Positions 1 through 64,000 of a stretch of 64,000 nt of DNA are shown in pieces. This DNA is from Elusimicrobia bacterium HGW-Elusimicrobia-1. Lineage in GTDB: Bacteria; Elusimicrobiota; Endomicrobiia; PHAN01. The stretch lies in the NCBI GenBank assembly GCA_002841695.1, contig PHAN01000001.1, forward strand, positions 124,001 to 188,000, given 5' to 3'. The notes beneath the pieces are model-generated. The model saw nothing but the letters and a program-made list of their open reading frames with translations, made no database searches and had not been told where the DNA came from. Positions within the stretch are counted from its first letter, which is position 1; each line of letters begins with the position of its first letter. The position numbers and the translations under genes are program-made.

Positions 1-2
1 CC

Positions 3-164
3 GCGGAGATATTTAATCCCATAGCCCAGTGCGAGGGATCCAACCTCATACCCGAAAAAATGCAGCCGTCGATGGTTACGGCCTTCGGACTGGCAATGAG
101 ACGGGAAAAAGACCACCTCGCCGCCAAAAAAGCGGCGCCCGCGGCCGTTAAAAAAGGCAAATGA
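3..164 (+). CDS. pilM: PilM, type IV pilus inner-membrane platform ATPase-like protein (3' end only)
   Basis: Only the last 53 residues are in the window; the start lies upstream. The tail reads AEIFNPIAQC near the edge, then PSMVTAFGLAMR, the C-terminal pattern of the actin-like PilM fold (FNP followed by a final helix in which a G-L-A-x-R sequence is usual). It ends in an Ala/Lys-rich tail. PilM is a cytoplasmic actin-like protein that binds the N-terminus of PilN. Its stop overlaps the pilN start by four bases (ATGA at 161), and pilN, pilO, pilP and pilQ follow in the canonical order, which supports the assignment of so short a fragment. Confidence 0.8.
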   Translation, partial: AEIFNPIAQCEGSNLIPEKMQPSMVTAFGLAMRREKDHLAAKKAAPAAVKKGK

Positions 165-751
165 TTAGAATTAATCTTCTACCGCAGTCGAAAATAAAAA
201 AGGGAGAGCATCCCGAGATTATCGCTCTCGCGCAGATACTGCTTGCCCTGGTTGTACTCTTTTTCGGCGCTCAGTATTTTCTTAAAACTTTAAAACTGGG
301 CAATATCAAGAACGATTTGAAAATCGCCAAGGCGGAGCATTCCAAATATCAGGCCATTATCAACGAACTGAATTCCATCAAAGCGCTCACCAACGAGCTT
401 GAGACCAAGAAAAATCTCATCAACGATCTTATAACCACCCGCACGGTTTATCCCGCGTTTATGGAGGATTTGCTCGGGCATTTCCCCAAGACGATGTGGC
501 TGACGACGCTTAATACGCAGATGGCCGCCGACAAAACCGTCATTTTTAACATGGGCGCGACTGCGCTCGACGTCTACACCATAGCGGACCTCGTCAAAGC
601 GACCGAGGCCTCCGATGTCATTACAAAAGTCGAACTCGGCGCCATAGCTCAGACGGGCGACGCGGACAATCCCATATACACGTTTACTTTCAAGGCGGCG
701 CACAAAAGAGCGCTCGCGCCTTCTGTCGACGCTTCGGCGGCAAAGAAATGA
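161..751 (+). CDS. pilN: PilN, type IV pilus alignment subcomplex protein
   Basis: The 196-residue protein starts MIRINLLP. The INLLP motif at residues 4-8 is the conserved PilM-binding peptide of the PilN family. One hydrophobic segment at about residues 20-42 anchors it in the inner membrane, then comes a Lys/Glu-rich coiled-coil region and a small periplasmic domain. It would pair with PilO to link the cytoplasmic PilM ring to PilP and the PilQ secretin. Length is normal for the family. It overlaps pilM and pilO by four bases each, which suggests translational coupling in one pil operon. Confidence 0.93.
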   Translation: MIRINLLPQSKIKKGEHPEIIALAQILLALVVLFFGAQYFLKTLKLGNIKNDLKIAKAEHSKYQAIINELNSIKALTNELETKKNLINDLITTRTVYPAFMEDLLGHFPKTMWLTTLNTQMAADKTVIFNMGATALDVYTIADLVKATEASDVITKVELGAIAQTGDADNPIYTFTFKAAHKRALAPSVDASAAKK

Positions 752-1308
752 ATAAAAAACAGCAGCAGGATCTTATAGCGATAGCGATGGCGGCGGTCGG
801 CATAATCTATGTGCTGCAAAGTTACCTCATCGCTCCGATGAATAAAAACATCAAAAAAGAGACGGAGCAGCTTGAGAAACTCAATAAAGAGATACAGAAT
901 TTGAAGATGCAGTCCTTCGAGATGCCGCGCATCAAAAGACGTCTGGAGTATCTTAAACTTGAGGTCGAGGATCTTGAAAAATATCTGCCGAAAGAAAGGG
1001 AACTGCCGGTTCTGTTGCGCTCCATAAACCGCATCGCCGCCAATTTTCAGGTCAAGGTAACAAATATTTCCGCGGTTTCCGCGTCCGACAAGCAGAAATA
1101 TACCGAGCACGTATTCAACATTACCGCGAAGGGCGGTTACCATTCCGTAGCCAAATTTATAAATGAGATATCTCAGAGCGGTCGCATAATATCGGCCCGG
1201 AATCTGGGATTCACGCCGCTGCTTTCAGGGCCGCCCGGATCCGGCGCCCGCATCAACGACACAGTCAACGTTACATTTCAATTAGTCGCATATACTTACA
1301 AGGGATGA
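748..1308 (+). CDS. pilO: PilO, type IV pilus alignment subcomplex protein
   Basis: This is a 186-residue bitopic inner-membrane protein. A short polar N-terminus is followed by a transmembrane helix at about residues 8-28, a long charged coiled coil (about 33-75, rich in Lys/Glu heptads) and a C-terminal periplasmic domain with the alternating strands of a ferredoxin-like fold. PilO pairs with PilN as a heterodimer in the inner-membrane alignment complex. Assignment rests on this architecture, the normal length and the position between pilN and the lipoprotein gene. Start and stop are coupled to both neighbours by ATGA overlaps. Confidence 0.92.
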   Translation: MNKKQQQDLIAIAMAAVGIIYVLQSYLIAPMNKNIKKETEQLEKLNKEIQNLKMQSFEMPRIKRRLEYLKLEVEDLEKYLPKERELPVLLRSINRIAANFQVKVTNISAVSASDKQKYTEHVFNITAKGGYHSVAKFINEISQSGRIISARNLGFTPLLSGPPGSGARINDTVNVTFQLVAYTYKG

Positions 1309-1784
1309 CGCGAATGGCTTTATCAGGGCGTTTTTTTTATCTTAAATATCTTCCGCTGATACCGGTCGCGGCGTTATTGGCTGGTTGCGGCGGCAGCAAA
1401 ACCGCCTCCGCGCCGCCTCCGCCCCCGCCTCCGACGGTTGTAGAAGAGTCGCTGGTTCCGCCTAAAGTCGAAATACCCAAGCACGAGTACGGCGGCGAGA
1501 TATACGCCGACCCTTTTGTGCCGCTTTCTCCGTCCGCGCGCGCGGCCGGGCGTGACGAGTTGATAGTTCCGAATATAAACTCACTTATATTAAAGGGAAT
1601 ATACACCGCCGGTTCACACGTAATTGCGCTTTTAGAGGGCGGCGGCGCCGGCTACACGATAAAAGGCAGCCGGCTTTACGACACCAGAGGCCGTATGATA
1701 CCCGGATACTGGTGTTCGATAAATACCGACAGCGCCGTCGTAACGGCTGGCGGAGTCACGCGCTCGCTTAAATTAAGAGAATAA
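1305..1784 (+). CDS. pilP: PilP-like pilus assembly lipoprotein
   Basis: The 159-residue protein has a lipoprotein signal: a hydrophobic stretch ends in LLAGC with the lipidated cysteine at residue 28. A run of prolines (about 36-43), typical of a flexible periplasmic tether, comes next, then a compact C-terminal beta domain. PilP connects PilN/PilO to the secretin PilQ. Sequence identity to well-studied PilP proteins looks low, so the name rests on the lipobox, linker, size and position directly before pilQ. The ATG at 1305 overlaps the pilO stop; an in-frame ATG at 1314 is an alternative start. Confidence 0.8.
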   Translation: MTRMALSGRFFYLKYLPLIPVAALLAGCGGSKTASAPPPPPPPTVVEESLVPPKVEIPKHEYGGEIYADPFVPLSPSARAAGRDELIVPNINSLILKGIYTAGSHVIALLEGGGAGYTIKGSRLYDTRGRMIPGYWCSINTDSAVVTAGGVTRSLKLRE

Positions 1785-1815
1785 TTTTTCAGCGCTTTAT
1801 GCACGGAGGAAAACA

Positions 1816-3792
1816 ATGAAAATAAGAAATCTTTTTGCGGCGGCGGCGTTGTGCGCTTTTGTAGCCGCCCTCAACGCGGCCACAAAATCCTACGAAACGC
1901 TCGACGCTCTTTCCTACGACGCCGGCTCGATCGTTTTCAAATTGTCCGGTCCCGGAAAATTCAACGCCTTTAAAATCACGAATCCGCAGCGGCTGGTTAT
2001 AGATTTTACGGGCATAGAGCATAATCTTAAAACAAAAGAAACAGTTGTGACAGACCACGCCATAGTGTCGCGCATACGTTCGGGTCAATTTCAGAACGAG
2101 CCCATAAAAATCGCGCGCGCGGTGCTTGACCTTAAACAGGATACGGGTTACGAATTGAAAGCCCGTGGAAACGAAGTCGTTCTTACTTTCAAGCCGGCCG
2201 CTCTCTCCGATAAGGCGGCCGCTTCGCCGGCGCCTGCCGCGACGTCCGTCGCCTCCGATTCGTCGGAGTCCAAGACCGTCGAAGTGATAGCGGTACCCAT
2301 AGAAGAAGACGCCGCCGCTCCAAAAGCGGCCGCTCCCGAGGCAGTCAAGCCCAATGAAGCAGTAAAGGCCGCCGCGAAACCGGTTTCCGTCGCCAAGGAA
2401 GAGCCGAAAAAGGCCGCCCCCGCGCCCGTCGCCAAAGAAGAAACCAAAAAGGCCTCGCCGCCCGCCGCACCGAAGCCGTCGGTTAAAAAAGAGGAGCCAA
2501 AGACCGCCAAGACCGTGTTGCCGAAAACGCTGGTAACATTCGATTTTAACGACGCCGACATCCGCGACGTCCTGAGAGTTTTCTCGGCGCAGAGCGGTAT
2601 CAACATAATCTACGGCCCCGACGTGAGCGGCACGGTGAGCATTACACTCAGAAGCGTTCCGTTTGATCAGGCCTTTTCCACGGTGCTTACGCTCAAAAAT
2701 CTTGTGTCGCAGGAAGTCGGCACGAATATTCTGCGCGTGATGACTCCGCAGGCGCTTGCGCTTGAGCGCACGCAGGCCGTAACATTTACAAAACTGTTTC
2801 CTTTGAATTATGCCAAGGCCGAAGACGTCAAAGTCCAACTCGATTCCATACGTTTGGCGGAAAACCGTCGCGGCATAATCTCCGTGGATACCCGCACCAA
2901 CACACTTATAATAACGGACACTCCCGAGGGTCTCGACAACGCCGCCCGCCTCATAGTGGACCTCGACAAGAAACCATATCAGGTTCTCATCGAGGCAAAA
3001 CTTGTGGAAGTCAACCTTACCAAAGATCTGGATATGGGCATCAACTGGTCATACGCCCGCTCGAATGTTTCGGGCAATGAACTTCAGTATGTGGGCAAGA
3101 CACAGGCAGCAGTAACTGTGGACGGAAAGAGTTCGCTTTATTACGGTATGCCGTCCGGTAAGGCTTACATTGAAGAGACCGGTCCCACAGGCGGCGGCGC
3201 GGGGGTAAACTTTCCGGCTACGCCGGTACAGGGCCAGCTTGCAGGCATAAGTTTTGGGCTTATAAGCGATAGCGTGCGGCTTAACGCTATGCTTTCGGCC
3301 ATCTCATCCAAGGGGCTGGCGAAGCTTCTTTCCAACCCGCGCGTAACCACGTTAAACAATCAGGAAGCCAAGATTCTCGTCATACAAAAAGTGCCCTACA
3401 TACAGCAGACCACCCAACTCGGTTCCGTTGCGGGCGCGGTGGCTTCCGAAGTTCAGTGGATAGACATAGGCATAAAACTTACCGTAAAGCCGACGATAAA
3501 CGCCGACAGGCAGGTTACCCTTAAAGTTTTGCCGCAGGTGAGTTTGCTGATAAGAATGGATCCCGCCGGTCCCGTAATAGGAACCCGCGAAGCCGAAACG
3601 ACCATTATGGTCAGAGACGGCGAGACGGTCGTCATCGGCGGATTGATAAGAGAAGAGGACAAGAAGTTAGCCAGTCAGGTTCCGCTGCTGGGAGATATAC
3701 CGATACTCGGACAGCTTTTCCGCAGAAGTTACGACACGAAAGAGCGTTCCGAACTTCTCGTTTTCATAACGCCCCAAATACTCTCCGACTGA
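1816..3792 (+). CDS. pilQ: PilQ, type IV pilus secretin
   Basis: The 658-residue outer-membrane secretin has a signal peptide at residues 1-22 and an AMIN domain (about 25-127) that in relatives binds peptidoglycan. An Ala/Pro/Lys-rich linker (about 130-235) follows, then a short N0/STN domain (about 240-300), a secretin_N domain (about 325-390) and the secretin barrel (about 440-655). The barrel carries the hallmark VPLLGDIPILGQLFR near the C-terminus, followed by LLVFITPQI. It forms the gated channel through which the pilus passes. A strong GGAGGA ribosome site at 1805-1810 lies five bases before the ATG. This gene is not fused to its neighbour by overlap; 31 bases separate it from pilP. 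Confidence 0.96.
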   Translation: MKIRNLFAAAALCAFVAALNAATKSYETLDALSYDAGSIVFKLSGPGKFNAFKITNPQRLVIDFTGIEHNLKTKETVVTDHAIVSRIRSGQFQNEPIKIARAVLDLKQDTGYELKARGNEVVLTFKPAALSDKAAASPAPAATSVASDSSESKTVEVIAVPIEEDAAAPKAAAPEAVKPNEAVKAAAKPVSVAKEEPKKAAPAPVAKEETKKASPPAAPKPSVKKEEPKTAKTVLPKTLVTFDFNDADIRDVLRVFSAQSGINIIYGPDVSGTVSITLRSVPFDQAFSTVLTLKNLVSQEVGTNILRVMTPQALALERTQAVTFTKLFPLNYAKAEDVKVQLDSIRLAENRRGIISVDTRTNTLIITDTPEGLDNAARLIVDLDKKPYQVLIEAKLVEVNLTKDLDMGINWSYARSNVSGNELQYVGKTQAAVTVDGKSSLYYGMPSGKAYIEETGPTGGGAGVNFPATPVQGQLAGISFGLISDSVRLNAMLSAISSKGLAKLLSNPRVTTLNNQEAKILVIQKVPYIQQTTQLGSVAGAVASEVQWIDIGIKLTVKPTINADRQVTLKVLPQVSLLIRMDPAGPVIGTREAETTIMVRDGETVVIGGLIREEDKKLASQVPLLGDIPILGQLFRRSYDTKERSELLVFITPQILSD

Positions 3793-3817
3793 ACCGCGGG
3801 AGTTTTTAAGAGCAAAT

Positions 3818-5119
3818 GTGCCCTACGCCGCTTTCCTCGTATTCGGTGCAATAGCGCTTTCGGCAGTCGCCGGCGGGGCTTGGAACGTTCCGGCGCAGGC
3901 CGTGGTTTCCGCCGTTGCGGCCTTGTCTTTGGGATTTGCGGCTTATCGCAGGTCTTTTGTCCCGTCGAATATTATCGCCGCTTTCGCGGCGTTTTTTATT
4001 TTTGCGGCTTATCTCTGGCTCAGGGTCTTTTTAGGGGCGCAGAGCATACTGTGGCGCGGATTTATTGAGGCCGCCAACTGGCCGGCGTATATGGCCGTTT
4101 ACGCTGCCGCCGCGTCGTTTACCGACGAGGAACGTAAAATTTTCTTCGCCGCGACGCTTCGCCTCGGAGCGTTTCTCGCGGCGCTCTTTTTTGCCCAAAA
4201 AATATTCGGCGCCGGCGCGTCGGACGCCGCCACGTGGGCGACTTTCCCTAAAAAAAATATTTTTGCCGCAGTTATGCTCGCCTCGGCTCTCTCGGTGTTT
4301 GATTTTGCCAAAACGCGAATTTCCGCGGTTGAGTGGATGTGTTATATGGCGGCCATGGCCGCCTCGGCGTTTGCTTTCAGTGTGTCCATTGCTCTTGGTT
4401 TTTTGGCCTCGGCCGTTGTTTTATTCGCGCGGGTTTTTCCGTCGAAAAAGAGGTTGTGGATTCCCGTTATAACGTTTTTGTCCGGCGCGGTGGTTATGGG
4501 GAAGTTTTTGGAGCCGCGCGTCTGGGACAGGGCGGCATGGTACGCCGCCTCAATCAAAATGTTCGCCGTTTCTCCGGTTTTCGGCCACGGCCCCGGCAGT
4601 TTTGCGGAACTTTCCGCCGGATTTACGGCGGCAGGTTTCAAAAGTATTTATGCTCACTCGCTGTATCTTGAAATGCTATCTGAGACGGGCTTGATGGGGC
4701 TGGCGCTTCTTGCGATTTTGCTGTATTTTATTCTGCGCAATATAACCGATACACGGTCTCGCGCGATTTTTACGCTGATTGCGACGGCGTCGGCGACCGA
4801 TTTTCTTTTCAGCGTGCCGGTCGTTCCGCTGATGTTTTTTGCAGCCGCGGGGGCCGGGTCGGTATCTTTTCGTACGCGGGAAGACGGCGCGGCCGCGACC
4901 GGAATAAATAAGTTGCCGCGCGTTGCCAGCTTGATAACCGCGATATTTATTCTTGCGGTTTCTTACGTGAAATACGACGTCTGGGCGCGCGCCTACCGCG
5001 CCGAGACGGCAATTTTTTCCGGCGATGTCGAAGCCGCCTCGGTCGCTTCCGGCTCCATCGGCTACGGACGCCTGGGCGCCTCCGCCGCGGCGTCCATAAA
5101 AACAGGGACTATTAAATGA
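3818..5119 (+). CDS. O-antigen ligase/polymerase-like membrane protein (Wzy_C family)
   Basis: The 433-residue protein consists mostly of hydrophobic helices. Its signature region is FGHGPGSFAELS followed by AHSLYLEMLSETGLMGL, the G-x-G...H...E-x-G-x-x-G pattern of the Wzy_C/WaaL family periplasmic loop and next helix. Members join or polymerise polyprenyl-linked glycans, or transfer them to lipid A or to pilin (PilO/PglL type). The start is GTG at 3818, since the nearby ATG at 3816 is in a frame that closes quickly. It sits between the pilus secretin and the glycan genes, so both pilin glycosylation and O-antigen ligation remain possible. Confidence 0.75.
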   Translation: MPYAAFLVFGAIALSAVAGGAWNVPAQAVVSAVAALSLGFAAYRRSFVPSNIIAAFAAFFIFAAYLWLRVFLGAQSILWRGFIEAANWPAYMAVYAAAASFTDEERKIFFAATLRLGAFLAALFFAQKIFGAGASDAATWATFPKKNIFAAVMLASALSVFDFAKTRISAVEWMCYMAAMAASAFAFSVSIALGFLASAVVLFARVFPSKKRLWIPVITFLSGAVVMGKFLEPRVWDRAAWYAASIKMFAVSPVFGHGPGSFAELSAGFTAAGFKSIYAHSLYLEMLSETGLMGLALLAILLYFILRNITDTRSRAIFTLIATASATDFLFSVPVVPLMFFAAAGAGSVSFRTREDGAAATGINKLPRVASLITAIFILAVSYVKYDVWARAYRAETAIFSGDVEAASVASGSIGYGRLGASAAASIKTGTIK

Positions 5120-7011
5120 TGTCCAAAGAAGTTTCCGCCGTCGCGCTGACGGCCATTCTGAGCGTGGCGTTTTTTGCCCCGACGATTTTCGGCGGCAGAT
5201 ATCCGTACCAGCGCGACGTGGCGTATTTTTTTCAGCCGCAGACGGCCACGGTCGTTCGTATAGCGCAGTCCGGCGATGTGCCGCTTTGGAATCCGTACGG
5301 ATATATGGGGATGCCTCTTCTGGCGACGTGGCAATCGAGAGTTTTTTCGGTTTTCTCGATTCCGTTCTATTTGTTCGGTTCCGTCGGAGGAATGAGGATA
5401 TTCTATCCTTTGATAATGTTTCTTGCGGGCTTTTTCGCGCTGGCGTTTTTGCGCGGGCGGGGATATTCCGCCGCGGCTTCGATGTCAGGCGCCATTGTGT
5501 GGATGCTGGGCGGATGGTTCGTAACTAAACTGGAATTTTTTTCCTACGCCTCGGCCGCCTCGATGTCTTTCGCGCCTGCGGCTCTTATCGGCGCGGCGTG
5601 GTGGATTGCCGCCGCCGCGCTTGCGACGGCGTTTCTGGGCGGTTATCCCGTGTTCTTTTTATCCGCGTTGCTGTATCTGGCTTTGGCGGTTCGCGCCGGC
5701 AGAATGAAAAGCGCCCTTGCCGCCTCGATGGCTTTCGCGCTTCTGTGCGCCGCGCAGATTTTGCCGACTGCCGAACTCACGCTGAACTCCGCCGTATACA
5801 AGCAGCGCGGCGTCGCCGCTCCGGCGGCGCTCTCTCACGCTATCGGCTGGCGCGACTTGTCGGGCTTTGTCGCGCCTGCGGCGACGCCTTCGTCCGACGG
5901 CGGACCGCGTTACCACTGGCTCAAAACTTTTTACGCGGGATTTGCCGGCGCCGCCCTCGCTCTGGCCGGAATATTCGCCGCCCTGCGACGGAAAAAGTTT
6001 TTCTGGCCGATAGTCCTTGCCGCCGGCACGACGATGTCCTTCGCCGTTCCGTACGATTTTGCGCGAAGAGTATTCGCGCCGCTGGCGCTGTTTCGCTATC
6101 CTTCGACGATGATGTTCTTCGCCGCCGCGGCCGTCGCGGTTCTGGCGGCCGAAGGCGCCGCCGCCGTTAAACGCGCAAAGGCCGTCGCGGTTTTGGCGGC
6201 CGTCGCGGCGATTGAACTTTTTGTCCGCGGCATGTTTGCCGCGCAGACCGCCCCCGCGGATTTTTTTTACAGGACACCGGAAGCCGTCGCGGTTGTCAGG
6301 TCGGAAGCGGTGCCCGGACGGGTGGCCGTCGCGCCGAAGACGCTTAAACTCAGCGTCGTTTCGGGACGTACTTCCGTCGACGCATGGCAGGGCGCGCGCG
6401 CCATTCTCAAAGGTTTCGTCACATGGCCGTACGGCGTGGCCAATGTTTACGGAACAGGCGAGCCGCTGGCGCTCTCGTCGGCGGAACAATCGGCGGACGC
6501 GGCATATTCAAGGCCGTCGCCCGACGCTGCCGCGGAAGATTTCAGACGTCTGGGCGCGGGTTATATTTTAAGCGCGACGAAATTTCCCGTCCGCCGGAAA
6601 CATTACATTCTTTCCGCAGACGCGGCGACGCCGCCTTATTTGTACCGATTGAAGAAACCGGGAAGCATCTTCGGTTTTACCGCCGCCGTCCGCGACGGAA
6701 TGACCGGCCTTGCGCCGTCGGAATTTTCGGAAAATAAAGTGTCCTTCGTTTTCTCTGAGTTTCTGCCGGCGGGCATATTTCATCACGCGGAAAACTATTA
6801 TCCCGGATGGCGCGTTTTTGTCGACGGGAAAGCGCATCCGGTGGAACGAACAGAGGAAGGTCTTAAAAATGTGCGGCTGAATAATGGCGCCGGCTCGATT
6901 CATATGCTGTATGCTCCCGCAAGTTTCCGGCTGGGGATTTTAATATCGGTAATGGCCGTTACCGTCGCGGCGCTTATCCTGTTTCGCAAAGCATCGTTGA
7001 TGAAATCATGA
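5116..7011 (+). CDS. YfhO-family membrane glycosyltransferase-like protein (first of a tandem pair)
   Basis: This 631-residue polytopic protein has the YfhO N-terminal pattern: a periplasmic loop with QRDVAYFFQP and then SGDVPLWNPYGYMG. It ends with a soluble segment containing AENYYPGWRVFVDGK followed by a last helix. YfhO proteins are GT-C-like enzymes that use polyprenyl-phosphate sugars to decorate surface polymers; B. subtilis YfhO glycosylates lipoteichoic acid. The ATG at 5116 overlaps the preceding stop by four bases. The next gene is a diverged paralogue, so the two probably arose by tandem duplication. The substrate cannot be deduced. Confidence 0.8.
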   Translation: MMSKEVSAVALTAILSVAFFAPTIFGGRYPYQRDVAYFFQPQTATVVRIAQSGDVPLWNPYGYMGMPLLATWQSRVFSVFSIPFYLFGSVGGMRIFYPLIMFLAGFFALAFLRGRGYSAAASMSGAIVWMLGGWFVTKLEFFSYASAASMSFAPAALIGAAWWIAAAALATAFLGGYPVFFLSALLYLALAVRAGRMKSALAASMAFALLCAAQILPTAELTLNSAVYKQRGVAAPAALSHAIGWRDLSGFVAPAATPSSDGGPRYHWLKTFYAGFAGAALALAGIFAALRRKKFFWPIVLAAGTTMSFAVPYDFARRVFAPLALFRYPSTMMFFAAAAVAVLAAEGAAAVKRAKAVAVLAAVAAIELFVRGMFAAQTAPADFFYRTPEAVAVVRSEAVPGRVAVAPKTLKLSVVSGRTSVDAWQGARAILKGFVTWPYGVANVYGTGEPLALSSAEQSADAAYSRPSPDAAAEDFRRLGAGYILSATKFPVRRKHYILSADAATPPYLYRLKKPGSIFGFTAAVRDGMTGLAPSEFSENKVSFVFSEFLPAGIFHHAENYYPGWRVFVDGKAHPVERTEEGLKNVRLNNGAGSIHMLYAPASFRLGILISVMAVTVAALILFRKASLMKS

Positions 7012-9041
7012 AGATTATCGCGACGTTCACTCTTCTTGCGGCAATTTTACTATCGCCGGTTCTGTTATCGCGCGGATTTATCGCCAATGCCGGCGATTTG
7101 CATCTTCATTACTATCCGCTCAAACACTTCACGTCCGAGGCCATTATTTCCGGCGATCTCCCACTGTGGAATCCATATACTTTCGGAGGAACTCCGCATC
7201 TGGCCAATCCGCAGGCCGGAGTTTTTTATCCGGGCAATCTTTTGTTTTATTTTTTCGGCTCATTTGCGGGATTTAAGCTTTGGACGTTGTTTCATCTGGT
7301 CATGCTTTCGAGTTTTCTCTACGCTTTATACAAGAGATTTATCGACGATGAAATCGCGGCGGCGGCGGGCGCGGCCATTGTTTCACTGTCGTCCTTCGTG
7401 ATATATATGATAACGGCGGGACACAGTATCCGCCTTGCCGGTTTTGCGTGGGTGGCGCCCGTTTCCGCGCTGGCCGTAAAAACCGCTGTCGATAAGAATC
7501 GTTCTCCGTCGGCGGTGTCGCTGTGTGTTATGTCTCTGGCGCTGACTTTTCAATTCCTGAGCGGTCATCCTCAGGGTGTTTTTATGTCCATTCTGGTCGT
7601 AGGGGTTATTTTCGCCGTCGCCGGCGCCGCGTCGCGCAAAGGCCTGATTTTTGTCGCCGCGCTTTTTGCGGGTCTGAGCGCCGCGCAGTATCTGCCCTCC
7701 GCCGAGTTCGGACGTCTGGCCGAAACAATAGCGTGGCGTCCCCTTGCCCGCGCGTTTTCGCAGTCGTTCGGAGATTTTATTTCGCTGGTCGCGCCGTGGA
7801 AGTGGGGAAATCCTCTCGACGGCCCGCTTGCGATTTCTTACTCGCATTTCTTTGAGCGGAAAAATCTTTTTATGGGATATTCCGGATTGCTGCTGGCGCT
7901 CTCCGGCGCGGTGTTGTCGGTTAAAGCCGCTTTCGGACGAACGGCGGGTGTAAGCGGTCCGGCTTTTGTATTTGCGGCCTGGGGTTTACTGGGAATGGTT
8001 TTGGCGTTCGGCTTCAATATTCCGGGATTCGGATTTATTTTTGAGCACGCGCCGTTTGTGGGATATTTCAGAACTCCGTCGAGATTTTATTTTCTGACGC
8101 TCGTATCGTCGGGATTTTTCGCGGCGATGGCCGTCTCGATGTTCAGGAGCCGCGGAGCCGGGTTTGCCGTCGCCGCGATAGTATGCGCAGAACTTGTTTT
8201 CTGGAATATCAGATTTATTCGTCCCGTGGAACTATCGTGGGGGGCGTCGCCGGCGTCCGCCGTAGTCGGCGCGAGCGAGCGGATATTCACCACCGACGAA
8301 ATCCCCGCGAATTTATCTATGATGACCCGCCTGCGCAATGCCAACGGCTACGACGCGCTCATATTAAGAGATTATTACAGGATGTTTTATTCGTATTACC
8401 GTCCGCCGAGCCGCCGTCCGTCGACATTTCTGGCCGCATCCTCCGCAGCCGACATTTACAAAAACGATTTTCCCGGATGGGGATTGAAATATGTTTTGAC
8501 TACCCTGAACATTCCCGCCGCCAGGATGTTGCCGCAATCGTCCGGACGGGTGTTTATGTACGAAAAGAAAACCTTCAGTCCCGCGGTATTCGTTCCGCGC
8601 CGCGTGGAAACCATAGAACTGAGGAATTACCCGTTTTTTGATCCCGCCTCGGCGAATCCGCTCGATAAAATAGTCGTTCAGGGCGAATCGCGCGGCGCAA
8701 ACAAATTTTCCGCCTCCGTCGATATCGTAAGTTTCGGACGTGAAAAAATAAAGCTTGCTTTCGAGAATGCGTCCGAAGGCACGTTGGCGCTGGGTGAAAC
8801 ATATTATCCGGGCTGGCTCGCCTGGATAGACGGCAAACCGTCGCCCGTCCGCCGCGCCGGCGGCATATTCCGCGCCATCGAGATTCCGTCCGGCTCACGA
8901 AAGATGATTATGGTTTTTATGCCCGTCTCGCTTCTTTTCGGCGTGTGTATCAGCGCCATCTCGGCGGCTATTGTGATATCGTTCGTTTTTGCGGCGGCCG
9001 TTAAGTTGTCCGCCGTATCGCCGCCGGAAAATCTTTTATGA
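7008..9041 (+). CDS. YfhO-family membrane glycosyltransferase-like protein (second of a tandem pair)
   Basis: The 677-residue protein is a paralogue of the upstream gene, with matching landmarks: NAGDLHLHYYPLK, SGDLPLWNPYTFGG, about a dozen membrane helices, and a C-terminal GETYYPGWLAWIDGK followed by one helix. The shared SGD(V/L)PLWNPY and YYPGW motifs place both in the YfhO family of periplasm-facing GT-C-like enzymes. It is coupled to its neighbours by ATGA overlaps on both sides. Two adjacent, clearly diverged copies suggest two different decorations rather than dosage. Confidence 0.8.
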   Translation: MKIIATFTLLAAILLSPVLLSRGFIANAGDLHLHYYPLKHFTSEAIISGDLPLWNPYTFGGTPHLANPQAGVFYPGNLLFYFFGSFAGFKLWTLFHLVMLSSFLYALYKRFIDDEIAAAAGAAIVSLSSFVIYMITAGHSIRLAGFAWVAPVSALAVKTAVDKNRSPSAVSLCVMSLALTFQFLSGHPQGVFMSILVVGVIFAVAGAASRKGLIFVAALFAGLSAAQYLPSAEFGRLAETIAWRPLARAFSQSFGDFISLVAPWKWGNPLDGPLAISYSHFFERKNLFMGYSGLLLALSGAVLSVKAAFGRTAGVSGPAFVFAAWGLLGMVLAFGFNIPGFGFIFEHAPFVGYFRTPSRFYFLTLVSSGFFAAMAVSMFRSRGAGFAVAAIVCAELVFWNIRFIRPVELSWGASPASAVVGASERIFTTDEIPANLSMMTRLRNANGYDALILRDYYRMFYSYYRPPSRRPSTFLAASSAADIYKNDFPGWGLKYVLTTLNIPAARMLPQSSGRVFMYEKKTFSPAVFVPRRVETIELRNYPFFDPASANPLDKIVVQGESRGANKFSASVDIVSFGREKIKLAFENASEGTLALGETYYPGWLAWIDGKPSPVRRAGGIFRAIEIPSGSRKMIMVFMPVSLLFGVCISAISAAIVISFVFAAAVKLSAVSPPENLL

Positions 9042-10903
9042 AAAAAATTACGGTGATAATTCCCGCCTATAACGAAGAAAAAACCGCCGCCGCCGCCCTG
9101 CGCGGCGTGATCTCGGCCGACTTCGCCTCGGCGGGCTTCGCAAAAGAAATCATAATCGTGGATGACGGTTCCGTCGACGGCACCTACGATGCTTTTGTTT
9201 CCGCGTTTAGCGGCTTATCAGGCAAGGATAAACCGGTAATTTTGCGGCATGCCCGCAATATGGGCAAAGGCGCCGCCGTCAGAACCGCCCTTGCCGCGTC
9301 GACGGGCGACATAATAGCGATTCAAGACGCGGATCTTGAATATGACCCCGCCGATATTCCCCGCCTCGCCGCCCCCATCGCCGCAGGCGCCGCGCTCGCG
9401 GTATACGGCTCGCGGTTCCTCAAAAAAAATCCCGTCATATACGCGCTCTATTATCTCGGCAACAGAGTTATGAGCGGTATCATCGGGCTGCTTTTTCTAA
9501 GGAAAGTCACGGATTCCTACACATGCAGAAAACTGTTCGGACGCTCCGTTCTCGACGGAATCTCCCTTTTGTCGCGCGGATTCGAGATAGAGGCGGAAAT
9601 AACTTCTAAAATTTTTCGCCGAGGCGTTTCCATTCTCGAACTTCCTATAAATTACAATCCCAGGACGATAAGAGACGGAAAAAAAATATCTTTTCGCGAC
9701 GCCGCGCTGGGCGTTTGGACTGCCGTTAAAATCCGTTTTGCCCGACGGGCGGGATTTCAGCGGCTCGGAAGTTCGCCGGGGGTGTGTCTGCTTTCGGCCA
9801 GATTCCATCCGTATGTCGGCGGGGCCGAAAAGCAGGGACTGCTTCTCGCCTCGAAAATTGCCGCGCAAGGCCGCGAAGTTACGGTTTGCACGCAGGCGTA
9901 TGATGCGAAACTCCCGCGCCGCGAAATCATCGGGGGGGCGGATGTTCACAGAATCGCGTCGTCATCGTCCCTGCGGTTTCTGGTGTCGTCATTTTTGTTT
10001 CTTGCGGCAAAAAGAAAGGATTTCGGCGTAATACACGTTCTGCTGGCGTCTTCGCCCGCGCTTGCCGCCGTCGCGGCCGCGCGGCTGACCGCAAAAAAAG
10101 TTTTGATAAAACTCGGATGTTCGGGCGAGTACGGGGACATAGCGACGTCGCGGCGAACCGTCTTCGGGCGGATCAAGTTATTCCTGCTGAAGCGCTCGAA
10201 AGCCATGTTCGTATGCCCCGGTTCCGATGTGTTCGCCGAGGCGCTGTCGGCGGGTTTTCGCGGGGACCGTCTGACAATCATTCCCAACGGCGTAGATACT
10301 TCAAGATTCGCCCCGTCGTCCGCGGACGACAGGGCGTCGGCCCGCGCCGCGCTGGGAATGTCCGGCGAAGGCCGCGCGGCGATATTCACCGGCCGGTTTG
10401 AAAAACAAAAAGGACTGGAAGGTCTTCTGGCCGAATGGCCGGCTATCGTCGGAAGTTTTCCCGACGTTAAACTCATTTTAGCGGGGGCGGGCTCGCTGGA
10501 GAAAAATCTTCGCGCCGTCGCGGCGGCTTCGCCGGAGCTCGCGTCGTCCGTGATTTTCGCGCCGCCGTCCGAACAAGTCGAACGATATTTGGCCGCGGCG
10601 GACTTTTTCGTTCTGCCGTCGCTGGCCGAAGGCCTCTCGAACTCTATGCTGGAGGCGATGTCCTGCGGCCTTGCGGTCGTAGTCACCGATGTTGGCGGCG
10701 CGGCCGATGCCGTCGTCGATGGAGTCAATGGCTTTCTGTCCGCGCCCTCGGCTGAGAATTTCGCCGCTAAACTTCGCGCCGTTCTGGCTATGCCCGAAAG
10801 CGTTGTTGTTGCCTCTCGCGCCGCCGCCCGCCGGACGGCCATCGAGCGTTTCGGAGCGGATAAGACGGCCGAATCATACATTAAGCTTTATATGGCGATG
10901 TAA
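9038..10903 (+). CDS. Bifunctional GT2-GT4 glycosyltransferase fusion
   Basis: The 621-residue protein has two domains. Residues 1-235 are a GT2 polyprenyl-phosphate sugar synthase (DPM1/GtrB-like), with VIIPAYNEE, the VDDGSVDGT strand-loop and QDADLEYDP as the metal-binding DxD. Residues 250-621 are a GT4 retaining glycosyltransferase of GT-B fold, with HPYVGGAEKQ near its start, IIPNGVD in the middle and the nucleotide-binding EGLSNSMLEAMSCG near the end. The GT2 half could charge a polyprenyl phosphate for the two adjacent YfhO-like enzymes. Such a fusion is uncommon; I see no frame break between the halves. Confidence 0.85.
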   Translation: MKKITVIIPAYNEEKTAAAALRGVISADFASAGFAKEIIIVDDGSVDGTYDAFVSAFSGLSGKDKPVILRHARNMGKGAAVRTALAASTGDIIAIQDADLEYDPADIPRLAAPIAAGAALAVYGSRFLKKNPVIYALYYLGNRVMSGIIGLLFLRKVTDSYTCRKLFGRSVLDGISLLSRGFEIEAEITSKIFRRGVSILELPINYNPRTIRDGKKISFRDAALGVWTAVKIRFARRAGFQRLGSSPGVCLLSARFHPYVGGAEKQGLLLASKIAAQGREVTVCTQAYDAKLPRREIIGGADVHRIASSSSLRFLVSSFLFLAAKRKDFGVIHVLLASSPALAAVAAARLTAKKVLIKLGCSGEYGDIATSRRTVFGRIKLFLLKRSKAMFVCPGSDVFAEALSAGFRGDRLTIIPNGVDTSRFAPSSADDRASARAALGMSGEGRAAIFTGRFEKQKGLEGLLAEWPAIVGSFPDVKLILAGAGSLEKNLRAVAAASPELASSVIFAPPSEQVERYLAAADFFVLPSLAEGLSNSMLEAMSCGLAVVVTDVGGAADAVVDGVNGFLSAPSAENFAAKLRAVLAMPESVVVASRAAARRTAIERFGADKTAESYIKLYMAM

Positions 10904-10962
10904 CGGGAAATTTCGGGGAGTTCTCCCTGACTGGCCCCGCTTTCGGCCCGTCAAAAAAAACC

Positions 10963-10991
10963 TTGACCCCGCGTTTTTTTTAATATATAAT
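10963..10991 (+). promoter_or_regulatory. Sigma70-type promoter of the regulator gene
   Basis: The -35 box TTGACC (10963-10968) and the perfect -10 box TATAAT (10986-10991) are separated by exactly 17 bases. This is the best promoter match I found in any gap of the window. It lies in the 134-base gap after the GT2-GT4 gene and points at the GbsR-type regulator and the long run of glycan genes beyond it. Confidence 0.85.
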
Positions 10992-10994
10992 ATG

Positions 10995-11010
10995 TTCTGA
11001 ACGTTTAGAA
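10995..11010. promoter_or_regulatory. Palindrome over the transcription start, candidate operator
   Basis: The 16-base sequence TTCTGAACGTTTAGAA is an inverted repeat with one mismatched pair. It begins three bases after the -10 box, so it covers the expected transcription start near 10998. MarR/GbsR-fold dimers bind palindromes of about this size. The position suggests autorepression by the regulator encoded immediately downstream, which is an inference. Confidence 0.6.
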
Positions 11011-11037
11011 ACAACGAAACGCTGCTTTGGAGATATT

Positions 11038-11565
11038 ATGCCGGATAAGCTTGCTTCCGTCGAAAACGACTTCATCGACACCGTCTCGCGGCTGGGTTCT
11101 TCGCTTGGCCTCAACAGGGTTGTCGGGCAGATTTACGCCCTGCTCTTTTTTAAGGGCGAGCCGATGTCGCTGGACGACATCTGCAAGTCGCTCAACATCA
11201 GCAAGGGGAACGTCAGCATAAACATCAGGGAACTCGAACGCTGGGGCGCCGTGAAAAAAAGTTGGACACCCGGTTCCAGAAAAGATTTTTACGCCGCCGA
11301 CGACGACGTGGTCGGCCTCGTCTACGCCCGTTTGCGCATGAGATTTGAAAAAATCGTTTCGGAACTCGGCGATAATCTCGGGAAGTGGGAATCGCTCTCC
11401 GGCAACGGACGTTCGGGCGACCGGATATCAAAAAAAGTCGGCGAACTCCGCCGCATAAAGGACGCTCTTGAGACGCTGATGGGCAATATGCCCCGTCAGG
11501 TTTCCGGCGAGTCCGCGCTTAAAAAAATAGCCGTTCTCGGAAAATTAAAATCATTGTTGTCATGA
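11038..11565 (+). CDS. GbsR/MarR-family winged-helix transcriptional regulator
   Basis: The 175-residue protein has a winged helix-turn-helix at about residues 25-95. The recognition region SLDDICKSLNISKGNVSIN, followed by IRELERWGAVKKSW and GSRKDFY, is the GbsR-type signature. The rest is helical and probably dimerises. It is the first gene after the sigma70-type promoter, with ribosome site GGAG at 11029-11032 five bases before the ATG. Likely role: control of its own promoter and of the glycan genes downstream. Its stop codon TGA is completed by the first bases of a mobile repeat; the ancestral stop would have been TAA with the same protein sequence. Confidence 0.85.
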   Translation: MPDKLASVENDFIDTVSRLGSSLGLNRVVGQIYALLFFKGEPMSLDDICKSLNISKGNVSINIRELERWGAVKKSWTPGSRKDFYAADDDVVGLVYARLRMRFEKIVSELGDNLGKWESLSGNGRSGDRISKKVGELRRIKDALETLMGNMPRQVSGESALKKIAVLGKLKSLLS

Positions 11566-11703
11566 AATTGTTGAAAAACTTCACTTGGCCGTCATTGCGA
11601 GGAACGAAGTGACGAAGCAATCTCGGTATCATCGTCGTGTAAGAGATTGTTTCACTCTCTGAGGGAGTTCGCAATGACAAGTTACGGTTTTTTCAACGGT
11701 CTC
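11564..11703. repeat. MITE-like element 1 (GTCATTGCGA-type palindromic repeat)
   Basis: This 140-bp element has terminal inverted repeats GAAATTGTTGAAAAA (left) and TTTTTCAACGGTCTC (right), 12 of 15 positions complementary. It is flanked by a perfect 5-bp direct repeat GTCAT (11559-11563 and 11704-11708), as expected of a target-site duplication. Inside is a palindrome with arms GTCATTGCGA (11591-11600) and TCGCAATGAC (11669-11678) and an inner pair CAATCTC/GAGATTG. There is no coding capacity, so it would need a transposase in trans. It lies between the regulator and the first DegT gene. Confidence 0.9.
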
Positions 11704-11734
11704 GTCATAATGCCTGAAAAGATTAGGAGGATAA

Positions 11735-12883
11735 ATGAAAGTACCGATGCTTGATCTGGCCCCGCAGTACGAACCTATTCGCGCGGAAGTTTTTGCGGCC
11801 ATCGAAAAGGTCTACGATTCAAAAAAATTCATTCTCGGCGAGGAAGTGGGAAAATTCGAAGTTGCGGCGGCAAAATATACGGGGGCGAAGCACGCCGTCG
11901 GAGTGTCGTCGGGAACCGACGCGCTTCTTATTTCGCTTATGGCGGCCGGAGTCGGCGCGGGCGACGAAGTGATTACCACGGACTTCTCGTTTTTCGCCAC
12001 GGCAGGAGCCATATCTCGCGTGGGCGCGACTCCGGTTTTCGCGGACATAGACCCCGTTACTTTCAACATCGATCCCCGTCTGGTCGCATCCAAAATAACA
12101 TCCAGGACCAAGGCCGTGATACCCGTTCATCTCTACGGGCAGTGCGCGGATATGGAAGAGATAGCATCGGCGGTCCGCGGACGGGGAATTGCCGTCATTG
12201 AGGACGCGGCGCAGTCGCTGGGTGCCCGGTACAGAGACGGTCGCGGCGCGGGTGCGTTGGGCGATTACGGATGTTTCTCATTTTTCCCGTCCAAAAACCT
12301 CGGCGCGATGGGCGACGCCGGAATGGTCACCACCGACGACGCCGGTCTGGCCGACAAACTCAGATTGTTGCGCGGCCACGGCGCGGTCAGAAAATACTAT
12401 CACTCGCTGATCGGCGGAAATTTTCGCATAGACACCATACAGGCGGCCGTGCTCGACGTAAAACTCAAGTATCTCGACGGATGGACATCGGCCAGGCAGG
12501 AAAACGCGCGGCGTTACGATAAATTGTTCGCCGATGCCGGGCTGGTGTCGTCGGGAGAAGTTACTCCGCCCGCGGCAGTTTACAAAAAGGCCGGCGGACC
12601 CGAACGTTACCATATTTACAATCAGTATATGATCAGGGCTCGCTCCAGAGACGACCTTAAAAAATTCCTTGACGGCAGCGGTATCGGCAACGATATTTAT
12701 TATCCGATGCCCTTTCATTTGCAGGAATGTTTCGCGCATTTGGGAGGCAAACCGGGATACTTCCCTCAGTCGGAGAAGGCCGCCGCCGAAGTTCTGGCTC
12801 TGCCGGTTTATCCCGAACTCAAGCCCGAAATGCAGGAATATGTCGTAAGCAAAATAAAAGAGTTTTATAAAAACAGGGGTTAA
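11735..12883 (+). CDS. DegT/DnrJ/EryC1-family sugar aminotransferase
   Basis: This 382-residue PLP enzyme transfers an amino group, usually from glutamate, to a keto group on a nucleotide sugar. Visible motifs are SSGTDAL (phosphate cup, 58-64), IEDAAQSLGA with the PLP-nitrogen Asp at 157, and SFFPSKNLGAMGD with Lys187 as the Schiff-base lysine. Length is normal for the WlbE/QdtB/FdtB-like branch. A strong AGGAGG at 11725-11730 precedes the ATG. The presence of the lysine contrasts with the second DegT protein at 42646, where it is His. The likely product is an aminodeoxy sugar of unknown stereochemistry. Confidence 0.9.
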   Translation: MKVPMLDLAPQYEPIRAEVFAAIEKVYDSKKFILGEEVGKFEVAAAKYTGAKHAVGVSSGTDALLISLMAAGVGAGDEVITTDFSFFATAGAISRVGATPVFADIDPVTFNIDPRLVASKITSRTKAVIPVHLYGQCADMEEIASAVRGRGIAVIEDAAQSLGARYRDGRGAGALGDYGCFSFFPSKNLGAMGDAGMVTTDDAGLADKLRLLRGHGAVRKYYHSLIGGNFRIDTIQAAVLDVKLKYLDGWTSARQENARRYDKLFADAGLVSSGEVTPPAAVYKKAGGPERYHIYNQYMIRARSRDDLKKFLDGSGIGNDIYYPMPFHLQECFAHLGGKPGYFPQSEKAAAEVLALPVYPELKPEMQEYVVSKIKEFYKNRG

Positions 12884-12925
12884 CTTGCCGCGGCGATTTG
12901 CGCGCGGCTCTCTGCGAGAGGACGA

Positions 12926-14380
12926 ATGAGGTTTTCGCGGGTATTTCTGGCCAACCTGATATCGCACGAGACGAGTTTGTTCAGACAACGGGCGGTTCTT
13001 CGCGCGGGGATGGGCTATATAGCGCAGGCGCTGGAAGACGCCGGCGTCGCGTGCGCCGTCGACGATATGGCGCTCGGCTTCGGATTCGGGCGGTTGCGCC
13101 GCAAGATTCGGGATTTCGGACCGGACGCGATAGGCATAAGCATGTTTACCTATCGTTACGCCGAAGCGTATGCCGCCGTAGCGCGGCTGAAAAAAGAATT
13201 CGGCGTGCCGGTAATAGTGGGCGGCCCGCACGCGTCGGTATTTCGCGGTAAACTTCTTGAGGAATGCCCGTCCGCGGATTTTTGTATGGTGCGCGAGGGC
13301 GAGCGGAGCATTGTTAAACTTTGCCGCGGCGAGGATTTTTCCAAGATTGAGGGACTGATATACAGAGAAAATTCCGCGGTTCGCTCGGCGCCGCCGGCTG
13401 TTTTTATCGACGATCTCGACGCCCTGGCTTTTCCGAGATACCGCGCTTTTGAGCGGCAAAATTATCCCCTTGGCAATTCTCCCGTTTCACGCAGGGTAAT
13501 ACCGCTTGTGACGTCGCGCGGATGTCCGTACGAGTGCATATACTGTCCGGTCAACGCGGCCATCGGAAGAAAACTAAGGTGCCGCGGCGCCGACAGCGTG
13601 GTCAGTGAAATATCCCACTGGCGCGCCGAGGGTTACAGAAATTTTTCCGTCGTAGACGATAATTTTACGCTCATAAAAGACAGGGTCTATAAGATTTGCG
13701 AGGGAATAAAGCGCGCCGGTTTCAGCGATATTACGCTTGGCCTGCCCAATGGCATAAGGGCCGACAAGACCGACAGGCAAATGCTTGAAACGATGTATGA
13801 CGCGGGTTTTAGGTATGTCGGCATAGGCGTGGAGTCGGGGTGCGATGCAGTTTTGAAAGCGCTCAAAAAATCCGAACCGGTGGCGGTAATAGACGAGGCG
13901 ATAAAAAACGCAGTCGAGATCGGTTATTACGTGGATTTGTATTTTCTGGTAGGTTCTCCCGGAGAGACGGAGCGCGACGTTATGGCCTCGATAGCGCTGG
14001 CCGCCAAATATCCCGTGGACAAGGCGCATTATTTCAATCTTATACCCTATCCGGGCACGGAACTTTTTGATACGGTGGCTAAGGCGGGCCGGTTCCTTTA
14101 TCCGCCGGAATACTATCTTAACAACATCCATTCAAATATGAACGTGCCGGTTTTTGAGACGAAAGAATTTCCGGCCGCCGCCCGCGCCCGAATGCTTAAA
14201 TACGCCAAGCGCGCCGAGCGGCTGCGCAAGAAAGAATTGTATCGCCGCCGCCTGGCATCCAAAGGACTTCCCGCTTTTGCCGCTCGCGCGGCGTCGTCGG
14301 TATATTCATACGAGCCGGTGCGCGTGATATTCAACGATTCGGCGCTTCTTGCCGGTATCAAAGAAAGGATGATGAAATGA
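12926..14380 (+). CDS. B12-binding-domain radical SAM enzyme (1 of 6 radical SAM genes)
   Basis: The 484-residue protein has an N-terminal Rossmann-like cobalamin-binding-type domain (about 1-135, with IVGGPHASVF near its end) and then a radical SAM barrel with C200-x3-C204-x2-C207 (RGCPYECIYC). The C-terminal helical region is basic. The classical DxHxxG cobalamin motif is not visible, as in many class B enzymes. Family members methylate unreactive carbons or rearrange substrates. Among sugar genes a sugar C-methyltransferase is plausible but unproven. The start is ATG at 12926 with GAGAGGA just upstream; the gene ends in an ATGA overlap with the next. Confidence 0.85.
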   Translation: MRFSRVFLANLISHETSLFRQRAVLRAGMGYIAQALEDAGVACAVDDMALGFGFGRLRRKIRDFGPDAIGISMFTYRYAEAYAAVARLKKEFGVPVIVGGPHASVFRGKLLEECPSADFCMVREGERSIVKLCRGEDFSKIEGLIYRENSAVRSAPPAVFIDDLDALAFPRYRAFERQNYPLGNSPVSRRVIPLVTSRGCPYECIYCPVNAAIGRKLRCRGADSVVSEISHWRAEGYRNFSVVDDNFTLIKDRVYKICEGIKRAGFSDITLGLPNGIRADKTDRQMLETMYDAGFRYVGIGVESGCDAVLKALKKSEPVAVIDEAIKNAVEIGYYVDLYFLVGSPGETERDVMASIALAAKYPVDKAHYFNLIPYPGTELFDTVAKAGRFLYPPEYYLNNIHSNMNVPVFETKEFPAAARARMLKYAKRAERLRKKELYRRRLASKGLPAFAARAASSVYSYEPVRVIFNDSALLAGIKERMMK

Positions 14381-15405
14381 GCCGGCCTTTTTTCTCCGTG
14401 ATTATGACGGTCTATAACAGGGCCGGCCTTATGCGCTTCGCGCTCGAATCGCTTCGGCGGCAGACCTTCGGAGATTTTGAAGTATTTGTGGCCGACGACG
14501 GCTCGTCGGACAATCCCGCCGGGGTCTTTGAAAGTTTCCGGCGTCCCGGATGGAATTTCGTCAGGTTCGACGGGAATCACGGCTATCCGTATTGCAAAAA
14601 TCGTCTTCTTGACAAAGTGTCCGGCGATTATGTCACTTTTTTGGATTCCGACGATGTCTGGCTGCCTGAGCGTCTCGCGCGGTTCCGGGCTCACGCAATC
14701 GCCCTGCCCGACGACGGATTTATTTTTTCCGACTGTTTCCTCGAGCAGCACGGACAGGTGCTTGCCACAATGAGCGGCGGACGGCGCGATATTCCGCACG
14801 GACATCTTGGCGCGTGGGCCGCCGTGTCCAACCGTTGGCTGCCCTACGTGACCACAAATGTGGCGCTCAAGCGCGAGGCCGTAAAGGACGCGGGATACTA
14901 TAACGAAAAACTTGTACATCTGGCCGATACCGAATACTTCGCCCGCGTCGTAGGAAAATATCCGGTGGGATATATTCCGGAACCTTTGGCGGTATACAGG
15001 ATACACGAAATTTCTCTTACGTCAAACTGGGACTCTTGTCTGGCCGAAAATATACAGATAATCGATATGACCTCCCCGCCGCCCGACGTGGAGATACCTC
15101 TTAAAGATCACGTTCTTTACGCGCAGGCGGTCGTCTATTTTAAGAAAGGTATGGGAAGGGAGGCGCGGGAGTGCCTCGGTCAAATAAAAAATTCGCCGAT
15201 CCGCGCAAGAATTCTTTATCCTTTGACATTCGTGCCGGAAGTATTTTTGAAAATTCCGCGGTTTCTCTACAGGAAACTTCGCGTCGCCCGTCTTATGTTT
15301 ATGCCGGTCGCCAGAGAATTGAGGGACGCGGAAAATTGGCTTAACGATCTGGAGCGCGCGTCCACACCTCCGATGGAAACGGGCGCCGACAGGGGGCATT
15401 CATGA
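14377..15405 (+). CDS. GT2-family glycosyltransferase
   Basis: This 342-residue soluble GT-A enzyme starts with VIMTVYNRAGLMR and has VADDGSSD in the nucleotide-binding loop. LDSDDVW supplies the metal-binding DxD and a later region around LVHLADTEYFARV contributes the acceptor side. No transmembrane helix is obvious, although the C-terminal part is basic and could lie on the membrane. It would extend a lipid-linked oligosaccharide on the cytoplasmic face. It overlaps both neighbours by four bases. Donor and acceptor cannot be read from the sequence; the heptose kinase gene directly follows. Confidence 0.88.
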   Translation: MSRPFFSVIMTVYNRAGLMRFALESLRRQTFGDFEVFVADDGSSDNPAGVFESFRRPGWNFVRFDGNHGYPYCKNRLLDKVSGDYVTFLDSDDVWLPERLARFRAHAIALPDDGFIFSDCFLEQHGQVLATMSGGRRDIPHGHLGAWAAVSNRWLPYVTTNVALKREAVKDAGYYNEKLVHLADTEYFARVVGKYPVGYIPEPLAVYRIHEISLTSNWDSCLAENIQIIDMTSPPPDVEIPLKDHVLYAQAVVYFKKGMGREARECLGQIKNSPIRARILYPLTFVPEVFLKIPRFLYRKLRVARLMFMPVARELRDAENWLNDLERASTPPMETGADRGHS

Positions 15406-16391
15406 TTATCACAAAAACACCCCACAGAATTTCTTTTTTCGGCGGCGGCACGGATTATCCGGCGTGGTATCTTAAAAACGGCGGCAAAGTGCTCGGCGGG
15501 GCAATCAACAAGTATTGTTATCTTATAGTGCGCGAACTTCCGCCGTTTTTCGAGCACAAGCACAGAATCGTTTATTCAAAACTCGAAAACGCAAAAACCA
15601 TAGACGAGATAGCGCACCCGGCCGTCAGGGAAGTGCTCCGTTACAGAAACTATCAGTCGGGCATTTCGATACATCACGACAGCGATATTCCCGCGCGTTC
15701 CGGAATGGGGTCGAGTTCCGCTTTTACCGTCGGATTGCTTAAAGCCATGCACGCCATGGACGGAAATATGATATCCAGGGAAGACCTCTACGCCGAGGCC
15801 ATTCACGTGGAGCAGGACATAATCAAAGAGAACGTCGGTTCGCAGGATCAGGTTTTCGCGGCTTGCGGAGGACTTAACAAGATAGATTTTTTGTCCAACG
15901 GCGAAATAGTCGTTTCTCCGGTGATAATAGCTAAGGACGCCTTGCGGGAGTTTCAGAGCAAATTTATGCTGTTTTTCACGGGCATTGCCAGAAACGCGTC
16001 GGACATCGCCGAGGAGCAAATCAGAAACATAGACGCCAAGTCAAAGGACTTGCGCGAAATGTCATCTCTCGTGGATGAGGCCCACGGCGTTTTGACGTCG
16101 TCGCCGCTCGCGTTCGGTGATTTCGGACGGCTGCTCGACGAGACGTGGAAGATAAAACGGAATCTGTCGTCGAAAATAAGTAATTCGTTCATAGACGATA
16201 TTTACGCCAAAGCTCTCAAAAACGGCGCGGCGGGCGGAAAACTGCTCGGCGCCGGCGGCGGAGGATTCATGCTTTTTTACGCGGAGCCCCAAAACCACGG
16301 CCGCCTGAAGGCCGCGCTCGACGGGCTTCTTCACATACCTTTCGACTTCGATTTTACCGGAGCCGACATAATCTTCTATAAACAGGACTAA
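15402..16391 (+). CDS. hddA: GHMP kinase, HddA-like D-glycero-D-manno-heptose 7-phosphate kinase
   Basis: The 329-residue protein opens TPHRISFFGGGTDYPAWY, the characteristic HddA start. It carries the GHMP ATP-binding loop PARSGMGSSSA (97-107) and the C-terminal motif KLLGAGGGGFM. HddA phosphorylates D-glycero-D-manno-heptose 7-phosphate at C1 on the way to GDP-heptose. The matching guanylyltransferase is encoded far downstream at 41927, but no GmhA isomerase or GmhB phosphatase gene is in the window. L-fucokinase-type and other sugar kinases of the family are less likely given the N-terminal signature. Confidence 0.85.
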   Translation: MIITKTPHRISFFGGGTDYPAWYLKNGGKVLGGAINKYCYLIVRELPPFFEHKHRIVYSKLENAKTIDEIAHPAVREVLRYRNYQSGISIHHDSDIPARSGMGSSSAFTVGLLKAMHAMDGNMISREDLYAEAIHVEQDIIKENVGSQDQVFAACGGLNKIDFLSNGEIVVSPVIIAKDALREFQSKFMLFFTGIARNASDIAEEQIRNIDAKSKDLREMSSLVDEAHGVLTSSPLAFGDFGRLLDETWKIKRNLSSKISNSFIDDIYAKALKNGAAGGKLLGAGGGGFMLFYAEPQNHGRLKAALDGLLHIPFDFDFTGADIIFYKQD

Positions 16392-16396
16392 AAACC

Positions 16397-17335
16397 ATGA
16401 AACTCAACATTCTTGTGACGGGCGGCGCCGGATATATCGGTTCGATTCTGGTGCCCAAACTTCTTGCTTCGGGACATAAGGTCGCCGTGCTGGATAATTT
16501 TACGTATTTGCAGGGCGAGTCGCTGGCGGCCTGCTGTGCCGACGATAATTTTTCGGTGGCGCGTGGCGATGTCCGCGATATATCCGTCGTAAAGCCGCTA
16601 CTTAAAAAAGCCGACGTCGTAATTCCTCTGGCGGCTCTTGTCGGAGCCCCTCTGTGCGACCGCGACACGACCGCCGCCCGCACGGTGAATTTTGACGCGG
16701 TAAAACTTATCGCGGATTCGGTTTCCGCGTCGCAGCGCATAATTTATCCGACCACCAACAGCGGATACGGCATAGGCACCGACAAGTTCTGCACGGAAGA
16801 AACACCGCTTAATCCGGTTTCGCTCTACGGAGTCGTAAAGATGAATGCCGAAAAAGCGGTGTTGGCAAGGGAAAACTCCATAAGTTTCCGTCTGGCAACC
16901 GTGTTCGGAATGTCGCCGAGGATGCGGCTGGATCTTCTTGTCAACGATTTCGTCTACCGCGCGTACACCGACAGATTTGTGGTGGTATTTGAAGGACATT
17001 TCAGGCGCAACTACATACACATACGCGACGTCGCGGCGGCGTTCCTGCACGCCATTGAAAACTTTGAAAAAATGAAGGGGCAGCCATACAACGTCGGACT
17101 TTCGGAAGCGAACCTTTCAAAGTTGGAACTCTGCGCGAGCATAAAAAAACATCTGCCGGCTTTCGTGTATCTTGAATCGGCCGTCGGAGAAGACGTCGAC
17201 AAGCGCGATTACATAGTTTCCAACGAAAAAATAGAAAGGACGGGCTTTCGCCCGACGAACTCGCTCGACGACGGTATAAAAGAGCTTATCAGGGGCTACG
17301 CTATGCTCAGGAATACGAGGTACGGCAACGTATGA
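16397..17335 (+). CDS. NAD-dependent sugar epimerase/dehydratase (extended SDR)
   Basis: The 312-residue extended SDR has an intact NAD-binding motif TGGAGYIGS (8-16), a Ser/Thr region PTTNSGYG (118-125) and the catalytic pair Tyr144/Lys148 (YGVVK). GalE-like and RmlB-like enzymes share this layout. The full catalytic set separates it from the three degenerate SDR proteins further along. It probably epimerises or oxidises a nucleotide-activated sugar, perhaps the heptose made by its neighbours. The gene starts 5 bases after the heptose kinase stop and overlaps the next gene by four bases. Confidence 0.85.
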   Translation: MKLNILVTGGAGYIGSILVPKLLASGHKVAVLDNFTYLQGESLAACCADDNFSVARGDVRDISVVKPLLKKADVVIPLAALVGAPLCDRDTTAARTVNFDAVKLIADSVSASQRIIYPTTNSGYGIGTDKFCTEETPLNPVSLYGVVKMNAEKAVLARENSISFRLATVFGMSPRMRLDLLVNDFVYRAYTDRFVVVFEGHFRRNYIHIRDVAAAFLHAIENFEKMKGQPYNVGLSEANLSKLELCASIKKHLPAFVYLESAVGEDVDKRDYIVSNEKIERTGFRPTNSLDDGIKELIRGYAMLRNTRYGNV

Positions 17336-18333
17336 ACGCGAAACGCAAGTTCAAAAAAGTCCTTATCACCGGCGTCGGCGGTTCCGGCGGCAGTTACCTG
17401 GCCGATTACATAACGCAAAACCATCCGTCCGTCGAGGTTCACGGAATAGCCAGATGGCACAGCGCCCCTCCGTCGGTGAATGTCAATAAGTCCGTGTCGC
17501 CGGCCGTCGTGCACGAATGTGATCTGGCCGATTTCAGCTCGGTGTTCTCCACGTTATCGAGCGTCCGGCCCGATGCGATATTTCATCTTGCTTCGCACGC
17601 CAACGTCAGAGCGTCTTTCGTCACGCCCCTTTCCGTGCTCGACAACAACATAATGGGCACCGCCAATCTGCTTGAAGCCGCTCGGCTGGCCGGTATCGAC
17701 GCGGTCATACAGATATGCAGCACATCGGAAGTTTACGGGCAGGTCGCGCCTGAAAATGTCCCCATAAAAGAGAACTGTCCGATGAATCCGTCCAGCCCGT
17801 ACGCCGTTTCCAAAGTCGCGCAGGATTTGCTGGGCTTTACTTATTTCAGAAGTTACGGGATGAAGATAATCCGCACGCGCATGTTCGCCTACGTCAATCC
17901 CCGTCGGGCCGACTTGTTTGCCACGGCCTTCGCTCTTCAGGTGGCCGAAATCGAGGCAGGGCTCAGAGACGTTCTTTATCATGGAAATCTTGATTCCGTG
18001 CGCACTCTCATCGACGTAAGAGACGCCATGGAATCGTACTGGGTCGCCGCCGAGTCGTGCGATTTCGGCGAAGCGTATAACATCGGCGGAGACACCGTAA
18101 TTAAAGTCGGGGAATTTCTCGACCTTCTCAAAAAGGCCGCGAAAGTTCCCATAAAAACACAGGCCGATCCGTCGCTTTTCCGTCCGGCGGACGTTACTTT
18201 ACAGATACCTGACACCGGCAAGTTCGTCTCAAAAACCGGATGGCGGCCGAAGTGCTCGTTTGAGGATAGCGTAAAGTTTTTGCTCGCCGCCTGCCGCGAC
18301 GCCGTATCAAGAAAGCGTGGAGCGTCCAAATAA
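17332..18333 (+). CDS. GDP-mannose/GDP-heptose 4,6-dehydratase-like enzyme
   Basis: The 333-residue extended SDR resembles GMD. It has TGVGGSGGSYLADY (GMD has a GSYLAE-like stretch here), STSEVYG (130-136) giving the Thr-Ser-Glu part of the active site, and Tyr157/Lys161 in SPYAVSK. NPRRADLFAT matches the PRRGE(T/L)F region of GMD. The reaction would convert a GDP-sugar to its 4-keto-6-deoxy form. Because HddA and HddC-like genes share the locus, GDP-D-glycero-D-manno-heptose is a better guess than GDP-mannose, as in the DmhA-type enzymes of Campylobacter and Yersinia. Substrate choice is inference. Confidence 0.82.
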   Translation: MNAKRKFKKVLITGVGGSGGSYLADYITQNHPSVEVHGIARWHSAPPSVNVNKSVSPAVVHECDLADFSSVFSTLSSVRPDAIFHLASHANVRASFVTPLSVLDNNIMGTANLLEAARLAGIDAVIQICSTSEVYGQVAPENVPIKENCPMNPSSPYAVSKVAQDLLGFTYFRSYGMKIIRTRMFAYVNPRRADLFATAFALQVAEIEAGLRDVLYHGNLDSVRTLIDVRDAMESYWVAAESCDFGEAYNIGGDTVIKVGEFLDLLKKAAKVPIKTQADPSLFRPADVTLQIPDTGKFVSKTGWRPKCSFEDSVKFLLAACRDAVSRKRGASK

Positions 18334-19007
18334 TGAAAACGACACTGGTGATGCCCGCCAGAAACGAAGAGACGACGATATCTGCCGCGCTGACGGCGGC
18401 CGCCCCGTTCGTCGACGAAATAATAGTTATCGACGGTTCGTCGACCGACGGCACCATAGCGGCGGCAGAGCGCTGCGGTGCAAAGGTCGTCCGCCAGCAA
18501 GGCCGCGGAAAGGGCGACGCCCTGCGTCTGGGGATAAAACTTGCCGGCGGCGACGTCATAGTATTCATGGACGCCGACGGAAGCCACGAGCCGTCGGACA
18601 TTCCGAAACTCACGGCTCCGATAGCGTCCGGCGAGGCCGATATGGTCGTGGCTTCGCGCGCCAGGGGCGGCAGCGACGAAGTTTTTATGACCGTCGACGG
18701 AATGGTCAGGCATACCGGCGGTTACATCGCCGCGATGATCATAAACTATCGGTGGGGCTCCGGGCTTACCGAAGTCGAAAACGGCTTCCGCGCGGTGAGG
18801 ACATCGGCGGTGCGGGCTATGAATCTTTCGACAAACGGTTTTGAAATCGAGCAGGAAATGGTAATAAAGGCGTTGAAAAATAAATTCAGGGTGACCGAAG
18901 CGGGTTCCCACGAGTACGCCCGCGGCGGGGGAGAATCCAAACTTCCGACACGCTCGGCGTGGAGATTTTTGGCGCACCTGATAAAAGAGCTGCTGACCGG
19001 CAAATGA
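18333..19007 (+). CDS. GT2 glycosyltransferase, polyprenyl-phosphate sugar synthase-like
   Basis: This 224-residue GT-A enzyme has VMPARNEETTI, then VIDGSSTDGT and the metal-binding MDADGSHEPSDIP. The next region, with VASRARGGSD and a late FEIEQEMVIKALKN, matches DPM1-like enzymes. No C-terminal membrane helices follow, so it is the short soluble form. It would move a sugar from a nucleotide to polyprenyl phosphate, providing donors for the membrane GT-C enzymes in this locus, one of which starts only two genes later. The start overlaps the previous stop by a single base (TAATG). Confidence 0.85.
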   Translation: MKTTLVMPARNEETTISAALTAAAPFVDEIIVIDGSSTDGTIAAAERCGAKVVRQQGRGKGDALRLGIKLAGGDVIVFMDADGSHEPSDIPKLTAPIASGEADMVVASRARGGSDEVFMTVDGMVRHTGGYIAAMIINYRWGSGLTEVENGFRAVRTSAVRAMNLSTNGFEIEQEMVIKALKNKFRVTEAGSHEYARGGGESKLPTRSAWRFLAHLIKELLTGK

Positions 19008-19615
19008 AAAAAATCTCCCGGATGGAATTCGACGACTACTACTCGAATCATTTCTATAACTTTTTATTCCGATGGCTCGACCGCCGGAAACTGCGGCTTA
19101 TCGCGCGCGAGCTGAAATCCATCGCGCCGCCCGTCGGAGACATACTCGATTTGGGCGCCGGCTCCGGGAAGATGGCGCGAGAACTGGCCAAAAGTTTCGG
19201 CGGCGTCGTCTGCGTCGACAAAAACCGGGCGCTTCTTGATTCCTGCATGGCCGGAGGCCTCAGGGCGGTTGAGGCGAATCTCGAAGAAGGCCTCGGGAAT
19301 TTTGCCGACGGCAGCGTTTCGGCGGTGCTGGCGGCCGATGTTTTGGAACATATCGCCAATCAGAATTTTCTTCTCTCGGAGATGTCCAGAGTGCTGCGTC
19401 CCGGCGGCAAGGCGGTGATATTCACGCCTCCTTACGATGGCATCAGATGTGTCGCCGCGCTTAAACTTCATCATCTGGTCACCGGACGCTGGTCCGACCA
19501 TATTTCGCCGCTGACGGCGGAGGCCTTTGCGCATAAACTCGGCGTGGCGTTTTGCGATTACAAAATAACAAAGATAAATTTCGGACTTACAATGGCCGGA
19601 GTGGGCATAAAATGA
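19004..19615 (+). CDS. SAM-dependent class I methyltransferase
   Basis: The 203-residue protein has motif I ILDLGAGSGKMAREL at about residues 44-58, an acidic residue at the end of strand 2 (VCVDKN), and a Methyltransf_11-like LAADVLEHI motif. The ATG at 19004 is chosen because it forms the ATGA overlap used throughout the locus; an upstream in-frame ATG at 18959 would extend deep into the previous gene. It may methylate a sugar hydroxyl, amine or a lipid carrier. The neighbours are a polyprenyl-phosphate sugar synthase and a membrane glycosyltransferase. Confidence 0.82.
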   Translation: MKKISRMEFDDYYSNHFYNFLFRWLDRRKLRLIARELKSIAPPVGDILDLGAGSGKMARELAKSFGGVVCVDKNRALLDSCMAGGLRAVEANLEEGLGNFADGSVSAVLAADVLEHIANQNFLLSEMSRVLRPGGKAVIFTPPYDGIRCVAALKLHHLVTGRWSDHISPLTAEAFAHKLGVAFCDYKITKINFGLTMAGVGIK

Positions 19616-21594
19616 AATACGCTTCAAAGTGGGATATATACGCGATTGTTCTGGTTGCCGCGACATTTGCCGTCGGTGTAGCGGGCGCGGGCTGGGGTTT
19701 GCCGTCGAGTCGCCGCGCGGAAATCACTTTGAGCGAAAATCTGAGGACACCGGCTTTTTACGCGCGTCTCGCGAAAGTCCGCGACGACATTTACGAAAAG
19801 GCCGGGCCGAATCTGCCCGCTTACGCCGGACGGCTGTTAGTGTCGGGCGGCGGCTACGACGCTTCCGTCAATTTGGCCACTCCTCCGGAAAAAGACGGCA
19901 CAATCCATCTGGTTTCAAAAGGGCGGGACATTCCGCTTGAGCTTTTGAGAGCGTACAATTCGTATCTTTTAAGAAGCGGCCATCCCGACGAGCAGGATAT
20001 GCTCACCGCCATATCCAAGATGAATCCCCGCAAGTTTAAGTTCGACCCGCATTTTTACCGCTACGGCGGAAGTTATCTCTATCCTTTGGCCGGATGGTTC
20101 GGCGTCGTAGGCGCCGCGGGTTACCTGAAAATCAATCCGGACATAACTTTCTATCACGCCTCGCCCGACGACATGGGACGTTTTTATCTGCTCGGACGAC
20201 TTTTTTCGCTGGTGTTCGGCGCGCTGCTCGTCTGGACGGCGTATCTTTTTGCGCGGGATTTTTACGGCCCCCGCGTCGGCTTCTTCGCGGCTTTGATTTT
20301 CGCTTCTTCTCCAATGCTGCTTGCGGAATCCAATACGATGAAGCCGCACATATACGCCGCCTTCTGGGCGATGTTGAGCGTTTACTGGATGCAAAAACTG
20401 CTGCGCTCCGACGATAAAAAGTATTTTTGGGCCGCAGGCGCCGCTCTTGGCATGGCCGCGGGAACAACGATAAATTCCTGGATATATCTGGCCTTTCTGC
20501 CTGCCGTAATTCTGGCGAAATATCACGCCCGCGGCGCCGCCTTCGCGGCGGCGGAAGCGGTCAAAAGATCCGCGCAGGTGTTGGCGGTATCCGCCGTGGT
20601 TTTTACGCTGACCAACCCGTACGTAATATTTTCGTTCGCGGATTATATGGATGAACTCAGATGGACGGCGAGTTTTCATCATTTCATTTTCAGGCCGTGG
20701 GTATTATTCACGGTGCCGTTCCGCGCGGCCTTTGGCGCTCCTCTGGCCGCGGCGGTTTTGGCGGCGCTCTTGTACGCGCTTGTTTATAAAAAAGAAACGG
20801 TCGACCGGCTGTTGTCGTATTTTTCCGCGGCATCACTTTTATTTTTGGCGGTTTCTTCGGGCGGACAGGGGGAAGCGTCGGCGTATATGCGTTATCATCT
20901 TCCGCTCCTGGCCGTGTTGTCCGCCGTTGCCGCCTCGGCTTTTTCCGACACACTGCGCATCCGCCCCGTCGTTGTCCGCGCCTCCGCTCTGGCGGTCATA
21001 GGCGCCGGTGTTTTGTGGGCGCAGTCGCTGAGGACTTTTCATGCGGTAAAATATATCAGAGCGTCGGGCGACGGCGCCTCCGCCCTGGCCGCCGGCCGAT
21101 GGATTAACACACACGTGCCCCCCGGCAGTTTGGTGGGGGTAATGAAGTACGCCCCTCACGTCGATTCCACTCCGCCGTTTCGTTTCGCCGACTACAAAAT
21201 AATCTCCGGGTTTGAAAGGGTCGAGAGTATAAAATCCGTCCGCGTGTTGCCGGAGTATTTTATTATGGGGAAGCCGCCGGATTTTCTTGAAATCAAGTGG
21301 AAGGATTTTTCCGAGTTTTACGACGAGACGGCCAAATTCGGCTTGAGCGGGAAAATCGGCCCGTTTGTTTTTGTCGACAAAATAACCCCCGCGGATTTTT
21401 CCGTGGCCGTATATAAATTGAGACCATTGAAAAAGTCGTCAAAATGTCACCCTGAGCGAAGCGAAGGGTCTCGCTTGTCGTCGGAAGGCGAGATTCTTCC
21501 CCCCGACAGGTCGGGGGTCAGAATGACAAATAGCGGGGTTTTTCAACGGTCTCAAATTAAGGGCAAAATCGTTTCGCGGCAAATAAATAAATGA
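19612..21594 (+). CDS. GT39/GT83-like membrane glycosyltransferase with repeat-derived C-terminus
   Basis: The 660-residue GT-C-like protein has about ten membrane helices. The first periplasmic loop contains GHPDEQDM, the Asp/Glu pair of ArnT/PMT-type enzymes that use polyprenyl-phosphate sugars. Residues after about KLR at the end are not native: they are encoded by a mobile palindromic repeat (21420-21553), recognisable by the run CHPERSEGSR. Removing the element and one copy of its AAATT duplication restores an ending VYKLRAKSFRGK with a TAA stop. Start ATG 19612 overlaps the methyltransferase stop; an upstream in-frame ATG at 19552 is unlikely. Confidence 0.85.
   Translation: MKYASKWDIYAIVLVAATFAVGVAGAGWGLPSSRRAEITLSENLRTPAFYARLAKVRDDIYEKAGPNLPAYAGRLLVSGGGYDASVNLATPPEKDGTIHLVSKGRDIPLELLRAYNSYLLRSGHPDEQDMLTAISKMNPRKFKFDPHFYRYGGSYLYPLAGWFGVVGAAGYLKINPDITFYHASPDDMGRFYLLGRLFSLVFGALLVWTAYLFARDFYGPRVGFFAALIFASSPMLLAESNTMKPHIYAAFWAMLSVYWMQKLLRSDDKKYFWAAGAALGMAAGTTINSWIYLAFLPAVILAKYHARGAAFAAAEAVKRSAQVLAVSAVVFTLTNPYVIFSFADYMDELRWTASFHHFIFRPWVLFTVPFRAAFGAPLAAAVLAALLYALVYKKETVDRLLSYFSAASLLFLAVSSGGQGEASAYMRYHLPLLAVLSAVAASAFSDTLRIRPVVVRASALAVIGAGVLWAQSLRTFHAVKYIRASGDGASALAAGRWINTHVPPGSLVGVMKYAPHVDSTPPFRFADYKIISGFERVESIKSVRVLPEYFIMGKPPDFLEIKWKDFSEFYDETAKFGLSGKIGPFVFVDKITPADFSVAVYKLRPLKKSSKCHPERSEGSRLSSEGEILPPDRSGVRMTNSGVFQRSQIKGKIVSRQINK
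21420..21553. repeat. MITE-like element 2 (CHPERSEGSR-type palindromic repeat) inside a gene end
   Basis: This 134-bp element has 15-base terminal inverted repeats GAGACCATTGAAAAA and TTTTTCAACGGTCTC, 14 of 15 complementary. It is flanked by a perfect 5-bp duplication AAATT (21415-21419 and 21554-21558). The interior is an imperfect palindrome (TGTCACCCTGA near the left, TCAGAATGACA near the right; GGGTCTCGC against GCGAGATTC). It has inserted into the 3' end of the membrane glycosyltransferase gene and changed its last residues and stop codon. Confidence 0.92.
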
Positions 21595-22469
21595 GAAAAC
21601 CCGACTACGGCATCATTCCCGACGCGGTTCGCGCGGCTTCCAAAGAACGCTCTCTGGCCATATTCAGGCGTATGTGCCTGAGCAGATATTTTGAAACCGG
21701 CATTATTGACGCGGTGGCGGATGAAACCGTTGATTACCCCGTGTATTTGTCAATGGGGCAGGAGTCGATACCGGCCGCGCTCGCCGAAGAAATCGGCGGA
21801 TTTATGATATTCGCGCAGCATCGCTGTCACGCCGCGTACCTTGCTTTCGGCGGAGATCCCGCCAAACTTCGCGACGAGCTTATGGGATTGCCCACGGGCA
21901 CCAGCGGAGGCCGCGCCGGTTCCAACTGCGTTCAGTGTCACTCCGGAGGATTGGAGATGTTCGGGCATCACGGGCTGATAGGCGAAAACGTTCCTCTGGC
22001 GGTGGGAGCGTCTCTGGGGAGTGGAAAACCGGCGGTTTGTTTTTTCGGCGACGGCGCCGCCGAAGAGGATTATGTTTTTGCCGCTATGGGATTTGCGGTA
22101 ACGCACAAATTGCCCGTGCTTTTCGTATGCGAGGACAACAATTTATCGATATTGACGGAAATCCGCGACCGGCGGTCGTGGAGTATTACCAAAGTGGCCG
22201 CCGCTCTTTATATGCCCGCCGTGGACATTGCCGACGACCCGTGGAGCGTGGCCGCCAAGGTCGCCGGGCTTAAAAAAAATCTGCCGGCCTTTATGAATAT
22301 CTATACCTGCCGCGCCCGATGGCACGTGGGCGCCGGAATAGACGGCCCGCCCGCGTGGGACAGATTCGCGCTTGTTAAAGAAGAGCTTTTGGCGCTGGGT
22401 CTGGGTAACGAAGCGGCCAAGATTGAGAACGAAGTCCGGGCGTTTATGACGGAATTATGGAAAAAATGA
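21591..22469 (+). CDS. Thiamine-diphosphate E1 alpha subunit-like protein
   Basis: The 292-residue protein belongs to the alpha subunit family of 2-oxo acid dehydrogenase E1. It binds thiamine diphosphate through GDG (153-155) and the downstream DNN (182-184), the classic GDG-x26-NN motif; the segment GDGAAEEDYVFAAMGFAV is typical. There are no E2 lipoyl acyltransferase or E3 genes nearby, so it is probably not part of a dehydrogenase complex. Related orphan E1 pairs attach two-carbon units to keto sugars in antibiotic pathways (AviB1/AviB2 type). It pairs with the following beta gene. Confidence 0.85.
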   Translation: MRKPDYGIIPDAVRAASKERSLAIFRRMCLSRYFETGIIDAVADETVDYPVYLSMGQESIPAALAEEIGGFMIFAQHRCHAAYLAFGGDPAKLRDELMGLPTGTSGGRAGSNCVQCHSGGLEMFGHHGLIGENVPLAVGASLGSGKPAVCFFGDGAAEEDYVFAAMGFAVTHKLPVLFVCEDNNLSILTEIRDRRSWSITKVAAALYMPAVDIADDPWSVAAKVAGLKKNLPAFMNIYTCRARWHVGAGIDGPPAWDRFALVKEELLALGLGNEAAKIENEVRAFMTELWKK

Positions 22470-23356
22470 CCGTAGCCGAAACTATCAAAAGAATAACCCG
22501 CCGGCACCTTGAGCAGGATAACGGAATGCTTCTGGGCGAGTGCATTACCGCCGTGGGCTGGGTCAACGGAACTGTCCCCGACGCCAAAAAAGGAATCGTC
22601 GAACTGCCCATGACCGACGTGGCCGGCGCCGGAATAGCCGTGGGCGCGGCTCTCGTCGGACGCAGGCCGATACTGGTGATCAGATTCCAGGATTTTCTTA
22701 TGCTTAATTCCAGCCCGCTGATATTTTTCGCCGCAAAGTACAAGGAACTTCACGGACGTTCCGCGCCGATTTTTGTCAGAGCCAGCGCCGCCGAGGGCTT
22801 CGGTCCGGTTCATTCCGGAGTGCTGCATTCCATCTTTATGCATTTTCCGGGATTTCGAGTTTGCTCGCCCATGACGCCTCTTGAATATGAGGATGCCTGG
22901 CGGGATTTTATGAGCCACGACGACCCTTTTATTTGCAGCGAGCACCGTTTAAGCTATTCCAACACCGGGGAAATGCCCGATATTTTCGTCGACGGCGCCC
23001 GCGTAACATTGTATCCGGTGTCTGCGGCCAGATTCGCGGCTGTTCGCGCCGCCTCGGAGCTGCAAAAACAGGGCATACCCTGCAACGTGGCGCACATAGT
23101 GCGGCTGAAACCGTTTACCGTCGACAAACGGCTGACGGCGCCTCTGGATGCGGGTTCCGCCGGTCTGGTGATAGACCCCGGTTATGAAATAGCGGGCGCC
23201 GCCAGGAGCATAGCATACGAGTTGACGCAAAAAACCGGCGCGCGGGTAAACGCGCTGGGACTTCGCGACAAGACAAAATGTCTTTGCGAGCCGCTGCGCA
23301 ACCCGGCGCCCGACGCTGAAGCCATCGTCGGGGCGGTTCATGCGATGCTCGGATAA
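22466..23356 (+). CDS. Thiamine-diphosphate E1 beta subunit-like protein
   Basis: The protein has 296 residues from ATG 22466, which forms an ATGA overlap with the alpha gene; ATG 22457 (three residues longer) is possible. The N-terminal half resembles the E1 beta pyrimidine-binding domain, with ELPMTDVAGAGIAVGAAL where PITE-x-GF-x-GIAVGAA is usual. The catalytic Glu that activates the cofactor is therefore Asp here (residue 51 in this numbering). The C-terminal transketolase-like domain is complete. Together with the alpha subunit it should catalyse carbon-carbon bond formation or cleavage on a keto sugar or acid. Confidence 0.82.
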   Translation: MTVAETIKRITRRHLEQDNGMLLGECITAVGWVNGTVPDAKKGIVELPMTDVAGAGIAVGAALVGRRPILVIRFQDFLMLNSSPLIFFAAKYKELHGRSAPIFVRASAAEGFGPVHSGVLHSIFMHFPGFRVCSPMTPLEYEDAWRDFMSHDDPFICSEHRLSYSNTGEMPDIFVDGARVTLYPVSAARFAAVRAASELQKQGIPCNVAHIVRLKPFTVDKRLTAPLDAGSAGLVIDPGYEIAGAARSIAYELTQKTGARVNALGLRDKTKCLCEPLRNPAPDAEAIVGAVHAMLG

Positions 23357-23437
23357 AATATCGGCCCGCGGCAAAGCGTGTCCGTCTAAGATTCGCGGGA
23401 CGCGGTCGGGACCATCAAAAATATTTCGGAGGCGGAT

Positions 23438-23947
23438 ATGAAAAAAGCCGTGATAATCACAGCGCAGAACTTTCAGGACGAGGAATTCATATACCCCTAT
23501 TATCGTCTGCGGGAGGCGGGTTTTTCCGTCGATGTGGCGATAAAGGGAAAAGAAACCGTCAAAGGCAAATACGGACTGCCCTGCAAGCCCACGGTCGACA
23601 CAAAAGACCTGCGCGAGTCCGACTACGATCTTGTGGTAATACCCGGCGGGCACGAAGCTCCCGACAGGGTAAGACAGGTCAGGGAAGTCCTGGACTTTGT
23701 GCGCGCTATGAACGCCAAGGGCAAAGTGATTTCCACCATTTGCCACGGCCCGTGGGTTTTAATTTCGGCGGGTGTGGTTAAAGGAAAAAAAATATCGGCA
23801 TACATCGGAATCAAGGACGATGTCGTCAACGCCGGCGCCGAATATGTCGACGCTCCTGTTGTCGTCGACGGCAATATCGTTTCGTCTCCGCACTATCAAT
23901 ATAACGGCGACTGGATGCGCGAGACGCTGAAAAAATTCGGACTATGA
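23438..23947 (+). CDS. DJ-1/PfpI-family protein
   Basis: This 169-residue single-domain protein has the DJ-1/PfpI nucleophile elbow STICHGPW with Cys102 and His103, an acidic residue near the N-terminus in FQDEEF (Glu15/Glu16), and IPGGHEAPD before the elbow. Members include glyoxalase III, class I amidotransferase-like proteins, proteases and hydratases; sequence alone does not say which. Placed between an E1-like pair and a sugar SDR-cupin fusion, it more likely works on a carbonyl sugar intermediate than as a protease. A GGAGG ribosome site precedes the ATG. The 81-base gap upstream shows nothing else. Confidence 0.85.
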   Translation: MKKAVIITAQNFQDEEFIYPYYRLREAGFSVDVAIKGKETVKGKYGLPCKPTVDTKDLRESDYDLVVIPGGHEAPDRVRQVREVLDFVRAMNAKGKVISTICHGPWVLISAGVVKGKKISAYIGIKDDVVNAGAEYVDAPVVVDGNIVSSPHYQYNGDWMRETLKKFGL

Positions 23948-25680
23948 ACAAGAGCGACAAAATATACGTGGCCGGACACAACGGCCTTGTCGGTTCGGCG
24001 GTATGCCGCCGTCTGGCGGCCGCCGGCTTCACCGATGTCATCACGCGTTCCCGCGCGGAACTCGACCTGTGCGACCAGAACCACGTCCGCGCGTTTTTCG
24101 ACAGAGAACGGCCGAAGTACGTATTTTTGGCCGCGGCCAAGGTCGGGGGTGTTTACGCAAACGACACCTATCGCGCCGATTTCATTTACGAAAATCTGAT
24201 GATACAAAGCAACGTAATTCATCAGGCGTTCGTGCACGAAACGTCAAAACTCCTGTTTTTCAGCTCCGCGGATATGTATCCCAAAAACTGCCCCCAGCCG
24301 GCCAAAGAGGAGTATCTTTTCGGCGGGCCGCTTGAACCGACCTGCGAGCCGTTCGCGGTGGCGAAACTCGCCGGCGCCCAAATGTGCGAGTCGTACAACC
24401 GTCAATACGGAACGGATTTTACGGTGGCGATCGCCCCCAATGTCTATGGACCGCATCAACGCTACGACTCTCTTAACGCGCAGGTGGTTCCCTCTCTGTT
24501 AAAGAAATTCTACGAGGCGAAAGCGTCCTCCTCGGACGAAGTTGTCATTTGGGGCGCCGGCGGCGCTCAGAGAGATTTTCTGTATTCCGACGATCTGGCC
24601 GACGCGGCGATATTTATTATGAAGGAAAGCGGCGCTCCTGATTTTTTTAATGTAGGCACGGGAAGCGGTTATACCATTGCCCAAGTGGCCGAGGCGATAA
24701 AAAAAGCCGTGGGATACGGCGGCAGAATTGTTTTTGACAAAACCAAGCCGGAAGGGGCGGTCAGGAAACTTTTGGATGTATCAAAGATTACGGATCTCGG
24801 ATGGAAAGCCGGCGCTTCGCTGGAAGCCGGCCTTGCGGCGACTTACGATTCTTTCGTCGGGGAAATGAGCAGAAAAGAAGCCCGCGTCAGCATAGTGTGC
24901 AATATTTCCCTTAACCGAAAAGATTCGCAGGCGCTTAAAAAAATCCAAAAGGGGCGCGGGATTCCGTCGTCGGAAGCCGTTGAACAGGATTTCAGGAACA
25001 AGATAGTCATAAAGCCGTGGGGCCACGAATTTCTGGTTTTTGAAAACGAGGAGACATCGGTATGGTTTCTGCATCTTAAAAAAGGGCATTCCACGTCGAT
25101 GCACTGCCATCCCGGCAAAAACACATCGCTGATAATTCTTTCCGGTAAAGCCATGAGCAGCACTTTTGAGTCGAGAAATTACCTCAAAGGCGGCGACGCC
25201 ATAATAATAGAGAAAGGCGTATTCCACTTTACCAAAGTTCTTTCGGACGACGGATTGTGTATGTTTGAGATAGAATCTCCGCCGCTCAAGACCGACCTTG
25301 TGCGTCTTGAAGACCGCTACGGACGGGCCGAATTGGGATACGAGAGCGAGGCCGCTTCGTCGCCGGAGCGTCTTAGGGAATACGGTTATTTTCATTTTGA
25401 AGATACGCCGCCGCAAAAACGTTTCGCCCATGCCGACGACAGATTTACCGCCGAGTTTGAAGTATTTGCCGATGCGAAAGATTTTCAGGACCATTTCAAG
25501 ATAGACGACCTCGGCTGTCTCTACACTTCCTGCCGCGGCAATATTGTCGGCGCCGACGGCAAGACGCTTTTGGCGTCCGGCGGAACCCAGAAGGCCGACG
25601 TTCTTTTTAACGCGGGAAATATGAGCGTTACGGGGCGCACTGTAATTCTTAAGACCTCCACACGGGACAGACAACTGTGA
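23944..25680 (+). CDS. GDP-L-fucose synthase-like SDR fused to a cupin domain
   Basis: The protein has 578 residues. Residues 1-305 align closely with GDP-fucose synthase (GHNGLVGSAV, SSADMYPK, CESYNRQYG, APNVYGPH). The catalytic Tyr is Phe137 (FAVAK, Lys141 kept), the epimerisation Cys is Ala109 and the epimerisation His is Gln180. A linker (about 305-350) leads to a mannose-6-phosphate-isomerase-like cupin (about 352-475) with IKPWGHE and the metal-binding MHCH, and then a further 100-residue beta-rich tail. The SDR half is unlikely to act as a normal epimerase-reductase; the cupin could isomerise or epimerise. It overlaps both neighbours by four bases. Confidence 0.85.
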   Translation: MNKSDKIYVAGHNGLVGSAVCRRLAAAGFTDVITRSRAELDLCDQNHVRAFFDRERPKYVFLAAAKVGGVYANDTYRADFIYENLMIQSNVIHQAFVHETSKLLFFSSADMYPKNCPQPAKEEYLFGGPLEPTCEPFAVAKLAGAQMCESYNRQYGTDFTVAIAPNVYGPHQRYDSLNAQVVPSLLKKFYEAKASSSDEVVIWGAGGAQRDFLYSDDLADAAIFIMKESGAPDFFNVGTGSGYTIAQVAEAIKKAVGYGGRIVFDKTKPEGAVRKLLDVSKITDLGWKAGASLEAGLAATYDSFVGEMSRKEARVSIVCNISLNRKDSQALKKIQKGRGIPSSEAVEQDFRNKIVIKPWGHEFLVFENEETSVWFLHLKKGHSTSMHCHPGKNTSLIILSGKAMSSTFESRNYLKGGDAIIIEKGVFHFTKVLSDDGLCMFEIESPPLKTDLVRLEDRYGRAELGYESEAASSPERLREYGYFHFEDTPPQKRFAHADDRFTAEFEVFADAKDFQDHFKIDDLGCLYTSCRGNIVGADGKTLLASGGTQKADVLFNAGNMSVTGRTVILKTSTRDRQL

Positions 25681-27245
25681 AAAAAACCGCGCCCGCGCCG
25701 GCGGAAAATTACGCTTTTATAATGTCGCCGTCGGACAATGTCGCCGTAGCCGGAAAGGATATTCCGGCGGGGACGGCTATGTCCTTCGGCTCCCGATGTT
25801 TTTCCGCGCGGCGCCGCGTTCCGTCGGGCGCGGTATTCGCGCTGTCCGACATCGGCCGCCGCGAAGCCGTTACGCAGTACGGGTACCCGTTCGGCGTGTC
25901 GTCGGGCATAAAGGCCGGCGAAGTAGTTGCCGCCGGCGACGTCCTGTCGTCGGACGCGGACATCAAAAAGGAAGCCGCGCGAGCCATCGGCGCTTTGGCG
26001 GGCCGACGTCATAAAACTGCGCCGCGGGCGGCAAGGCCGTCGCCGCTTTCGTTTGAAGGTTACAAGAGGCCCGGCGGCGCGGCGGGCACAAGAAACTACT
26101 ATCTGGTGATTCCCGCGTCTATGTGCGCGGCCGACGTCGCATCCAGAATAGCGCTCGCCGCCGACGAAAGGACATCGGGCGCGGCGCGCCTCGACGGTGT
26201 TGTCGCAGCCGCTCACACCGAGGGCTGCGGCTCAAGCGACGGAATCATCATAGAGCGGCTGCTATCCACGCTTAAAAATACGGCGCTTCACCCGAATGTG
26301 GGCGGCGTTCTGATAGTGGAGCTTGGCTGCGAAAAAACGAACTTCAAGGATTATCGCGGTTTCTGGCGGTCGCTTATCGGTCACGGAAAACCCGTGGATT
26401 TTTTAAGCGTGCAGCGACTCGGCGGAACTTCGGGGGCCGTCGCGGCGGGATTAAAGATCGTCCGCAAACGTGTCGGACATATCTCGGCGGCGCGCAGGAC
26501 ACAATTGCCGCTTTCGTATCTGGTCGCGGGAACCGAATGCGGCGCGTCTGACGCTTTTTCGGGCGTGACGGCCAACCCGCTCATAGGCAAGGCCGTCGAC
26601 GGGATAATAAGTCGCGGCGGTTCGGCTATTCTATCTGAAACGCCGGAGATGATAGGAGCGGAAAAATATCTTATGAGCCGTATGGCTTCCGCCGCCGTAG
26701 TGCGCAAGTTCGTCGGCGGAATGGAATATTACACTTCGCTGGCGCGGAAACTGGGCGTGTCGCTTTCGGGAAATTTTGTGCCGGGCAATATAGCCGGCGG
26801 GCTGATAAATCCGTCGGTGAAAAGTTTGGGAGCGGTGCAAAAAGGCGGATCGTCGACGGTGCGCGATTGCCTTGATTACGCGGAGCGCATAAAGAAAAAA
26901 GGTCTCAATATTATGACCGGTCCGGGAAACGATCTCGAATCGCTCACCGGTATGGCGGCTTCCGGCGCCAACATTTTCCTTTTTTCGACGGGGATGGGAG
27001 CCACGGAGGGACATATAACCGTTCCGTCGATAAGAATTACTTCCCGCACCGAGGTCTTCCGGAACCTTCGCGGCGATATGGATTTCGACGCGGGACGTCT
27101 TGCCGGCGGAAAAATATCGCCGGACGCGCTGGCCGCGGAGTTGTTGGATATGACTATATCCGTGGCTTCGGGCAAAAAAACGCGTTCAGAGCTGCTGAAA
27201 AAAAGAAGCTTTCAAATCTGGAGCGCCGGCAAACTGTCTCTTTAA
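25677..27245 (+). CDS. UxaA-family altronate/galactarate dehydratase-like protein
   Basis: The 522-residue protein has a SAF domain (about 10-95, containing YPFGVSSGIKAGEVV) followed by a UxaA-type catalytic domain (about 128-510). The domain is marked by HTEGCGSSDG (180-189), VELGCEKTN (215-222) and late GAN-IFLFSTGMGA, and its cysteines may hold a metal or iron. Family members dehydrate sugar acids to 2-keto-3-deoxy acids in catabolism. Finding one between nucleotide-sugar genes is unusual; it may make a keto-deoxy-sugar acid precursor for the neighbouring thiamine enzyme, which is an inference. Confidence 0.85.
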   Translation: MKKTAPAPAENYAFIMSPSDNVAVAGKDIPAGTAMSFGSRCFSARRRVPSGAVFALSDIGRREAVTQYGYPFGVSSGIKAGEVVAAGDVLSSDADIKKEAARAIGALAGRRHKTAPRAARPSPLSFEGYKRPGGAAGTRNYYLVIPASMCAADVASRIALAADERTSGAARLDGVVAAAHTEGCGSSDGIIIERLLSTLKNTALHPNVGGVLIVELGCEKTNFKDYRGFWRSLIGHGKPVDFLSVQRLGGTSGAVAAGLKIVRKRVGHISAARRTQLPLSYLVAGTECGASDAFSGVTANPLIGKAVDGIISRGGSAILSETPEMIGAEKYLMSRMASAAVVRKFVGGMEYYTSLARKLGVSLSGNFVPGNIAGGLINPSVKSLGAVQKGGSSTVRDCLDYAERIKKKGLNIMTGPGNDLESLTGMAASGANIFLFSTGMGATEGHITVPSIRITSRTEVFRNLRGDMDFDAGRLAGGKISPDALAAELLDMTISVASGKKTRSELLKKRSFQIWSAGKLSL

Positions 27246-27250
27246 AAGTT

Positions 27251-27402
27251 GTGTCAATTGAAAAACCATCTTTTCCCCCGTATGTCATTCCCGAATGTTT
27301 TTATCCCCGATAAAGACATTCGGGGACGAATCCACACTACGACGGAAACTCTGGATTCCCGCTTTCGCGGGAATGACGTGATAAGGGTTTTTCAATTGAC
27401 TC
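27251..27402. repeat. MITE-like element 3 (GTCATTCCCG-type palindromic repeat)
   Basis: This 152-bp element has ends GTGTCAATTGAAAAACC and GGTTTTTCAATTGACTC, 16 of 17 complementary. A perfect 5-bp duplication AAGTT flanks it (27246-27250 and 27403-27407). The inner palindrome has arms GTCATTCCCG (27284-27293) and CGGGAATGAC (27368-27377). It fills the gap between the UxaA-like gene and the HAD gene and ends only five bases before the HAD start codon. An in-frame upstream extension of the HAD gene through this element (from 27249) would encode only repeat-derived residues. Confidence 0.92.
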
Positions 27403-27407
27403 AAGTT

Positions 27408-28088
27408 ATGAAGACGATACAAAAAAGATACGACGCGGTTCTTTTCGATTTCGACGGAGTTATAGGGCGCACCATGTCGGATAATTACAGGGCGTGGAAG
27501 GGCGCTATGGCGTCGCGCGGCATACGGCTGGGAAGAACCGAATATCTGCTTTTGGAAGGAATGAGCGTTCGCGCGATTGCGGAGCATTTTCTTAAACTTC
27601 ACCGCTCGGCCTTATCCGGCATCGACGGTCTGGCGCGTCTTAAAGAAAAACTTTATGCTTTGTCGGGTAAAAATATATCGATGTATCCCGGCGCTTTGCG
27701 GCTCGCCGGCGAGATTAAAAAGTCCGGCTATAAGCTCGGACTTGTCACGGGCGGCGGCGCGACCCGGATAGCGCGCGCTCTCGGAAAAAACGCGGCGCTC
27801 TTCGGCGCGATAGTAACCGCCGACGATGTCAAAAAGTGCAAACCGCATCCGGATCCTTATCTGGCAGCCGCCAAAATACTTTCGGTAAAACCATCGCGGT
27901 GTATCGCCGTGGAAAACGCTCCGCTGGGCATAGAGTCCGCGAAGCGTGCCGGAATGTTTTGCGTGGCGGTGACTTCGACTCTTGCCGGACGGTATTTGTC
28001 GGGCGCCGACGCTCTCATAGACGACGTGCGAAAACTCCGGCATATACTATCCGGCCCGAACGAATTTAAAAAAGGAAAACAAACATGA
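27408..28088 (+). CDS. HAD-superfamily phosphatase/phosphoglucomutase-like protein
   Basis: The 226-residue HAD hydrolase of the beta-phosphoglucomutase/Gph type has motif I VLFDFDGVIG with Asp14 and Asp16, motif II VTGGGA, motif III Lys145 in KCKPHPDPYL, and motif IV AVENAPLGIESAKRAG. It lacks the zinc-binding Cys loop of GmhB. It could still dephosphorylate heptose 1,7-bisphosphate, a step for which no dedicated gene is seen, or another sugar phosphate. The start ATG 27408 has no clear ribosome site, since the repeat element ends just before it. It is coupled to the next gene by ATGA. Confidence 0.85.
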   Translation: MKTIQKRYDAVLFDFDGVIGRTMSDNYRAWKGAMASRGIRLGRTEYLLLEGMSVRAIAEHFLKLHRSALSGIDGLARLKEKLYALSGKNISMYPGALRLAGEIKKSGYKLGLVTGGGATRIARALGKNAALFGAIVTADDVKKCKPHPDPYLAAAKILSVKPSRCIAVENAPLGIESAKRAGMFCVAVTSTLAGRYLSGADALIDDVRKLRHILSGPNEFKKGKQT

Positions 28089-29062
28089 ATCTCGACGGCA
28101 AGAAAATTTTCGTGGCGGGCGCGACCGGCTCCGTCGGTTCGGCCGTAATCCGCCATATTCTGGATACTTTTCCGTCGGCCGTCGTGCGCGCGTCTTGCAG
28201 AAAGACCGAGCCGTTTATAAAAGACGACCGTGTGGAATACACGCCCGCCGACCTCAGGGTTCTCGACGACTGCCGACGCGCCGCCTCCGGCTGCGATTGC
28301 GCCGTTATGGCCGCCTCCCACTCGGGCGGCTCCAAAGTTATGAGCAGCACGCCGCAGGATTTCGTCGAGGATAACACGGTTATGAACACCATGCTGTTCG
28401 AGGCGTTTTTCAGGGAGGGTGTCAAACGCGCGGTCTACATAGGCACGGCTACCGTCTATCAGGAGTCCGAAGGTTACATAAGCGAGGAGCAACTCGATAT
28501 GAACACGGATCCGCACCCGTCGCATTTCGGCGTGGCGTGGGTTTCCAGATTTATCGAGAAACTCGGTCTGTTCTGGCATCGCCGGTCGGGAATCGAAGTA
28601 ATAAATATCCGCGCGGCAAATATCTTCGGGCCGTATTCGAGTTTTAATCCGGAATCGTCGTATTTTATTCCGGCCATAATAAGAAAAGCCGCCTCAAAAA
28701 TGGACCCTTTCGAGGTGTGGGGCTCTCCGGACGTTACAAGAGACGTAATATACTCGGCGGATTTTGCCGGCGCCGTGACCGAGCTTCTTAAAAAAGACGA
28801 TATCAAGTTCGATGTGTTTAACGTCGGTTCGGGCGTTAAAACTACCGTCGGAGACGTAGTAAATTTCGCCCTGAAGCACACCGGCCATAAACCGTCAAAA
28901 ATACACTACGATACGGGCAAACCTTCGGTCACCAAGTTCAGAGCGCTGGATATTTCCAAAATCAGCCGAATGACGTCCTGGCGTCCGGCGTTCAGTGTGG
29001 AAGAAGGGATCAAAAACACCGCCGCGTGGTGGGCGGACAACAAGGATTCGTGGACAAAATGA
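28085..29062 (+). CDS. Extended SDR-like protein lacking the YxxxK catalytic pair (sister 1)
   Basis: The 325-residue epimerase-like protein has an intact NAD-binding motif AGATGSVGS (11-19) and the usual C-terminal substrate region (DVIYSADFAGAV, then VGSGVKTTVGDVV). The active-site TATVYQ is present, but the position of YxxxK reads HFGVAW, with Phe148 in place of Tyr and Trp152 in place of Lys. This should abolish classical SDR chemistry. The next gene shares the change, so it is inherited rather than a sequencing error. Roles could be a binding, scaffolding or non-redox function on a nucleotide sugar. Confidence 0.8.
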   Translation: MNLDGKKIFVAGATGSVGSAVIRHILDTFPSAVVRASCRKTEPFIKDDRVEYTPADLRVLDDCRRAASGCDCAVMAASHSGGSKVMSSTPQDFVEDNTVMNTMLFEAFFREGVKRAVYIGTATVYQESEGYISEEQLDMNTDPHPSHFGVAWVSRFIEKLGLFWHRRSGIEVINIRAANIFGPYSSFNPESSYFIPAIIRKAASKMDPFEVWGSPDVTRDVIYSADFAGAVTELLKKDDIKFDVFNVGSGVKTTVGDVVNFALKHTGHKPSKIHYDTGKPSVTKFRALDISKISRMTSWRPAFSVEEGIKNTAAWWADNKDSWTK

Positions 29063-30018
29063 AAAAAAAGATTCTTGTTTGCGGCGCTTCCGGATTCATA
29101 GGAAGAAACGTCGCCGAGTATTTTGCGTCCCTCGGCGACAAATACGAAGTGCGGGGCACATATTTGAAATCTCCACCACCCGACGACTCCCGCATAGAAA
29201 AAGTGAAAGCCGACCTGACCGATAAAAACGACGTCGCCCGCGTTATGGACGGCGTCGACATAGTGATACAGGCGGCCGCCACGACGTCGGGAGCCAAAGA
29301 TATCGTCGGTAAACCGTATTATCATGTCACGGACAACACGGTTATGAACGCGCTGATATTCCGCGAGGTGTTCGAGCGCAAAATCCCGCGAGTGGTTTTC
29401 TTCAGCTGCACCGTAATGTATCATTCGAGCGACACGCCGCTCAAGGAAACGGATTACGACCCTTCGCGGCCGATTTATCCCGCTTATTTCGGCGGGGCGT
29501 GGATGAAACTTTACAATGAAAAGATGTGCGAGTTTTACGCGGGCATAAGCGATACGCGCTACACCGTAATAAGACATTCTAATATTTACGGGCCCCACGA
29601 TAAGTACGATTTGGATCGTTCGCACGTTTTCGGCGCCACGGTGACCAAAGTAATGGCCGCGCCCGACGGCGGGAACATTGCGGTGTGGGGCGACGGTTCC
29701 GAAGCCCGCGACCTTCTCTACGTTTCGGACATCGTTTCGTTCGTGGAAGCCGCGCTGGAAAAACAGGAATCGAAATTCGAGATTTTCAACGCCGGCGGCT
29801 CGAAAGCCGTCAGCGTTAAAGAGATTGTTTCTGAAATCATCGCTCATTCGGGAAAGAAAATCGGCGTTACGCACGATTTGAGCAAGCCCGCCATAAAAAC
29901 GAATCTGTGCCTCGACACATCGAAGGCGCGCGGTATGCTGGGATGGCATCCCAAAGTTTCTCTCGACGAAGGCATTAAAAAAACTCTGGCATGGCACAAA
30001 AAAAAGTTCGGAAAATGA
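29059..30018 (+). CDS. Extended SDR-like protein lacking the YxxxK catalytic pair (sister 2)
   Basis: The 319-residue protein is a homologue of the preceding gene. The NAD motif CGASGFIGRN (8-17) is intact, SCTVMYHS occupies the Ser/Thr site, and YFGGAW replaces YxxxK (Phe144 and Trp148 align with Phe148 and Trp152 of the sister). Both also share NTVMN at about 93-102 and a late (T/S)-(S/A)-x-W-(R/H)-P followed by EGIKxT. ATG 29059 overlaps the preceding stop; an upstream in-frame ATG at 29026 is less likely. The pair may form a heterodimer. Confidence 0.8.
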   Translation: MKKKILVCGASGFIGRNVAEYFASLGDKYEVRGTYLKSPPPDDSRIEKVKADLTDKNDVARVMDGVDIVIQAAATTSGAKDIVGKPYYHVTDNTVMNALIFREVFERKIPRVVFFSCTVMYHSSDTPLKETDYDPSRPIYPAYFGGAWMKLYNEKMCEFYAGISDTRYTVIRHSNIYGPHDKYDLDRSHVFGATVTKVMAAPDGGNIAVWGDGSEARDLLYVSDIVSFVEAALEKQESKFEIFNAGGSKAVSVKEIVSEIIAHSGKKIGVTHDLSKPAIKTNLCLDTSKARGMLGWHPKVSLDEGIKKTLAWHKKKFGK

Positions 30019-30653
30019 CTATCGCAAAACTTTCAAACAGGCGTATAAAACGCGCGGGGCGCAAGCCGCCGCCGGCCGGCGCCGCGTGGAAAATTCTTTC
30101 GGAAAAAAAGCTTTTTGAAACGCCCGATGCCCGCGTATCGGTCTTTGTGCAGAAAGTCCGCCTGCCCGACGGAAGGGTCGTGGACGATTATTATCAGGTA
30201 AAGTTTCCCGAAGCCGCCGTGATAGTGGCGCGCACCAAAGCCGGCAAAATTATTTTTTTAAAGCAGTACTTGCACGGTTTCAGACAAAGCGGGACCGTGC
30301 TTCCGGCCGGACAGGTTGCGCCGGGAGAGCCGCCCCGTCGGGCGGCCGAGCGTGAATTAATGGAAGAGACGGGTTACACGTCCCGACGCTGGACGTCGAT
30401 GGGAAGCATAGTCCCGCACACCAACCAGGGCTGCGGAAGGGTTTATTTTTTCTTCGCCGACGGCGCGGAGCCCGTCGCGCGTCCCTGTTCGGGCGATCTG
30501 GAAGTTGCGCAGGTGATATTTATGCGTCCTGACGAAATTCTTGCCGCGCTTCGCGGAGGCCGCGCGAAAATGTCCATGGGAACCATAACCGCGCTGGTTC
30601 TTGCCGGCGCGCTCGGCGGAACAGTTTCAAAGAAAGGCCGGAATATATGCTGA
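30015..30653 (+). CDS. Nudix hydrolase, nucleotide-sugar pyrophosphatase-like
   Basis: The 212-residue protein has a complete Nudix box, G-x5-E-x7-REL-x-EETGY, at about residues 104-126 (starting GQVAPGE). The preceding fold (VFVQKVRLPDG, VIVARTKAGKIIFLKQY) resembles ADP-ribose/ADP-sugar pyrophosphatases and GDP-mannose hydrolases. It would cleave a nucleotide sugar or diphosphate sugar, either as housekeeping or to return a processed sugar to the phosphate form. ATG 30015 is chosen for its ATGA overlap; an ATG at 29991 would overlap the upstream gene by 28 bases. Confidence 0.85.
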   Translation: MTIAKLSNRRIKRAGRKPPPAGAAWKILSEKKLFETPDARVSVFVQKVRLPDGRVVDDYYQVKFPEAAVIVARTKAGKIIFLKQYLHGFRQSGTVLPAGQVAPGEPPRRAAERELMEETGYTSRRWTSMGSIVPHTNQGCGRVYFFFADGAEPVARPCSGDLEVAQVIFMRPDEILAALRGGRAKMSMGTITALVLAGALGGTVSKKGRNIC

Positions 30654-31972
30654 AAATAGGATTTATATTTCCCAGCAGCGATTATCTGCACGACCCTTTT
30701 CGCGGCGACCCGCACACTCATTTTCAGATTCTTACGGTTTTACAGAAGGAACTGGGGTCGTCGGTAAAAGCATCTCTGATAGACCTTCGGGGCATAGATA
30801 AAAAGTTCGCGCTGTATCATATACCCGAATGCGATATTTATCTTCATTCGGTTTACACGCTTGATTTCCGGGAGCAAAAAAGCATTGTCTCCGCGCTGCG
30901 CGGCCGGTATCCGTCGGCCAAACATATCGCCGGCGGACCTCACGCGGCGGTCTTTCAGGAAGAGTGTCTTAAAATATTCGATTCGCTCATAATCGGGGAC
31001 GGCGAAGATACGGTCGTGAAAGCGGCGCGGGACGTAATGTCGTCGACGCTGAAGAAAAAATATGCGCAGGAAATCCCCGTGGACATTAATCTTTATCCGT
31101 ACCCGAAGAGACATTTCCTTCCGGAGTCGGCGGTGGCAAGGAAGGGTCTGCTTACGCTTAAAGACGACCGTTCGCTCGATGAACTGTTAACGACGACCGT
31201 TATATTCAGCCGCGGTTGTCCGTATAACTGTTATTTTTGCGCCATGCCCGCGCTGAAAAAATACAGCCCCGGCATAAGGTTCAAAAAACCCGAACTTGTG
31301 GCCGAAGAAATCGAATATCTTAAGAGGGAGTACGCAATAGGCGGTATCAGTTTGCTCGACGAACTTTCGTTTCCGACCGCGCCCGGCAAGGCATTGCCCT
31401 ATATCGAAGCCATAGGCCGCACGGGTATAAAATGGAAAGCCCAGTGCCGCGTCGACGGAGTAACGCCCGAAATCGCCCGCGCCTTGCGCGCCGCGGGATG
31501 CGTTATAATGTGTCTGGGCATAGAAAGCGTGTGGCAGGATTCTCTCGACAGAATAAACAAAAAAATAAACATAAAAAAAACAATGGAGTCCATACGCCTG
31601 CTCAAAGAAAACGGAATCGAGACCAGGGTTTATATGATAATGGGGCTTCCGGGCGAGCCCGATGATATTGTGGATCGCACGTGGAATTTCATCAAAGAAA
31701 CTTCGCCGGATCTGGTGTATATGTGTCTTTTGACGGTACGGCCCGGCACAAGGATGTACGAAAACCCGTCGGAGTTCGGATTTAAGTGCGTAACCACCGA
31801 CTGGGACAGGACAATGCATCTGTTCGGAAGATACGAGGACGAAAAACCCACACTGACGTTTGAATACGACGAAACTACACCATGGGGCAAAGGCATGAGC
31901 GCCGAAAAAATCACGGCGAATTATGTTGAGCTGCAGAGACGTCTGGTTGAAGCCGGCCTTGCGCGAAGATAG
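30647..31972 (+). CDS. B12-binding-domain radical SAM enzyme (2 of 6)
   Basis: The 441-residue protein has an N-terminal cobalamin-type Rossmann domain (IAGGPHAAVF at 95-104) and radical SAM cysteines C191-x3-C195-x2-C198 in SRGCPYNCYFCAM. A SAM-binding GIES motif (LGIESVWQDSLDRI) and the late MIMGLPGE strand complete the barrel. It is the first of four consecutive radical SAM genes (30647-36736). Possible roles are C-methylation or radical rearrangement of a sugar; reductase-type radical SAM chemistry is also possible. The start overlaps the Nudix gene by seven bases. Confidence 0.87.
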   Translation: MLKIGFIFPSSDYLHDPFRGDPHTHFQILTVLQKELGSSVKASLIDLRGIDKKFALYHIPECDIYLHSVYTLDFREQKSIVSALRGRYPSAKHIAGGPHAAVFQEECLKIFDSLIIGDGEDTVVKAARDVMSSTLKKKYAQEIPVDINLYPYPKRHFLPESAVARKGLLTLKDDRSLDELLTTTVIFSRGCPYNCYFCAMPALKKYSPGIRFKKPELVAEEIEYLKREYAIGGISLLDELSFPTAPGKALPYIEAIGRTGIKWKAQCRVDGVTPEIARALRAAGCVIMCLGIESVWQDSLDRINKKINIKKTMESIRLLKENGIETRVYMIMGLPGEPDDIVDRTWNFIKETSPDLVYMCLLTVRPGTRMYENPSEFGFKCVTTDWDRTMHLFGRYEDEKPTLTFEYDETTPWGKGMSAEKITANYVELQRRLVEAGLARR

Positions 31973-32007
31973 ACGACAGACGGCTATCCGCCGGTAAATA
32001 TAAATTA

Positions 32008-33414
32008 ATGAAAATACTTCTTATCCATCCTCCGGTTCCGCTGAGCTACTATAACAGGGAGTTCTATCCTCCGTCGGGGCTTATGTATTTGGCATCGTCT
32101 CTTATCAAGAACGGAGACGAAGTCGCGATACTTGACCTCAGGACGTTTCAGAAGAACGGCGAGCCGCAAAATTCCGACGAGTTCAGAAAGCATTATGGCA
32201 ATATCATAATCGAACGCGCCTCGTCTTTCAAGCCGGATATATTCGGAATGGGTTGTCTTTATTCGGGGCAGTTTCCGGACGTGCTGGCGTTTTCCGAGAC
32301 GATAAAACTCCGCTTTCCCTCCGCGCCCGTCGTCGCGGGCGGCATACATCCGACCATCTATCCGGAGGAAATAATATCCGAATGTCCTTCGATTGACTAT
32401 CTGATTCTGGGGGAGGGGGAGGAAAGTTTCAGGGATTTGGTAAACGCCCTGAAAGCCGGCCGGCCCGGCGACATAGAAAAAATCGACGGATGCGCTTATC
32501 GCAAAGACGGCCGCGGCGCGGTAAATCCCAAGACACGTTTTATCGACGATCTTGACGCCCTTGCGTTTCCGGCTTACGACCTTATCGACATCAGGGACTA
32601 TTACGTCGACACTTCGGCCTGGCTCAATCCCAAAAATCTGCCCATAAAAACTTCTCTGCCGATAATAACGAGCAGGAGTTGTCCAAACAGGTGTCCCTTC
32701 TGCTCCATGTACAAGGCCATGGGACCCCGCTGGAGAGCGCGCACTCCGGCGAATGTGGTCGACGAAATAGAATATCTCTACAAAAAATACGATCACAGAC
32801 ATTTCTCTTTTATGGACGACAATATGACGTTCAAAAAATCGCACATGATGGAGATTTGCCGTCAGATACTTTCCCGCGGAATGGACATCGAATTTGAGAC
32901 GCCCAACGGGCTGGCGATAAACTCCCTCGACGAAGAACTGCTGAACGCGATGGTCTCGGCCGGCCTTACCAGGATTTCGCTGGCGATAGAGAGCGGATCC
33001 GATTATATCCGCAACGAAGTAATGAAAAAAAATCTCAGCCACGAAAAAATATTCGAAATAATCCGCCTGACCGGCAAACATAAGCATCTCTACGTCAGAG
33101 TTTTCTTCGTGATAGGTATGCCCGAAGAGACCCGCCAATCGTTGGACGAGACGTACGAAATGATAAAAGAAATCGACGCTGACAGGGTATACATACACAA
33201 TCTGGTGCCTTTTCCGGGCACGAGGGTGTTCGAGCAGGCCGTAAGAGACAATCTGCTCATCGACGTAGATACCACGGCGATGTACCGTTCCGATGCGTTG
33301 TTCATCACGAATTTCGACAGATTTTTCATTAAGCCCTACGGGTTGACCGTCGATGAACTGCGCGATTTTAGAAAACGTTGCGACGCGCTGTTGGCCGCAA
33401 GAGCCAAGAAATGA
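32008..33414 (+). CDS. B12-binding-domain radical SAM enzyme (3 of 6)
   Basis: The 468-residue protein opens KILLIHPPVPLSYYNREFYPPSGLMYLAS, which is typical of B12-binding radical SAM proteins. The cobalamin-type domain ends near VVAGGIHPTIYPEE, and LILGEGEESF follows. The radical SAM cluster site is C225-x3-C229-x2-C232 (SRSCPNRCPFCSM). The 35-base gap upstream has no good promoter or ribosome site, so reinitiation or co-translation is likely. It shares overall layout with the protein encoded at 12926 (both have FIDDLDALAFP-type linkers between domains), suggesting paralogy. Confidence 0.87.
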   Translation: MKILLIHPPVPLSYYNREFYPPSGLMYLASSLIKNGDEVAILDLRTFQKNGEPQNSDEFRKHYGNIIIERASSFKPDIFGMGCLYSGQFPDVLAFSETIKLRFPSAPVVAGGIHPTIYPEEIISECPSIDYLILGEGEESFRDLVNALKAGRPGDIEKIDGCAYRKDGRGAVNPKTRFIDDLDALAFPAYDLIDIRDYYVDTSAWLNPKNLPIKTSLPIITSRSCPNRCPFCSMYKAMGPRWRARTPANVVDEIEYLYKKYDHRHFSFMDDNMTFKKSHMMEICRQILSRGMDIEFETPNGLAINSLDEELLNAMVSAGLTRISLAIESGSDYIRNEVMKKNLSHEKIFEIIRLTGKHKHLYVRVFFVIGMPEETRQSLDETYEMIKEIDADRVYIHNLVPFPGTRVFEQAVRDNLLIDVDTTAMYRSDALFITNFDRFFIKPYGLTVDELRDFRKRCDALLAARAKK

Positions 33415-34790
33415 CCAATAAACTCTCGTCTCTCGATCCCGCCGTTATAAACAAATACGGCGTTTACGCGTTCGACTATATCGAGTATCCGCACAAGAGT
33501 TTCTGGTCGAATGATTTCGGCGACGCGGCTTTTCGCGGCGCTCTGGTCGAAAGCTTCCCGCGCGGAGGCGGCGCCTCGACGGCGCTTTACGTCCACATAC
33601 CATTTTGCCCGCAAAAATGTTCTTTCTGCATTTGCCACGCCGATGTCACTTCCGACCACGGTCGCATCCGCAGATACCTTACGGATTCGCTCTATCCGGA
33701 ATTAAAATTGCTTTCGGATTTCATATCGGATTGCGGTCTCGCTCCGGGTATCCGCGAAATCTATGTGGGCGGCGGTTCGCCGACGATGCTGGAAGAAAAA
33801 GATTTCGAGGGGCTGCTGGAGCGCATAAGGCCGCTGGCCCCGCCGGAAAATATCGCGGATTTCAACATAGAAGTCGACCCGCGCCGCGTGCCGCCCGAAA
33901 GAATGAGCTTCTACATATCCAGAGGCGTCAACAGAATGTCGTTCGGCATACAGGATTTCGACCCCGCCGTTCAAAGAGCGGTCAACAGAATCCAGCCGCC
34001 CGGACTTATAGAAAAACTCCTGACGCCCGACGTCAGGGCAAAACTTGAAAGTATTAACTTCGATGTGCTTTGCGGGCTGCCCGGCCAAACGGAAGCCGGC
34101 ATAGTCGTCACGATGAAAAAAGTGGTCGAACTTTCGCCGGACAGAATATCGTTCGCTTTTATGCACTACGCGCCGAAGAACGCGAAACATCAGTTGATGA
34201 TGAAAGTCGAAGATATTCCGGATTTTTTCACAAAGAGAAAACTTTTCGCCGCCGCGATCGAAGTCATTGAGGACGCCGGATACGTTCGCACCGGCTTTGA
34301 GCATTTCGCAAAAGCCCACGACGCCGTGGCTATGGCCGTCGCCGCGGGCCGCGCCACTTATAATTCTCTGGGCGCCACGAGCGGGCGCAGCGCGGATATG
34401 CTGGGCGTGGGACGCCACAGTTACAGCGCCGTCGGCGATTATTATTTTCAAAACGTTTATGAGCAGGAAAAATACGAGTCGGAGTTAAGGTTGTCGAAAT
34501 TTCCCAAGTTCAGAGGATTCCGTCTTAACGCCGACGATAAAATCAGAAGAAACGTAATAAAAAATCTGCGGACATATTTTTATATCGATATCGCCGAGGA
34601 AGAAAAAAATTCGGGCGTTGATTTCGCAAGATACTTCGCAAAGGAACTCGCCGAACTTGGCGGATTCGCTTCGGACGGACTTCTTGAAATGTCTCCGGGC
34701 AGAATTACATTGAGCGAAATCGGCAAATATTTCGCGCCGCAGGTGTGCCGCGTATTCGACAAATACGCCGCCTCCGGCGTCGACAAATAA
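33411..34790 (+). CDS. HemN/HemW-like radical SAM enzyme (4 of 6)
   Basis: The 459-residue protein has no cobalamin domain. The cluster motif is C66-x3-C70-x2-C73 in VHIPFCPQKCSFC, the HemN/HemW signature, followed by YVGGGSPTML and MSFGIQDFDP, both of that family. HemW inserts or carries haem and HemN oxidises coproporphyrinogen; related HemN-like enzymes act as class C methyltransferases or cyclopropanases. Placement among four radical SAM genes in a sugar locus argues against haem metabolism. ATG 33411 gives the ATGA overlap; it ends two bases before the next gene. Confidence 0.83.
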   Translation: MTNKLSSLDPAVINKYGVYAFDYIEYPHKSFWSNDFGDAAFRGALVESFPRGGGASTALYVHIPFCPQKCSFCICHADVTSDHGRIRRYLTDSLYPELKLLSDFISDCGLAPGIREIYVGGGSPTMLEEKDFEGLLERIRPLAPPENIADFNIEVDPRRVPPERMSFYISRGVNRMSFGIQDFDPAVQRAVNRIQPPGLIEKLLTPDVRAKLESINFDVLCGLPGQTEAGIVVTMKKVVELSPDRISFAFMHYAPKNAKHQLMMKVEDIPDFFTKRKLFAAAIEVIEDAGYVRTGFEHFAKAHDAVAMAVAAGRATYNSLGATSGRSADMLGVGRHSYSAVGDYYFQNVYEQEKYESELRLSKFPKFRGFRLNADDKIRRNVIKNLRTYFYIDIAEEEKNSGVDFARYFAKELAELGGFASDGLLEMSPGRITLSEIGKYFAPQVCRVFDKYAASGVDK

Positions 34791-34792
34791 TT

Positions 34793-36736
34793 ATGGCCAA
34801 ATACAAAGTCGCCCTGGCGCAAATCAGCAACAGCTTTTCCGGCCAGAATTATCTGCCCTATTCGGCGGGTATTCTGGCGGCTTACGCCAAAAAATATATT
34901 TCCGACGCCGCTAAGTACGAATTTTCCATACCTCTTTATAAACGAATGCCCGTGGCGCCGGCGGTTGATTCTTTTCGGACGGCAGATCTGGTTTTTTTCA
35001 GCGCGTATACGTGGAACATAAATCTATCCCTTGCCATAGCCGAAAAGCTCAAGTCCGTCCGCAAACAAACTCTTATAGTTTTCGGCGGGCCGGAAGTCCC
35101 CGAGCGCGGGGCGGCGGAATTTCTTAAAAAAAATCCTTTCATCGATCTTCTTGTTTTCGGCGAGGGAGAAAGGCCGTTTTTGAAAATACTTGAAACTTAC
35201 CCCGTCATGGACTTCGCCGATGTCCCGTCGACGGGGTATTATTCGGGCGGCCGGTACACCGCGATGCCGAAATGCCCCAGAATAGGCGACCTCGGCGAGA
35301 TACCGTCGCCTTATATTTCCGGAGCTTTCGATGATCTTATGAGGGCAAATCCGTCGGAAAACTGGGTCGCTTTGTGGGAGACCAACAGAGGATGTCCGTT
35401 CTCCTGCTCCTATTGCGTTTGGGGCGCCTACGATCAGAATAAAGTTTATTTCCGCGATATCCGGGAGTTGAAGGAAGAGATGGACTGGTTCTCGAAAAAT
35501 AAAATAGAGTTTATTTTCTGCTGCGACGCCAATTTCGGCATCGCCGCCAGGGACATGGATATTGTCCGGATGGCCGCGGAAAACAAGGAGAAATACGGTT
35601 ATCCGCGGGCGTTTTCCGTGCAGAATACGAAAAACTCCACGACCAGGATTTTCGACATATACCGCGCCATGTCCGGGGCGGGACTCAATAAAGGAGTTTC
35701 ACTGGCGCTGCAGTCGGTTAATCCGGCGACTCTCGAAAGCGTGCGCCGCAAGAATATCTCGACGGAAACTTTTTACGAGCTCCAGACGATATTCAATCGC
35801 GCCGGCATAGAAAGTTTTACCGATGTCATACTGCCGCTGCCTTTGGAAACTTACGACACTTTTTCAAGCGGCGTGGCGGCGATTATCGCCAACGGCCAGC
35901 ACGGCAGGATACAATTCAATAATCTCTCGGTTCTGACCAACTCCGAAATGGACGACCCCGAATACCAAAAAAAATACGGAATCGAAACTGTCGGTGTCAA
36001 GCTGGTCAATATACACGGAAGTATTGTCGACGATGAAATCGCCGAAACGCAAAAACTCGTCATTGCCACGTCGTCCATGCCGCCGCGGGATTGGGCGCGC
36101 GCCAGGGTTTTTGCGTGGATGACGGCTTTTCTGTACTTCAACAAAACCTTGCAGGTTCCGATGGCCGTTCTTAATAACGTCTACGGAACCGGCCATCGCG
36201 AAACAATAGAAAAATTTCTCGCCGTCGGCGGGGAATATCCGATAATATACGCGCTGAAAGAGAAATTTTTCCTGAAAGCCGAAGCCATTCAGAAGGGTGA
36301 ATCTGAATTTTGCGAATCAACCGAGTGGCTCAATATATGGTGGCCCGCCGACGAGTTGGCATTTGTGGAACTTTGCGCCGGCGGTAATTTGGAGGGCTTT
36401 TACGCGGAGGCCGAAGCGCTTCTGGGCGATTTAATGAAATCGCGCGGCGACGCCGGCTTCGAGACGATTTTGGCGGAAAGCGTTCTGCTCAACAAGAATC
36501 TGATAAAAATGCCGTTTAATAAAACCGGCCTGGATTTAAAACTTTCGTACAATGTCCGGGAGATTTACGCCTCGGCGCTCGCCGGCGGAAAGACATCGCC
36601 GCGGAAGGGCGATTTTCGCTGTCGCGTGGACAGAACAAGCGCCGGATGGACTTCGTGGGAGGATTGGTGCCGCGAAGTCGTTTGGTACGGCAACAAAAGA
36701 GGAGCGTACCTTTATTCATGCAAGGACATCGACTGA
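34793..36736 (+). CDS. B12-binding-domain radical SAM enzyme (5 of 6), long form
   Basis: This 647-residue protein is about 180 residues longer than the other radical SAM proteins here. The cobalamin-type domain (about 1-135) contains VFGGPEVPERG and VFGEGERPF; the cluster motif is C201-x3-C205-x2-C208 (NRGCPFSCSYC). An additional C-terminal region of about 200 residues has several Trp residues. The pattern recalls RimO/KamA-unlike B12 radical SAM enzymes that act in secondary metabolism, with tentative resemblance to sugar-modifying members. Start ATG 34793 follows two bases after the previous stop. Confidence 0.85.
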   Translation: MAKYKVALAQISNSFSGQNYLPYSAGILAAYAKKYISDAAKYEFSIPLYKRMPVAPAVDSFRTADLVFFSAYTWNINLSLAIAEKLKSVRKQTLIVFGGPEVPERGAAEFLKKNPFIDLLVFGEGERPFLKILETYPVMDFADVPSTGYYSGGRYTAMPKCPRIGDLGEIPSPYISGAFDDLMRANPSENWVALWETNRGCPFSCSYCVWGAYDQNKVYFRDIRELKEEMDWFSKNKIEFIFCCDANFGIAARDMDIVRMAAENKEKYGYPRAFSVQNTKNSTTRIFDIYRAMSGAGLNKGVSLALQSVNPATLESVRRKNISTETFYELQTIFNRAGIESFTDVILPLPLETYDTFSSGVAAIIANGQHGRIQFNNLSVLTNSEMDDPEYQKKYGIETVGVKLVNIHGSIVDDEIAETQKLVIATSSMPPRDWARARVFAWMTAFLYFNKTLQVPMAVLNNVYGTGHRETIEKFLAVGGEYPIIYALKEKFFLKAEAIQKGESEFCESTEWLNIWWPADELAFVELCAGGNLEGFYAEAEALLGDLMKSRGDAGFETILAESVLLNKNLIKMPFNKTGLDLKLSYNVREIYASALAGGKTSPRKGDFRCRVDRTSAGWTSWEDWCREVVWYGNKRGAYLYSCKDID

Positions 36737-37599
36737 AAAATAAAGTAGCCGTCATAACAGGCGGCGCCGGGGGCATCGGCCGCCTCGTCGCGAAATATTT
36801 CCTCGACGAAGGCGCGTCGGTTGTCGCTGCCGATATAAACCGGCGGGCGCTCGCGGCCGTCGGTAAAGAATTCGCCGGAGCTTACGGGGGAAAGTTCGCC
36901 GCCGTTAAAACCGACGTTACCCGAAAGGCGGATGTCGCGCGTTTGGCCTTCGCTGTCCATAAAAAGTTCGGTCCGGCTGACATACTCGTAAACGCCTCCG
37001 CCGTCCAGAAGCCCATCGGACCCGTAAAAGACACTGACGCGCGCGCGTGGCAATCGACGCTGGTTACCAACGTAATGGGTACCGTCATCTGCTGTAAACA
37101 TTTTTTACCGTCGATGATTTCGCGGCGGAGCGGCAAGATAATCAATTTTTCCGGAGGCGGCGCGACATTCCCGCGGGTGAATTTTTCCGCCTACGCCTGC
37201 TCCAAAGCGGCGATAGTGCGATTTACGGAAATCCTCGCCGAGGAAGTCGGGCCGCACGGCGTAGAAGTCAACGCCGTGTCGCCGGGGCCGGTTTACACCG
37301 GAATGCTCGAAGATATTATCCGCGCGGGAAAAAAATCCGGCGCCTCCGATTTAGCGGCCGCGCTCAATATTAAAAAAATGCGGCGGAAAGACGCGTACTC
37401 GGGCAAATCCTCCGCGTTGTTGTCGGTTTTTCTGGCCTCCGACCGGTCGGACGGCATTACGGGAAAATTAATCAGCGCCGTATGGGACGACTGGAAGAAT
37501 TTGCCGCGGCGTAAGGCCGGACTTGCGAAGTCCGCTCTCTACACTCTGCGCCGCGTCGACGGAGTAAATATAAAAGAGGCCCGCCGCGGCCGACGTTGA
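36718..37599 (+). CDS. Classical SDR oxidoreductase
   Basis: The 293-residue protein has TGGAGGIG (14-21), the tetrad Asn118, Ser145, Tyr159 and Lys163 (YACSK), and PGPVYTGM after it, as in 3-ketoacyl-reductase-like classical SDRs. The complete tetrad indicates an active NAD(P)-dependent alcohol/ketone oxidoreductase, perhaps reducing a keto sugar. It starts inside the 3' end of the preceding gene (19-base overlap), with GGAG at 36701-36704 rather far upstream. A C-terminal extension of about 50 basic residues is longer than usual for the family. Confidence 0.85.
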   Translation: MQGHRLKNKVAVITGGAGGIGRLVAKYFLDEGASVVAADINRRALAAVGKEFAGAYGGKFAAVKTDVTRKADVARLAFAVHKKFGPADILVNASAVQKPIGPVKDTDARAWQSTLVTNVMGTVICCKHFLPSMISRRSGKIINFSGGGATFPRVNFSAYACSKAAIVRFTEILAEEVGPHGVEVNAVSPGPVYTGMLEDIIRAGKKSGASDLAAALNIKKMRRKDAYSGKSSALLSVFLASDRSDGITGKLISAVWDDWKNLPRRKAGLAKSALYTLRRVDGVNIKEARRGRR

Positions 37600-37616
37600 A
37601 CGCGCCGCCGGATATA

Positions 37617-38852
37617 ATGGAAAATCTGAAAGTATTGATTATCGCGCATGTCGCAGGCGGCGGATACGTGCGCACCACCGATAATTTTGTGCGCACGGCC
37701 GGAGGTCTCGGAGCTCTTTTTATTAACCACACCGAAGTTTATCGCGAGCGTGGATTCCGCGGGACAAAAGAGTATATCGAGGGTTTTATCGGGGATAATA
37801 AGGTCAACTGCGTTATATACATGCCCAGCACCTTTGAATTTTATTTCGACGTCGGTTTCTTCGAGCATATCAGAAAAACCTGTTTTACCGTTATGGTTGC
37901 CGGCGAAATAGAGACCGATTACGAGTCGCGCACGGCCTATTACGCCCAGGCGATGGATTTGGTGCTTCTTCCGAACTTCACTTCGGTCGCGGCCCTCGGC
38001 CAGATAGGCGTCGATTCGATGCCGTATTGGGGCTGGTATTCCCCCGATAATTACGCTTCCTCCGCACCTTCGACCAAGACCATCGACGTTTCTTTTCTGG
38101 GGCAGTTAAAGGAAAAACACGGCAGACAGGCCCTGATAAACCACCTGGTTTCTGACGGTATCAAGGTCGAAACATTCGGGCCCGATTCCCCCGGCGGCGT
38201 TATAACGCAAGAGGATAAAATACGGATTTACAAAGAGACAAAAATCAACCTGAATCTCGCCGGTGTAAACAGAAAGACACGGCTTACGGGTTCCCGTGGA
38301 ATACATCGCCGCGCGAAGCAGTTTAAGACAAATCTTTTCGAGGCCGCATTTTGCGGCGGCTTCGTGCTTTCCGAATACGTGCCCGGCACGGAAAATCTTT
38401 TTGAAATAGGAAAGGAAATAGACGTTTTCCGCGATAAGCCGGAATTGTCGCGTAAGGTAAAATATTATCTGTCTCACGACGAAGAAAGGGAAGCTATGGC
38501 CGCAAGCGCGCGCGTTCGCGCCCTGAAAGAAAGAAAATTCAACGTGGCGAACGCGGTGTCAGATTTATTCGAGACCCTCGATGGATTGAGAAAAAAGAAA
38601 AAATACGAGCCGTCCGCGATATATCTGGATCCGGAATTTCTCACCAACTACACGACTTACAGATTATGGCCCATAGCCGGTTTCATAAAGTCCGGCAAGT
38701 GGATGCACGCGCTGGAAGAATTAAAAATTATCGCCGGGCGTCCGATTCTCGACCTTTATCAGATAAGAATATTTTTGATAGAAGAAATACTCGACAAGTT
38801 TCCGGCCGTAAAGACGCTGATGAAAAAAATATTCGAACGTAGCGGAAAATGA
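37617..38852 (+). CDS. CgeB-like glycosyltransferase (first copy)
   Basis: The protein has 411 residues from ATG 37617; a TTG at 37596 overlapping the previous stop would add seven residues. The fold is GT-B-like: an N-terminal Rossmann half (VLIIAHVAGGGYVRTTDNF) and a C-terminal half with VSFLGQLKEKHGRQ, then KTNLFEAAFCGGFVLSEYV and a DKPELSRKVKYYL helix, the pattern of CgeB/glycosyltransferase-1_2 proteins. B. subtilis CgeB contributes to the spore outer glycan layer. A distant paralogue lies downstream at 40713, on the other side of the split transketolase. Donor unknown. Confidence 0.75.
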   Translation: MENLKVLIIAHVAGGGYVRTTDNFVRTAGGLGALFINHTEVYRERGFRGTKEYIEGFIGDNKVNCVIYMPSTFEFYFDVGFFEHIRKTCFTVMVAGEIETDYESRTAYYAQAMDLVLLPNFTSVAALGQIGVDSMPYWGWYSPDNYASSAPSTKTIDVSFLGQLKEKHGRQALINHLVSDGIKVETFGPDSPGGVITQEDKIRIYKETKINLNLAGVNRKTRLTGSRGIHRRAKQFKTNLFEAAFCGGFVLSEYVPGTENLFEIGKEIDVFRDKPELSRKVKYYLSHDEEREAMAASARVRALKERKFNVANAVSDLFETLDGLRKKKKYEPSAIYLDPEFLTNYTTYRLWPIAGFIKSGKWMHALEELKIIAGRPILDLYQIRIFLIEEILDKFPAVKTLMKKIFERSGK

Positions 38853-38929
38853 CGCGCGTTTGCAAATATTTTGCCTCTGTCGGCTGAATCCGCCGACGCC
38901 GGCAAGTTTCCAAAGGAGAAAATTAATTT

Positions 38930-39751
38930 ATGAAATCCGGGCGCAAGTCGTTCTTAGAGAAAAAATCCGCGTGGGTCAGAAGAGAGGTTCTTTCGATTCA
39001 CCGGACGGCCAAGGAGCCCCGCCTGTCATCGTCGCTTTCCTGCGTGGAGATATTCGTCGCGTTGTATTACGGCGGAGTCGTCAAGTATGACCCGTCGGAT
39101 CTGAAGTGGGAAAAACGCGACAGAATGATAGTAAGCAAGGGCCACGGCGGCATACCTCTTTATCCCATATTCGCGGATCTGGGGTTTTTCCACAAGAAAG
39201 AGTTGAAGCAAGTATGCCGCAAGGATGCTCTGCTCGGTTCGATGCCCGATCCCAATATCCCGGGTTTTGAGACGATAAACGGTTCGTTGGGGCACGGTCT
39301 CGGCGTTGCCTGCGGAATGGCATTGGCGCTTAAAAGAACTAAAAACTCCGCGGAAATTTTTGTGCTGCTCGGCGACGGCGAACTCTACGAGGGTTCCGTA
39401 TGGGAGGCAATAATGTTTGCGGCGCACCGCCGTCTCGATAATCTTACCGTCATAGTCGACAATAACAAGGTCTGTATGCTCGGCCGCTGCCGGAATATTT
39501 TGAATTTAGAGCCGCTTGAAAAGAAATTCGAGGTTTTCGGGTGGGATACCGTCTCGGCCGACGGTCACGACGCCTCGCGGCTTGCGGACATCCTGAAAAA
39601 GTTGAAAAAACAAAAAAGGGGCAAACCCAAAATCATCGTGGCCGATACGGTAAAGGGCAAGGGTGTGCCGGTTTTGGAAAGGGACGCGTTGAGCCACATA
39701 AAGACCCTGACGGACGAGCAAGTCGATGCGACCATCAGGGGGATGAAATGA
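38930..39751 (+). CDS. Transketolase-like N-terminal subunit (thiamine-diphosphate binding)
   Basis: The 273-residue N-terminal half of a split transketolase has SKGHGGIPLY, GSLGHGLGVACGMALA, and the cofactor-binding GDGELYEGSVWEA followed by VDNN. Split transketolases use a two-protein PP/PYR arrangement; the partner follows with a four-base overlap. A good AGGAG ribosome site lies before the ATG, after a 77-base gap that has a small hairpin but no promoter I can defend. It could transfer a two-carbon ketol unit to or from a sugar in this glycan pathway, for example to build a longer or branched sugar. Confidence 0.88.
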   Translation: MKSGRKSFLEKKSAWVRREVLSIHRTAKEPRLSSSLSCVEIFVALYYGGVVKYDPSDLKWEKRDRMIVSKGHGGIPLYPIFADLGFFHKKELKQVCRKDALLGSMPDPNIPGFETINGSLGHGLGVACGMALALKRTKNSAEIFVLLGDGELYEGSVWEAIMFAAHRRLDNLTVIVDNNKVCMLGRCRNILNLEPLEKKFEVFGWDTVSADGHDASRLADILKKLKKQKRGKPKIIVADTVKGKGVPVLERDALSHIKTLTDEQVDATIRGMK

Positions 39752-40716
39752 AAATTCGGCACAAGTACATAAGAGACGCTTTCATAGAAACTATTTACCG
39801 CAGAATGAAAAAGGACGGTTCCATTTTTTTTCTGTGCGCCGATTTCGGCTCGCCTGTGCTCGATAAGGTCAGAGCCGAAATGTCCGGCAATTTCATCAAT
39901 GTGGGCATAGCCGAGCAGAATTTAATAAACGTTTCCGTCGGTCTTGCCATGGAAGGGTTCAGCGTATATTCTTACGCCATAGCGCCCTTTCTTACGATGA
40001 GAGCGTATGAACAGATTAGAAACAATATGTCTCTTCTGGCGCAGACCGGTGTCGACGTAAACGTGAATCTTATGGGCGTCGGCGCGGGACTCAGTTACGA
40101 CGTATCCGGCCCGACGCATCATTGCCTCGAAGATATCGCAATAATGCGCGCGCTTCCCAATATAATGGTTTTTTCTCCGTGCGATACGCTTACGGCCGAA
40201 AAGTTCGCGGATTATTCCGTAAGAATCAAAAAACCGAAATACATAAGGATAGACGGCAAGCCGCTTCCGGCGGTATATACCGGCTCTTCCGATATCAAAT
40301 TTGAAGTGGGTTTCAGTGAAATAAAAAAAGGACGCGATATATGCGTGGTATCCACCGGATATATGACGCACAGAGCGCTTGAGGCCGCGGCCGCTCTTGA
40401 GTCCGACGGAATATCCGCCGGCGTGGTCGATGTGTTTATGCTGAAATCTCCCGACGAGGGTATGTTATGCCGCGCCCTGAGAAAATACAGGGCCGTAATC
40501 AGCGTCGAAGAGGGTTTCGCCGGCAAGGGCGGGCTCGACGGTCTGGTATCCGGTGTCATGCGCGCGCGCGGTTTCTGCGCGCCGTTCGACGGAATGGGTT
40601 TCGGCGATTCTTACGTTTTTACCGTCGGCAGCAGAGAATACCTGCACAGGATTTCCGGCCTTGATACGCGGAGCATCGTCCGACGGTCCAAGGCGCTGCT
40701 GAGGCGCAATAAATGA
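39748..40716 (+). CDS. Transketolase-like C-terminal subunit
   Basis: The 322-residue C-terminal half contains the pyrimidine-binding domain with NVGIAEQNLI; Glu56 is the cofactor-activating glutamate, retained here in contrast to the E1-like pair at 21591. A GPTHHCLEDI stretch and a C-terminal domain with SVEEGFAGKGGL follow. The start is the ATG at 39748 that overlaps the previous stop. With the preceding gene it forms a complete enzyme. A housekeeping pentose-phosphate role is possible, but the flanking CgeB-like genes and coupled translation argue for a pathway-specific function. Confidence 0.88.
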   Translation: MKIRHKYIRDAFIETIYRRMKKDGSIFFLCADFGSPVLDKVRAEMSGNFINVGIAEQNLINVSVGLAMEGFSVYSYAIAPFLTMRAYEQIRNNMSLLAQTGVDVNVNLMGVGAGLSYDVSGPTHHCLEDIAIMRALPNIMVFSPCDTLTAEKFADYSVRIKKPKYIRIDGKPLPAVYTGSSDIKFEVGFSEIKKGRDICVVSTGYMTHRALEAAAALESDGISAGVVDVFMLKSPDEGMLCRALRKYRAVISVEEGFAGKGGLDGLVSGVMRARGFCAPFDGMGFGDSYVFTVGSREYLHRISGLDTRSIVRRSKALLRRNK

Positions 40717-41930
40717 AGACCTCGTATTTTAAGGATCAAACCGCGCTTTTTCTTCATACCGACCCGCGAAGCGAATATACCGGGTTTCTTTGCGAGCGCC
40801 TCGGTCCGTTGTTCCGGTCGGCGAGGTCTTTTGATTACGCGGAACACGCCATGAAATCCGGCGTCCCTTCGACTGTCCGTCGCGTAAAGGAATTGTCCGC
40901 CGCCGCCGACGTCATATTTGTTTTTAAGTATCCGACGGATTTTTACCTGCCGCCGGAGTTTTTTGCGGACGTTGAGGCAAAGTCAAAAGTTATATTTTGG
41001 CACGGAGACGATGAAATATATTTTGAGAATTGCCACAGGTACTACGCGCAGACGGCGTCGGCCATGGTGACCAACGATTATTCCGCGGTGTTCGCTTATC
41101 GCAAGCTGGGAATACCGGCGGTTTTTTTTCACGAGGCGCGCGACGAGGCGACGTTCCGTCCGCCGGAAGGCGTTTGCCGGGACATCGACGTAAGTTTCGT
41201 GGGAAATTGTCTTAAGGGCGGCCGCCGCCGCTATTTGGATTTACTGGCCGCGCGCGGAGTGGCTGTGCAGGCCTTCGGCCGCGGCACGGCAAACGGCTAT
41301 TTGGATCAGAAGCAAATGGCGAATATTTTTTCCAGAAGCAGGATTTCTCTGAACTTTACCCGCATCGACGAGCCCGACTGGATTTCCGCCGGCGATCCTC
41401 TTCATTCGAGAATCCGCCAAAGCAAAGGCCGCCCTGTCGAGATAGTCATGGGCGGCGCCCTCTGTCTGTCCGAGCGCGCGCCGTTCCTCGGCGAAATGTT
41501 CGACATCGGCGGCGAAATCGACATATTTGACGACGAGCGTGAACTTGCGGCAAAAGTCGACAAATATCTGGCCGACGAACGGCTGCGCGGCGAAATGGCT
41601 CTTGCGGCTCACCGTCGCGCGCTGAAACACTACACCGCTTCCGAAAGCATCCCCGACGTTTTATGCGAGCTTGAAAAAATATTTGCCGCCGCTCCGGCGC
41701 GCCTGCCCTCTCTCCCGCCCGTATTTTTAAGCGCGGGATTCAAATCCAGAGAAATTAACGGCCTGACGTTTACCGCGCTCGCCCTTCTTTCAAAAGGCAG
41801 ATTCGCAGCCGCGCTCTCGACGGCGCCGTCGCTTTTCCGCCGAGGTCTTTGCGCGTTTGCGGCGGGCGTATGGGGCGGAGTTACACGTTCCCTAAAACTT
41901 GTCGCTTCACGGATCGGGAGCGCGAAATGA
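40713..41930 (+). CDS. CgeB-like glycosyltransferase (second copy)
   Basis: The 405-residue protein has the same layout as the protein encoded at 37617. An N-terminal half contains FVFKYPTDF and IFWHGDDEIYF; then comes DVSFVGNCLKGGRRRYLDLL, and the C-terminal half has GRPVEIVMGGALCLSERAP followed by GEIDIFDDERELAAKVDKYL. These match the CgeB/GT-B glycosyltransferase pattern. The C-terminal 80 residues are hydrophobic to basic and may touch the membrane. It overlaps the transketolase subunit and the guanylyltransferase gene by four bases each. Confidence 0.75.
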   Translation: MKTSYFKDQTALFLHTDPRSEYTGFLCERLGPLFRSARSFDYAEHAMKSGVPSTVRRVKELSAAADVIFVFKYPTDFYLPPEFFADVEAKSKVIFWHGDDEIYFENCHRYYAQTASAMVTNDYSAVFAYRKLGIPAVFFHEARDEATFRPPEGVCRDIDVSFVGNCLKGGRRRYLDLLAARGVAVQAFGRGTANGYLDQKQMANIFSRSRISLNFTRIDEPDWISAGDPLHSRIRQSKGRPVEIVMGGALCLSERAPFLGEMFDIGGEIDIFDDERELAAKVDKYLADERLRGEMALAAHRRALKHYTASESIPDVLCELEKIFAAAPARLPSLPPVFLSAGFKSREINGLTFTALALLSKGRFAAALSTAPSLFRRGLCAFAAGVWGGVTRSLKLVASRIGSAK

Positions 41931-42649
41931 CGGACATAAAGGATATGAGCGCTCTTGTCTTATGCGGCGGTTTGGGAACGCGCCTCAGAGAGGTCGTCAG
42001 CGATGTGCCCAAACCTATGGCTCCCGTCGGAGGAATGCCGTTTTTGGATTTTGTTCTGGACTATCTGGGCGGCTACGGCGTAAAAAAAATAGCGCTGGCC
42101 AGCGGATATAAATCGGAAGTGGTAAGAGATTACTACCGGAAAAATCCGCGGGGTTTCAAAATAGAGTTTTCGGAAGAAATCGAACCGCTCGGCACGGCGG
42201 GGGCCGTCGCGGCCGCCAAAGACAAGATAAAGAGCGACCCGTTTTTCGTCTTAAACGGCGATTCGCTCTGCCGCGCGGATCTTGCCGCGATGCTGGATTT
42301 TCATAACGGCAAACGCGCCGCGGCGACAATAGCGGTGGCTCCGCCGCCCGACGGCGCGGCCGATTACGGCGCCGTGACTCTCGACGCAGACGACCGGGTA
42401 ATCTCTTTTAATGAAAAATCCGCCGCAGGGCTTTCCCCCGGAGTAAACGCGGGCATCTATATTTTCGGCGGAGAAATATTCGGGCTGATTCCGTCCGGGC
42501 GCTCGTCGTCGCTTGAAAAAGAGATTTTTCCCGCGATGAAAAATATTTACGGATTCCGCACGGATGCCGTTCTTGCGGATATAGGGACCAAAGAAAGATT
42601 TCTGGCGGCGCGGAAGAATCTGGCGCCGCGCTATAAACAGGAGAAATGA
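41927..42649 (+). CDS. hddC: HddC-like D-glycero-D-manno-heptose 1-phosphate guanylyltransferase
   Basis: This 240-residue nucleotidyltransferase has the signature LCGGLGTRLREVVSDVPKPMAPV (residues 11-34 region), then metal-binding NGDSLCRADL and a late NAGIYIF. The N-terminal sequence is closest to HddC, which makes GDP-heptose from heptose 1-phosphate and GTP; mannose 1-phosphate guanylyltransferases are the main alternative. It complements the HddA-like kinase at 15402. The ATG at 41927 forms the ATGA overlap; an upstream in-frame ATG at 41849 lies inside the previous gene. Confidence 0.85.
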   Translation: MTDIKDMSALVLCGGLGTRLREVVSDVPKPMAPVGGMPFLDFVLDYLGGYGVKKIALASGYKSEVVRDYYRKNPRGFKIEFSEEIEPLGTAGAVAAAKDKIKSDPFFVLNGDSLCRADLAAMLDFHNGKRAAATIAVAPPPDGAADYGAVTLDADDRVISFNEKSAAGLSPGVNAGIYIFGGEIFGLIPSGRSSSLEKEIFPAMKNIYGFRTDAVLADIGTKERFLAARKNLAPRYKQEK

Positions 42650-43839
42650 TGCGTTATCCATTCGGCACCATCAGTATCACGGAAAAATCCAAAAAACTTA
42701 TAGCGGAAGCGCTCGACGCCGCCCGTCTTTCCGGCGGGCGTTATGTCAGAGAGTTTGAAAAGAAATTCGCCGCTCTCGTAGGAACCAAGGAAGCGGTGGC
42801 TATGTCGTCGGGCACCGACGCGGACGCTCTGGCGCTTGCCGTGCTTTATGATTTCGGCGCCAAAAGAGGCGATGAAATAATAATTCCGTCCCTGTCTTTT
42901 GCGGCATCAGGTAACGCTGTTCTTCAGGCGGGCTTCATTCCTAAGTTTGTGGACGTGGAAAGAACTACGCTGAATATCGACCCGTCTAAAATCGAAGCCG
43001 CAATCACGCCGAAAACACGGGCGGTAATGCCGGTTCACCTTATGGGCAAACCCGCCGAAATGGACACGATCACGGCGATAGCCCGCAAGCATAAACTTTA
43101 CGTCATAGAAGACGCCGCGGAAGCGCAGAGCGCCAGGTATAAAGGAAAGGAAGTCGGCACGCTGGGAGATATGGCGGCGTTTAGTTTGTACATCGCGCAT
43201 ATAATTTCTACCGTCGAGGGCGGTGCCGTTACGACGAACAATCCCGAGTTCGCCGAGATACTCAGATCTCTGCGCGCTCACGGCCGCGCCTGCAAATGCG
43301 AAACCTGCGTTACCTCGTCGGCGCTCAAGCACTGCGAAAAGCGGTTCAAGTACGACACCGACGTAAGATTCGTTTTCGAGCGCATCGGATTTTCCGCCAA
43401 AATGAACGAACTGGAAGCCGCCGTCGGGCTGGGATATCTGGACATTTATCCCGATATTTACAAAAAACGCGCCGGGAATTACAAGTATCTTAAAGAACGT
43501 TTCAAACGTTTCGCGCCGCGGCTTGTAACAATAGAGCCGGGGCCTCACGATGTCCCCGCTCCCTATTGCTTTCCCATAATACTCTCGGAAGAAGCCGGTT
43601 TTTCAAGAGACGAATTTTCGGCGTATCTGGAAAGAAACGGCATCGACACGCGCTCGCTTTTTCTGTCTATGCCCACTCAGTGCGCGGGATTCGCTTTCCT
43701 CGGGCATAAACTCGGAGAATTTCCGGAGGCCGAGTTCATCGGAAAATCCGGGCTTCACGTGGGAGTTCATCAGGATATAACCGCCGCGCATATGGATTAT
43801 CTTATAGAGATAACGGAGAAATTCCTTGGAACAAAATGA
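42646..43839 (+). CDS. DegT-fold protein with His for Lys, 3-dehydratase (ColD/E1)-like
   Basis: The 397-residue fold-type I PLP/PMP protein has the cup MSSGTDADA and IEDAAEAQSA with Asp155. The Schiff-base lysine is replaced by His184 in LYIAHIISTVEGGAV. His here is the hallmark of ColD and of the E1 dehydrase of ascarylose synthesis, which use PMP to remove the C3 hydroxyl. Cysteines at 215, 217, 220 and 229, the last followed by EKRF, resemble the E1 iron-sulfur site. A GDP-4-keto-6-deoxy sugar from the GMD-like enzyme is a natural substrate. Two-base-frame coupled start with the guanylyltransferase gene. Confidence 0.8.
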   Translation: MMRYPFGTISITEKSKKLIAEALDAARLSGGRYVREFEKKFAALVGTKEAVAMSSGTDADALALAVLYDFGAKRGDEIIIPSLSFAASGNAVLQAGFIPKFVDVERTTLNIDPSKIEAAITPKTRAVMPVHLMGKPAEMDTITAIARKHKLYVIEDAAEAQSARYKGKEVGTLGDMAAFSLYIAHIISTVEGGAVTTNNPEFAEILRSLRAHGRACKCETCVTSSALKHCEKRFKYDTDVRFVFERIGFSAKMNELEAAVGLGYLDIYPDIYKKRAGNYKYLKERFKRFAPRLVTIEPGPHDVPAPYCFPIILSEEAGFSRDEFSAYLERNGIDTRSLFLSMPTQCAGFAFLGHKLGEFPEAEFIGKSGLHVGVHQDITAAHMDYLIEITEKFLGTK

Positions 43840-45421
43840 CTCATCGGCCACAAACCGTAAAATAGCCAAGGCATCGGCCATTCTTATGGCCGCGAGCATC
43901 GCGGGACACGCCCTAAGCTTGGGCAAAGAAATGCTTGTCGCCAATTACTTCGGCATAACGCGCGCAATGGACGCCTATTACGCCGCGATGTCGGTGGTCA
44001 ACTGGATAACTCCGATATTTGCGTCGCCCTTCGTTCTGATATTCACTCCGATATTCGCCAAATATAAAACTCTCGACAAAAAAGAGGCCGACATGCTGGC
44101 GGCCACGCTTATAAACGGCGTGCTTGCGGCGCTTGCCGTCGCGCTGATAGCGGTTTTTATTTTTTCCGATCATATAATGCGCTACGCTTTCAGCGGTTTC
44201 GATCCGTCGGCGCGTGTTCTTGCCTCAGGCCTGCTCAGGATACTCTGCGTTTCCACGCTATTCGGAGTTCTTGCCACCATCTGCACGGCCATACTCAACG
44301 TCAACGAACATTTTTTCTGGCCGTCGGTTTCCACGATGTTCGTGTCGCTCTCGACTATGGCTATGTTGTTTCTGTTTGCCAATACCAAAGGCGCTTACGT
44401 TTTTGCCTGGGGCATGCTCCTCGGACTTGTTCTGCAGTTTTTGTTTTTGGCGCCGCTGCTGCATCGTTACGGATACAGGCACAGTTTTGTGGCGGTCGTG
44501 GACCACGTTGAGATACGCAATGCCCTGAAAAGTTACGCCACGCTCAGCGCCATGGCCGTAATCGCCGGCGCCGGCGGGGTCGTCAACAGGGTTATGGCGG
44601 CCTGGCTTCCCACGGGGAGCATTTCCGCGCTCGGTTACGCCGACAAATTGGTTCAAGTTCCTCTGGTTATTTTTTCGGGCTCCGTAGTGACGGCGATATA
44701 TCCGTATTTTTCGGGACAGATTGCCGGCAATAAAATGGAGGATATGAAACACACTCTTGCCATAAGTATAAGGATGGGGGGATTCATCTTCGCGCCCATA
44801 ACGGCGCTTATGATGACGCTTTCGGCGCCGGTGGTGGCTCTGCTTTTTCAGCGCGGGGCATTCGACGCTTCGGCTACGGCGCTCACTTCGACCGTGCTGA
44901 TTTTCTGCGCGTTTCAACTTTTTCCTGTTTACTCTCTGGCGGTCATGCAGCGGTTGGTTTTCGCGTTTCAGGACGTGGCCAGTGTGGCAAGAATTACGGC
45001 GGTCTCAATAGCGCTTACCATTGCGCTGAATTACATATTTATGAAGACGATAAATCCGCCGGCCGCGGGCATAGCGTTGTCCGGCGCGGTCGTCTGCGTG
45101 ATTTCGGCGTTTCTTTATTCCGTCGTGCTGAAGAAGAGAATGAAAAATCTGCACGGTATTCTGATATTAAAATCGCTGGCCGCAATATCTCTGGCCGCCG
45201 CGGTTGCAGGCGCGGCCACGCGTTTGGCTTTCGGGTATCTTTCGACGATACAATATCAGGCCGTCGCCCCCGTCTTTGCCAAATCTTTTGTTATAGCGGC
45301 GTCCGCGTCCGTTGGCGTCGCGGTTTACGCGGTCGCTGCGGTAATCTTTAAATTTGAAGAGGCGCAAAAGGTCATAGCGGCCGTAAAATCCAAAATGTCG
45401 CGGCGAAAAGCGGGAATATAA
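43826..45421 (+). CDS. MurJ/Wzx-like lipid-linked oligosaccharide flippase
   Basis: The 531-residue MATE/MOP-fold membrane protein has about 14 helices. Its MurJ-like landmarks are GKEMLVANYFGITRAMDAYYAA in helix 1-2, GFDPSARVLA before helix 4, and ALGYADKLVQVPL around helix 7. It would flip the polyprenyl-linked glycan to the periplasmic side (Wzx role); an involvement in peptidoglycan precursor flipping is less likely in this context. The start is TTG at 43826, supported by GGAG at 43815-43818 seven bases before it; the overlapping ATG at 43836 is out of frame. A 14-base overlap with the upstream gene. Confidence 0.85.
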   Translation: MEQNDSSATNRKIAKASAILMAASIAGHALSLGKEMLVANYFGITRAMDAYYAAMSVVNWITPIFASPFVLIFTPIFAKYKTLDKKEADMLAATLINGVLAALAVALIAVFIFSDHIMRYAFSGFDPSARVLASGLLRILCVSTLFGVLATICTAILNVNEHFFWPSVSTMFVSLSTMAMLFLFANTKGAYVFAWGMLLGLVLQFLFLAPLLHRYGYRHSFVAVVDHVEIRNALKSYATLSAMAVIAGAGGVVNRVMAAWLPTGSISALGYADKLVQVPLVIFSGSVVTAIYPYFSGQIAGNKMEDMKHTLAISIRMGGFIFAPITALMMTLSAPVVALLFQRGAFDASATALTSTVLIFCAFQLFPVYSLAVMQRLVFAFQDVASVARITAVSIALTIALNYIFMKTINPPAAGIALSGAVVCVISAFLYSVVLKKRMKNLHGILILKSLAAISLAAAVAGAATRLAFGYLSTIQYQAVAPVFAKSFVIAASASVGVAVYAVAAVIFKFEEAQKVIAAVKSKMSRRKAGI

Positions 45422-45425
45422 AACT

Positions 45426-47345
45426 ATGTGCGGGATAGCAGGTATACTCGATTATACGTCGGCCGGACGAGTGTCCGGTGCTGACGTAAAAAAAATCTGC
45501 GATGCGATGATCCATCGCGGCCCCGACGACGAAGGTTATCATCTGGGGCTTAGGGCCGCCGACGGCGGATACAAGGCCGGCATCGGGATGCGGCGGCTTG
45601 CCATCATAGATCTTGAAGGCGGCCGTCAGCCCATCTATAACGAGGATAAAAGCGTCGCGGTCGTCTTAAACGGCGAGATTTATAATTTTCACGAGTTAAG
45701 AAGCGAACTTGAAACCCGTCATCGTTTTTCCACAAAGACCGACACCGAAACTATAGCCCATCTCTATGAGGAAATGGGCGAAAAATGCGTCGAGCGGCTG
45801 CGCGGCATGTTCGCTTTCGCCGTATGGGACGAAAAAAGAAAAAAACTTTTTATCGCCCGCGACAGAATAGGAAAAAAACCGCTTTACTATATGTCGGGCG
45901 GAGGGCGTTTCGTCTTCGCCTCGGAGATTAGCGCCTGCCTCAAAGCGGCCTCCGCCGCGCCGACTGTCGACGCCGAGGCGCTGGATTCATATCTTACTTA
46001 TCAATACGTGCCGCCGCCTCTTACGATTTACAAACAGATAAGAGCGCTGCTTCCGGCCACCACGCTTTCCGTAGAGGCCGACGGCAGGATGTCCTTCCGC
46101 GAATACTGGTTTCTCGATTTCCGGCCCAAGGTCAGCATTGACTTTCGCGAGGCATGCGCCGAAACCAGACGGCTGCTTGCCGAGGCCGTCCGCCTGCGTA
46201 TGGTGTCCGATGTTCCTCTGGGCGCTTTCCTTTCCGGCGGCCAAGATTCAAGCATAGTCACGGGACTGATGAGCGAAGTTTCGGGCGCTCCCGTAAAAAC
46301 ATTTTCCATAGGTTTCGAGGACGAAGAGTATTCCGAGCTCGGTTACGCGCGCCTTGTCGCCGGACATTTCGGCACAGAGCATCACGAATATATACTCAAA
46401 CCCGACTACTCCGCTCTTTTGCCGTCGATAGTAAAACATTACGGTCAGCCCTTCGCGGATTCTTCCGCCCTGCCGACATTTCTTGTCTCGCGCGAAACCA
46501 GAAAACACGTGACGGTGGCCTTAAACGGCGACGGCGGCGACGAGTTCTTCGGCGGGTATCTTCGTTATAAAGCCATGAAGTACGCCGGTCTTCTGGCCGG
46601 ACCCGCGCGACTGTTCGGCGCCGGAAATTTTCGGCGACTTGCGTCCGTTTTACCGTCGATGAGCGGGACTCCGTTTGCGAAAACCGCCCGCTACGCCCGA
46701 CGGCTCGCCGAATCGTTTGCCGAGCCCGCCGCCGTAAGAAACATCAACTGGCACTGCATATTTTCCGACGACGCCAAAAGCCGCATGTACACGGAAGATT
46801 TCGCGCGCGATCGCGCGGCCGGCGCGTTCGGCTATATGCGCGAAATATTCGACAGCGCACCCGCCGGAAACGACCTCGACAGGACTTTTTATACCGACGC
46901 TGTTTCCTATCTTCCCGGTTGTCTGCTTGTGAAAGTCGACATAGCTTCCATGGCCAACTCGCTCGAAGCCCGCAGTCCGTTTCTCGACCATAAAGTCATG
47001 GAGTTCGCGGCTTCTTTGCCGCCGTCGTGGAAACTCCGGGGGACGCAAACAAAATACATATTGAAAAAAACTTTCGGAGATTTCTTGCCGCCGGTCATAA
47101 CTAACAGAGGCAAAATGGGTTTCGGCATACCCGTGCACAGGTGGTTTCGCGGCGAGTGGAAGGATTTATTCAGAGATACGGCGCTTTCCGTCCGCGCGCT
47201 GAAACGCGGATATTTCAGGGAAGCCGCCGTTAAAAATCTTTTCGACGAACATCTCTCCGGCCGGCGGGACCACGGCTACCGCCTTTGGTCTTTGTTGATG
47301 CTGGAAATGTGGCACAGAACTTATGTCGACGGCGAACGGCTTTGA
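45426..47345 (+). CDS. asnB: Glutamine-dependent asparagine synthetase (AsnB-like amidotransferase)
   Basis: The 639-residue protein has the N-terminal glutaminase with catalytic Cys2 (MCGIAGI), IHRGPDDEG, and NGEIYNF. It also has a C-terminal synthetase with the ATP pyrophosphatase loop SGGQDSS (270-276). The length matches the family. AsnB homologues inside O-antigen clusters (WbpS/WbqG type) amidate uronic acid or sugar carboxyl groups rather than making asparagine. The carboxylated sugar that would be its target is not identified here. It follows the flippase after four bases. Confidence 0.92.
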   Translation: MCGIAGILDYTSAGRVSGADVKKICDAMIHRGPDDEGYHLGLRAADGGYKAGIGMRRLAIIDLEGGRQPIYNEDKSVAVVLNGEIYNFHELRSELETRHRFSTKTDTETIAHLYEEMGEKCVERLRGMFAFAVWDEKRKKLFIARDRIGKKPLYYMSGGGRFVFASEISACLKAASAAPTVDAEALDSYLTYQYVPPPLTIYKQIRALLPATTLSVEADGRMSFREYWFLDFRPKVSIDFREACAETRRLLAEAVRLRMVSDVPLGAFLSGGQDSSIVTGLMSEVSGAPVKTFSIGFEDEEYSELGYARLVAGHFGTEHHEYILKPDYSALLPSIVKHYGQPFADSSALPTFLVSRETRKHVTVALNGDGGDEFFGGYLRYKAMKYAGLLAGPARLFGAGNFRRLASVLPSMSGTPFAKTARYARRLAESFAEPAAVRNINWHCIFSDDAKSRMYTEDFARDRAAGAFGYMREIFDSAPAGNDLDRTFYTDAVSYLPGCLLVKVDIASMANSLEARSPFLDHKVMEFAASLPPSWKLRGTQTKYILKKTFGDFLPPVITNRGKMGFGIPVHRWFRGEWKDLFRDTALSVRALKRGYFREAAVKNLFDEHLSGRRDHGYRLWSLLMLEMWHRTYVDGERL

Positions 47346-47386
47346 GCGACTTTGAACCATCGGCGCGAAACGTTGCGCGCATAATG

Positions 47387-47392
47387 AAGGAG
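47387..47392 (+). promoter_or_regulatory. Ribosome binding site deciding a TTG start
   Basis: AAGGAG lies six bases before TTG 47399. It lies inside what would be the coding region if ATG 47384 were the start, so it selects the downstream TTG and gives the standard GT2 opening MKFTLLVPTLNE. Confidence 0.7.
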
Positions 47393-47398
47393 TGCAAA

Positions 47399-48106
47399 TT
47401 GAAATTTACGCTGCTTGTCCCCACATTGAATGAAATCTACGGAATGAAAAACATAATGCCGTCGATAAAGAAAGAATGGTTTGAACAGATACTTGTAGTC
47501 GACGGCGGATCGACGGACGGCACTCCCGAGTGGGCGTTGAAGGAGGGTTATGAAGTCGTTGCGCAGAAGCGCGGCGGTCTGCGCCACGCCTATACCGAGG
47601 CGCTTGATTCCGTTCGCGGCGACGCCGTAATAACATTCAGTCCCGACGGCAATTCCATAGCGGAACTTCTGCCGGAACTTATGGCCAAAATGAGCGAAGG
47701 CGATTACGATATGGTGATAGTATCCAGATACGCCCCCGGCGCCAAAAGCGAAGACGATGATTTTCTGACGGGTTTCGGCAACTGGTTTTTTACCAAGTTG
47801 ATAAATATAGTTCACGGCGGCAAATATACCGACATATTCGTTATGTACCGCGCATGGAAAAAAGAAATATTTTACTCCTTGAAACTGCACGAAGATTCAT
47901 CCTACGCTTTTGAAGAGTCGCTGTTTTTTACCACGCTCGGGATAGAGCCGCTTTTGTGCATAAGGGCGTTGAAAAACAAACTTAAAATAGCCGAGATTCC
48001 GGGCAATGAGCCAAAAAGAATAGGCGGTACCAGAAAACTTCAGATATTCCAATGGGGCGCTTCTTACATTTGGCAGATATTCAGAGAACTTTTTATAAAG
48101 ATATGA
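47399..48106 (+). CDS. GT2-family glycosyltransferase
   Basis: The 235-residue GT-A enzyme starts MKFTLLVPTLNE, with VVDGGSTDGTPE in the nucleotide-binding loop. A DxD-like SPDGNS is followed by a late region (FVMYRAWKKEIF, GIEPLLCIRALKNKLKI) similar to the polyprenyl-phosphate sugar synthases in this locus. There is no evident membrane anchor. The TTG start is chosen over ATG 47384 for its ribosome site. It sits 53 bases after AsnB. Donor sugar unknown; it may load a polyprenyl phosphate for the membrane enzymes downstream. Confidence 0.83.
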   Translation: MKFTLLVPTLNEIYGMKNIMPSIKKEWFEQILVVDGGSTDGTPEWALKEGYEVVAQKRGGLRHAYTEALDSVRGDAVITFSPDGNSIAELLPELMAKMSEGDYDMVIVSRYAPGAKSEDDDFLTGFGNWFFTKLINIVHGGKYTDIFVMYRAWKKEIFYSLKLHEDSSYAFEESLFFTTLGIEPLLCIRALKNKLKIAEIPGNEPKRIGGTRKLQIFQWGASYIWQIFRELFIKI

Positions 48107-48163
48107 CATTAGTGTGCCCCGCGCTCAAGTATTTTCAATATGATACCGTTCGTGAGGATTTCC

Positions 48164-48313
48164 GTGAAAGACGTTAAAAAAATACTTGCCGCTTCGATAT
48201 TCTGCCTGTGGTGCGCGGCAGTTTACGCGTCCTATATTTCGACGGCGCTGAGATATTACGATGTCCGCGTCGCCGTGAATTCATTAAAGGAACGTCTGAA
48301 AATATGCCGCTGA
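48164..48313 (+). CDS. Small 49-residue single-pass membrane protein
   Basis: This short gene sits between two larger ones. The GTG at 48164 has TGAGGA six to eleven bases upstream; an in-frame ATG at 48140 would add eight residues. The product begins MKDVKKILAASIFCLWCAAV: a basic N-terminus, one hydrophobic helix with two cysteines, then an amphipathic, basic C-terminal half. It overlaps the next membrane glycosyltransferase gene by ten bases, so the two are probably co-translated. Function unknown; a small partner or stabiliser of the GT-C enzyme is a guess. Confidence 0.55.
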   Translation: MKDVKKILAASIFCLWCAAVYASYISTALRYYDVRVAVNSLKERLKICR

Positions 48314-50181
48314 TACACATAGCCGTCGTTTCGTTTATATTCCTTGTCGCCGCCGCCGTCGGCGCGAAAATCTTCGACGCCGTTAAAATCTCTTTCGACG
48401 GCGAAGCCGAAAAATGGCTTTTTTCCGTTGCGGCGGGTCTTTTTGTCTTCGTCCATTTTACGGCGCTGACCGCCGCGGCGGGTTTGATAAATCGCGCGGT
48501 CATCGCGGCGTTTCTGGCCGCCTCGGCAATCGCGGCGCGGCGGGAACTTTCGGGACTTTTGCGCAAACTTTCGGATTTTGCTATGCGCGCCGCAGCCGGA
48601 TGGCGGGCCGACGCCGCGCTCAAAGCGGTACTTCTTACCGCGGTTGTATTCAATTTTTTCTTCGCGTGCGCCCCCGTGACGGATTCCGACGCGCTGACGT
48701 ATCACTTCAGTTTTCCCAAGATATTCCTTGCCGCCGGGCGTTTGACGGATATCCCCGATAATTTATTGTCGTATTTTCCGCTCAACGGACAGATGATGTA
48801 TACGTTGTTTTTGTCGATGGGAAACGACATAACGGCCAAACTCGCCGGATATTCCTTCGGACTGCTGGCGGCGGTTATGGTGTATTTTTTTACCGCCCGT
48901 CGGGTAAATGCCGAAATGGCGCTTCCGGCCGCGGCGATATTCTACACAATGCCCGTAATGGTCAACGCCGCCGGAGTGGGGCAGATAGACACGATGTATC
49001 TTTGTTTTTCCTTTATGGGACTGTGGGCGCTTGTCAAATCCATAGACACCGGCGAGAGAAAATGGTTCTGGCTCTGCGCCGTCCTGACGGCCACGAGCGT
49101 TACGATAAAGATAAACAACGTGATGGCCGTCCCGCCGATAGCGGCCGCTTACATATTTTACGGATTGGTCGAAAGAAAGAAAAAAAACTTCGCGCCGGCG
49201 GTTGATTTGGGTGTCTTTGTCCTTATTTTCGCGGGGCTGATATGTCCGTGGCTTATAAGAAATATACGGCTGACGGGCCACCCGTTTCCGTTCATGAATT
49301 TACCTTTTATAAAGGCCCCGCCTCACGAAATGTATCTTGCCCACATGGTCTCGCATACCGACGGAATGACTCTTGCGCGTTTTGCGCGGGATATATGGTA
49401 TTTTTTCCTCGGCTCTCCTGTGATACACCCGGGGCCCGTTCTGCTTATTTTCGCGGTTCCGGGATTTTTTATGCGCGGCAAGGGACGCGCGATGAATGTG
49501 ATGAATTTTGCGGCCGTCTCGACCTTTCTTCTTCTCTATGCGGCCCTTCCGATGCTTAAAGTCGAAAGCAGATACCATCTGGTTACCCTGGCCGCGTTGT
49601 CGATATCGGCGGCTTACGGATTTTGCGCTTTTGAAAAATATTTCTCCGCGGTCAAACTTTCCCGAACGATTCTGGCCGCTATGCTCGCGTTATCATCGGT
49701 TTCTTTAAGCGTGTATTTCGGCGGCAAGCGTTTGCCTTTTGTGACGGGATTCCAGAGTCGCGAGAAATATCTCGACGGAAATTACGGCTACCACGGCGTT
49801 GTGCGCCCGGAATACAGGAGCGCGATGAAGTTCATAAATGAAAACGTCGGGCGGAACGGCAAGGCGGTTTTTCTGGGATATTATTTTGTCGATGCTTATT
49901 ATTACAAGCCGCGCGTGGAAGCGGCGATGCCGTCTTTTCTGGGATTGACCTCGATGGCGGATGCGATGCGGATGCTCGACAAAAAAGGCGCCACACACAT
50001 TGTTTTGATAAAATACTTCTATCGGGAAAATCCCGACGGAGCCGGATATCTCAATAGTTGGTCGGGCGCGCTTGATATTAAATGGGATATCGACAAGGCC
50101 CGCGCCGCCGGCTTCCTGCGGACGGTTTATTCGACGAAATCTTTTGAAGTATTACAAATCGCTTACGGAAAGGAAGGATAA
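48304..50181 (+). CDS. GT-C-like membrane glycosyltransferase (ArnT-like)
   Basis: The 625-residue polytopic protein has, in its first large loop, PVTDSDALTYHFSFPKIFL and then DNLLSYFPLNGQMMYT, the GT83/GT39-like pattern in which an acidic pair acts as base for polyprenyl-phosphate sugar transfer. About a dozen helices follow, and then a soluble C-terminal tail. The homologue at 60053 shares [10 protein letters not shown] and [15 protein letters not shown]. The start ATG 48304 lies within the end of a 49-residue membrane protein gene; an upstream in-frame ATG at 48208 would overlap most of that gene. Confidence 0.8.
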   Translation: MPLIHIAVVSFIFLVAAAVGAKIFDAVKISFDGEAEKWLFSVAAGLFVFVHFTALTAAAGLINRAVIAAFLAASAIAARRELSGLLRKLSDFAMRAAAGWRADAALKAVLLTAVVFNFFFACAPVTDSDALTYHFSFPKIFLAAGRLTDIPDNLLSYFPLNGQMMYTLFLSMGNDITAKLAGYSFGLLAAVMVYFFTARRVNAEMALPAAAIFYTMPVMVNAAGVGQIDTMYLCFSFMGLWALVKSIDTGERKWFWLCAVLTATSVTIKINNVMAVPPIAAAYIFYGLVERKKKNFAPAVDLGVFVLIFAGLICPWLIRNIRLTGHPFPFMNLPFIKAPPHEMYLAHMVSHTDGMTLARFARDIWYFFLGSPVIHPGPVLLIFAVPGFFMRGKGRAMNVMNFAAVSTFLLLYAALPMLKVESRYHLVTLAALSISAAYGFCAFEKYFSAVKLSRTILAAMLALSSVSLSVYFGGKRLPFVTGFQSREKYLDGNYGYHGVVRPEYRSAMKFINENVGRNGKAVFLGYYFVDAYYYKPRVEAAMPSFLGLTSMADAMRMLDKKGATHIVLIKYFYRENPDGAGYLNSWSGALDIKWDIDKARAAGFLRTVYSTKSFEVLQIAYGKEG

Positions 50182-50183
50182 AG

Positions 50184-51389
50184 TTGGCGTCATCTTTTAT
50201 ATTAACCGTTCGCCTCAGAAGAATTATCCTTGCGCTTATTGTGGCCGCAGGCCTGATTCTGCGTCTGGCGGGCGGCCTGCTTGTGCGGGAAAAAATAGTC
50301 CAAGGCGATTCGGCGCTGTATCAAAATTATGCCGAACTTATAACGGAGCGCCGCGCTCTTCCGTCGGAGTTCGCGCATCCGCCCGGATATCCTCTGTTTT
50401 TGTCCGCCGTAAAGAAACTTGCCGGCGGCGCCGCCCCGGTTGTGCCGACGGCGCAGGCGTTTATCTCGGCGGCGGCGATACTGCTTGTTTACCTGCTGGC
50501 TAAAAAGATTTTTCGCGTCGAATCCGCGGCGTTGTTTGCGGCGGCCATTGTCGCTGTCGATCCGTTTTTGGTGTACTTTTCGGCGCAGGTCGCCTCGGAG
50601 ACATTGTTTTGCGCCTTTCTTTACGGGTCGATATATTTGTTGCACGAAAAGCTCTCTTCCGACGATAAACCGGTTTCGTTGGCTCTTGCCGCCGGAGTTC
50701 TTGCGGGCGCCGCGCTGTTGACGCGCGCGGCCGTATCGGGTTTTGTCGCGTTGATACCCGTGTCTTTATTCTTTTACGGGTTCAGCCGCAAAAAAGCCGT
50801 TGCGCTGGCCGTGTTCTTTGCGATTGTTGCCGTTATGATGTATCCGTGGATTCTCAGAAATCAAAAGGTCTACGGGCGCTTCGTGCCTCTTACGGTTCAA
50901 GCCGGATGGAATATGTGGGAGGCCTCGTGTCCGGCTCCGTACGACGCCGCGGCGATGGCGGACTGGATACAGGAAATGAAAACTGAGTCGGAGGGAATGA
51001 GTCCGACCGAAACAGACGACTACTTCAAACGGAAATTTTGGAGCGCCGCGACGGCGTCTCCGTCGGGATTCCTGAAAGCGGGCTTGATGCGATTCGCAAG
51101 ATTCTGGCGGCTTTATCCGTATGACCCTTATCCGGCCGGCCACAAAATAATAAGCGTCTTATTTTTCGGCCCGCTTTTGATTTTGGCCGCCGCGGGAATT
51201 GTTCTGGCCGCCCTTGCCGGCAACAGACAGGCCGCCCTGCTTTATATTCTCGCCGCGTCTTCCGCCGTCGGAGCGTTTCTGTTTTGTCCGGCGGTGCGGT
51301 ACCGGCTGTATCTTCATCCGGCTATGGCGATTTTCGCCGCTTACGCCGTTACGGTTTTTCTGAATAAAAATAAAAACGCCGGTGCGTAA
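50184..51389 (+). CDS. GT39 family (PMT_2-like) membrane glycosyltransferase
   Basis: The 401-residue GT-C-like protein opens with a helix and then VQGDSALYQNYAELI, the acidic first-loop motif of this family, followed by FAHPPGYPLFLS, another PMT_2 hallmark. About nine helices are present. It is shorter than its GT-C neighbours because it lacks the soluble tail. The TTG start at 50184 is supported by AAGGAAGGA immediately upstream and follows two bases after the previous stop. Expected role: transfer of a sugar from a polyprenyl phosphate carrier in the periplasm. Confidence 0.83.
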   Translation: MASSFILTVRLRRIILALIVAAGLILRLAGGLLVREKIVQGDSALYQNYAELITERRALPSEFAHPPGYPLFLSAVKKLAGGAAPVVPTAQAFISAAAILLVYLLAKKIFRVESAALFAAAIVAVDPFLVYFSAQVASETLFCAFLYGSIYLLHEKLSSDDKPVSLALAAGVLAGAALLTRAAVSGFVALIPVSLFFYGFSRKKAVALAVFFAIVAVMMYPWILRNQKVYGRFVPLTVQAGWNMWEASCPAPYDAAAMADWIQEMKTESEGMSPTETDDYFKRKFWSAATASPSGFLKAGLMRFARFWRLYPYDPYPAGHKIISVLFFGPLLILAAAGIVLAALAGNRQAALLYILAASSAVGAFLFCPAVRYRLYLHPAMAIFAAYAVTVFLNKNKNAGA

Positions 51390-51425
51390 TTCTTTCGCGC
51401 GGCGCGATGCTTAAAGGCAATAATA

Positions 51426-53126
51426 ATGTACATACTCGGTTTTAACTGCAATATCCACATGTCGGCCGCCGCCCTCATAAAGGACGGAAAACTCATAGCC
51501 GCCTGCGAAGAGGAAAGATTCGACCGAAAGAAATATTCGGGCGACTTTCCGCGCAACGCGATACTTTTTTGCTGCCGTCAGGCCGGGATAACTCCCGCCG
51601 AAATAGACGAGGCGGTTTTTTACATGAAACCGTGGCTGGGCATCGTCGAGCGCGCGGCCATTTTCGCAAAAAATTTTCCCGGGTCGCTTGCGACGTTCGG
51701 AAAACATAAGCACGAACGGGGAACTGTCGAAGTCGTTGCGGCAAATTTTCTTGTGCGCCGTCGTTTGAAAGAATTGGGTTTTCGCGGACGGTTTCGTTTT
51801 CTCGAACATCATCTCGCGCACGCCGCCTCGGCGTTTTTTGTCTCGCCTTTCGACGAGGCCGCCATATTGTCCGTTGATTTCGCCGGCGAGATCGTCGCCA
51901 CGTACCTGGGCCGCGGCAGCCAAAATTCAATCCGCGGTTTGCGCCGCATAAATTATCCGGATTCGCTTGGGCTTTTCTACGGAGTGCTGACGGAATATCT
52001 GGGCTACCATATAAACGGCGATGAATACAAGGTGATGGGCCTGGCATCCTACGGCAAACCCGTTTTTGCTGACGTTTTCAGAAAAATGATGACTCTTTCG
52101 CCCGACGGCGGGATTAAAATGGATTTGTCGTATTTTCAGCATCACACCGGCAGCGATATTTTTTTCACGCAAAAATATGTCGACGCTCTGGGCGCGCCTC
52201 CCTGCCGCTCGGAGGACGACCTGGAAAATCAGGTGTATCGAGACATAGCCGCTTCGGGTCAGCTGGTTTTCCAGGAGGCGATGGATCATATCGTCGACCG
52301 TCTTAAAGAGGAAACCGGCTCCGACAATCTTTGTCTCGTCGGCGGCTGCGCGTTGAACAGCCGCTATAACGGCAAACTCGCCGCCCGTCGGATTTTTAAG
52401 AATATTTTTATACAGCCCGCAGCTTACGACGCCGGATGCGCCGTCGGCGCGGCTTTCTATCTGTGGAACGCGATTATGGGCAATCCCCGCGGATTCGTTA
52501 TGGAACACGCCTACTGGGGACCCGAGTATTCCGCCGGCGACCTCCTGTCGGCTCTGGCCAAATACGATTTGCGATACGAAAAAAGCTCCGACGCTCCCGC
52601 CGCCGCCGCGCGGCTCCTTGCCGACGGAAAAATAATCGGATGGTTTCAGGGAAGGTGCGAGTGGGGCCCTCGCGCGCTTGGCGCAAGGAGCATTCTTGCC
52701 GACCCGCGCGCCGCCCGCATGAAAGACGTGATAAATGCCAAGGTAAAATTCCGCGAGCCGTACAGACCGTTCGCTCCTGCCGTGCTTGAAGAAAGAACAG
52801 GCGAATATTTTGACTGGAAAGGTTCGTCGCCATATATGCTTTTTGTCTGCGACGTCCTTCCCGAAAAAAGAAGCGTCATACCCGCAGTGACTCACGTTGA
52901 CGGCACCGGGCGCATACAGACCGTGAGTCGCGGACACAATCCGCCGTACCGGCGCCTTATCGAGGAGTTCGACAAAATCACCGGCGTTCCGGTGATACTC
53001 AATACTTCTTTTAACAGGCGTGGCGAACCCATAGTGACAAGTCCGACGGACGCCATAGAATGTTTTATGGCCACCGACATAGATTGCCTGATTATGGGCG
53101 ATTACATTTGCGGAAAAAAAATATGA
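51426..53126 (+). CDS. NodU/CmcH-family carbamoyltransferase
   Basis: The 566-residue protein has the Kae1-like N-terminal domain: ILGFNCNIHMSAA, EHHLAHAAS with the metal-binding His128 and His132, and LSVDFAGE. The C-terminal carbamoyltransferase domain contains RCEWGPRALGARSILADPR and FREPYRPFAP. Family members move a carbamoyl group from carbamoyl phosphate via carbamoyl-AMP to a sugar hydroxyl (NodU) or a cephem (CmcH). Here it likely carbamoylates the glycan. Complete and of normal length; overlaps the next gene by four bases. Confidence 0.93.
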   Translation: MYILGFNCNIHMSAAALIKDGKLIAACEEERFDRKKYSGDFPRNAILFCCRQAGITPAEIDEAVFYMKPWLGIVERAAIFAKNFPGSLATFGKHKHERGTVEVVAANFLVRRRLKELGFRGRFRFLEHHLAHAASAFFVSPFDEAAILSVDFAGEIVATYLGRGSQNSIRGLRRINYPDSLGLFYGVLTEYLGYHINGDEYKVMGLASYGKPVFADVFRKMMTLSPDGGIKMDLSYFQHHTGSDIFFTQKYVDALGAPPCRSEDDLENQVYRDIAASGQLVFQEAMDHIVDRLKEETGSDNLCLVGGCALNSRYNGKLAARRIFKNIFIQPAAYDAGCAVGAAFYLWNAIMGNPRGFVMEHAYWGPEYSAGDLLSALAKYDLRYEKSSDAPAAAARLLADGKIIGWFQGRCEWGPRALGARSILADPRAARMKDVINAKVKFREPYRPFAPAVLEERTGEYFDWKGSSPYMLFVCDVLPEKRSVIPAVTHVDGTGRIQTVSRGHNPPYRRLIEEFDKITGVPVILNTSFNRRGEPIVTSPTDAIECFMATDIDCLIMGDYICGKKI

Positions 53127-54325
53127 AAGCATCCAGAATGAAGTTTATCGACATATACGCCGGTCTTCCGCTGTGCGCTATTCTTTTCGCGCTGCACAAG
53201 ACGGTATCCGTTTTCCGTCGGAAACCCTCCTCCCGCGAAATAAAAAATATGCTTTTTATAAAGTTTTGGGGAATGGGCACTATCATTCTGGCCTCGCCGT
53301 CCGTAAAGGCCATCCGCGCGAAGTATCCGGACGCCCGCGCGACTTTTATGACGTTCACCCGCAATGAGGCCGTCTGCCGGCTTCTGGGTCTTGCCGACGA
53401 CTACGTTACCGTCGACGTCAAACGCGGTTTCGTCCGATTCATCGTAGATACGGCGGCAGCCATTGTCCGCCTTCGCGCGAAGGGAATAGATATGGCCGTC
53501 GACCTGGAATTTTTTACCAGATTCTCGGCGATAGTCGGTTATCTGAGCGGCGCGCGGAGCCGCGTCGGCTTTAAGTCGTGGGAGGCGTGGCGCGGGGATC
53601 TTCTTACGGCCTCCGCCCCCTTTAACCGCTACTGGCACGTCTGGAAAAATTTCGGTTCGCTGGCCGTCGCCGCCGGCGCGGATTTCGACCCGTCCGCCCT
53701 GCCGCGCATCGCCGACGGCGAACTCGCCCCGTCCGTCAAATCCTTCGACGTGAAATTTAACCGCCTTGCGGCCGGCGGCGAAGACATCGTTTGCGTCAAT
53801 CCAAACTCCGCCGTGGAGTTCGACTGGCCCCGCCGATGGCCCGACGCCAATTACGCGGAGCTTGCCGTCGCTCTGGCAGACAAATACCGCTGTCGCGTCG
53901 TAATAATCGGCGGCGCCGACGACGTTGCCTGCGCCGAAGCCATAGAACGAGCCGCCGCGCGCGGCGACCGTGTTGTCAATCTCGCGGGAAAAACGTCGGT
54001 CGGGGATTTGGCCGCCCTGCTTAAAAAAAGCCGGTTGCTCGTCACAAACGATTCCGGACCCATGCATCTTGCAGCCGCTCTCGGAACTACCGTAGCCGCA
54101 TTTTTCGGCGCCAGCACTCCCGCGCTTACGCGGCCCCTCGGTGAAGGCCATCTCGTATTTTTCAAGAATCTTGAATGCAGCCCCTGTATAAATCTGGTGA
54201 CTAACGATAAAATAAGGTGCTATCACCGCGCTCCCAAATGTCTCGACGGCATTACCGTCGGGGAAGTTTTGGGAGCCATCGAGGCAAGCGGTGTATTGCG
54301 CAGGCGCAGCGCGGTCGTTTTATGA
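53123..54325 (+). CDS. GT9-family glycosyltransferase (heptosyltransferase-like)
   Basis: The 400-residue GT-B enzyme has the ADP-heptose:LPS transferase pattern: KFWGMGTIILASPSVKAIRAKYP at the start of the Rossmann half, then VDLEFFTRFSAI, IIGGADD and the nucleotide-sugar site TNDSGPMHLAAALGT. GT9 enzymes usually move heptose, which fits a locus with heptose kinase and guanylyltransferase genes, though GT9 normally uses ADP-L-glycero-heptose rather than GDP-heptose. The N-terminal 40 residues contain a hydrophobic stretch that may bind the membrane. ATG 53123 overlaps the carbamoyltransferase stop. Confidence 0.88.
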   Translation: MKASRMKFIDIYAGLPLCAILFALHKTVSVFRRKPSSREIKNMLFIKFWGMGTIILASPSVKAIRAKYPDARATFMTFTRNEAVCRLLGLADDYVTVDVKRGFVRFIVDTAAAIVRLRAKGIDMAVDLEFFTRFSAIVGYLSGARSRVGFKSWEAWRGDLLTASAPFNRYWHVWKNFGSLAVAAGADFDPSALPRIADGELAPSVKSFDVKFNRLAAGGEDIVCVNPNSAVEFDWPRRWPDANYAELAVALADKYRCRVVIIGGADDVACAEAIERAAARGDRVVNLAGKTSVGDLAALLKKSRLLVTNDSGPMHLAAALGTTVAAFFGASTPALTRPLGEGHLVFFKNLECSPCINLVTNDKIRCYHRAPKCLDGITVGEVLGAIEASGVLRRRSAVVL

Positions 54326-55707
54326 GAAAAAAAGTACTTCTGCTGAACCCTCCCGGAAAAAAAATTTATATAAGGGACTACTACTGCTCCAAAACGTCCC
54401 AGGCCGACTACATTAATCATCCCGTGGATTTCGTAGTTTTAAGCGGCATACTTTCGCGGGACAACGACGTGTCGCTCATAGACGCCATTGTCGACCGCCT
54501 GTCGCCGGAAGAATGTCTCCGTCGCATTGTCGGGCTGTCTCCCGACGCCGTGATATTTTTGACGGGCGGAGTTTCGTGGCCCGAAGACAGAGAATTTCTG
54601 GCGTCCGCGCGGCGCGCCGTCCCGTCGGCGGAGTTTATAGGCCTGGGCGATATTTTCCGCGAGGATGCCGCGAAATATCTCGCGGAAGCGCCGTTTCTTT
54701 CGGCGGTAATTCTTGATTTCACGTCGGACGACGCGGCGCGCTATCTGGCGGGCGAGCGCTCGGGCCCGGCGAATATGGTTTTGGCCGGCGCCCCGCCGAC
54801 CGTCGCGCCGATGCGGCGGGGGACATCGGAGTTTGAAATACCCGTTCCGAGGCACGAACTCTTCATCTTCAAAAAATACCGCTATCCGTTTGTCCGCGCG
54901 TCCCGCTTCGCCACGGTTTTAAGCGAGTACGGCTGTCCCTTCGACTGCAGTTTCTGCGTTATGGGGACGTTGGGACACAAAATCAGAAAAGTATCGAACG
55001 TCGTCGAAGAACTCGAATATATTCTGCGTCTCGGCGTCAGAGAAATATTTTTCGCCACTCAGACCTTCGGCGCGCGACGTTCTTACGCCGTAGATTTGTG
55101 CCGCGCGATTAAGCCGCTTAACATCGGCTGGACCACGTTTTCCCGCGTGGACACCGTCGACGAAGAAGTGCTGTCCCTTATGAAAGAGGCGGGCTGTCAT
55201 ACCATAATATTCGGCATAGAATCCGGAAGCGGGGAACTGCTTAAACGCTACCGCAAGGGTTATGACAAGGAACGCATAAGAAAAATCATAAACCTGTGCG
55301 CCGACAAGGGAATCGAAACGGTGGGCACCTTCATACTCGGTCTTCCGGAGGAAACGCGCGATACGATGAGGGAAACGCTGGATTTTATCGCGGAACTTCC
55401 GCTGGATTACGCGTCTTTCAATGTGGCGGTGCCGCGCGCCGGCACGGATTTAAGAAAAGAGGCGCGCGCCGCGGGACTTGCTGTTGCCGATTTATCGTCG
55501 ACAATGGATCAGTCCGGCTCCGAAATAGCCATGAACACGAAACATCTTTCGCGCGAAGAAATACAGGATTTCAGACGAAAGGCGGTCAGGACTTTTTATC
55601 TGAGGCCGTCTTATCTTTTGAGACGTCTGGCCTCTATCCGCTCTCAGGGGCATTTTTTAGGCCAGCTCAGGCAGTTCGCCGCCATGCTCGGAAAAACATG
55701 GGGATGA
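54322..55707 (+). CDS. Radical SAM enzyme with degenerate B12-type domain (6 of 6)
   Basis: This 461-residue protein opens VLLLNPPGKKIYIRDYYCSK, as in B12-binding radical SAM proteins. The N-terminal domain is weakly conserved: the usual GGPH segment reads FIGLGDIFREDA. The cluster motif is C205-x3-C209-x2-C212 (EYGCPFDCSFC), followed by FGIESGSGELLKRYRKGY and FILGLPEETRDTM, which complete the barrel. This pattern is common in anaerobe and secondary-metabolism enzymes. ATG 54322 gives the ATGA overlap; an upstream in-frame ATG at 54217 lies inside the GT9 gene. Confidence 0.85.
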   Translation: MRKKVLLLNPPGKKIYIRDYYCSKTSQADYINHPVDFVVLSGILSRDNDVSLIDAIVDRLSPEECLRRIVGLSPDAVIFLTGGVSWPEDREFLASARRAVPSAEFIGLGDIFREDAAKYLAEAPFLSAVILDFTSDDAARYLAGERSGPANMVLAGAPPTVAPMRRGTSEFEIPVPRHELFIFKKYRYPFVRASRFATVLSEYGCPFDCSFCVMGTLGHKIRKVSNVVEELEYILRLGVREIFFATQTFGARRSYAVDLCRAIKPLNIGWTTFSRVDTVDEEVLSLMKEAGCHTIIFGIESGSGELLKRYRKGYDKERIRKIINLCADKGIETVGTFILGLPEETRDTMRETLDFIAELPLDYASFNVAVPRAGTDLRKEARAAGLAVADLSSTMDQSGSEIAMNTKHLSREEIQDFRRKAVRTFYLRPSYLLRRLASIRSQGHFLGQLRQFAAMLGKTWG

Positions 55708-55725
55708 TTCCGTTATTGCAGCGTT

Positions 55726-57378
55726 ATGGACGATAAAAATAATCGCTATCTGCTTTTTGCGCTTGCGGCCGTATTGTGTTTTTGGGGAATAAACTTCGGC
55801 TTGCCGCAGGCCGTACACGCCGACGAGCAGGCCTTCATCAAGAGAGCTCTGCGTTTTTCCACCGGAGATTTAAATCCGCACTTTTTCGTATATCCTACGC
55901 TTTATATGTACATACTTTTTGCGGCGTACGGATTTTATTATATCGTCAATTTTGCGGCGGGCAACTTTTCCGCTCCGTCGGATTTTGCCGCCGCTTATAT
56001 AAGAGACCCGTCGCATATTTATCTTATCGCCAGAGGAATCGGCGCGCTTTGCGCCGTGCTTTCCGTCTACGTCGCATATCTGATAGGAGAGCGTCTCTAC
56101 GGCAAAAAGACGGCGCTTCTGGGCGGGCTGATTTTTGCGCTTAACGCGCGATTCATTGAATGGAGCCATTACGCCAAATCCGACACCGCGATGCTTTTGG
56201 CCATTATGCTGTTTTTTCTTTCCTGTCTGAAAATACGCGAAGTCGGCGGGAAAAAATATTACATTCTTTCGGGTCTGTTTATGGGGCTTGCCGCTGCGTT
56301 CAAATACAACGCCCTGATGCTTTATCCCGCGGCGATTATCGCGCACTTTATGCCGCAGCCGTTCTCCGCAATTACGAAGCCCGCCGCCCGCCGGCATTGG
56401 CTTTTGGCGCTGAGCGCGGCGTTTGTCGTAGTGGGTTTTACCGTCGGAATGCCTTACTGGATTCTGGATTTCGGAACTTTTTCAAGACAGGTCGCGCAGC
56501 TCGTCGGTTTTCTGTCCGCCGACACCGAATTCGGCCGCGATTTGTCGGCGCTTGCCTATCTTAAACTTTTGGTTTACTGGGGCGGTAACACACCGTTTCT
56601 GGGGCTTATGGTCATTGCTGGGGCGCTTGCGGTTTTTTTACGAAGAGAGAAAAGCGACGTTCTGCCCGCCGCCGGAGCGTTTATAGTTTTTGCCGGGTGC
56701 TCCATGCAGCGCATCGCTCAGGGTCAATATCTCCTGCCGGCCTTGCCGCTGTTTGCCCTTATCGCCGCGCGCTCCTTTTTTGTCGCGGTTGAAAAGTTGA
56801 AAGGCAACCGGCTCGCGCGGTATGCTTTTACCGCGGCTCTCTCGGCGGCGCTGTTTCATTCCGCTGCCGTGGCCGCCCTGGACGATTACGCGCTGTCTCA
56901 AAAAGACATAAGGGTTCTGGCCGCCGAATGGATAGAGAAGAATATTCCGGAAAATACTAAGATGCTCGTCGATACCTACGGTCCGCGCCTCGCGCGCTCA
57001 AGAGAATTGTTGCTGCGGCAATATGAGCTGGCTTCGGAGCTCGGCCATCACAAAAAGGACTACTTTAAATTGCAGCTCGACGCTCAGACCGGCAAGGAAT
57101 ACCGCTGGTATCAGATAGAGCGTCCGGTCGTCAATATTCCGGAGGCGCGGGAATATTCTCAAATAGTGGAACTCAATGTTCCTCTTTCTTTGGGAGTCAA
57201 ACAACTCTCCAAAGCAGGATTTGAATATATAATACTTTCTCCGCCGATGGAACCCACCGCCGAAGAAAAAAAATTAGACGCGGAACTTGAAACGGTCAAA
57301 GAATTCAGTCCCGCAAGGCCCGTCCCGCCCCTTCGCACCAGAATTAAAATTTACAGGTTACCCGTCGTCCGCAAATGA
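55726..57378 (+). CDS. GT39 family (PMT_2-like) membrane glycosyltransferase
   Basis: The 550-residue GT-C-like protein has the first-loop sequence LPQAVHADEQAFIKRAL (Asp-Glu pair of the family) and FVYPTLYMYILFAAYG as the next conserved segment. It has about ten helices and a soluble C-terminal part with two short charged segments (about 400-545). It likely acts in the periplasm with a polyprenyl-phosphate sugar. The gene starts 18 bases after the radical SAM stop without an obvious ribosome site, and ends in an ATGA overlap with the GT4 gene. Confidence 0.82.
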   Translation: MDDKNNRYLLFALAAVLCFWGINFGLPQAVHADEQAFIKRALRFSTGDLNPHFFVYPTLYMYILFAAYGFYYIVNFAAGNFSAPSDFAAAYIRDPSHIYLIARGIGALCAVLSVYVAYLIGERLYGKKTALLGGLIFALNARFIEWSHYAKSDTAMLLAIMLFFLSCLKIREVGGKKYYILSGLFMGLAAAFKYNALMLYPAAIIAHFMPQPFSAITKPAARRHWLLALSAAFVVVGFTVGMPYWILDFGTFSRQVAQLVGFLSADTEFGRDLSALAYLKLLVYWGGNTPFLGLMVIAGALAVFLRREKSDVLPAAGAFIVFAGCSMQRIAQGQYLLPALPLFALIAARSFFVAVEKLKGNRLARYAFTAALSAALFHSAAVAALDDYALSQKDIRVLAAEWIEKNIPENTKMLVDTYGPRLARSRELLLRQYELASELGHHKKDYFKLQLDAQTGKEYRWYQIERPVVNIPEAREYSQIVELNVPLSLGVKQLSKAGFEYIILSPPMEPTAEEKKLDAELETVKEFSPARPVPPLRTRIKIYRLPVVRK

Positions 57379-58496
57379 CAATGAAACGCAGGACTTCGAT
57401 TCTCTACGTTATAACTTCTTTCGACCACGGCGGAGCCCAGAAAAATATGTTTGAACTCGCCCGCCGCGCCAAGGCGTCGGGCCGTTACGATGTTTTTGCC
57501 GCCGCGCTCAAGGACGGCGGGATATACGAACAGCGTTTCCGCGCCGCCGGCATAGAGGCGGTTACCCTGGGTATGAAGGGTAACGGACTTGCCTCAATGG
57601 TTTCTCTTCCGTCGGCATTCGCCCGTCTCGTGGCTCTGGCCGAAAAAACATCGGCCGATATCATTCATTCGTTTCTTTTTCAGGCCAATCTTATTTCGCG
57701 TTTTGTCGCCGTCATTACGCGGTCGTCGAATATTTCGTCGGTAAGGGTGATGGAGAAAGAGAAAAAAGCGGCTCTCCTGTGCTCGCGGCTGACAGGTTTT
57801 ATGGTCGACGCTCTTACCGTCAATTCCCGCGATTTATTCGAGTTCGCCGCGGCAACGGAGGGAGTGTCGCCCTCAAAAATAAAACTTATCAATAATTATA
57901 TTTCAGCACAGAACGTTGCCCCGCCCCGGGCGGATACCGCGCCGGAATACGGTTTCAAAGACGGAGCTTTCGTGGTTGCCGCCGTCGGACGGCTTTCGCG
58001 GCAGAAGGGTTTTGAATATCTCGTCGACGCCGTCAATCTCATCAAGGACGATATGCCGGAACTATCCGTAGTGATAGCCGGCGACGGCGAACTGCGCCGC
58101 GCGCTGGACGCCAAGATAAAGGCCTTCGGGCTCGACGGGCGCATAAAACTCGCCGGCGCCCTGAGCGACACTTCGTCGCTGATGTCCTCCGCCGCCCTGG
58201 TCGCCATTCCTTCGTTGTGGGAGGGCTTTCCGAACGTGGCGCTGGAAGCCGTCGCCGCGGGTGTGCCCGTGATCGCCTCGGATTCTTCGTGCCTGTCGGG
58301 TTTCGTCGAGCCGGAGTATGTTTTTGCCGCCGCCGACGCCGTGGAACTTGCCCATAAAATTCTTGAAGTCGGACGCGATCTCTCAAAAGCGTCCGACTAT
58401 GCCCGCCGTCTTTACGCAAAGCTGGACAATTACACGGGAACGAAAGTATTTGAACAATATTTCGACCTTTATGACGAGATAAGCCAAAAGCGATAA
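57375..58496 (+). CDS. GT4-family glycosyltransferase
   Basis: The 373-residue GT-B enzyme has the N-terminal VITSFDHGGAQKNMFELA acceptor loop. The middle has AVGRLSRQKGFEYLVDA, and the donor-binding end has PSLWEGFPNVALEAVAAGVPVIAS with the E-x7-E motif (EGFPNVALE). It uses a nucleotide-activated sugar with retention and would extend the glycan on the cytoplasmic side. The start overlaps the previous stop by four bases; a second ATG at 57381 is also possible. The 47-base gap after it shows no terminator or promoter. Confidence 0.92.
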   Translation: MTMKRRTSILYVITSFDHGGAQKNMFELARRAKASGRYDVFAAALKDGGIYEQRFRAAGIEAVTLGMKGNGLASMVSLPSAFARLVALAEKTSADIIHSFLFQANLISRFVAVITRSSNISSVRVMEKEKKAALLCSRLTGFMVDALTVNSRDLFEFAAATEGVSPSKIKLINNYISAQNVAPPRADTAPEYGFKDGAFVVAAVGRLSRQKGFEYLVDAVNLIKDDMPELSVVIAGDGELRRALDAKIKAFGLDGRIKLAGALSDTSSLMSSAALVAIPSLWEGFPNVALEAVAAGVPVIASDSSCLSGFVEPEYVFAAADAVELAHKILEVGRDLSKASDYARRLYAKLDNYTGTKVFEQYFDLYDEISQKR

Positions 58497-58543
58497 ACAG
58501 ATTTCGCCCTGTACCGCCGCCGGCGCGCGGAACCGGAAAAACT

Positions 58544-59311
58544 ATGGCAAATTTTGAGCCCCTCAAACAGTATATGTTTTTATTGCTCGACGAACTGATA
58601 CGCAAATACAATATGACGGCGCCTTTTCTCGACGCCGGCTGCGGTCGCGGCGACGTCTCCGCATTTCTGGCGCAAAAGGGCTGGCGCGGCTCCGCGGTCG
58701 ATTTTTCCGACGAGACGCTCGACGTAACCAGGTCGGAAATGAGCAAGTATCCGGATGTATCCGTGCGCCAAACGGATCTGAAGCATTTTAAGAGCTCCGA
58801 AAAATTCAACACGGTCATTATCTGGGATGTGCTGGAACACGCTCCCGACGACGACGCGATACTGAAATCTCTTGGCGACGCGATTGTCGAAGGCGGGCAC
58901 CTGTGTCTGTCCGTTCCCTATAATCGCAAAGAGTGGCGTTGGGACGATAATTTTTACGGACATCTCAGAAGATACGAACTCGCCGGACTCACAGCCAAAA
59001 TCGAAAAGTCGGGATTGAAGGTCGTCGAGGTATGGGACTGCACGTTTCCGGTTTTCTGGATTTTGCGCAGAATTTACGCGGCCACGCACGCCGACCCGGC
59101 ATGGAAAGAAGCCGCAAAACACGACGAGGATTTGCGGCGACTCACGAGCACCAGCGCTTTGCGCAACGCGTGGGGAACCGTCGGATGGAACGGCGATTTT
59201 CCCGGAGATATTTTATGGAAACCCGTTTATTGGTTTTCAAGATTATTCAGAAAAATAATGTACGGCCACGAAGTTATGGTACTGGCCCGAAAGGAAAGCC
59301 ATGAAAAATAA
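58544..59311 (+). CDS. SAM-dependent class I methyltransferase
   Basis: The 255-residue protein has motif [16 protein letters not shown] at about residues 28-42, the acidic VDFSDE after strand 2, then IIWDVLEHA typical of Methyltransf_11/12. A C-terminal 100 residues including a Trp/Tyr-rich stretch is longer than in the core fold and may bind a lipid or sugar acceptor. It could be a sugar O-methyltransferase or a chain-terminating methyltransferase. An 11-base overlap with the following GT2 gene indicates co-translation. No close relationship to the methyltransferase at 19004 is evident. Confidence 0.82.
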
Positions 59312-60056
59312 AGTGATAATGATTATGCCCGCCTACAACGCGTCCAAAACCCTGGAGGCCACCGTAAAGGCCATACCGTCGGGATCCGTCGACGAGATAG
59401 TGCTGGTCGACGATTGTTCCTCCGACGACACCGTCGCCATAGCGGAGCGGTTGGGACTTTCCGTTGTAAAACACGAAAAAAACCGCGGCTACGGCGCGAA
59501 CCAAAAAACCTGCTATGCCGAGGCCTTGCGCCGTGGCGCCGACGTAATAGTGATGGTTCATCCCGATTATCAATATGACCCGCGCGTCGTGCCGTATATG
59601 ACGGGACTTATCGCCGACGGCGTTTGCGACGTTATGCTCGGCAACAGAATAAGAACCCGCCGCGAGGCGCTTTCCGGCGGGATGCCCGTCTACAAGTATT
59701 ACGCAAACAGAGTTCTTACCGCGGCCGAGAATTTCGCGCTGGGACAGAATCTGGGAGAATTTCACTCGGGGCTCAGGGCTTACGCAAGAAGCGTGCTTAA
59801 AAAAATCAACTGGATGAATAATTCCGACGACTTCGTGTTCGACCAGGAATTCCTGATACAGGCGGCTTTTTTCGGATTCAAGATAGGCGACGTCCCGGTG
59901 CCGACCAAATATTTTAAGGAAGCGTCGTCAATCAGTTTCAAAAGAAGCGTCGAATACGGACTGTCCACCCTCGGCGCGCTGCTGAAGTATATTTTGCATA
60001 AAAGCGGAATCATTAAGTCGGGACTGTTTGTTCCGCCCGACGGGAATGCCCGATGA
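59301..60056 (+). CDS. GT2 glycosyltransferase, polyprenyl-phosphate sugar synthase-like
   Basis: The 251-residue GT-A enzyme starts [18 protein letters not shown], with [10 protein letters not shown] and a metal-binding HPDYQYDP (DxD-like). The later [11 protein letters not shown] and FDQEFLIQA are DPM1/GtrB-like landmarks. A hydrophobic stretch near the C-terminus (ALLKYILHK) may touch the membrane. It likely makes a polyprenyl-phosphate sugar used by the GT-C-like enzyme encoded next. The start overlaps the methyltransferase gene and the end overlaps the next gene, so the three are probably translated together. Confidence 0.86.
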
Positions 60057-61972
60057 TGTCCGCCGCCTTCAGCGCCGCGACGGCCTTCGCGGTGACTTTT
60101 ACGCTTCTTGCCGCCGGACGCCGCGCGATAGAGGCCTTCGGGCTTAAAATCGGCGGGCCGTCGGCTCGCGTGATCTTTTCGTTTGCCGTCGGATACGGAC
60201 TTATGGCCCACGTATTTTTCGCGCTGGGCGTCGTCGGTCTCTACACTAAAGCCGTCGGCTGGATTATAGCCGGCGCGGCGGTATTTCTTTCGCGCGGGAC
60301 GCTCAAAAATCTTTACGACGACATCCTTGCGGCGGCCGCCGGTTTGCGCACAGCCGTCAGGACGTCGCCGGCGACCGCCGGCGCCGCGCTTTTTTTTATT
60401 CTTCTTGCGGGGATACTGTCACTGGCTCCGCCCCATTTTTACGATTCGCTGGTATACCATCTGGCGCTTCCCTCCGAATACATCAAGCAGAATTCAATAA
60501 GAGCCCTTCCTAATAATTTATTTTCGCACTTCCCGCAGAACGCCGAGATGATTTTCCTCTTCGCCCTGCTTCTGGGCGACGGCGTCACGGCCAATCTTCT
60601 GACATTTTTTACTTCGGTGTTCGCGCTGGGCGCGGTCTACATTTTCACCCGCGACAGATTCGGCGCTCCGGCGGCGGCGCTGTCGGTTTTCATATTGAGT
60701 TCGGCCACGTTTTTTATGCTGCTGTCGTCCTGCACGTACGTCGAGATACATCTGGCGTTTATGTTATTCGCCGCCCTGTGGCTTTTTGTGGAATACGTCG
60801 ACCGCGCCGACGACAAACTTCTGGTCGCCGCGGGTGTTCTGTCGGGTTTCGCGGTGGGTATAAAATATACCGGATTCGCCGGATTGTTCGCGCTCAATGT
60901 TCTTCTTCTGTCGCATTCGTTTTTCCGTCGAGCCGCCGTCTCCGCCGTTATGCGGCGTATCTTCGCTCTCAACGCCGCCGCGTTTGCGGCGTCCGCGGTA
61001 TGGTTCATAAAAAACGCGGTGTGCGCGGGCAATCCCGTGTTTCCGTTTTTTTACCGGATATTCGGATATAAAAACGTGGGATGGACGGACGCCGCCGCCG
61101 CCGGATACTTCGCCATGCTGACGGAATACTCCCACAAGAGTTCGATATTTTTCGAGCTTCTTGCGCTGCCGTACAATATGATTTTCAAACCCATTAAGTT
61201 CGGCGGCGGAATGGATGTTCTCGGCGATCTGGGATGGACGCTGTTTCTGGCGGCGACGCCCGTCGCGATTTTCTTTCTTAAAAAAAATTCCGCGCTCAGA
61301 CGGCTCTTCGTTTACGCCGCGCTGTTTTTTGCCGTATGGTTCGCCACCAAGCCGGTCCTGAGATTTTTCGTTCCCGCCGCGCTGCCTCTGGCAGTTCTGT
61401 CGGGCGTCGTCATTCATCAAATATATCGTCGTCTTCCGTCGATACCGCGTATGTTCGTCGTAGCCGCCGTTGTGGCCGCGAGCTTGTCGAATCTGCGTTA
61501 TTTTTTGTTCGTCACATCCTTCTTTAATCCCGCGCGGGTCATAACCGGAGCGGAGAGCCGCGAGGCGTATCTCATCAGAACTCTCAAACACTCCCCCATG
61601 GCGGCTTTCGGGTACGTTAACCGCGAGGTCGCTCCCGACGGAAGAATATTTTTCGTAGGAGAGCAGCGACTTTATTATTGCGCGGCTTTCGCCTCGGCGT
61701 CCAACGTGTTCGCTCCTAATCCGCTTGTCGCCTGGGCCGACGCGGCCGCATCGCCCGACGAGCTTCTTAAAACGATAAGGTTAAAAAACTTCACCCATAT
61801 TTTCTATAATATCCCCGAAGGAGAGCGTCTGGCGCCTTACGGAATCTTTGATTTCTCCGCCAAGGGCAAAAAAAACTGGAACGATCTTCTTCATAAACTT
61901 CTTCCGCGCGCGGTCTACTACGACGGCACCTGCATAATCTACGACATCCGTCCCGACGGCGCACCAAGGTAA
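60053..61972 (+). CDS. GT-C-like membrane glycosyltransferase (ArnT-like)
   Basis: The 639-residue polytopic protein is paralogous to the one encoded at 48304. The first-loop sequence [20 protein letters not shown] is followed by [17 protein letters not shown], with about a dozen helices and a soluble C-terminal tail (about 505-639). The acidic residue and His-containing YH motif correspond to SDALTYHFSFP in the paralogue. It probably uses the polyprenyl-phosphate sugar made by the preceding GT2. The gene ends eight bases before the next. Confidence 0.82.
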
Positions 61973-61980
61973 CCCGCCTC

Positions 61981-63621
61981 ATGTTCGCAAAACGACTTGA
62001 CGGTTTGAAAAATACCATCGATTCCGCGTCTCCGCGGTTTCTGGCTGCCGCGCTCTTTGTCGTTCTATTTGTTCCCGCCGCTGTCACGCATAACTATACC
62101 ACGGGCGGCGGCGATTTGGCCGTTCCTGTTATCAATACGCCGTTGAGGATATTGGATGGCGAGATGCCGTACTGTGATTTCGAACTTATGTTCGGTCCGG
62201 CTACGGTATATGCGCCGGCGCTGTTTTACCGGATATTCGGGCGGTCGGTGAACGTTCAGTTGATGTATGCGGTCGTCGTCAATGCGCTGCTGGGCGTGGC
62301 GGCCTTCGCTTTGGGGCGCTTGATTTATAAAAGTAATTTTTACGCGCTTTTGGCGGCCTCGCTGATTTTCTACGCCGGACTTCCGGCGCATTACATAGGT
62401 TATATGTATCCGCACACCTATTTTCTCTTTCTGTTGGCCGCGGCATTTTTTTTCTTCCGACACATTGAAACAGGTCTCTTGCGCCACGCTTTTTATTGCG
62501 GAGTATGTTTTTCCGCCGCTTTACTGTTCAGGTTTTATGAAACAGGCGCCGCCATTTTGGCGGTGGTTCCGGCTTATGCCGCGTCGAGACGCGGAAAATA
62601 CGTCCCGAATATATTCATAGCGGTCGGATTTTTCGCCGCAGGCATGGCTGCGCTCATTGCTCCGGCCCTGGTGTTGTTGCGTCCCGCGCTTCCCGCGATG
62701 GTTCGTTCGATAGTAGTCGATTCCGTTTACTTCGGCGCGTCGCGGAATGTCTCGCTGCCATACTTTTTCTCGTCGATGGAACACTTCGGGGCTTTCGCCG
62801 GTTCGCTGCGCGGTTTGTCGGCGTTCGGCATCTTTCCGGCGGCCTTGAGCGCCGCCAATTTCCTGACGTCTTTTACGGTTTATCTGCTGCCTTTCATTAT
62901 GCTTGCGGCGTCTTTGAGGATGCTTCGCGCCGGCGGACTTAAGGATGACGACCGCGCCGTTGTCTGGTTTTTTCTCGGATGGGGAATGTTTACAATGCCC
63001 AAGGCGATGGGCCGGTCCGATATGGACCATATGGTCTTTGCCGCGTCTCCGCTTATTTTTCTTGCGGTATTTTTGCTCGTCAAGGCAAGACCTTCCGGAT
63101 TTCCGTCCCGAAGATTTCTCGCCGCGCTCGTTTCATTGCTTCTTTTGTCGGCGCCGGTGTTTTTGGCGCAGCAGATATACCCGCGGCTGACACGGCCGCA
63201 TTACAAGGTCGCCGCGCGGCACGGGTCGCTTTATTTCGGCAGCGAGTCCGAGGCGTCCGATGCCTTGTCCGCCATAAAGTACATAGAAGAAAATTCACGA
63301 ACCGGCGACTATATATTCTATACTTACTGGATGGCGCCGCCGTTTTACGCTCTCGCCGGCAGAAAAAATCCGGCGTATTTTGATTCCATATTGGGGCTGG
63401 TTTTTCAGCCCTCGCGGGAAAAACAACAAAGCATAATCCGCACGCTTGAGGAAAAGAAAGTCGGCATCGTGATACATTTTCCGTACTGGGGATTTAATAC
63501 CCGCGAACTGCACTTTCTTAACACCTGCCGTCTTTTGCACGAGCACATAGAAAAAAACTATAAACCGGTCGCAAAATACGGAGCTCACTGGATTTATGTT
63601 CCGGTTTGTGTGAAGCCATGA
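61981..63621 (+). CDS. GT39-like polytopic membrane protein
   Basis: The 546-residue protein has about ten helices. The first loop holds GGGDLAVPVINTPLRILDGEMPY followed by FELMFGPATVYAPALFYRIFG. The single acidic residue in GGGD and the LDGEMPYxDF pattern are seen in GT39-like/uncharacterised GT-C proteins of glycan loci. The conserved Asp-Glu pair of PMT enzymes is not clear, so activity is less certain than for its neighbours. It ends with a soluble segment and overlaps the WecA/MraY-type gene by four bases. Confidence 0.7.
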   Translation: MFAKRLDGLKNTIDSASPRFLAAALFVVLFVPAAVTHNYTTGGGDLAVPVINTPLRILDGEMPYCDFELMFGPATVYAPALFYRIFGRSVNVQLMYAVVVNALLGVAAFALGRLIYKSNFYALLAASLIFYAGLPAHYIGYMYPHTYFLFLLAAAFFFFRHIETGLLRHAFYCGVCFSAALLFRFYETGAAILAVVPAYAASRRGKYVPNIFIAVGFFAAGMAALIAPALVLLRPALPAMVRSIVVDSVYFGASRNVSLPYFFSSMEHFGAFAGSLRGLSAFGIFPAALSAANFLTSFTVYLLPFIMLAASLRMLRAGGLKDDDRAVVWFFLGWGMFTMPKAMGRSDMDHMVFAASPLIFLAVFLLVKARPSGFPSRRFLAALVSLLLLSAPVFLAQQIYPRLTRPHYKVAARHGSLYFGSESEASDALSAIKYIEENSRTGDYIFYTYWMAPPFYALAGRKNPAYFDSILGLVFQPSREKQQSIIRTLEEKKVGIVIHFPYWGFNTRELHFLNTCRLLHEHIEKNYKPVAKYGAHWIYVPVCVKP

Positions 63622-64000
63622 CCTATTTCACACTTTACATTCTGGCTTTCTCCACGGCTCTTGCCGCCTCGCTGGTTCTTACGCCTCTGGCCCGCCTGCT
63701 TGCCCGCAAGCTTAACATTTACGATCACCCCCACACCGACATAAAAACGCATAATGCCCCGGTGCCGTATCTGGGCGGCGTGGCCATAGCGGCCGCGTTT
63801 TACCTGAGTATGCTCGTGATACGACTCGTGACCGATTTTCCGACGGGCACTCTCAGGGCGATGCGCGGAATTTTCCTGGCCGGTTTTTTCGTCCTGACTC
63901 TGGGCATAATTGACGACGTGAAACACAAGGGCCTGCACTTCTCTCAGAAATTTCTTTTTCAGTTCGCCGCCGCGATATTTCTCATATCTTACGGCATCCG
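63618..64000 (+). CDS. WecA/MraY-family polyprenyl-phosphate phosphoglycosyltransferase (5' part)
   Basis: Only the first 127 residues are in the window; the gene runs off the right edge. Present are the cytoplasmic HNAPVPYLGGVAI loop and the metal-binding LGIIDDVKHKGLHFSQKFLFQ, both diagnostic of WecA/TagO/WbpL/MraY enzymes. It transfers a sugar-1-phosphate (usually GlcNAc or a relative) from UDP to undecaprenyl phosphate, starting glycan assembly on the lipid carrier. It overlaps the preceding gene by four bases, tying glycan initiation to this cluster. Confidence 0.9.
   Translation, partial: MTYFTLYILAFSTALAASLVLTPLARLLARKLNIYDHPHTDIKTHNAPVPYLGGVAIAAAFYLSMLVIRLVTDFPTGTLRAMRGIFLAGFFVLTLGIIDDVKHKGLHFSQKFLFQFAAAIFLISYGI

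Follow-up and report, generated by a model that had tools for sequence, protein, structure and literature searches.

The 64,000-nucleotide stretch of Elusimicrobia DNA analysed here (the window) contains what we read, with a probability of roughly 0.6, as a surface-glycan gene cluster centred on a cassette for one unusual nucleotide sugar. The core of the cassette is formed by four consecutive radical SAM enzymes (30647-36736), and their orthologues recur with the same sugar genes in distant phyla. Horizontal spread of the cassette as a mobile unit, occupying about 15400-36736 plus 38930-43839, is part of this explanation and is probable to the same degree. Branched and C-methylated sugars are present in some lipopolysaccharides and antibiotics, while the cobalamin radical SAM enzymes of TokK type are known in the context of small natural products. 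If the cassette makes a glycan sugar, TokK-type chemistry would also shape cell surfaces, in bacteria and archaea alike. Our search of the open-access literature for radical SAM enzymes with O-antigen, branched sugar or polysaccharide returned no description of the cassette.

Radical SAM genes of the region

The initial annotation had described six radical SAM enzymes, five of them with a B12-type N-terminal domain, in one glycan cluster. All six proteins have CxxxCxxC at the cysteines it named (C200, C191, C225, C66, C201 and C205, in gene order and from its start codons) and exceed the Pfam Radical_SAM cut-off, and four of the genes are indeed consecutive. Its count of B12-type domains was one too high: PF02310 is above cut-off in four proteins (12926, 30647, 32008 and 34793), and the 54322 protein (RS6) has no match even at E<=5. 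The density of radical SAM genes in the region exceeds chance, with six in 42.8 kb against 0.65 expected (31 genes in 2.06 Mb) and a simulated chance of 0.009 of such a cluster anywhere in the organism's own genome. The features of the region and their predicted functions are:

12926..14380, + strand, RS1, B12-type radical SAM enzyme, accessory rather than core (orthologue in 1/29 loci)
15402..16391, + strand, HddA-like GHMP sugar 1-kinase (14/29 loci)
16397..17335, + strand, SDR1, nucleotide-sugar epimerase, TTNSGYG...YGxxK (motif alignment; 12/29 loci)
17332..18333, + strand, Gmd-like NDP-sugar 4,6-dehydratase, STSEVYG...YAVSK (11/29 loci)
21591..22469, + strand, E1a, thiamine enzyme E1 alpha-type subunit (PF00676; 14/29 loci)
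22457..23356, + strand, E1b, thiamine enzyme E1 beta-type subunit (PF02779; 13/29 loci)
23438..23947, + strand, PfpI/DJ-1 family protein (TIGR01382, 172 bits, above cut-off)
23944..25680, + strand, Fcl-like SDR fused to a cupin region, Phe in place of the catalytic Tyr
25677..27245, + strand, UxaA-type sugar-acid dehydratase, proposed 2-oxo acid source (PF20629, 275 bits; PF04295)
27408..28088, + strand, HAD sugar phosphatase (beta-phosphoglucomutase-like families; start picked within ORF 27249-28088)
28085..29062, + strand, SDR2, NDP-sugar SDR, YFGxxWxxR instead of YxxxK (8/29 loci)
29062..30018, + strand, SDR3, NDP-sugar SDR, YFGGAWxK instead of YxxxK (18/29 loci)
30003..30653, + strand, NUDIX hydrolase (PF00293; 4 loci)
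30647..31972, + strand, RS2, B12-type radical SAM enzyme, cassette core (PF04055, PF02310)
32008..33414, + strand, RS3, B12-type radical SAM enzyme (Pfam; 8 loci)
33411..34790, + strand, HemN-like two-SAM radical enzyme lacking the coproporphyrinogen-oxidase motifs (motifs, loci counts)
34793..36736, + strand, KedN5/TokK-like cobalamin-dependent radical SAM C-methylase (profile, fold, Trp)
36718..37599, + strand, short-chain dehydrogenase (PF00106; adjoins the KedN5-like gene in G012 and G027)
37596..38852, + strand, glycosyltransferase, Glyco_trans_1_2 (PF13524; 3 loci)
38930..39751, + strand, split transketolase, N-terminal half (PF00456)
39748..40716, + strand, split transketolase, C-terminal half (PF02779, PF02780)
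41930..42649, + strand, HddC/ManC-like sugar nucleotidyltransferase
42646..43839, + strand, His-type PLP/PMP 3-dehydratase, E1/ColD/RfbH type (alignment to 3bcx)
43826..45421, + strand, MurJ-superfamily flippase (TIGR01695, 230.1 bits, cut-off 235.55)
54322..55707, + strand, RS6, AprD4/HpnJ-like radical SAM enzyme, outside the cassette (orthologue in 0/29 loci)

Substrates such as haem, tRNA and hopanoids would have spoken against a shared glycan role. Haem fails on the motifs and the absent hemE described below, and all the proteins stay under the HpnJ, HpnR and MiaB/RimO cut-offs; the best hopanoid-family score of RS1-RS6 is 172.3 against an HpnJ cut-off of 577.6. The labels tRNA methylthiotransferase, BchE and P-methyltransferase were likewise rejected on scores under the family cut-offs. 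The closest solved relative of RS6 is the radical SAM diol dehydratase AprD4 (114 bits), and membership of the AprD4 family was rejected at 131.9 against a cut-off of 500.

A conserved, probably exchanged cassette

Across the 29 comparison loci used for neighbourhood counts, the four consecutive enzymes are strongly conserved in context, and the recurring partners are the kinase, nucleotide-sugar SDRs, the two-subunit thiamine enzyme and the dehydratase. The description as one glycan cluster thus stands for the region and fails for the conserved unit, which takes in only four of the six radical SAM genes: RS1 and RS6 were rejected as members since their linkage is not conserved (1/29 and 0/29 loci). 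The single RS1 orthologue, in G012, adjoins the same GT2 gene there too.

Carriers of the cassette include Elusimicrobiota, Omnitrophota, Geobacteraceae, Magnetospirillum, Planctomycetota, CPR bacteria and archaea, and the orthologues are about 40-84% identical; two of the carriers, Geomonas limicola Red745 and Magnetospirillum UT-4, are cultured. Gene order is mostly maintained between carriers, at 45-84% identity; unrelated bacteria and archaea have a rearranged version. RS2, RS3 and the HemN-like gene follow one another directly in Elusimicrobiota, a deltaproteobacterial bin, Planctomycetota and a Thermoplasmata archaeon, and RS3 directly follows RS2 in most of its loci. Searching with tblastn places the HemN-like gene in 10 loci, and a protein search places it in 12 comparison loci; in Geomonas limicola it is joined in frame with the KedN5-like gene. 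RS2 itself has 21 relatives (52-70% identity) across bacteria and archaea, and its commonest partner is SDR3. Its structural model (pLDDT 88) matches the folds of MgmA, AprD4, TsrM, CysS and TokK, with AprD4 among the top matches.

Composition varies: each of four genes (UxaA-type, 3-dehydratase, RS3 and HemN-like) is missing from many loci. Pairwise distances of RS2 correlate moderately with those of the other families (0.25-0.57, with RS3 the exception at 0.83), which indicates reshuffling of the cassette. The RS2 tree is poorly resolved (good support for 3 of 17 inner branches), and the Elusimicrobiota do not come together in it; this fits transfer and is no proof of it. ThermoplB and the high-GC loci L059, L067 and L068 have poor gene calls and entered the neighbourhood claims for RS2 only (ThermoplB also for SDR3).

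The TokK-like and HemN-like enzymes

The 34793 protein is, on profile and fold, a predicted TokK/CysS-type (class B) cobalamin C-methylase. TokK scores 407 bits with the family profile, and Foldseek superposes the whole chain on TokK 7kdx (TM 0.85, 689 columns). PF02310 and PF04055 are present, as is the whole three-domain TokK fold including the TokK-type C-terminal domain. The lower axial face of the cobalamin is covered by a bulky hydrophobic residue, Trp76 in TokK and Trp75 in CysS (PMC12846815); W74 of the 34793 protein occupies the TokK Trp76 position and is invariant in 9 sequences. It thus has the fold, the CxxxCxxC motif, the cobalamin-binding domain and the lower-axial Trp of the TokK/CysS/KedN5 methylases, but differs from them in residing in nucleotide-sugar cassettes of bacteria and archaea. 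Membership of the NCBIfam KedN5 subfamily NF033712 was rejected (232.5 bits against a cut-off of 700).

The 33411 protein is, judged by its motifs, a member of a separate HemN-like two-SAM subfamily. In common with HemN and class C NocN/NosN it has the full-length HemN architecture, CX3CX2CXC and equivalents of HemN Y56, E145 and D209 (Y60, E154 and D218). The E145 and D209 equivalents are present in all cassette members and that of Y56 in 11 of 13, with F in the two planctomycete ones. It is unlike HemN in its replaced oxidase motifs, its lack of a haem pathway partner and its sugar-cassette context. The motifs GPRYTSYPTA and RNFQGYTT are needed for coproporphyrinogen dehydrogenase activity (PMC10320005). 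E. coli HemN has both, and so does the control G171 apart from one substitution in the first, whereas all 13 cassette proteins have lost them and have YxEYPHKSxW and NSLG-type sequences in their place (the G069 row, in the wrong frame, was left out). It is extremely improbable that the protein is a normal HemN with a role in haem synthesis. At 325.6 bits it does clear the TIGR00538 hemN cut-off of 324.95, a margin of 0.7 bits, but this reading is contradicted by the loss of both motifs and by the absence of hemE: TIGR01464 has no match in the organism's own genome and none above cut-off in five relatives, and 6 of 14 control genomes exceed that cut-off. We therefore rejected a haem role on motifs and genome content. 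A protein above a curated hemN cut-off can be non-haem, and annotation by score only would label this one a haem enzyme although its organism lacks hemE.

Nucleotide-sugar genes and the thiamine enzyme

Most sugar enzymes of the region score far under NCBIfam equivalog cut-offs. The HddA-like kinase and HddC/ManC-like nucleotidyltransferase are shared with the GDP-D-glycero-D-manno-heptose pathway, and the best PDB relatives of the kinase are D-glycero-D-manno-heptose phosphate kinases (4n3o, 3k85), but its score is far under the HddA equivalog cut-off (146.7 against 600). The Gmd-like protein matches TIGR01472 gmd best, at 141.5 bits against a cut-off of 415, with the catalytic motif conserved. 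The active sites of SDR2, SDR3 and the Fcl-like protein are altered, so that textbook reactions may not apply to them. In the 3-dehydratase the active-site His aligns with that of 3bcx (Lys in the 3bb8 chain) and is present in 7/7 sequences; the Fe-S cysteines, CxCxxC...C, are kept in 5/7. In 5 loci the KedN5-like gene has an aldo-keto reductase beside it or close by, and the PfpI/DJ-1 gene is present in 8 loci at up to 84% identity. The MurJ-type gene adjoins the cassette in G012, G015 and G024 and lies near the KedN5-like gene in G115.

E1a and E1b are adjacent genes for separate alpha and beta chains. They are a candidate stand-alone carboligase because the genome lacks a lipoamide E2: PF00198 is absent from 5 of 6 genomes, namely our own (G000) and 4 of 5 relatives, and a 2-oxoacid dehydrogenase complex was rejected on this ground. 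Two-subunit E1-type enzymes branch sugars in the avilamycin, paulomycin and kibdelomycin clusters (PMC12247030, PMC4753412). The eurekanate (AviB1/B2, avilamycin/everninomicin) and paulomycose (Pau11/12, Pau7) pathways share with the cassette a two-subunit E1 without E2 and NDP-sugar dehydratases, and with some cassette loci an aldo-keto reductase. The cassette departs from them in its linkage to three or four radical SAM enzymes, in its genes for possible larger 2-oxo acids and in its spread through bacteria and archaea. Yersiniose A and caryophyllose (YerE) offer the same proposed logic of 4,6-dehydratase, His-type 3-dehydratase, thiamine carboligation onto the 4-ketone, and reduction. YerE is a single TPP-dependent flavoprotein, whereas the cassette has two E1-type chains, which excludes a YerE-type single-chain decarboxylase, and adds radical SAM enzymes.

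The supply of the 2-oxo acid appears to vary. The UxaA-type gene is also found in G012, G024, G006 and the Geomonas clusters. A LeuA-like synthase and an aminotransferase lie directly upstream of E1a/E1b in Omnitrophota, Vogelbacteria and one planctomycete, and a LeuA-like gene precedes the pair in a second planctomycete and in Magnetospirillum.

Proposed pathway and alternative explanations

Our best model, whose reactions we infer by analogy, combines yersiniose/eurekanate logic with radical chemistry to give a GDP-linked, 6-deoxy, 3-deoxy, C-branched, C-methylated sugar; the GDP nucleotide, the heptose starting sugar and the C-4 branch point are suggested by family resemblance. The kinase (15402) and nucleotidyltransferase (41930) would convert a heptose-like sugar to a GDP-sugar, the Gmd-like enzyme would give the 4-keto-6-deoxy form, and the His-type enzyme (42646) would take off O-3. 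E1a/E1b would then decarboxylate a 2-oxo acid and couple its acyl part onto the ketone, the acid coming from the UxaA-type dehydratase here and from the LeuA-like synthase and aminotransferase in other versions of the cassette. Epimerisation or reduction by SDRs would follow. The KedN5/TokK-like enzyme would place at least one methyl on an unactivated carbon, either in the sugar or in its branch; further C-methyl, C1-transfer or redox changes may come from the B12-type enzymes RS2 and RS3 and from the HemN-like two-SAM enzyme. Glycosyltransferases and the MurJ-type flippase would then bring the sugar into a surface glycan. Of the modified sugar or lipid carrier envisaged in the initial annotation, the highly modified, C-methylated sugar is the best reading, and nothing was found for a lipid carrier.

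It is rather unlikely that the radical SAM enzymes modify an acyl or amino-acid-like side chain instead of the ring. The UxaA-type enzyme, or LeuA with the aminotransferase, would build this chain with the thiamine pair, and the KedN5-like enzyme and RS2 would methylate it before attachment to the sugar. The position of the LeuA-like synthase (in some with the aminotransferase) directly before E1a/E1b in several lineages agrees with this, as does the fact that TokK and CysS, the nearest solved enzymes, methylate side chains. RS2 and the KedN5-like gene nevertheless have nucleotide-sugar SDRs and the sugar kinase as their steadiest neighbours, and in G165, G115 and G176 the KedN5-like orthologue is found with kinase, Gmd and SDRs, with neither RS2 nor a LeuA-like gene seen in the vicinity. 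That the product is a sugar-bearing small-molecule antibiotic or signal, not a surface polysaccharide, we consider unlikely. KedN5, TokK, CysS, AviB1/B2 and NocN are all natural-product enzymes, but no polyketide or peptide synthetase was seen within the window, and several glycosyltransferases, PMT-like membrane transferases and the MurJ-type flippase surround the cassette. The cassette also occurs in genomes of DPANN and CPR, for which a surface glycan would be likelier. Quite improbable is a chance gathering in one glycan island of six radical SAM enzymes that are unrelated and work on different sugars or in different processes; this holds for RS1 and RS6, whereas the other four recur jointly with the same sugar genes across phyla, and two of these are joined in frame in Geomonas.

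More tentatively, the surface-sugar cassette may define a new class of higher-carbon surface sugar, made by a widely exchanged pathway of thiamine chain joining and successive radical C-methylations, including a new HemN-derived two-SAM class that would act on nucleotide sugars with the TokK-like methylase; this is a possibility that we hold with some doubt.

B12 in the genome

As signs of B12 use, neither MetH nor a PduO-type adenosyltransferase was found in the organism's own genome, and the missing MetH weighs against the proposed pathway. In its favour, a Btu-type B12-uptake operon is present elsewhere in that genome, behind a weak cobalamin-riboswitch match.

Radical SAM gene density

The genome harbouring the window (2.06 Mb, 97% complete) contains 31 radical SAM genes, and six of them fall in a 42.8 kb part of the window, where 0.65 would be expected. 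With a chance of 0.009 for any such cluster genome-wide, the density of this region is greater than chance. All annotated genes of the window are on the plus strand, and the six are:

12926, plus strand, RS1
30647, plus strand, RS2
32008, plus strand, RS3
33411, plus strand, HemN-like enzyme
34793, plus strand, KedN5-like enzyme
54322, plus strand, RS6

All six radical SAM proteins of the initial annotation exist, carry their cysteines at the residues given there and exceed the Pfam cut-off. The B12-type N-terminal domain it assigned to five of them was found on four; the RS6 protein does not have it, even at a loose threshold. A second dense stretch, where 21 kb contain five radical SAM genes, lies outside the window in the same genome (G000:C3:235727-256679). 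RS1 and RS3 also share a segment of 34 nt at 91% identity (window 13402-13435 and 32538-32571), encoding a common FIDDLDALAFP.

A conserved cassette across phyla

Orthologues came from two sources: Elusimicrobiota belonging to another family, and 21 public contigs retrieved with RS2, whose closest named protein relatives are from Elusimicrobia bacteria. The gene order HddA, SDR1, Gmd, E1a, E1b, PfpI, Fcl-cupin, UxaA, HAD, SDR2, SDR3, NUDIX, RS2, RS3, HemN-like is mostly preserved in four comparison genomes (G012, G024, G027 and G006), with most identities in the range 45-84%. In two of them, G012 and G027, the run continues with the KedN5-like gene, an adjoining dehydrogenase and a glycosyltransferase. 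The cassette is also present, in smaller versions, in Omnitrophota, Geomonas limicola, a Geobacteraceae bin, Magnetospirillum UT-4, Planctomycetota and Vogel-, Yanofsky- and other Parcubacteria, and, among archaea, in Pacearchaeota, Nanoarchaeota and a Thermoplasmata archaeon.

Requiring 40% identity or more over 45% of the protein for a match, we counted SDR3 in 18 of 29 comparison loci. HddA and E1a each occur in 14, and E1b and the KedN5-like enzyme each in 13; SDR1 follows with 12, Gmd with 11 and the HemN-like enzyme with 10. These counts are lower bounds, since many of the loci are short. The figure for RS2 (23/29) is partly by construction because RS2 served as bait. In a 199-genome sample of the phylum, strong KedN5-like and HemN-like matches each occur in six genomes and together in three, two of which come from one family and are therefore not independent. 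We conclude that these genes form one conserved cassette (probability about 0.95). The proposal that the radical SAM enzymes serve an undescribed modified sugar holds for four of the six genes and does not extend to RS1, found in a single comparison locus, or to RS6, which like nearly all PMT and GT genes was found in none of the 29.

A further family of B12-type radical SAM proteins, about 600 aa long, recurs beside or near RS2 in some loci without RS3 (L069:8124-9992, L061:5532-7364, L063:7404-9188). The flippase that goes with the cassette, here (window 43826-45421) and in G012, G015, G024 and G115, is of the MurJ superfamily and not of Wzx type. Short inverted-repeat-like elements, GGATTCCCGCTTTCGCGGGAATGAC and a 'CACCCTGAGCGAAGCGAAGGG' type (window 27280-27380 and 21440-21600) run into the ends of adjoining reading frames.

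Radical SAM enzymes of the cassette

With the family profile of the KedN5-like enzyme, TokK scores 407 bits and CysS 280 bits, and the predicted structure of the enzyme (mean pLDDT 86) matches TokK over its full length (TM 0.85). Its W74, invariant in nine sequences, aligns with TokK Trp76, the residue beneath the cobalt of TokK and CysS (PMC12846815). Given this profile match, fold and conserved Trp, C-methylation by methylcobalamin is expected, and the enzyme is very probably a C-methylase. The host's corrinoid supply is plausible from a putative BtuF/BtuC/BtuD and TonB-receptor uptake operon in the same genome (L091:361-5173, on G000:C2; gene names read from the sequences), preceded by a cobalamin-riboswitch match that narrowly misses the Rfam cut-off.

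The RS2 model is a confident one (pLDDT 88) and has modest TM scores of 0.60-0.70 against MgmA, AprD4, TsrM, CysS and TokK. Its L72, invariant in 20 sequences, was placed by eye at the position of KedN5-like W74; Mmp10 has Leu at the position corresponding to TokK Trp76 (PMC12846815). RS3 is weakly similar to several B12 radical SAM families.

The HemN-like protein exceeds the hemN model cut-off by 0.7 bits and aligns end to end with E. coli HemN. Two motifs are reported as needed for coproporphyrinogen dehydrogenase activity (PMC10320005). Each of the 13 cassette proteins has other sequences in their place; G171, a more remote homologue from the Elusimicrobiota, has both, with one substitution. 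All cassette proteins retain the residues equivalent to HemN E145 and D209, and all but the two from planctomycetes also the one equivalent to Y56. A profile search found no hemE in the window's genome. The protein is a distinct HemN-like subfamily in a sugar-pathway context.

In Geomonas limicola, a single stop-free frame of 1117 codons encodes both the KedN5-like (residues 4-640) and the HemN-like (659-1102) proteins. The junction retains a Shine-Dalgarno-like AGGAGG and an ATG, so the HemN-like part may still be translated separately.

Proposed branch donor and sugar pathway

No E2 partner for the two-subunit thiamine enzyme E1a/E1b was found in the window's genome; the avilamycin and paulomycin branching enzymes, also of two subunits, are likewise without E2. 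UxaA-type dehydratases yield 2-keto-3-deoxy acids. In loci of other phyla a LeuA-like synthase, which scores 476 bits and misses its cut-off, lies directly before E1a, in some with an aminotransferase. These LeuA-like 2-isopropylmalate synthase and aminotransferase genes are at:

L057:1298-3618
L074:4051-6370
L075:613-1767
L072:1764-4080

The UxaA-type dehydratase, or elsewhere the LeuA-like synthase and aminotransferase, would supply 2-oxo acids. This would suggest a 2-oxo acid as the branch donor. The two-subunit branching enzymes in the literature are described as using pyruvate to form C2 branches, so that a larger donor would set this pair apart from them. An aldo-keto reductase is encoded beside or near the KedN5-like gene in five loci, and Pau7, which reduces such a branch, is of the same class.

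The enzyme at 42646 retains the His by which 3-dehydratases differ from aminotransferases, together with Fe-S type cysteines. A gmhA-like gene in the genome is compatible with a heptose starting sugar. The full pathway, to a GDP-linked deoxy, C-branched, C-methylated surface sugar, is a model that we somewhat favour.

SDR2 and SDR3 (window 28085-30018) lack the canonical YxxxK and have instead a near-invariant YFGxxWx(K/R)-type sequence, kept in 17 of 18 SDR3 sequences. The Fcl-like domain (window 23944-25680), fused with a cupin region, has Phe for the catalytic Tyr in four of five sequences, including that of the window.

Follow-up and report, generated by a model that had tools for sequence, protein, structure and literature searches.

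The window, the whole 64,000-nucleotide stretch of Elusimicrobia DNA analysed here, carries at 23944-25680 (+) one intact open reading frame with an ATG start, encoding a protein of 578 amino acids in which an SDR domain is fused to a cupin. A GDP-fucose-synthase-like domain joined to a cupin had been proposed in the original prediction, and both the frame and the domain profiles confirm it. Residues 1-308 (23944..24867, +) form an extended SDR domain of the GDP-L-fucose synthase (GFS/Fcl) type with an altered active site, as judged from profiles, alignment and AlphaFold2. The Pfam profile Epimerase (PF01370) scores 196 bits on the fusion protein, and the NCBIfam model GDPFucSynFcl covers residues 4-308 with 395 bits, below its equivalog cut-off of 500. 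The best phmmer match of the SDR domain is E. coli Fcl (1bsv, E=1.2e-96). After the SDR domain comes a linker (24868..24996, +); in a Nitrospirae locus, L016, two neighbouring genes encode the SDR and the cupin. The linker is followed by a first cupin barrel of the PMI/Cupin_2 type (24997..25329, +; residues ~352-462) with the type-II-PMI-like pattern KPWGxE...TSxHxHPxK...FHxT...DLVRLxDxYGR. The NCBIfam model GMP_PMI matches residues 327-461 weakly, under its cut-off. The C-terminal region (25330..25677, +) is, according to a cupin-only model, a probable degenerate second cupin barrel.

Genes on both sides are closely packed. An E1-alpha-type ThDP subunit with a GDG...NN motif (21591..22469, +; profiles) overlaps the gene of an E1-beta-type ThDP subunit (22457..23356, +; profiles and homologues), and a DJ-1/PfpI protein with an ICHGP nucleophile elbow (23438..23947, +) overlaps the start of the fusion by four bases. 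The end of the fusion overlaps, again by four bases, an altronate/galactarate dehydratase-like gene of the UxaA type (25677..27245, +). Together, these overlaps suggest that the PfpI, fusion, UxaA-like and E1 genes form a single transcription unit. A HAD phosphatase of the beta-PGM type lies at 27249..28088 (+); its homologues align only from near 27420, the probable true start. The window also encodes a Gmd-type 4,6-dehydratase-like SDR with T-S-E and YxxxK motifs (17332..18333, +; profiles), a GHMP sugar kinase whose nearest model, below cut-off, is the heptose-7-phosphate kinase HddA (15402..16391, +), RfbH-like aminotransferases and an HddC-like nucleotidyltransferase. Both GDP-mannose and GDP-heptose could serve as precursors, since the genome additionally encodes a GMP-PMI scoring above cut-off and a SIS-type protein resembling phosphoheptose isomerase.

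Several further features surround this cassette. Two Fcl-like SDRs follow it (28085-29062 and 29026-30018), both without YxxxK and with the motif [YF]FG..W instead; the same neighbours occur in L012 and L106-L108, relatives described below, so altered active sites are conserved there too. The region adjoining the cassette (30647-36736) encodes several radical-SAM proteins, the majority of which have a B12-binding domain, and orthologues of some of them follow it in the same relatives. The same glycan cluster includes a split transketolase whose N and C halves are encoded by two genes next to each other (38930-40716). In L108 the Gmd-like SDR orthologue (11620-13722, -) carries an in-frame insert of ~366 amino acids at the STSEVYG active-site motif. 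The insert is intein-like, with a Cys start, a CGN end before Ser and LAGLIDADG, and matches Pfam Intein_splicing below cut-off (E=3.7e-6).

The active site of the SDR domain was compared with 1bsv using a phmmer alignment which has no gaps from residue 5 to past 200 and covers the active site. Because the alignment is gap-free, a register shift bringing back Tyr, Cys or His is ruled out. Ser107-Ser108-Cys109 of the E. coli enzyme correspond to Ser108-Ala109-Asp110 (24265..24273, +), Tyr136...Lys140 to Phe137...Lys141 (24352..24366, +) and His179 to Gln180 (24481..24483, +). The domain is like E. coli Fcl/GMER in fold, length, glycine motif, the triad Ser and Lys and the CESYNRQYG region, but differs in Cys109->Asp, Tyr136->Phe, His179->Gln, the attached cupin and the profile score given above. 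In place of the Ser-Tyr-Lys reductase triad of GDP-L-fucose synthase, which is absent from this domain, stand Ser108, Phe137 and Lys141; the Cys109/His179 epimerisation pair is likewise absent, with Asp110/Gln180 instead. The original prediction had correctly read Ser and Lys as kept, Phe137 and Gln180 as replacements, both epimerisation residues as lost, and the fold motifs and CESYNRQYG region as well preserved; the GDP/NADP-binding framework is kept. Its Ala109 in the place of Cys was off by one, as Ala109 replaces Ser108 and Cys109 aligns with Asp110. On sequence grounds, loss of the Cys/His pair argues against epimerisation of the GFS type by this domain.

A search for other proteins with this domain order, suggested with the original prediction, yielded fused copies in two rounds. 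Besides the split locus L016, a genome scan gave four full-length fused relatives, one from Elusimicrobia at 59% identity (L012) and three from Deltaproteobacteria at 54-56% (L013-L015), two of which carry a Myxococcota label from the tree tool; a phylum search added five more (L106-L110). With the split L016, the SDR domains of 10 fused proteins and one separate protein, from Elusimicrobiota, Deltaproteobacteria/Myxococcota and Nitrospirota, form a single clade of 11 members (support 100/98) that adjoins ordinary GFS. The position of Cys109 is Asp in 10 of 11 (Ser in L016), that of His179 is Gln in 10 of 11 (Leu in L016), and that of Tyr136 is Phe in all except the fused L108, which has Tyr. 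Ser107 is kept in 8/11 and is Cys in L016, L109 and L110, and all 11 members share Lys140, the glycine motif, Trp202 and Arg209. Ordinary GFS homologues in the active-site alignment keep Cys, Tyr, Lys and His throughout, as do intact Fcl paralogues inside some fusion-bearing clusters, with the exception of the paralogue in L107. Recurrence of Asp, Phe and Gln in independent relatives, against Cys-Tyr-Lys-His in ordinary GFS, therefore makes the replacements more than chance. A decayed pseudogene is ruled out by the intact frame and by identical replacements across phyla. The clade represents a natural experiment in which the active site of GDP-fucose synthase was changed while the fold and the cofactor Lys were retained.

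The cupin is the more widely conserved partner of the fusion, and is found without this SDR in L111-L113, L133-L137 and L104. An alignment of 19 cupins has common motifs of the types KPWGxE, TSxHxH, FHxT and DLVRLxDxYGR, and three histidines (H64/H66/H105 in A4 numbering, H387/H389/H428 of the fusion) are invariant in it. The predicted metal site consists of His387-Cys388-His389 (25102..25110, +) and His428 (25225-25227, +), and Thr394 (25123-25125, +) replaces the Glu of PMI. The Gln, His, Glu and His of the PMI site Q-x-H-x4-E...H, which we take to be its metal ligands, correspond to H-x-H-x4-T...H in the fusion cupin, so that His and Thr stand in for two of the ligands, Gln and Glu. The type II PMI site is not found here; nearly the whole cupin family has His-x-His...Thr...His, although the Thr varies (Ala in L112, Val-side variation in L104). 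Viral PMI-like cupins retain Q-x-H-x4-E...H, as does the true GMP-PMI encoded elsewhere in this genome; phage and viral matches were rejected as family members on this PMI-like site. The cupin resembles the type II PMI domain at the C-terminus of GMP-PMI (PF01050/TIGR01479) in its KPWG start, its D(L/I)VRxxDxYGR end and weak profile matches, but differs in the His and Thr at ligand positions, the extra C-terminal region and the missing guanylyltransferase domain. An MPI-like cupin with a metal site in MHCH had been predicted: the two histidines stand, as part of an invariant predicted triad, but with two of four PMI ligands replaced plain PMI function is rejected. No match to an RmlC-type dTDP-sugar isomerase profile was obtained for the fusion cupin in Pfam or NCBIfam, and a PDB profile search with the cupin gave weak cupin matches only.

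Structure prediction, also suggested at the outset, gave a good model of the SDR but no confident domain arrangement. In the full-length AlphaFold2 model the SDR is mostly above pLDDT 90 and the cupin below 50, because most alignment rows cover the SDR only, and the cupin is not confidently placed against the SDR. The cupin-only model is better (pLDDT 80.6). As it can be aligned over its full length with cupins of two barrels (quercetin dioxygenase, oxalate decarboxylase), at low TM-scores, the ~115 amino acids after the first barrel are probably a degenerate second barrel. The first barrel superposes at about 2.3 A on the cysteine dioxygenase YubC of B. subtilis (3eqe/4qm9), which presumably also has a 3-His metal site, but the identity is 19% and the gene context implies no thiol substrate.

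The gene context of the cupin was compared over 20 cupin loci. A ThDP carboligase is encoded beside the cupin or fused to it in 18 of them, comprising orthologues of E1-alpha/beta with at least 53% identity in 14 loci and an acetolactate-synthase-like (ALS-like) ThDP enzyme in 4, where it is fused to the cupin in three (L111, L112, L133). A PfpI gene is present in 18/20, and many of the loci also have a linked UxaA-like gene. The sequence of L109 is truncated next to PfpI. As a control, 54 ordinary-GFS loci, each 11 kb or longer, were taken mostly from Bacteroidota and Lachnospiraceae, unmatched in phylum make-up to the cupin loci; E1-alpha, E1-beta, ALS-like ThDP, PfpI, HAD, UxaA and this cupin were absent from all of them. 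In the window, the carboligase is encoded together with NDP-keto-sugar-forming enzymes, i.e. E1-alpha/beta with the Gmd-type dehydratase and an RfbH-like aminotransferase. The original interpretation is partly supported, and had missed this association as the main context. The plasmid NZ_CP060593.1 of Rouxiella badensis holds two copies (L104, L132) of a group of cupin, PfpI, HAD-like, DJ-1 and polysaccharide-deacetylase genes, one of them partly broken; no ThDP gene was seen near either, including L104 with cupin, PfpI and HAD-like genes together.

ThDP enzymes which install carbon branches on keto-sugars are known from lipopolysaccharide (YerE and ErwE, PMC12247030) and, as E1-alpha/beta-type enzymes, from antibiotic sugars (PMC4753412). 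YerE-like and E1-alpha/beta-type enzymes (alphaKADH2, AviB1/AviB2) are likewise found in sugar clusters with keto-sugar-forming enzymes, and both types occur next to the cupin family of the fusion. The portions of these two articles available to us make no mention of a cupin, PfpI or altered GFS in branched-sugar pathways, and a literature search for this gene combination found nothing.

We propose, with a probability of roughly 40%, that the fusion is part of a conserved surface-glycan cassette making a ThDP-branched sugar, in which the SDR domain holds a GDP-keto-sugar and the cupin transfers a proton. The sequence and its fold family, the conserved residues, the associated genes and the fusions of the cupin are observed; from these we infer substrate, reaction and step order, and GDP is assumed from family membership. 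The Gmd-type dehydratase would form a GDP-4-keto sugar; using a 2-oxo acid that may come from the UxaA-like dehydratase, the E1-alpha/beta ThDP enzyme would attach an acyl carbon branch to this sugar. The fusion protein would then process the keto intermediate. Its SDR domain, having lost GFS-type C3/C5 epimerisation, would bind the GDP-keto-sugar on the kept dinucleotide/GDP-sugar framework and may have retained a C4 reductase activity like that of C. jejuni MlghC, and the 3-His metal cupin would carry out proton transfer, as epimerisation or alpha-hydroxyketone tautomerisation. Three points speak against this reading: the cupin copy on the Rouxiella plasmid, with no ThDP gene near it, may serve another reaction with PfpI; the cupin and E1 could act on the 2-oxo-acid donor instead of the GDP-sugar; and the full-length model does not confidently place the cupin relative to the SDR.

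According to PMC7949155, MlghC is a GFS relative that is active as a GDP-heptose C4 reductase. It carries Ser107, Phe136 and Lys140, a Tyr/Arg pair replaces Cys/His, and its step follows that of MlghB, a cupin epimerase that is a protein of its own. The MlghC residues (7anc/7anh) are taken from that article and not from our own alignment; Asp at position 110 is absent among the residues discussed in the part of it available to us. As far as described there, MlghC and DdahC are like the fusion SDR in being GFS relatives without the Cys/His pair that work after a cupin epimerase, but they have Tyr/Arg or Thr/His in place of Asp/Gln, their partner is a separate RmlC-type protein, and the pathway includes no ThDP enzyme. 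The fusion has the MlghC-type combination of kept Ser and Lys, Tyr->Phe and no Cys/His pair, with Asp and not Tyr at position 109. Since MlghC with Phe136 is active, Phe137 does not show that the SDR is dead, and the Tyr in L108 likewise speaks against taking Phe137 as proof of inactivity. The "repurposed binding domain" first proposed is upheld in the loss of the epimerisation pair and the kept GDP/NADP framework, but a binding-only role is not established.

The SDR could accordingly be an ordinary, working C4 reductase like MlghC and the cupin its C3/C5 epimerase, the C. jejuni heptose pair in fused form. MlghC itself, reducing GDP-4-keto sugars after its cupin epimerase, the HddA-like kinase and HddC-like nucleotidyltransferase in the window, the phosphoheptose-isomerase-type gene in the genome and the Tyr of L108 all favour this. 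We nevertheless find it rather unlikely, as the cupin has PMI-like motifs and is not of the RmlC type, Ser107 is Cys in three of 11 relatives, and the closest ties of the cupin are to ThDP enzymes and not to reductases.

If the SDR were instead a non-catalytic pseudoenzyme for oligomerisation or docking, all catalysis would fall to the cupin and the ThDP partner. Variation of both the triad Tyr and Ser within the clade, the cupins lacking this SDR and the two neighbouring SDRs without YxxxK fit such a role, which we judge unlikely given that the invariant Lys140, glycine motif, Trp202 and Arg209 are unexpected in a pure scaffold. The fusion protein could also process the ThDP donor: PfpI, UxaA-like and HAD enzymes would produce a 2-oxo-3-deoxy acid or a comparable donor for the cupin to isomerise, and the SDR would only recruit the acceptor. 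Consistent with this improbable alternative are the linked UxaA-like genes, the long hydroxy-2-oxo acids that ErwE takes as donors (PMC12247030) and the Rouxiella plasmid, where PfpI, HAD and cupin genes are grouped with no ThDP gene nearby. A misread ordinary fusion of GDP-fucose synthase and mannose-6-phosphate isomerase, for which matches to GDPFucSynFcl and GMP_PMI can be cited, has almost nothing left in its favour, as both matches are below cut-off, neither the epimerase pair nor the Gln and Glu ligands of PMI are present, and a true GMP-PMI is encoded elsewhere in the genome.

Returning to the ThDP-branched sugar, we tentatively regard the 3-His cupin as an undescribed family which may be a dedicated partner of ThDP carboligases, tailoring a GDP-keto-sugar after branch attachment. 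ThDP sugar-branching carboligases are known, and an accessory enzyme of this cupin kind is unmentioned in the available parts of PMC12247030 and PMC4753412. If the proposal is true, a cupin fused to ALS-like carboligases or to a repurposed GDP-fucose synthase would represent a new GDP-keto-sugar tailoring route. The fusions mark the cupin as a likely functional partner, and new branched sugars can be sought with this testable set of genes, which spans several phyla.
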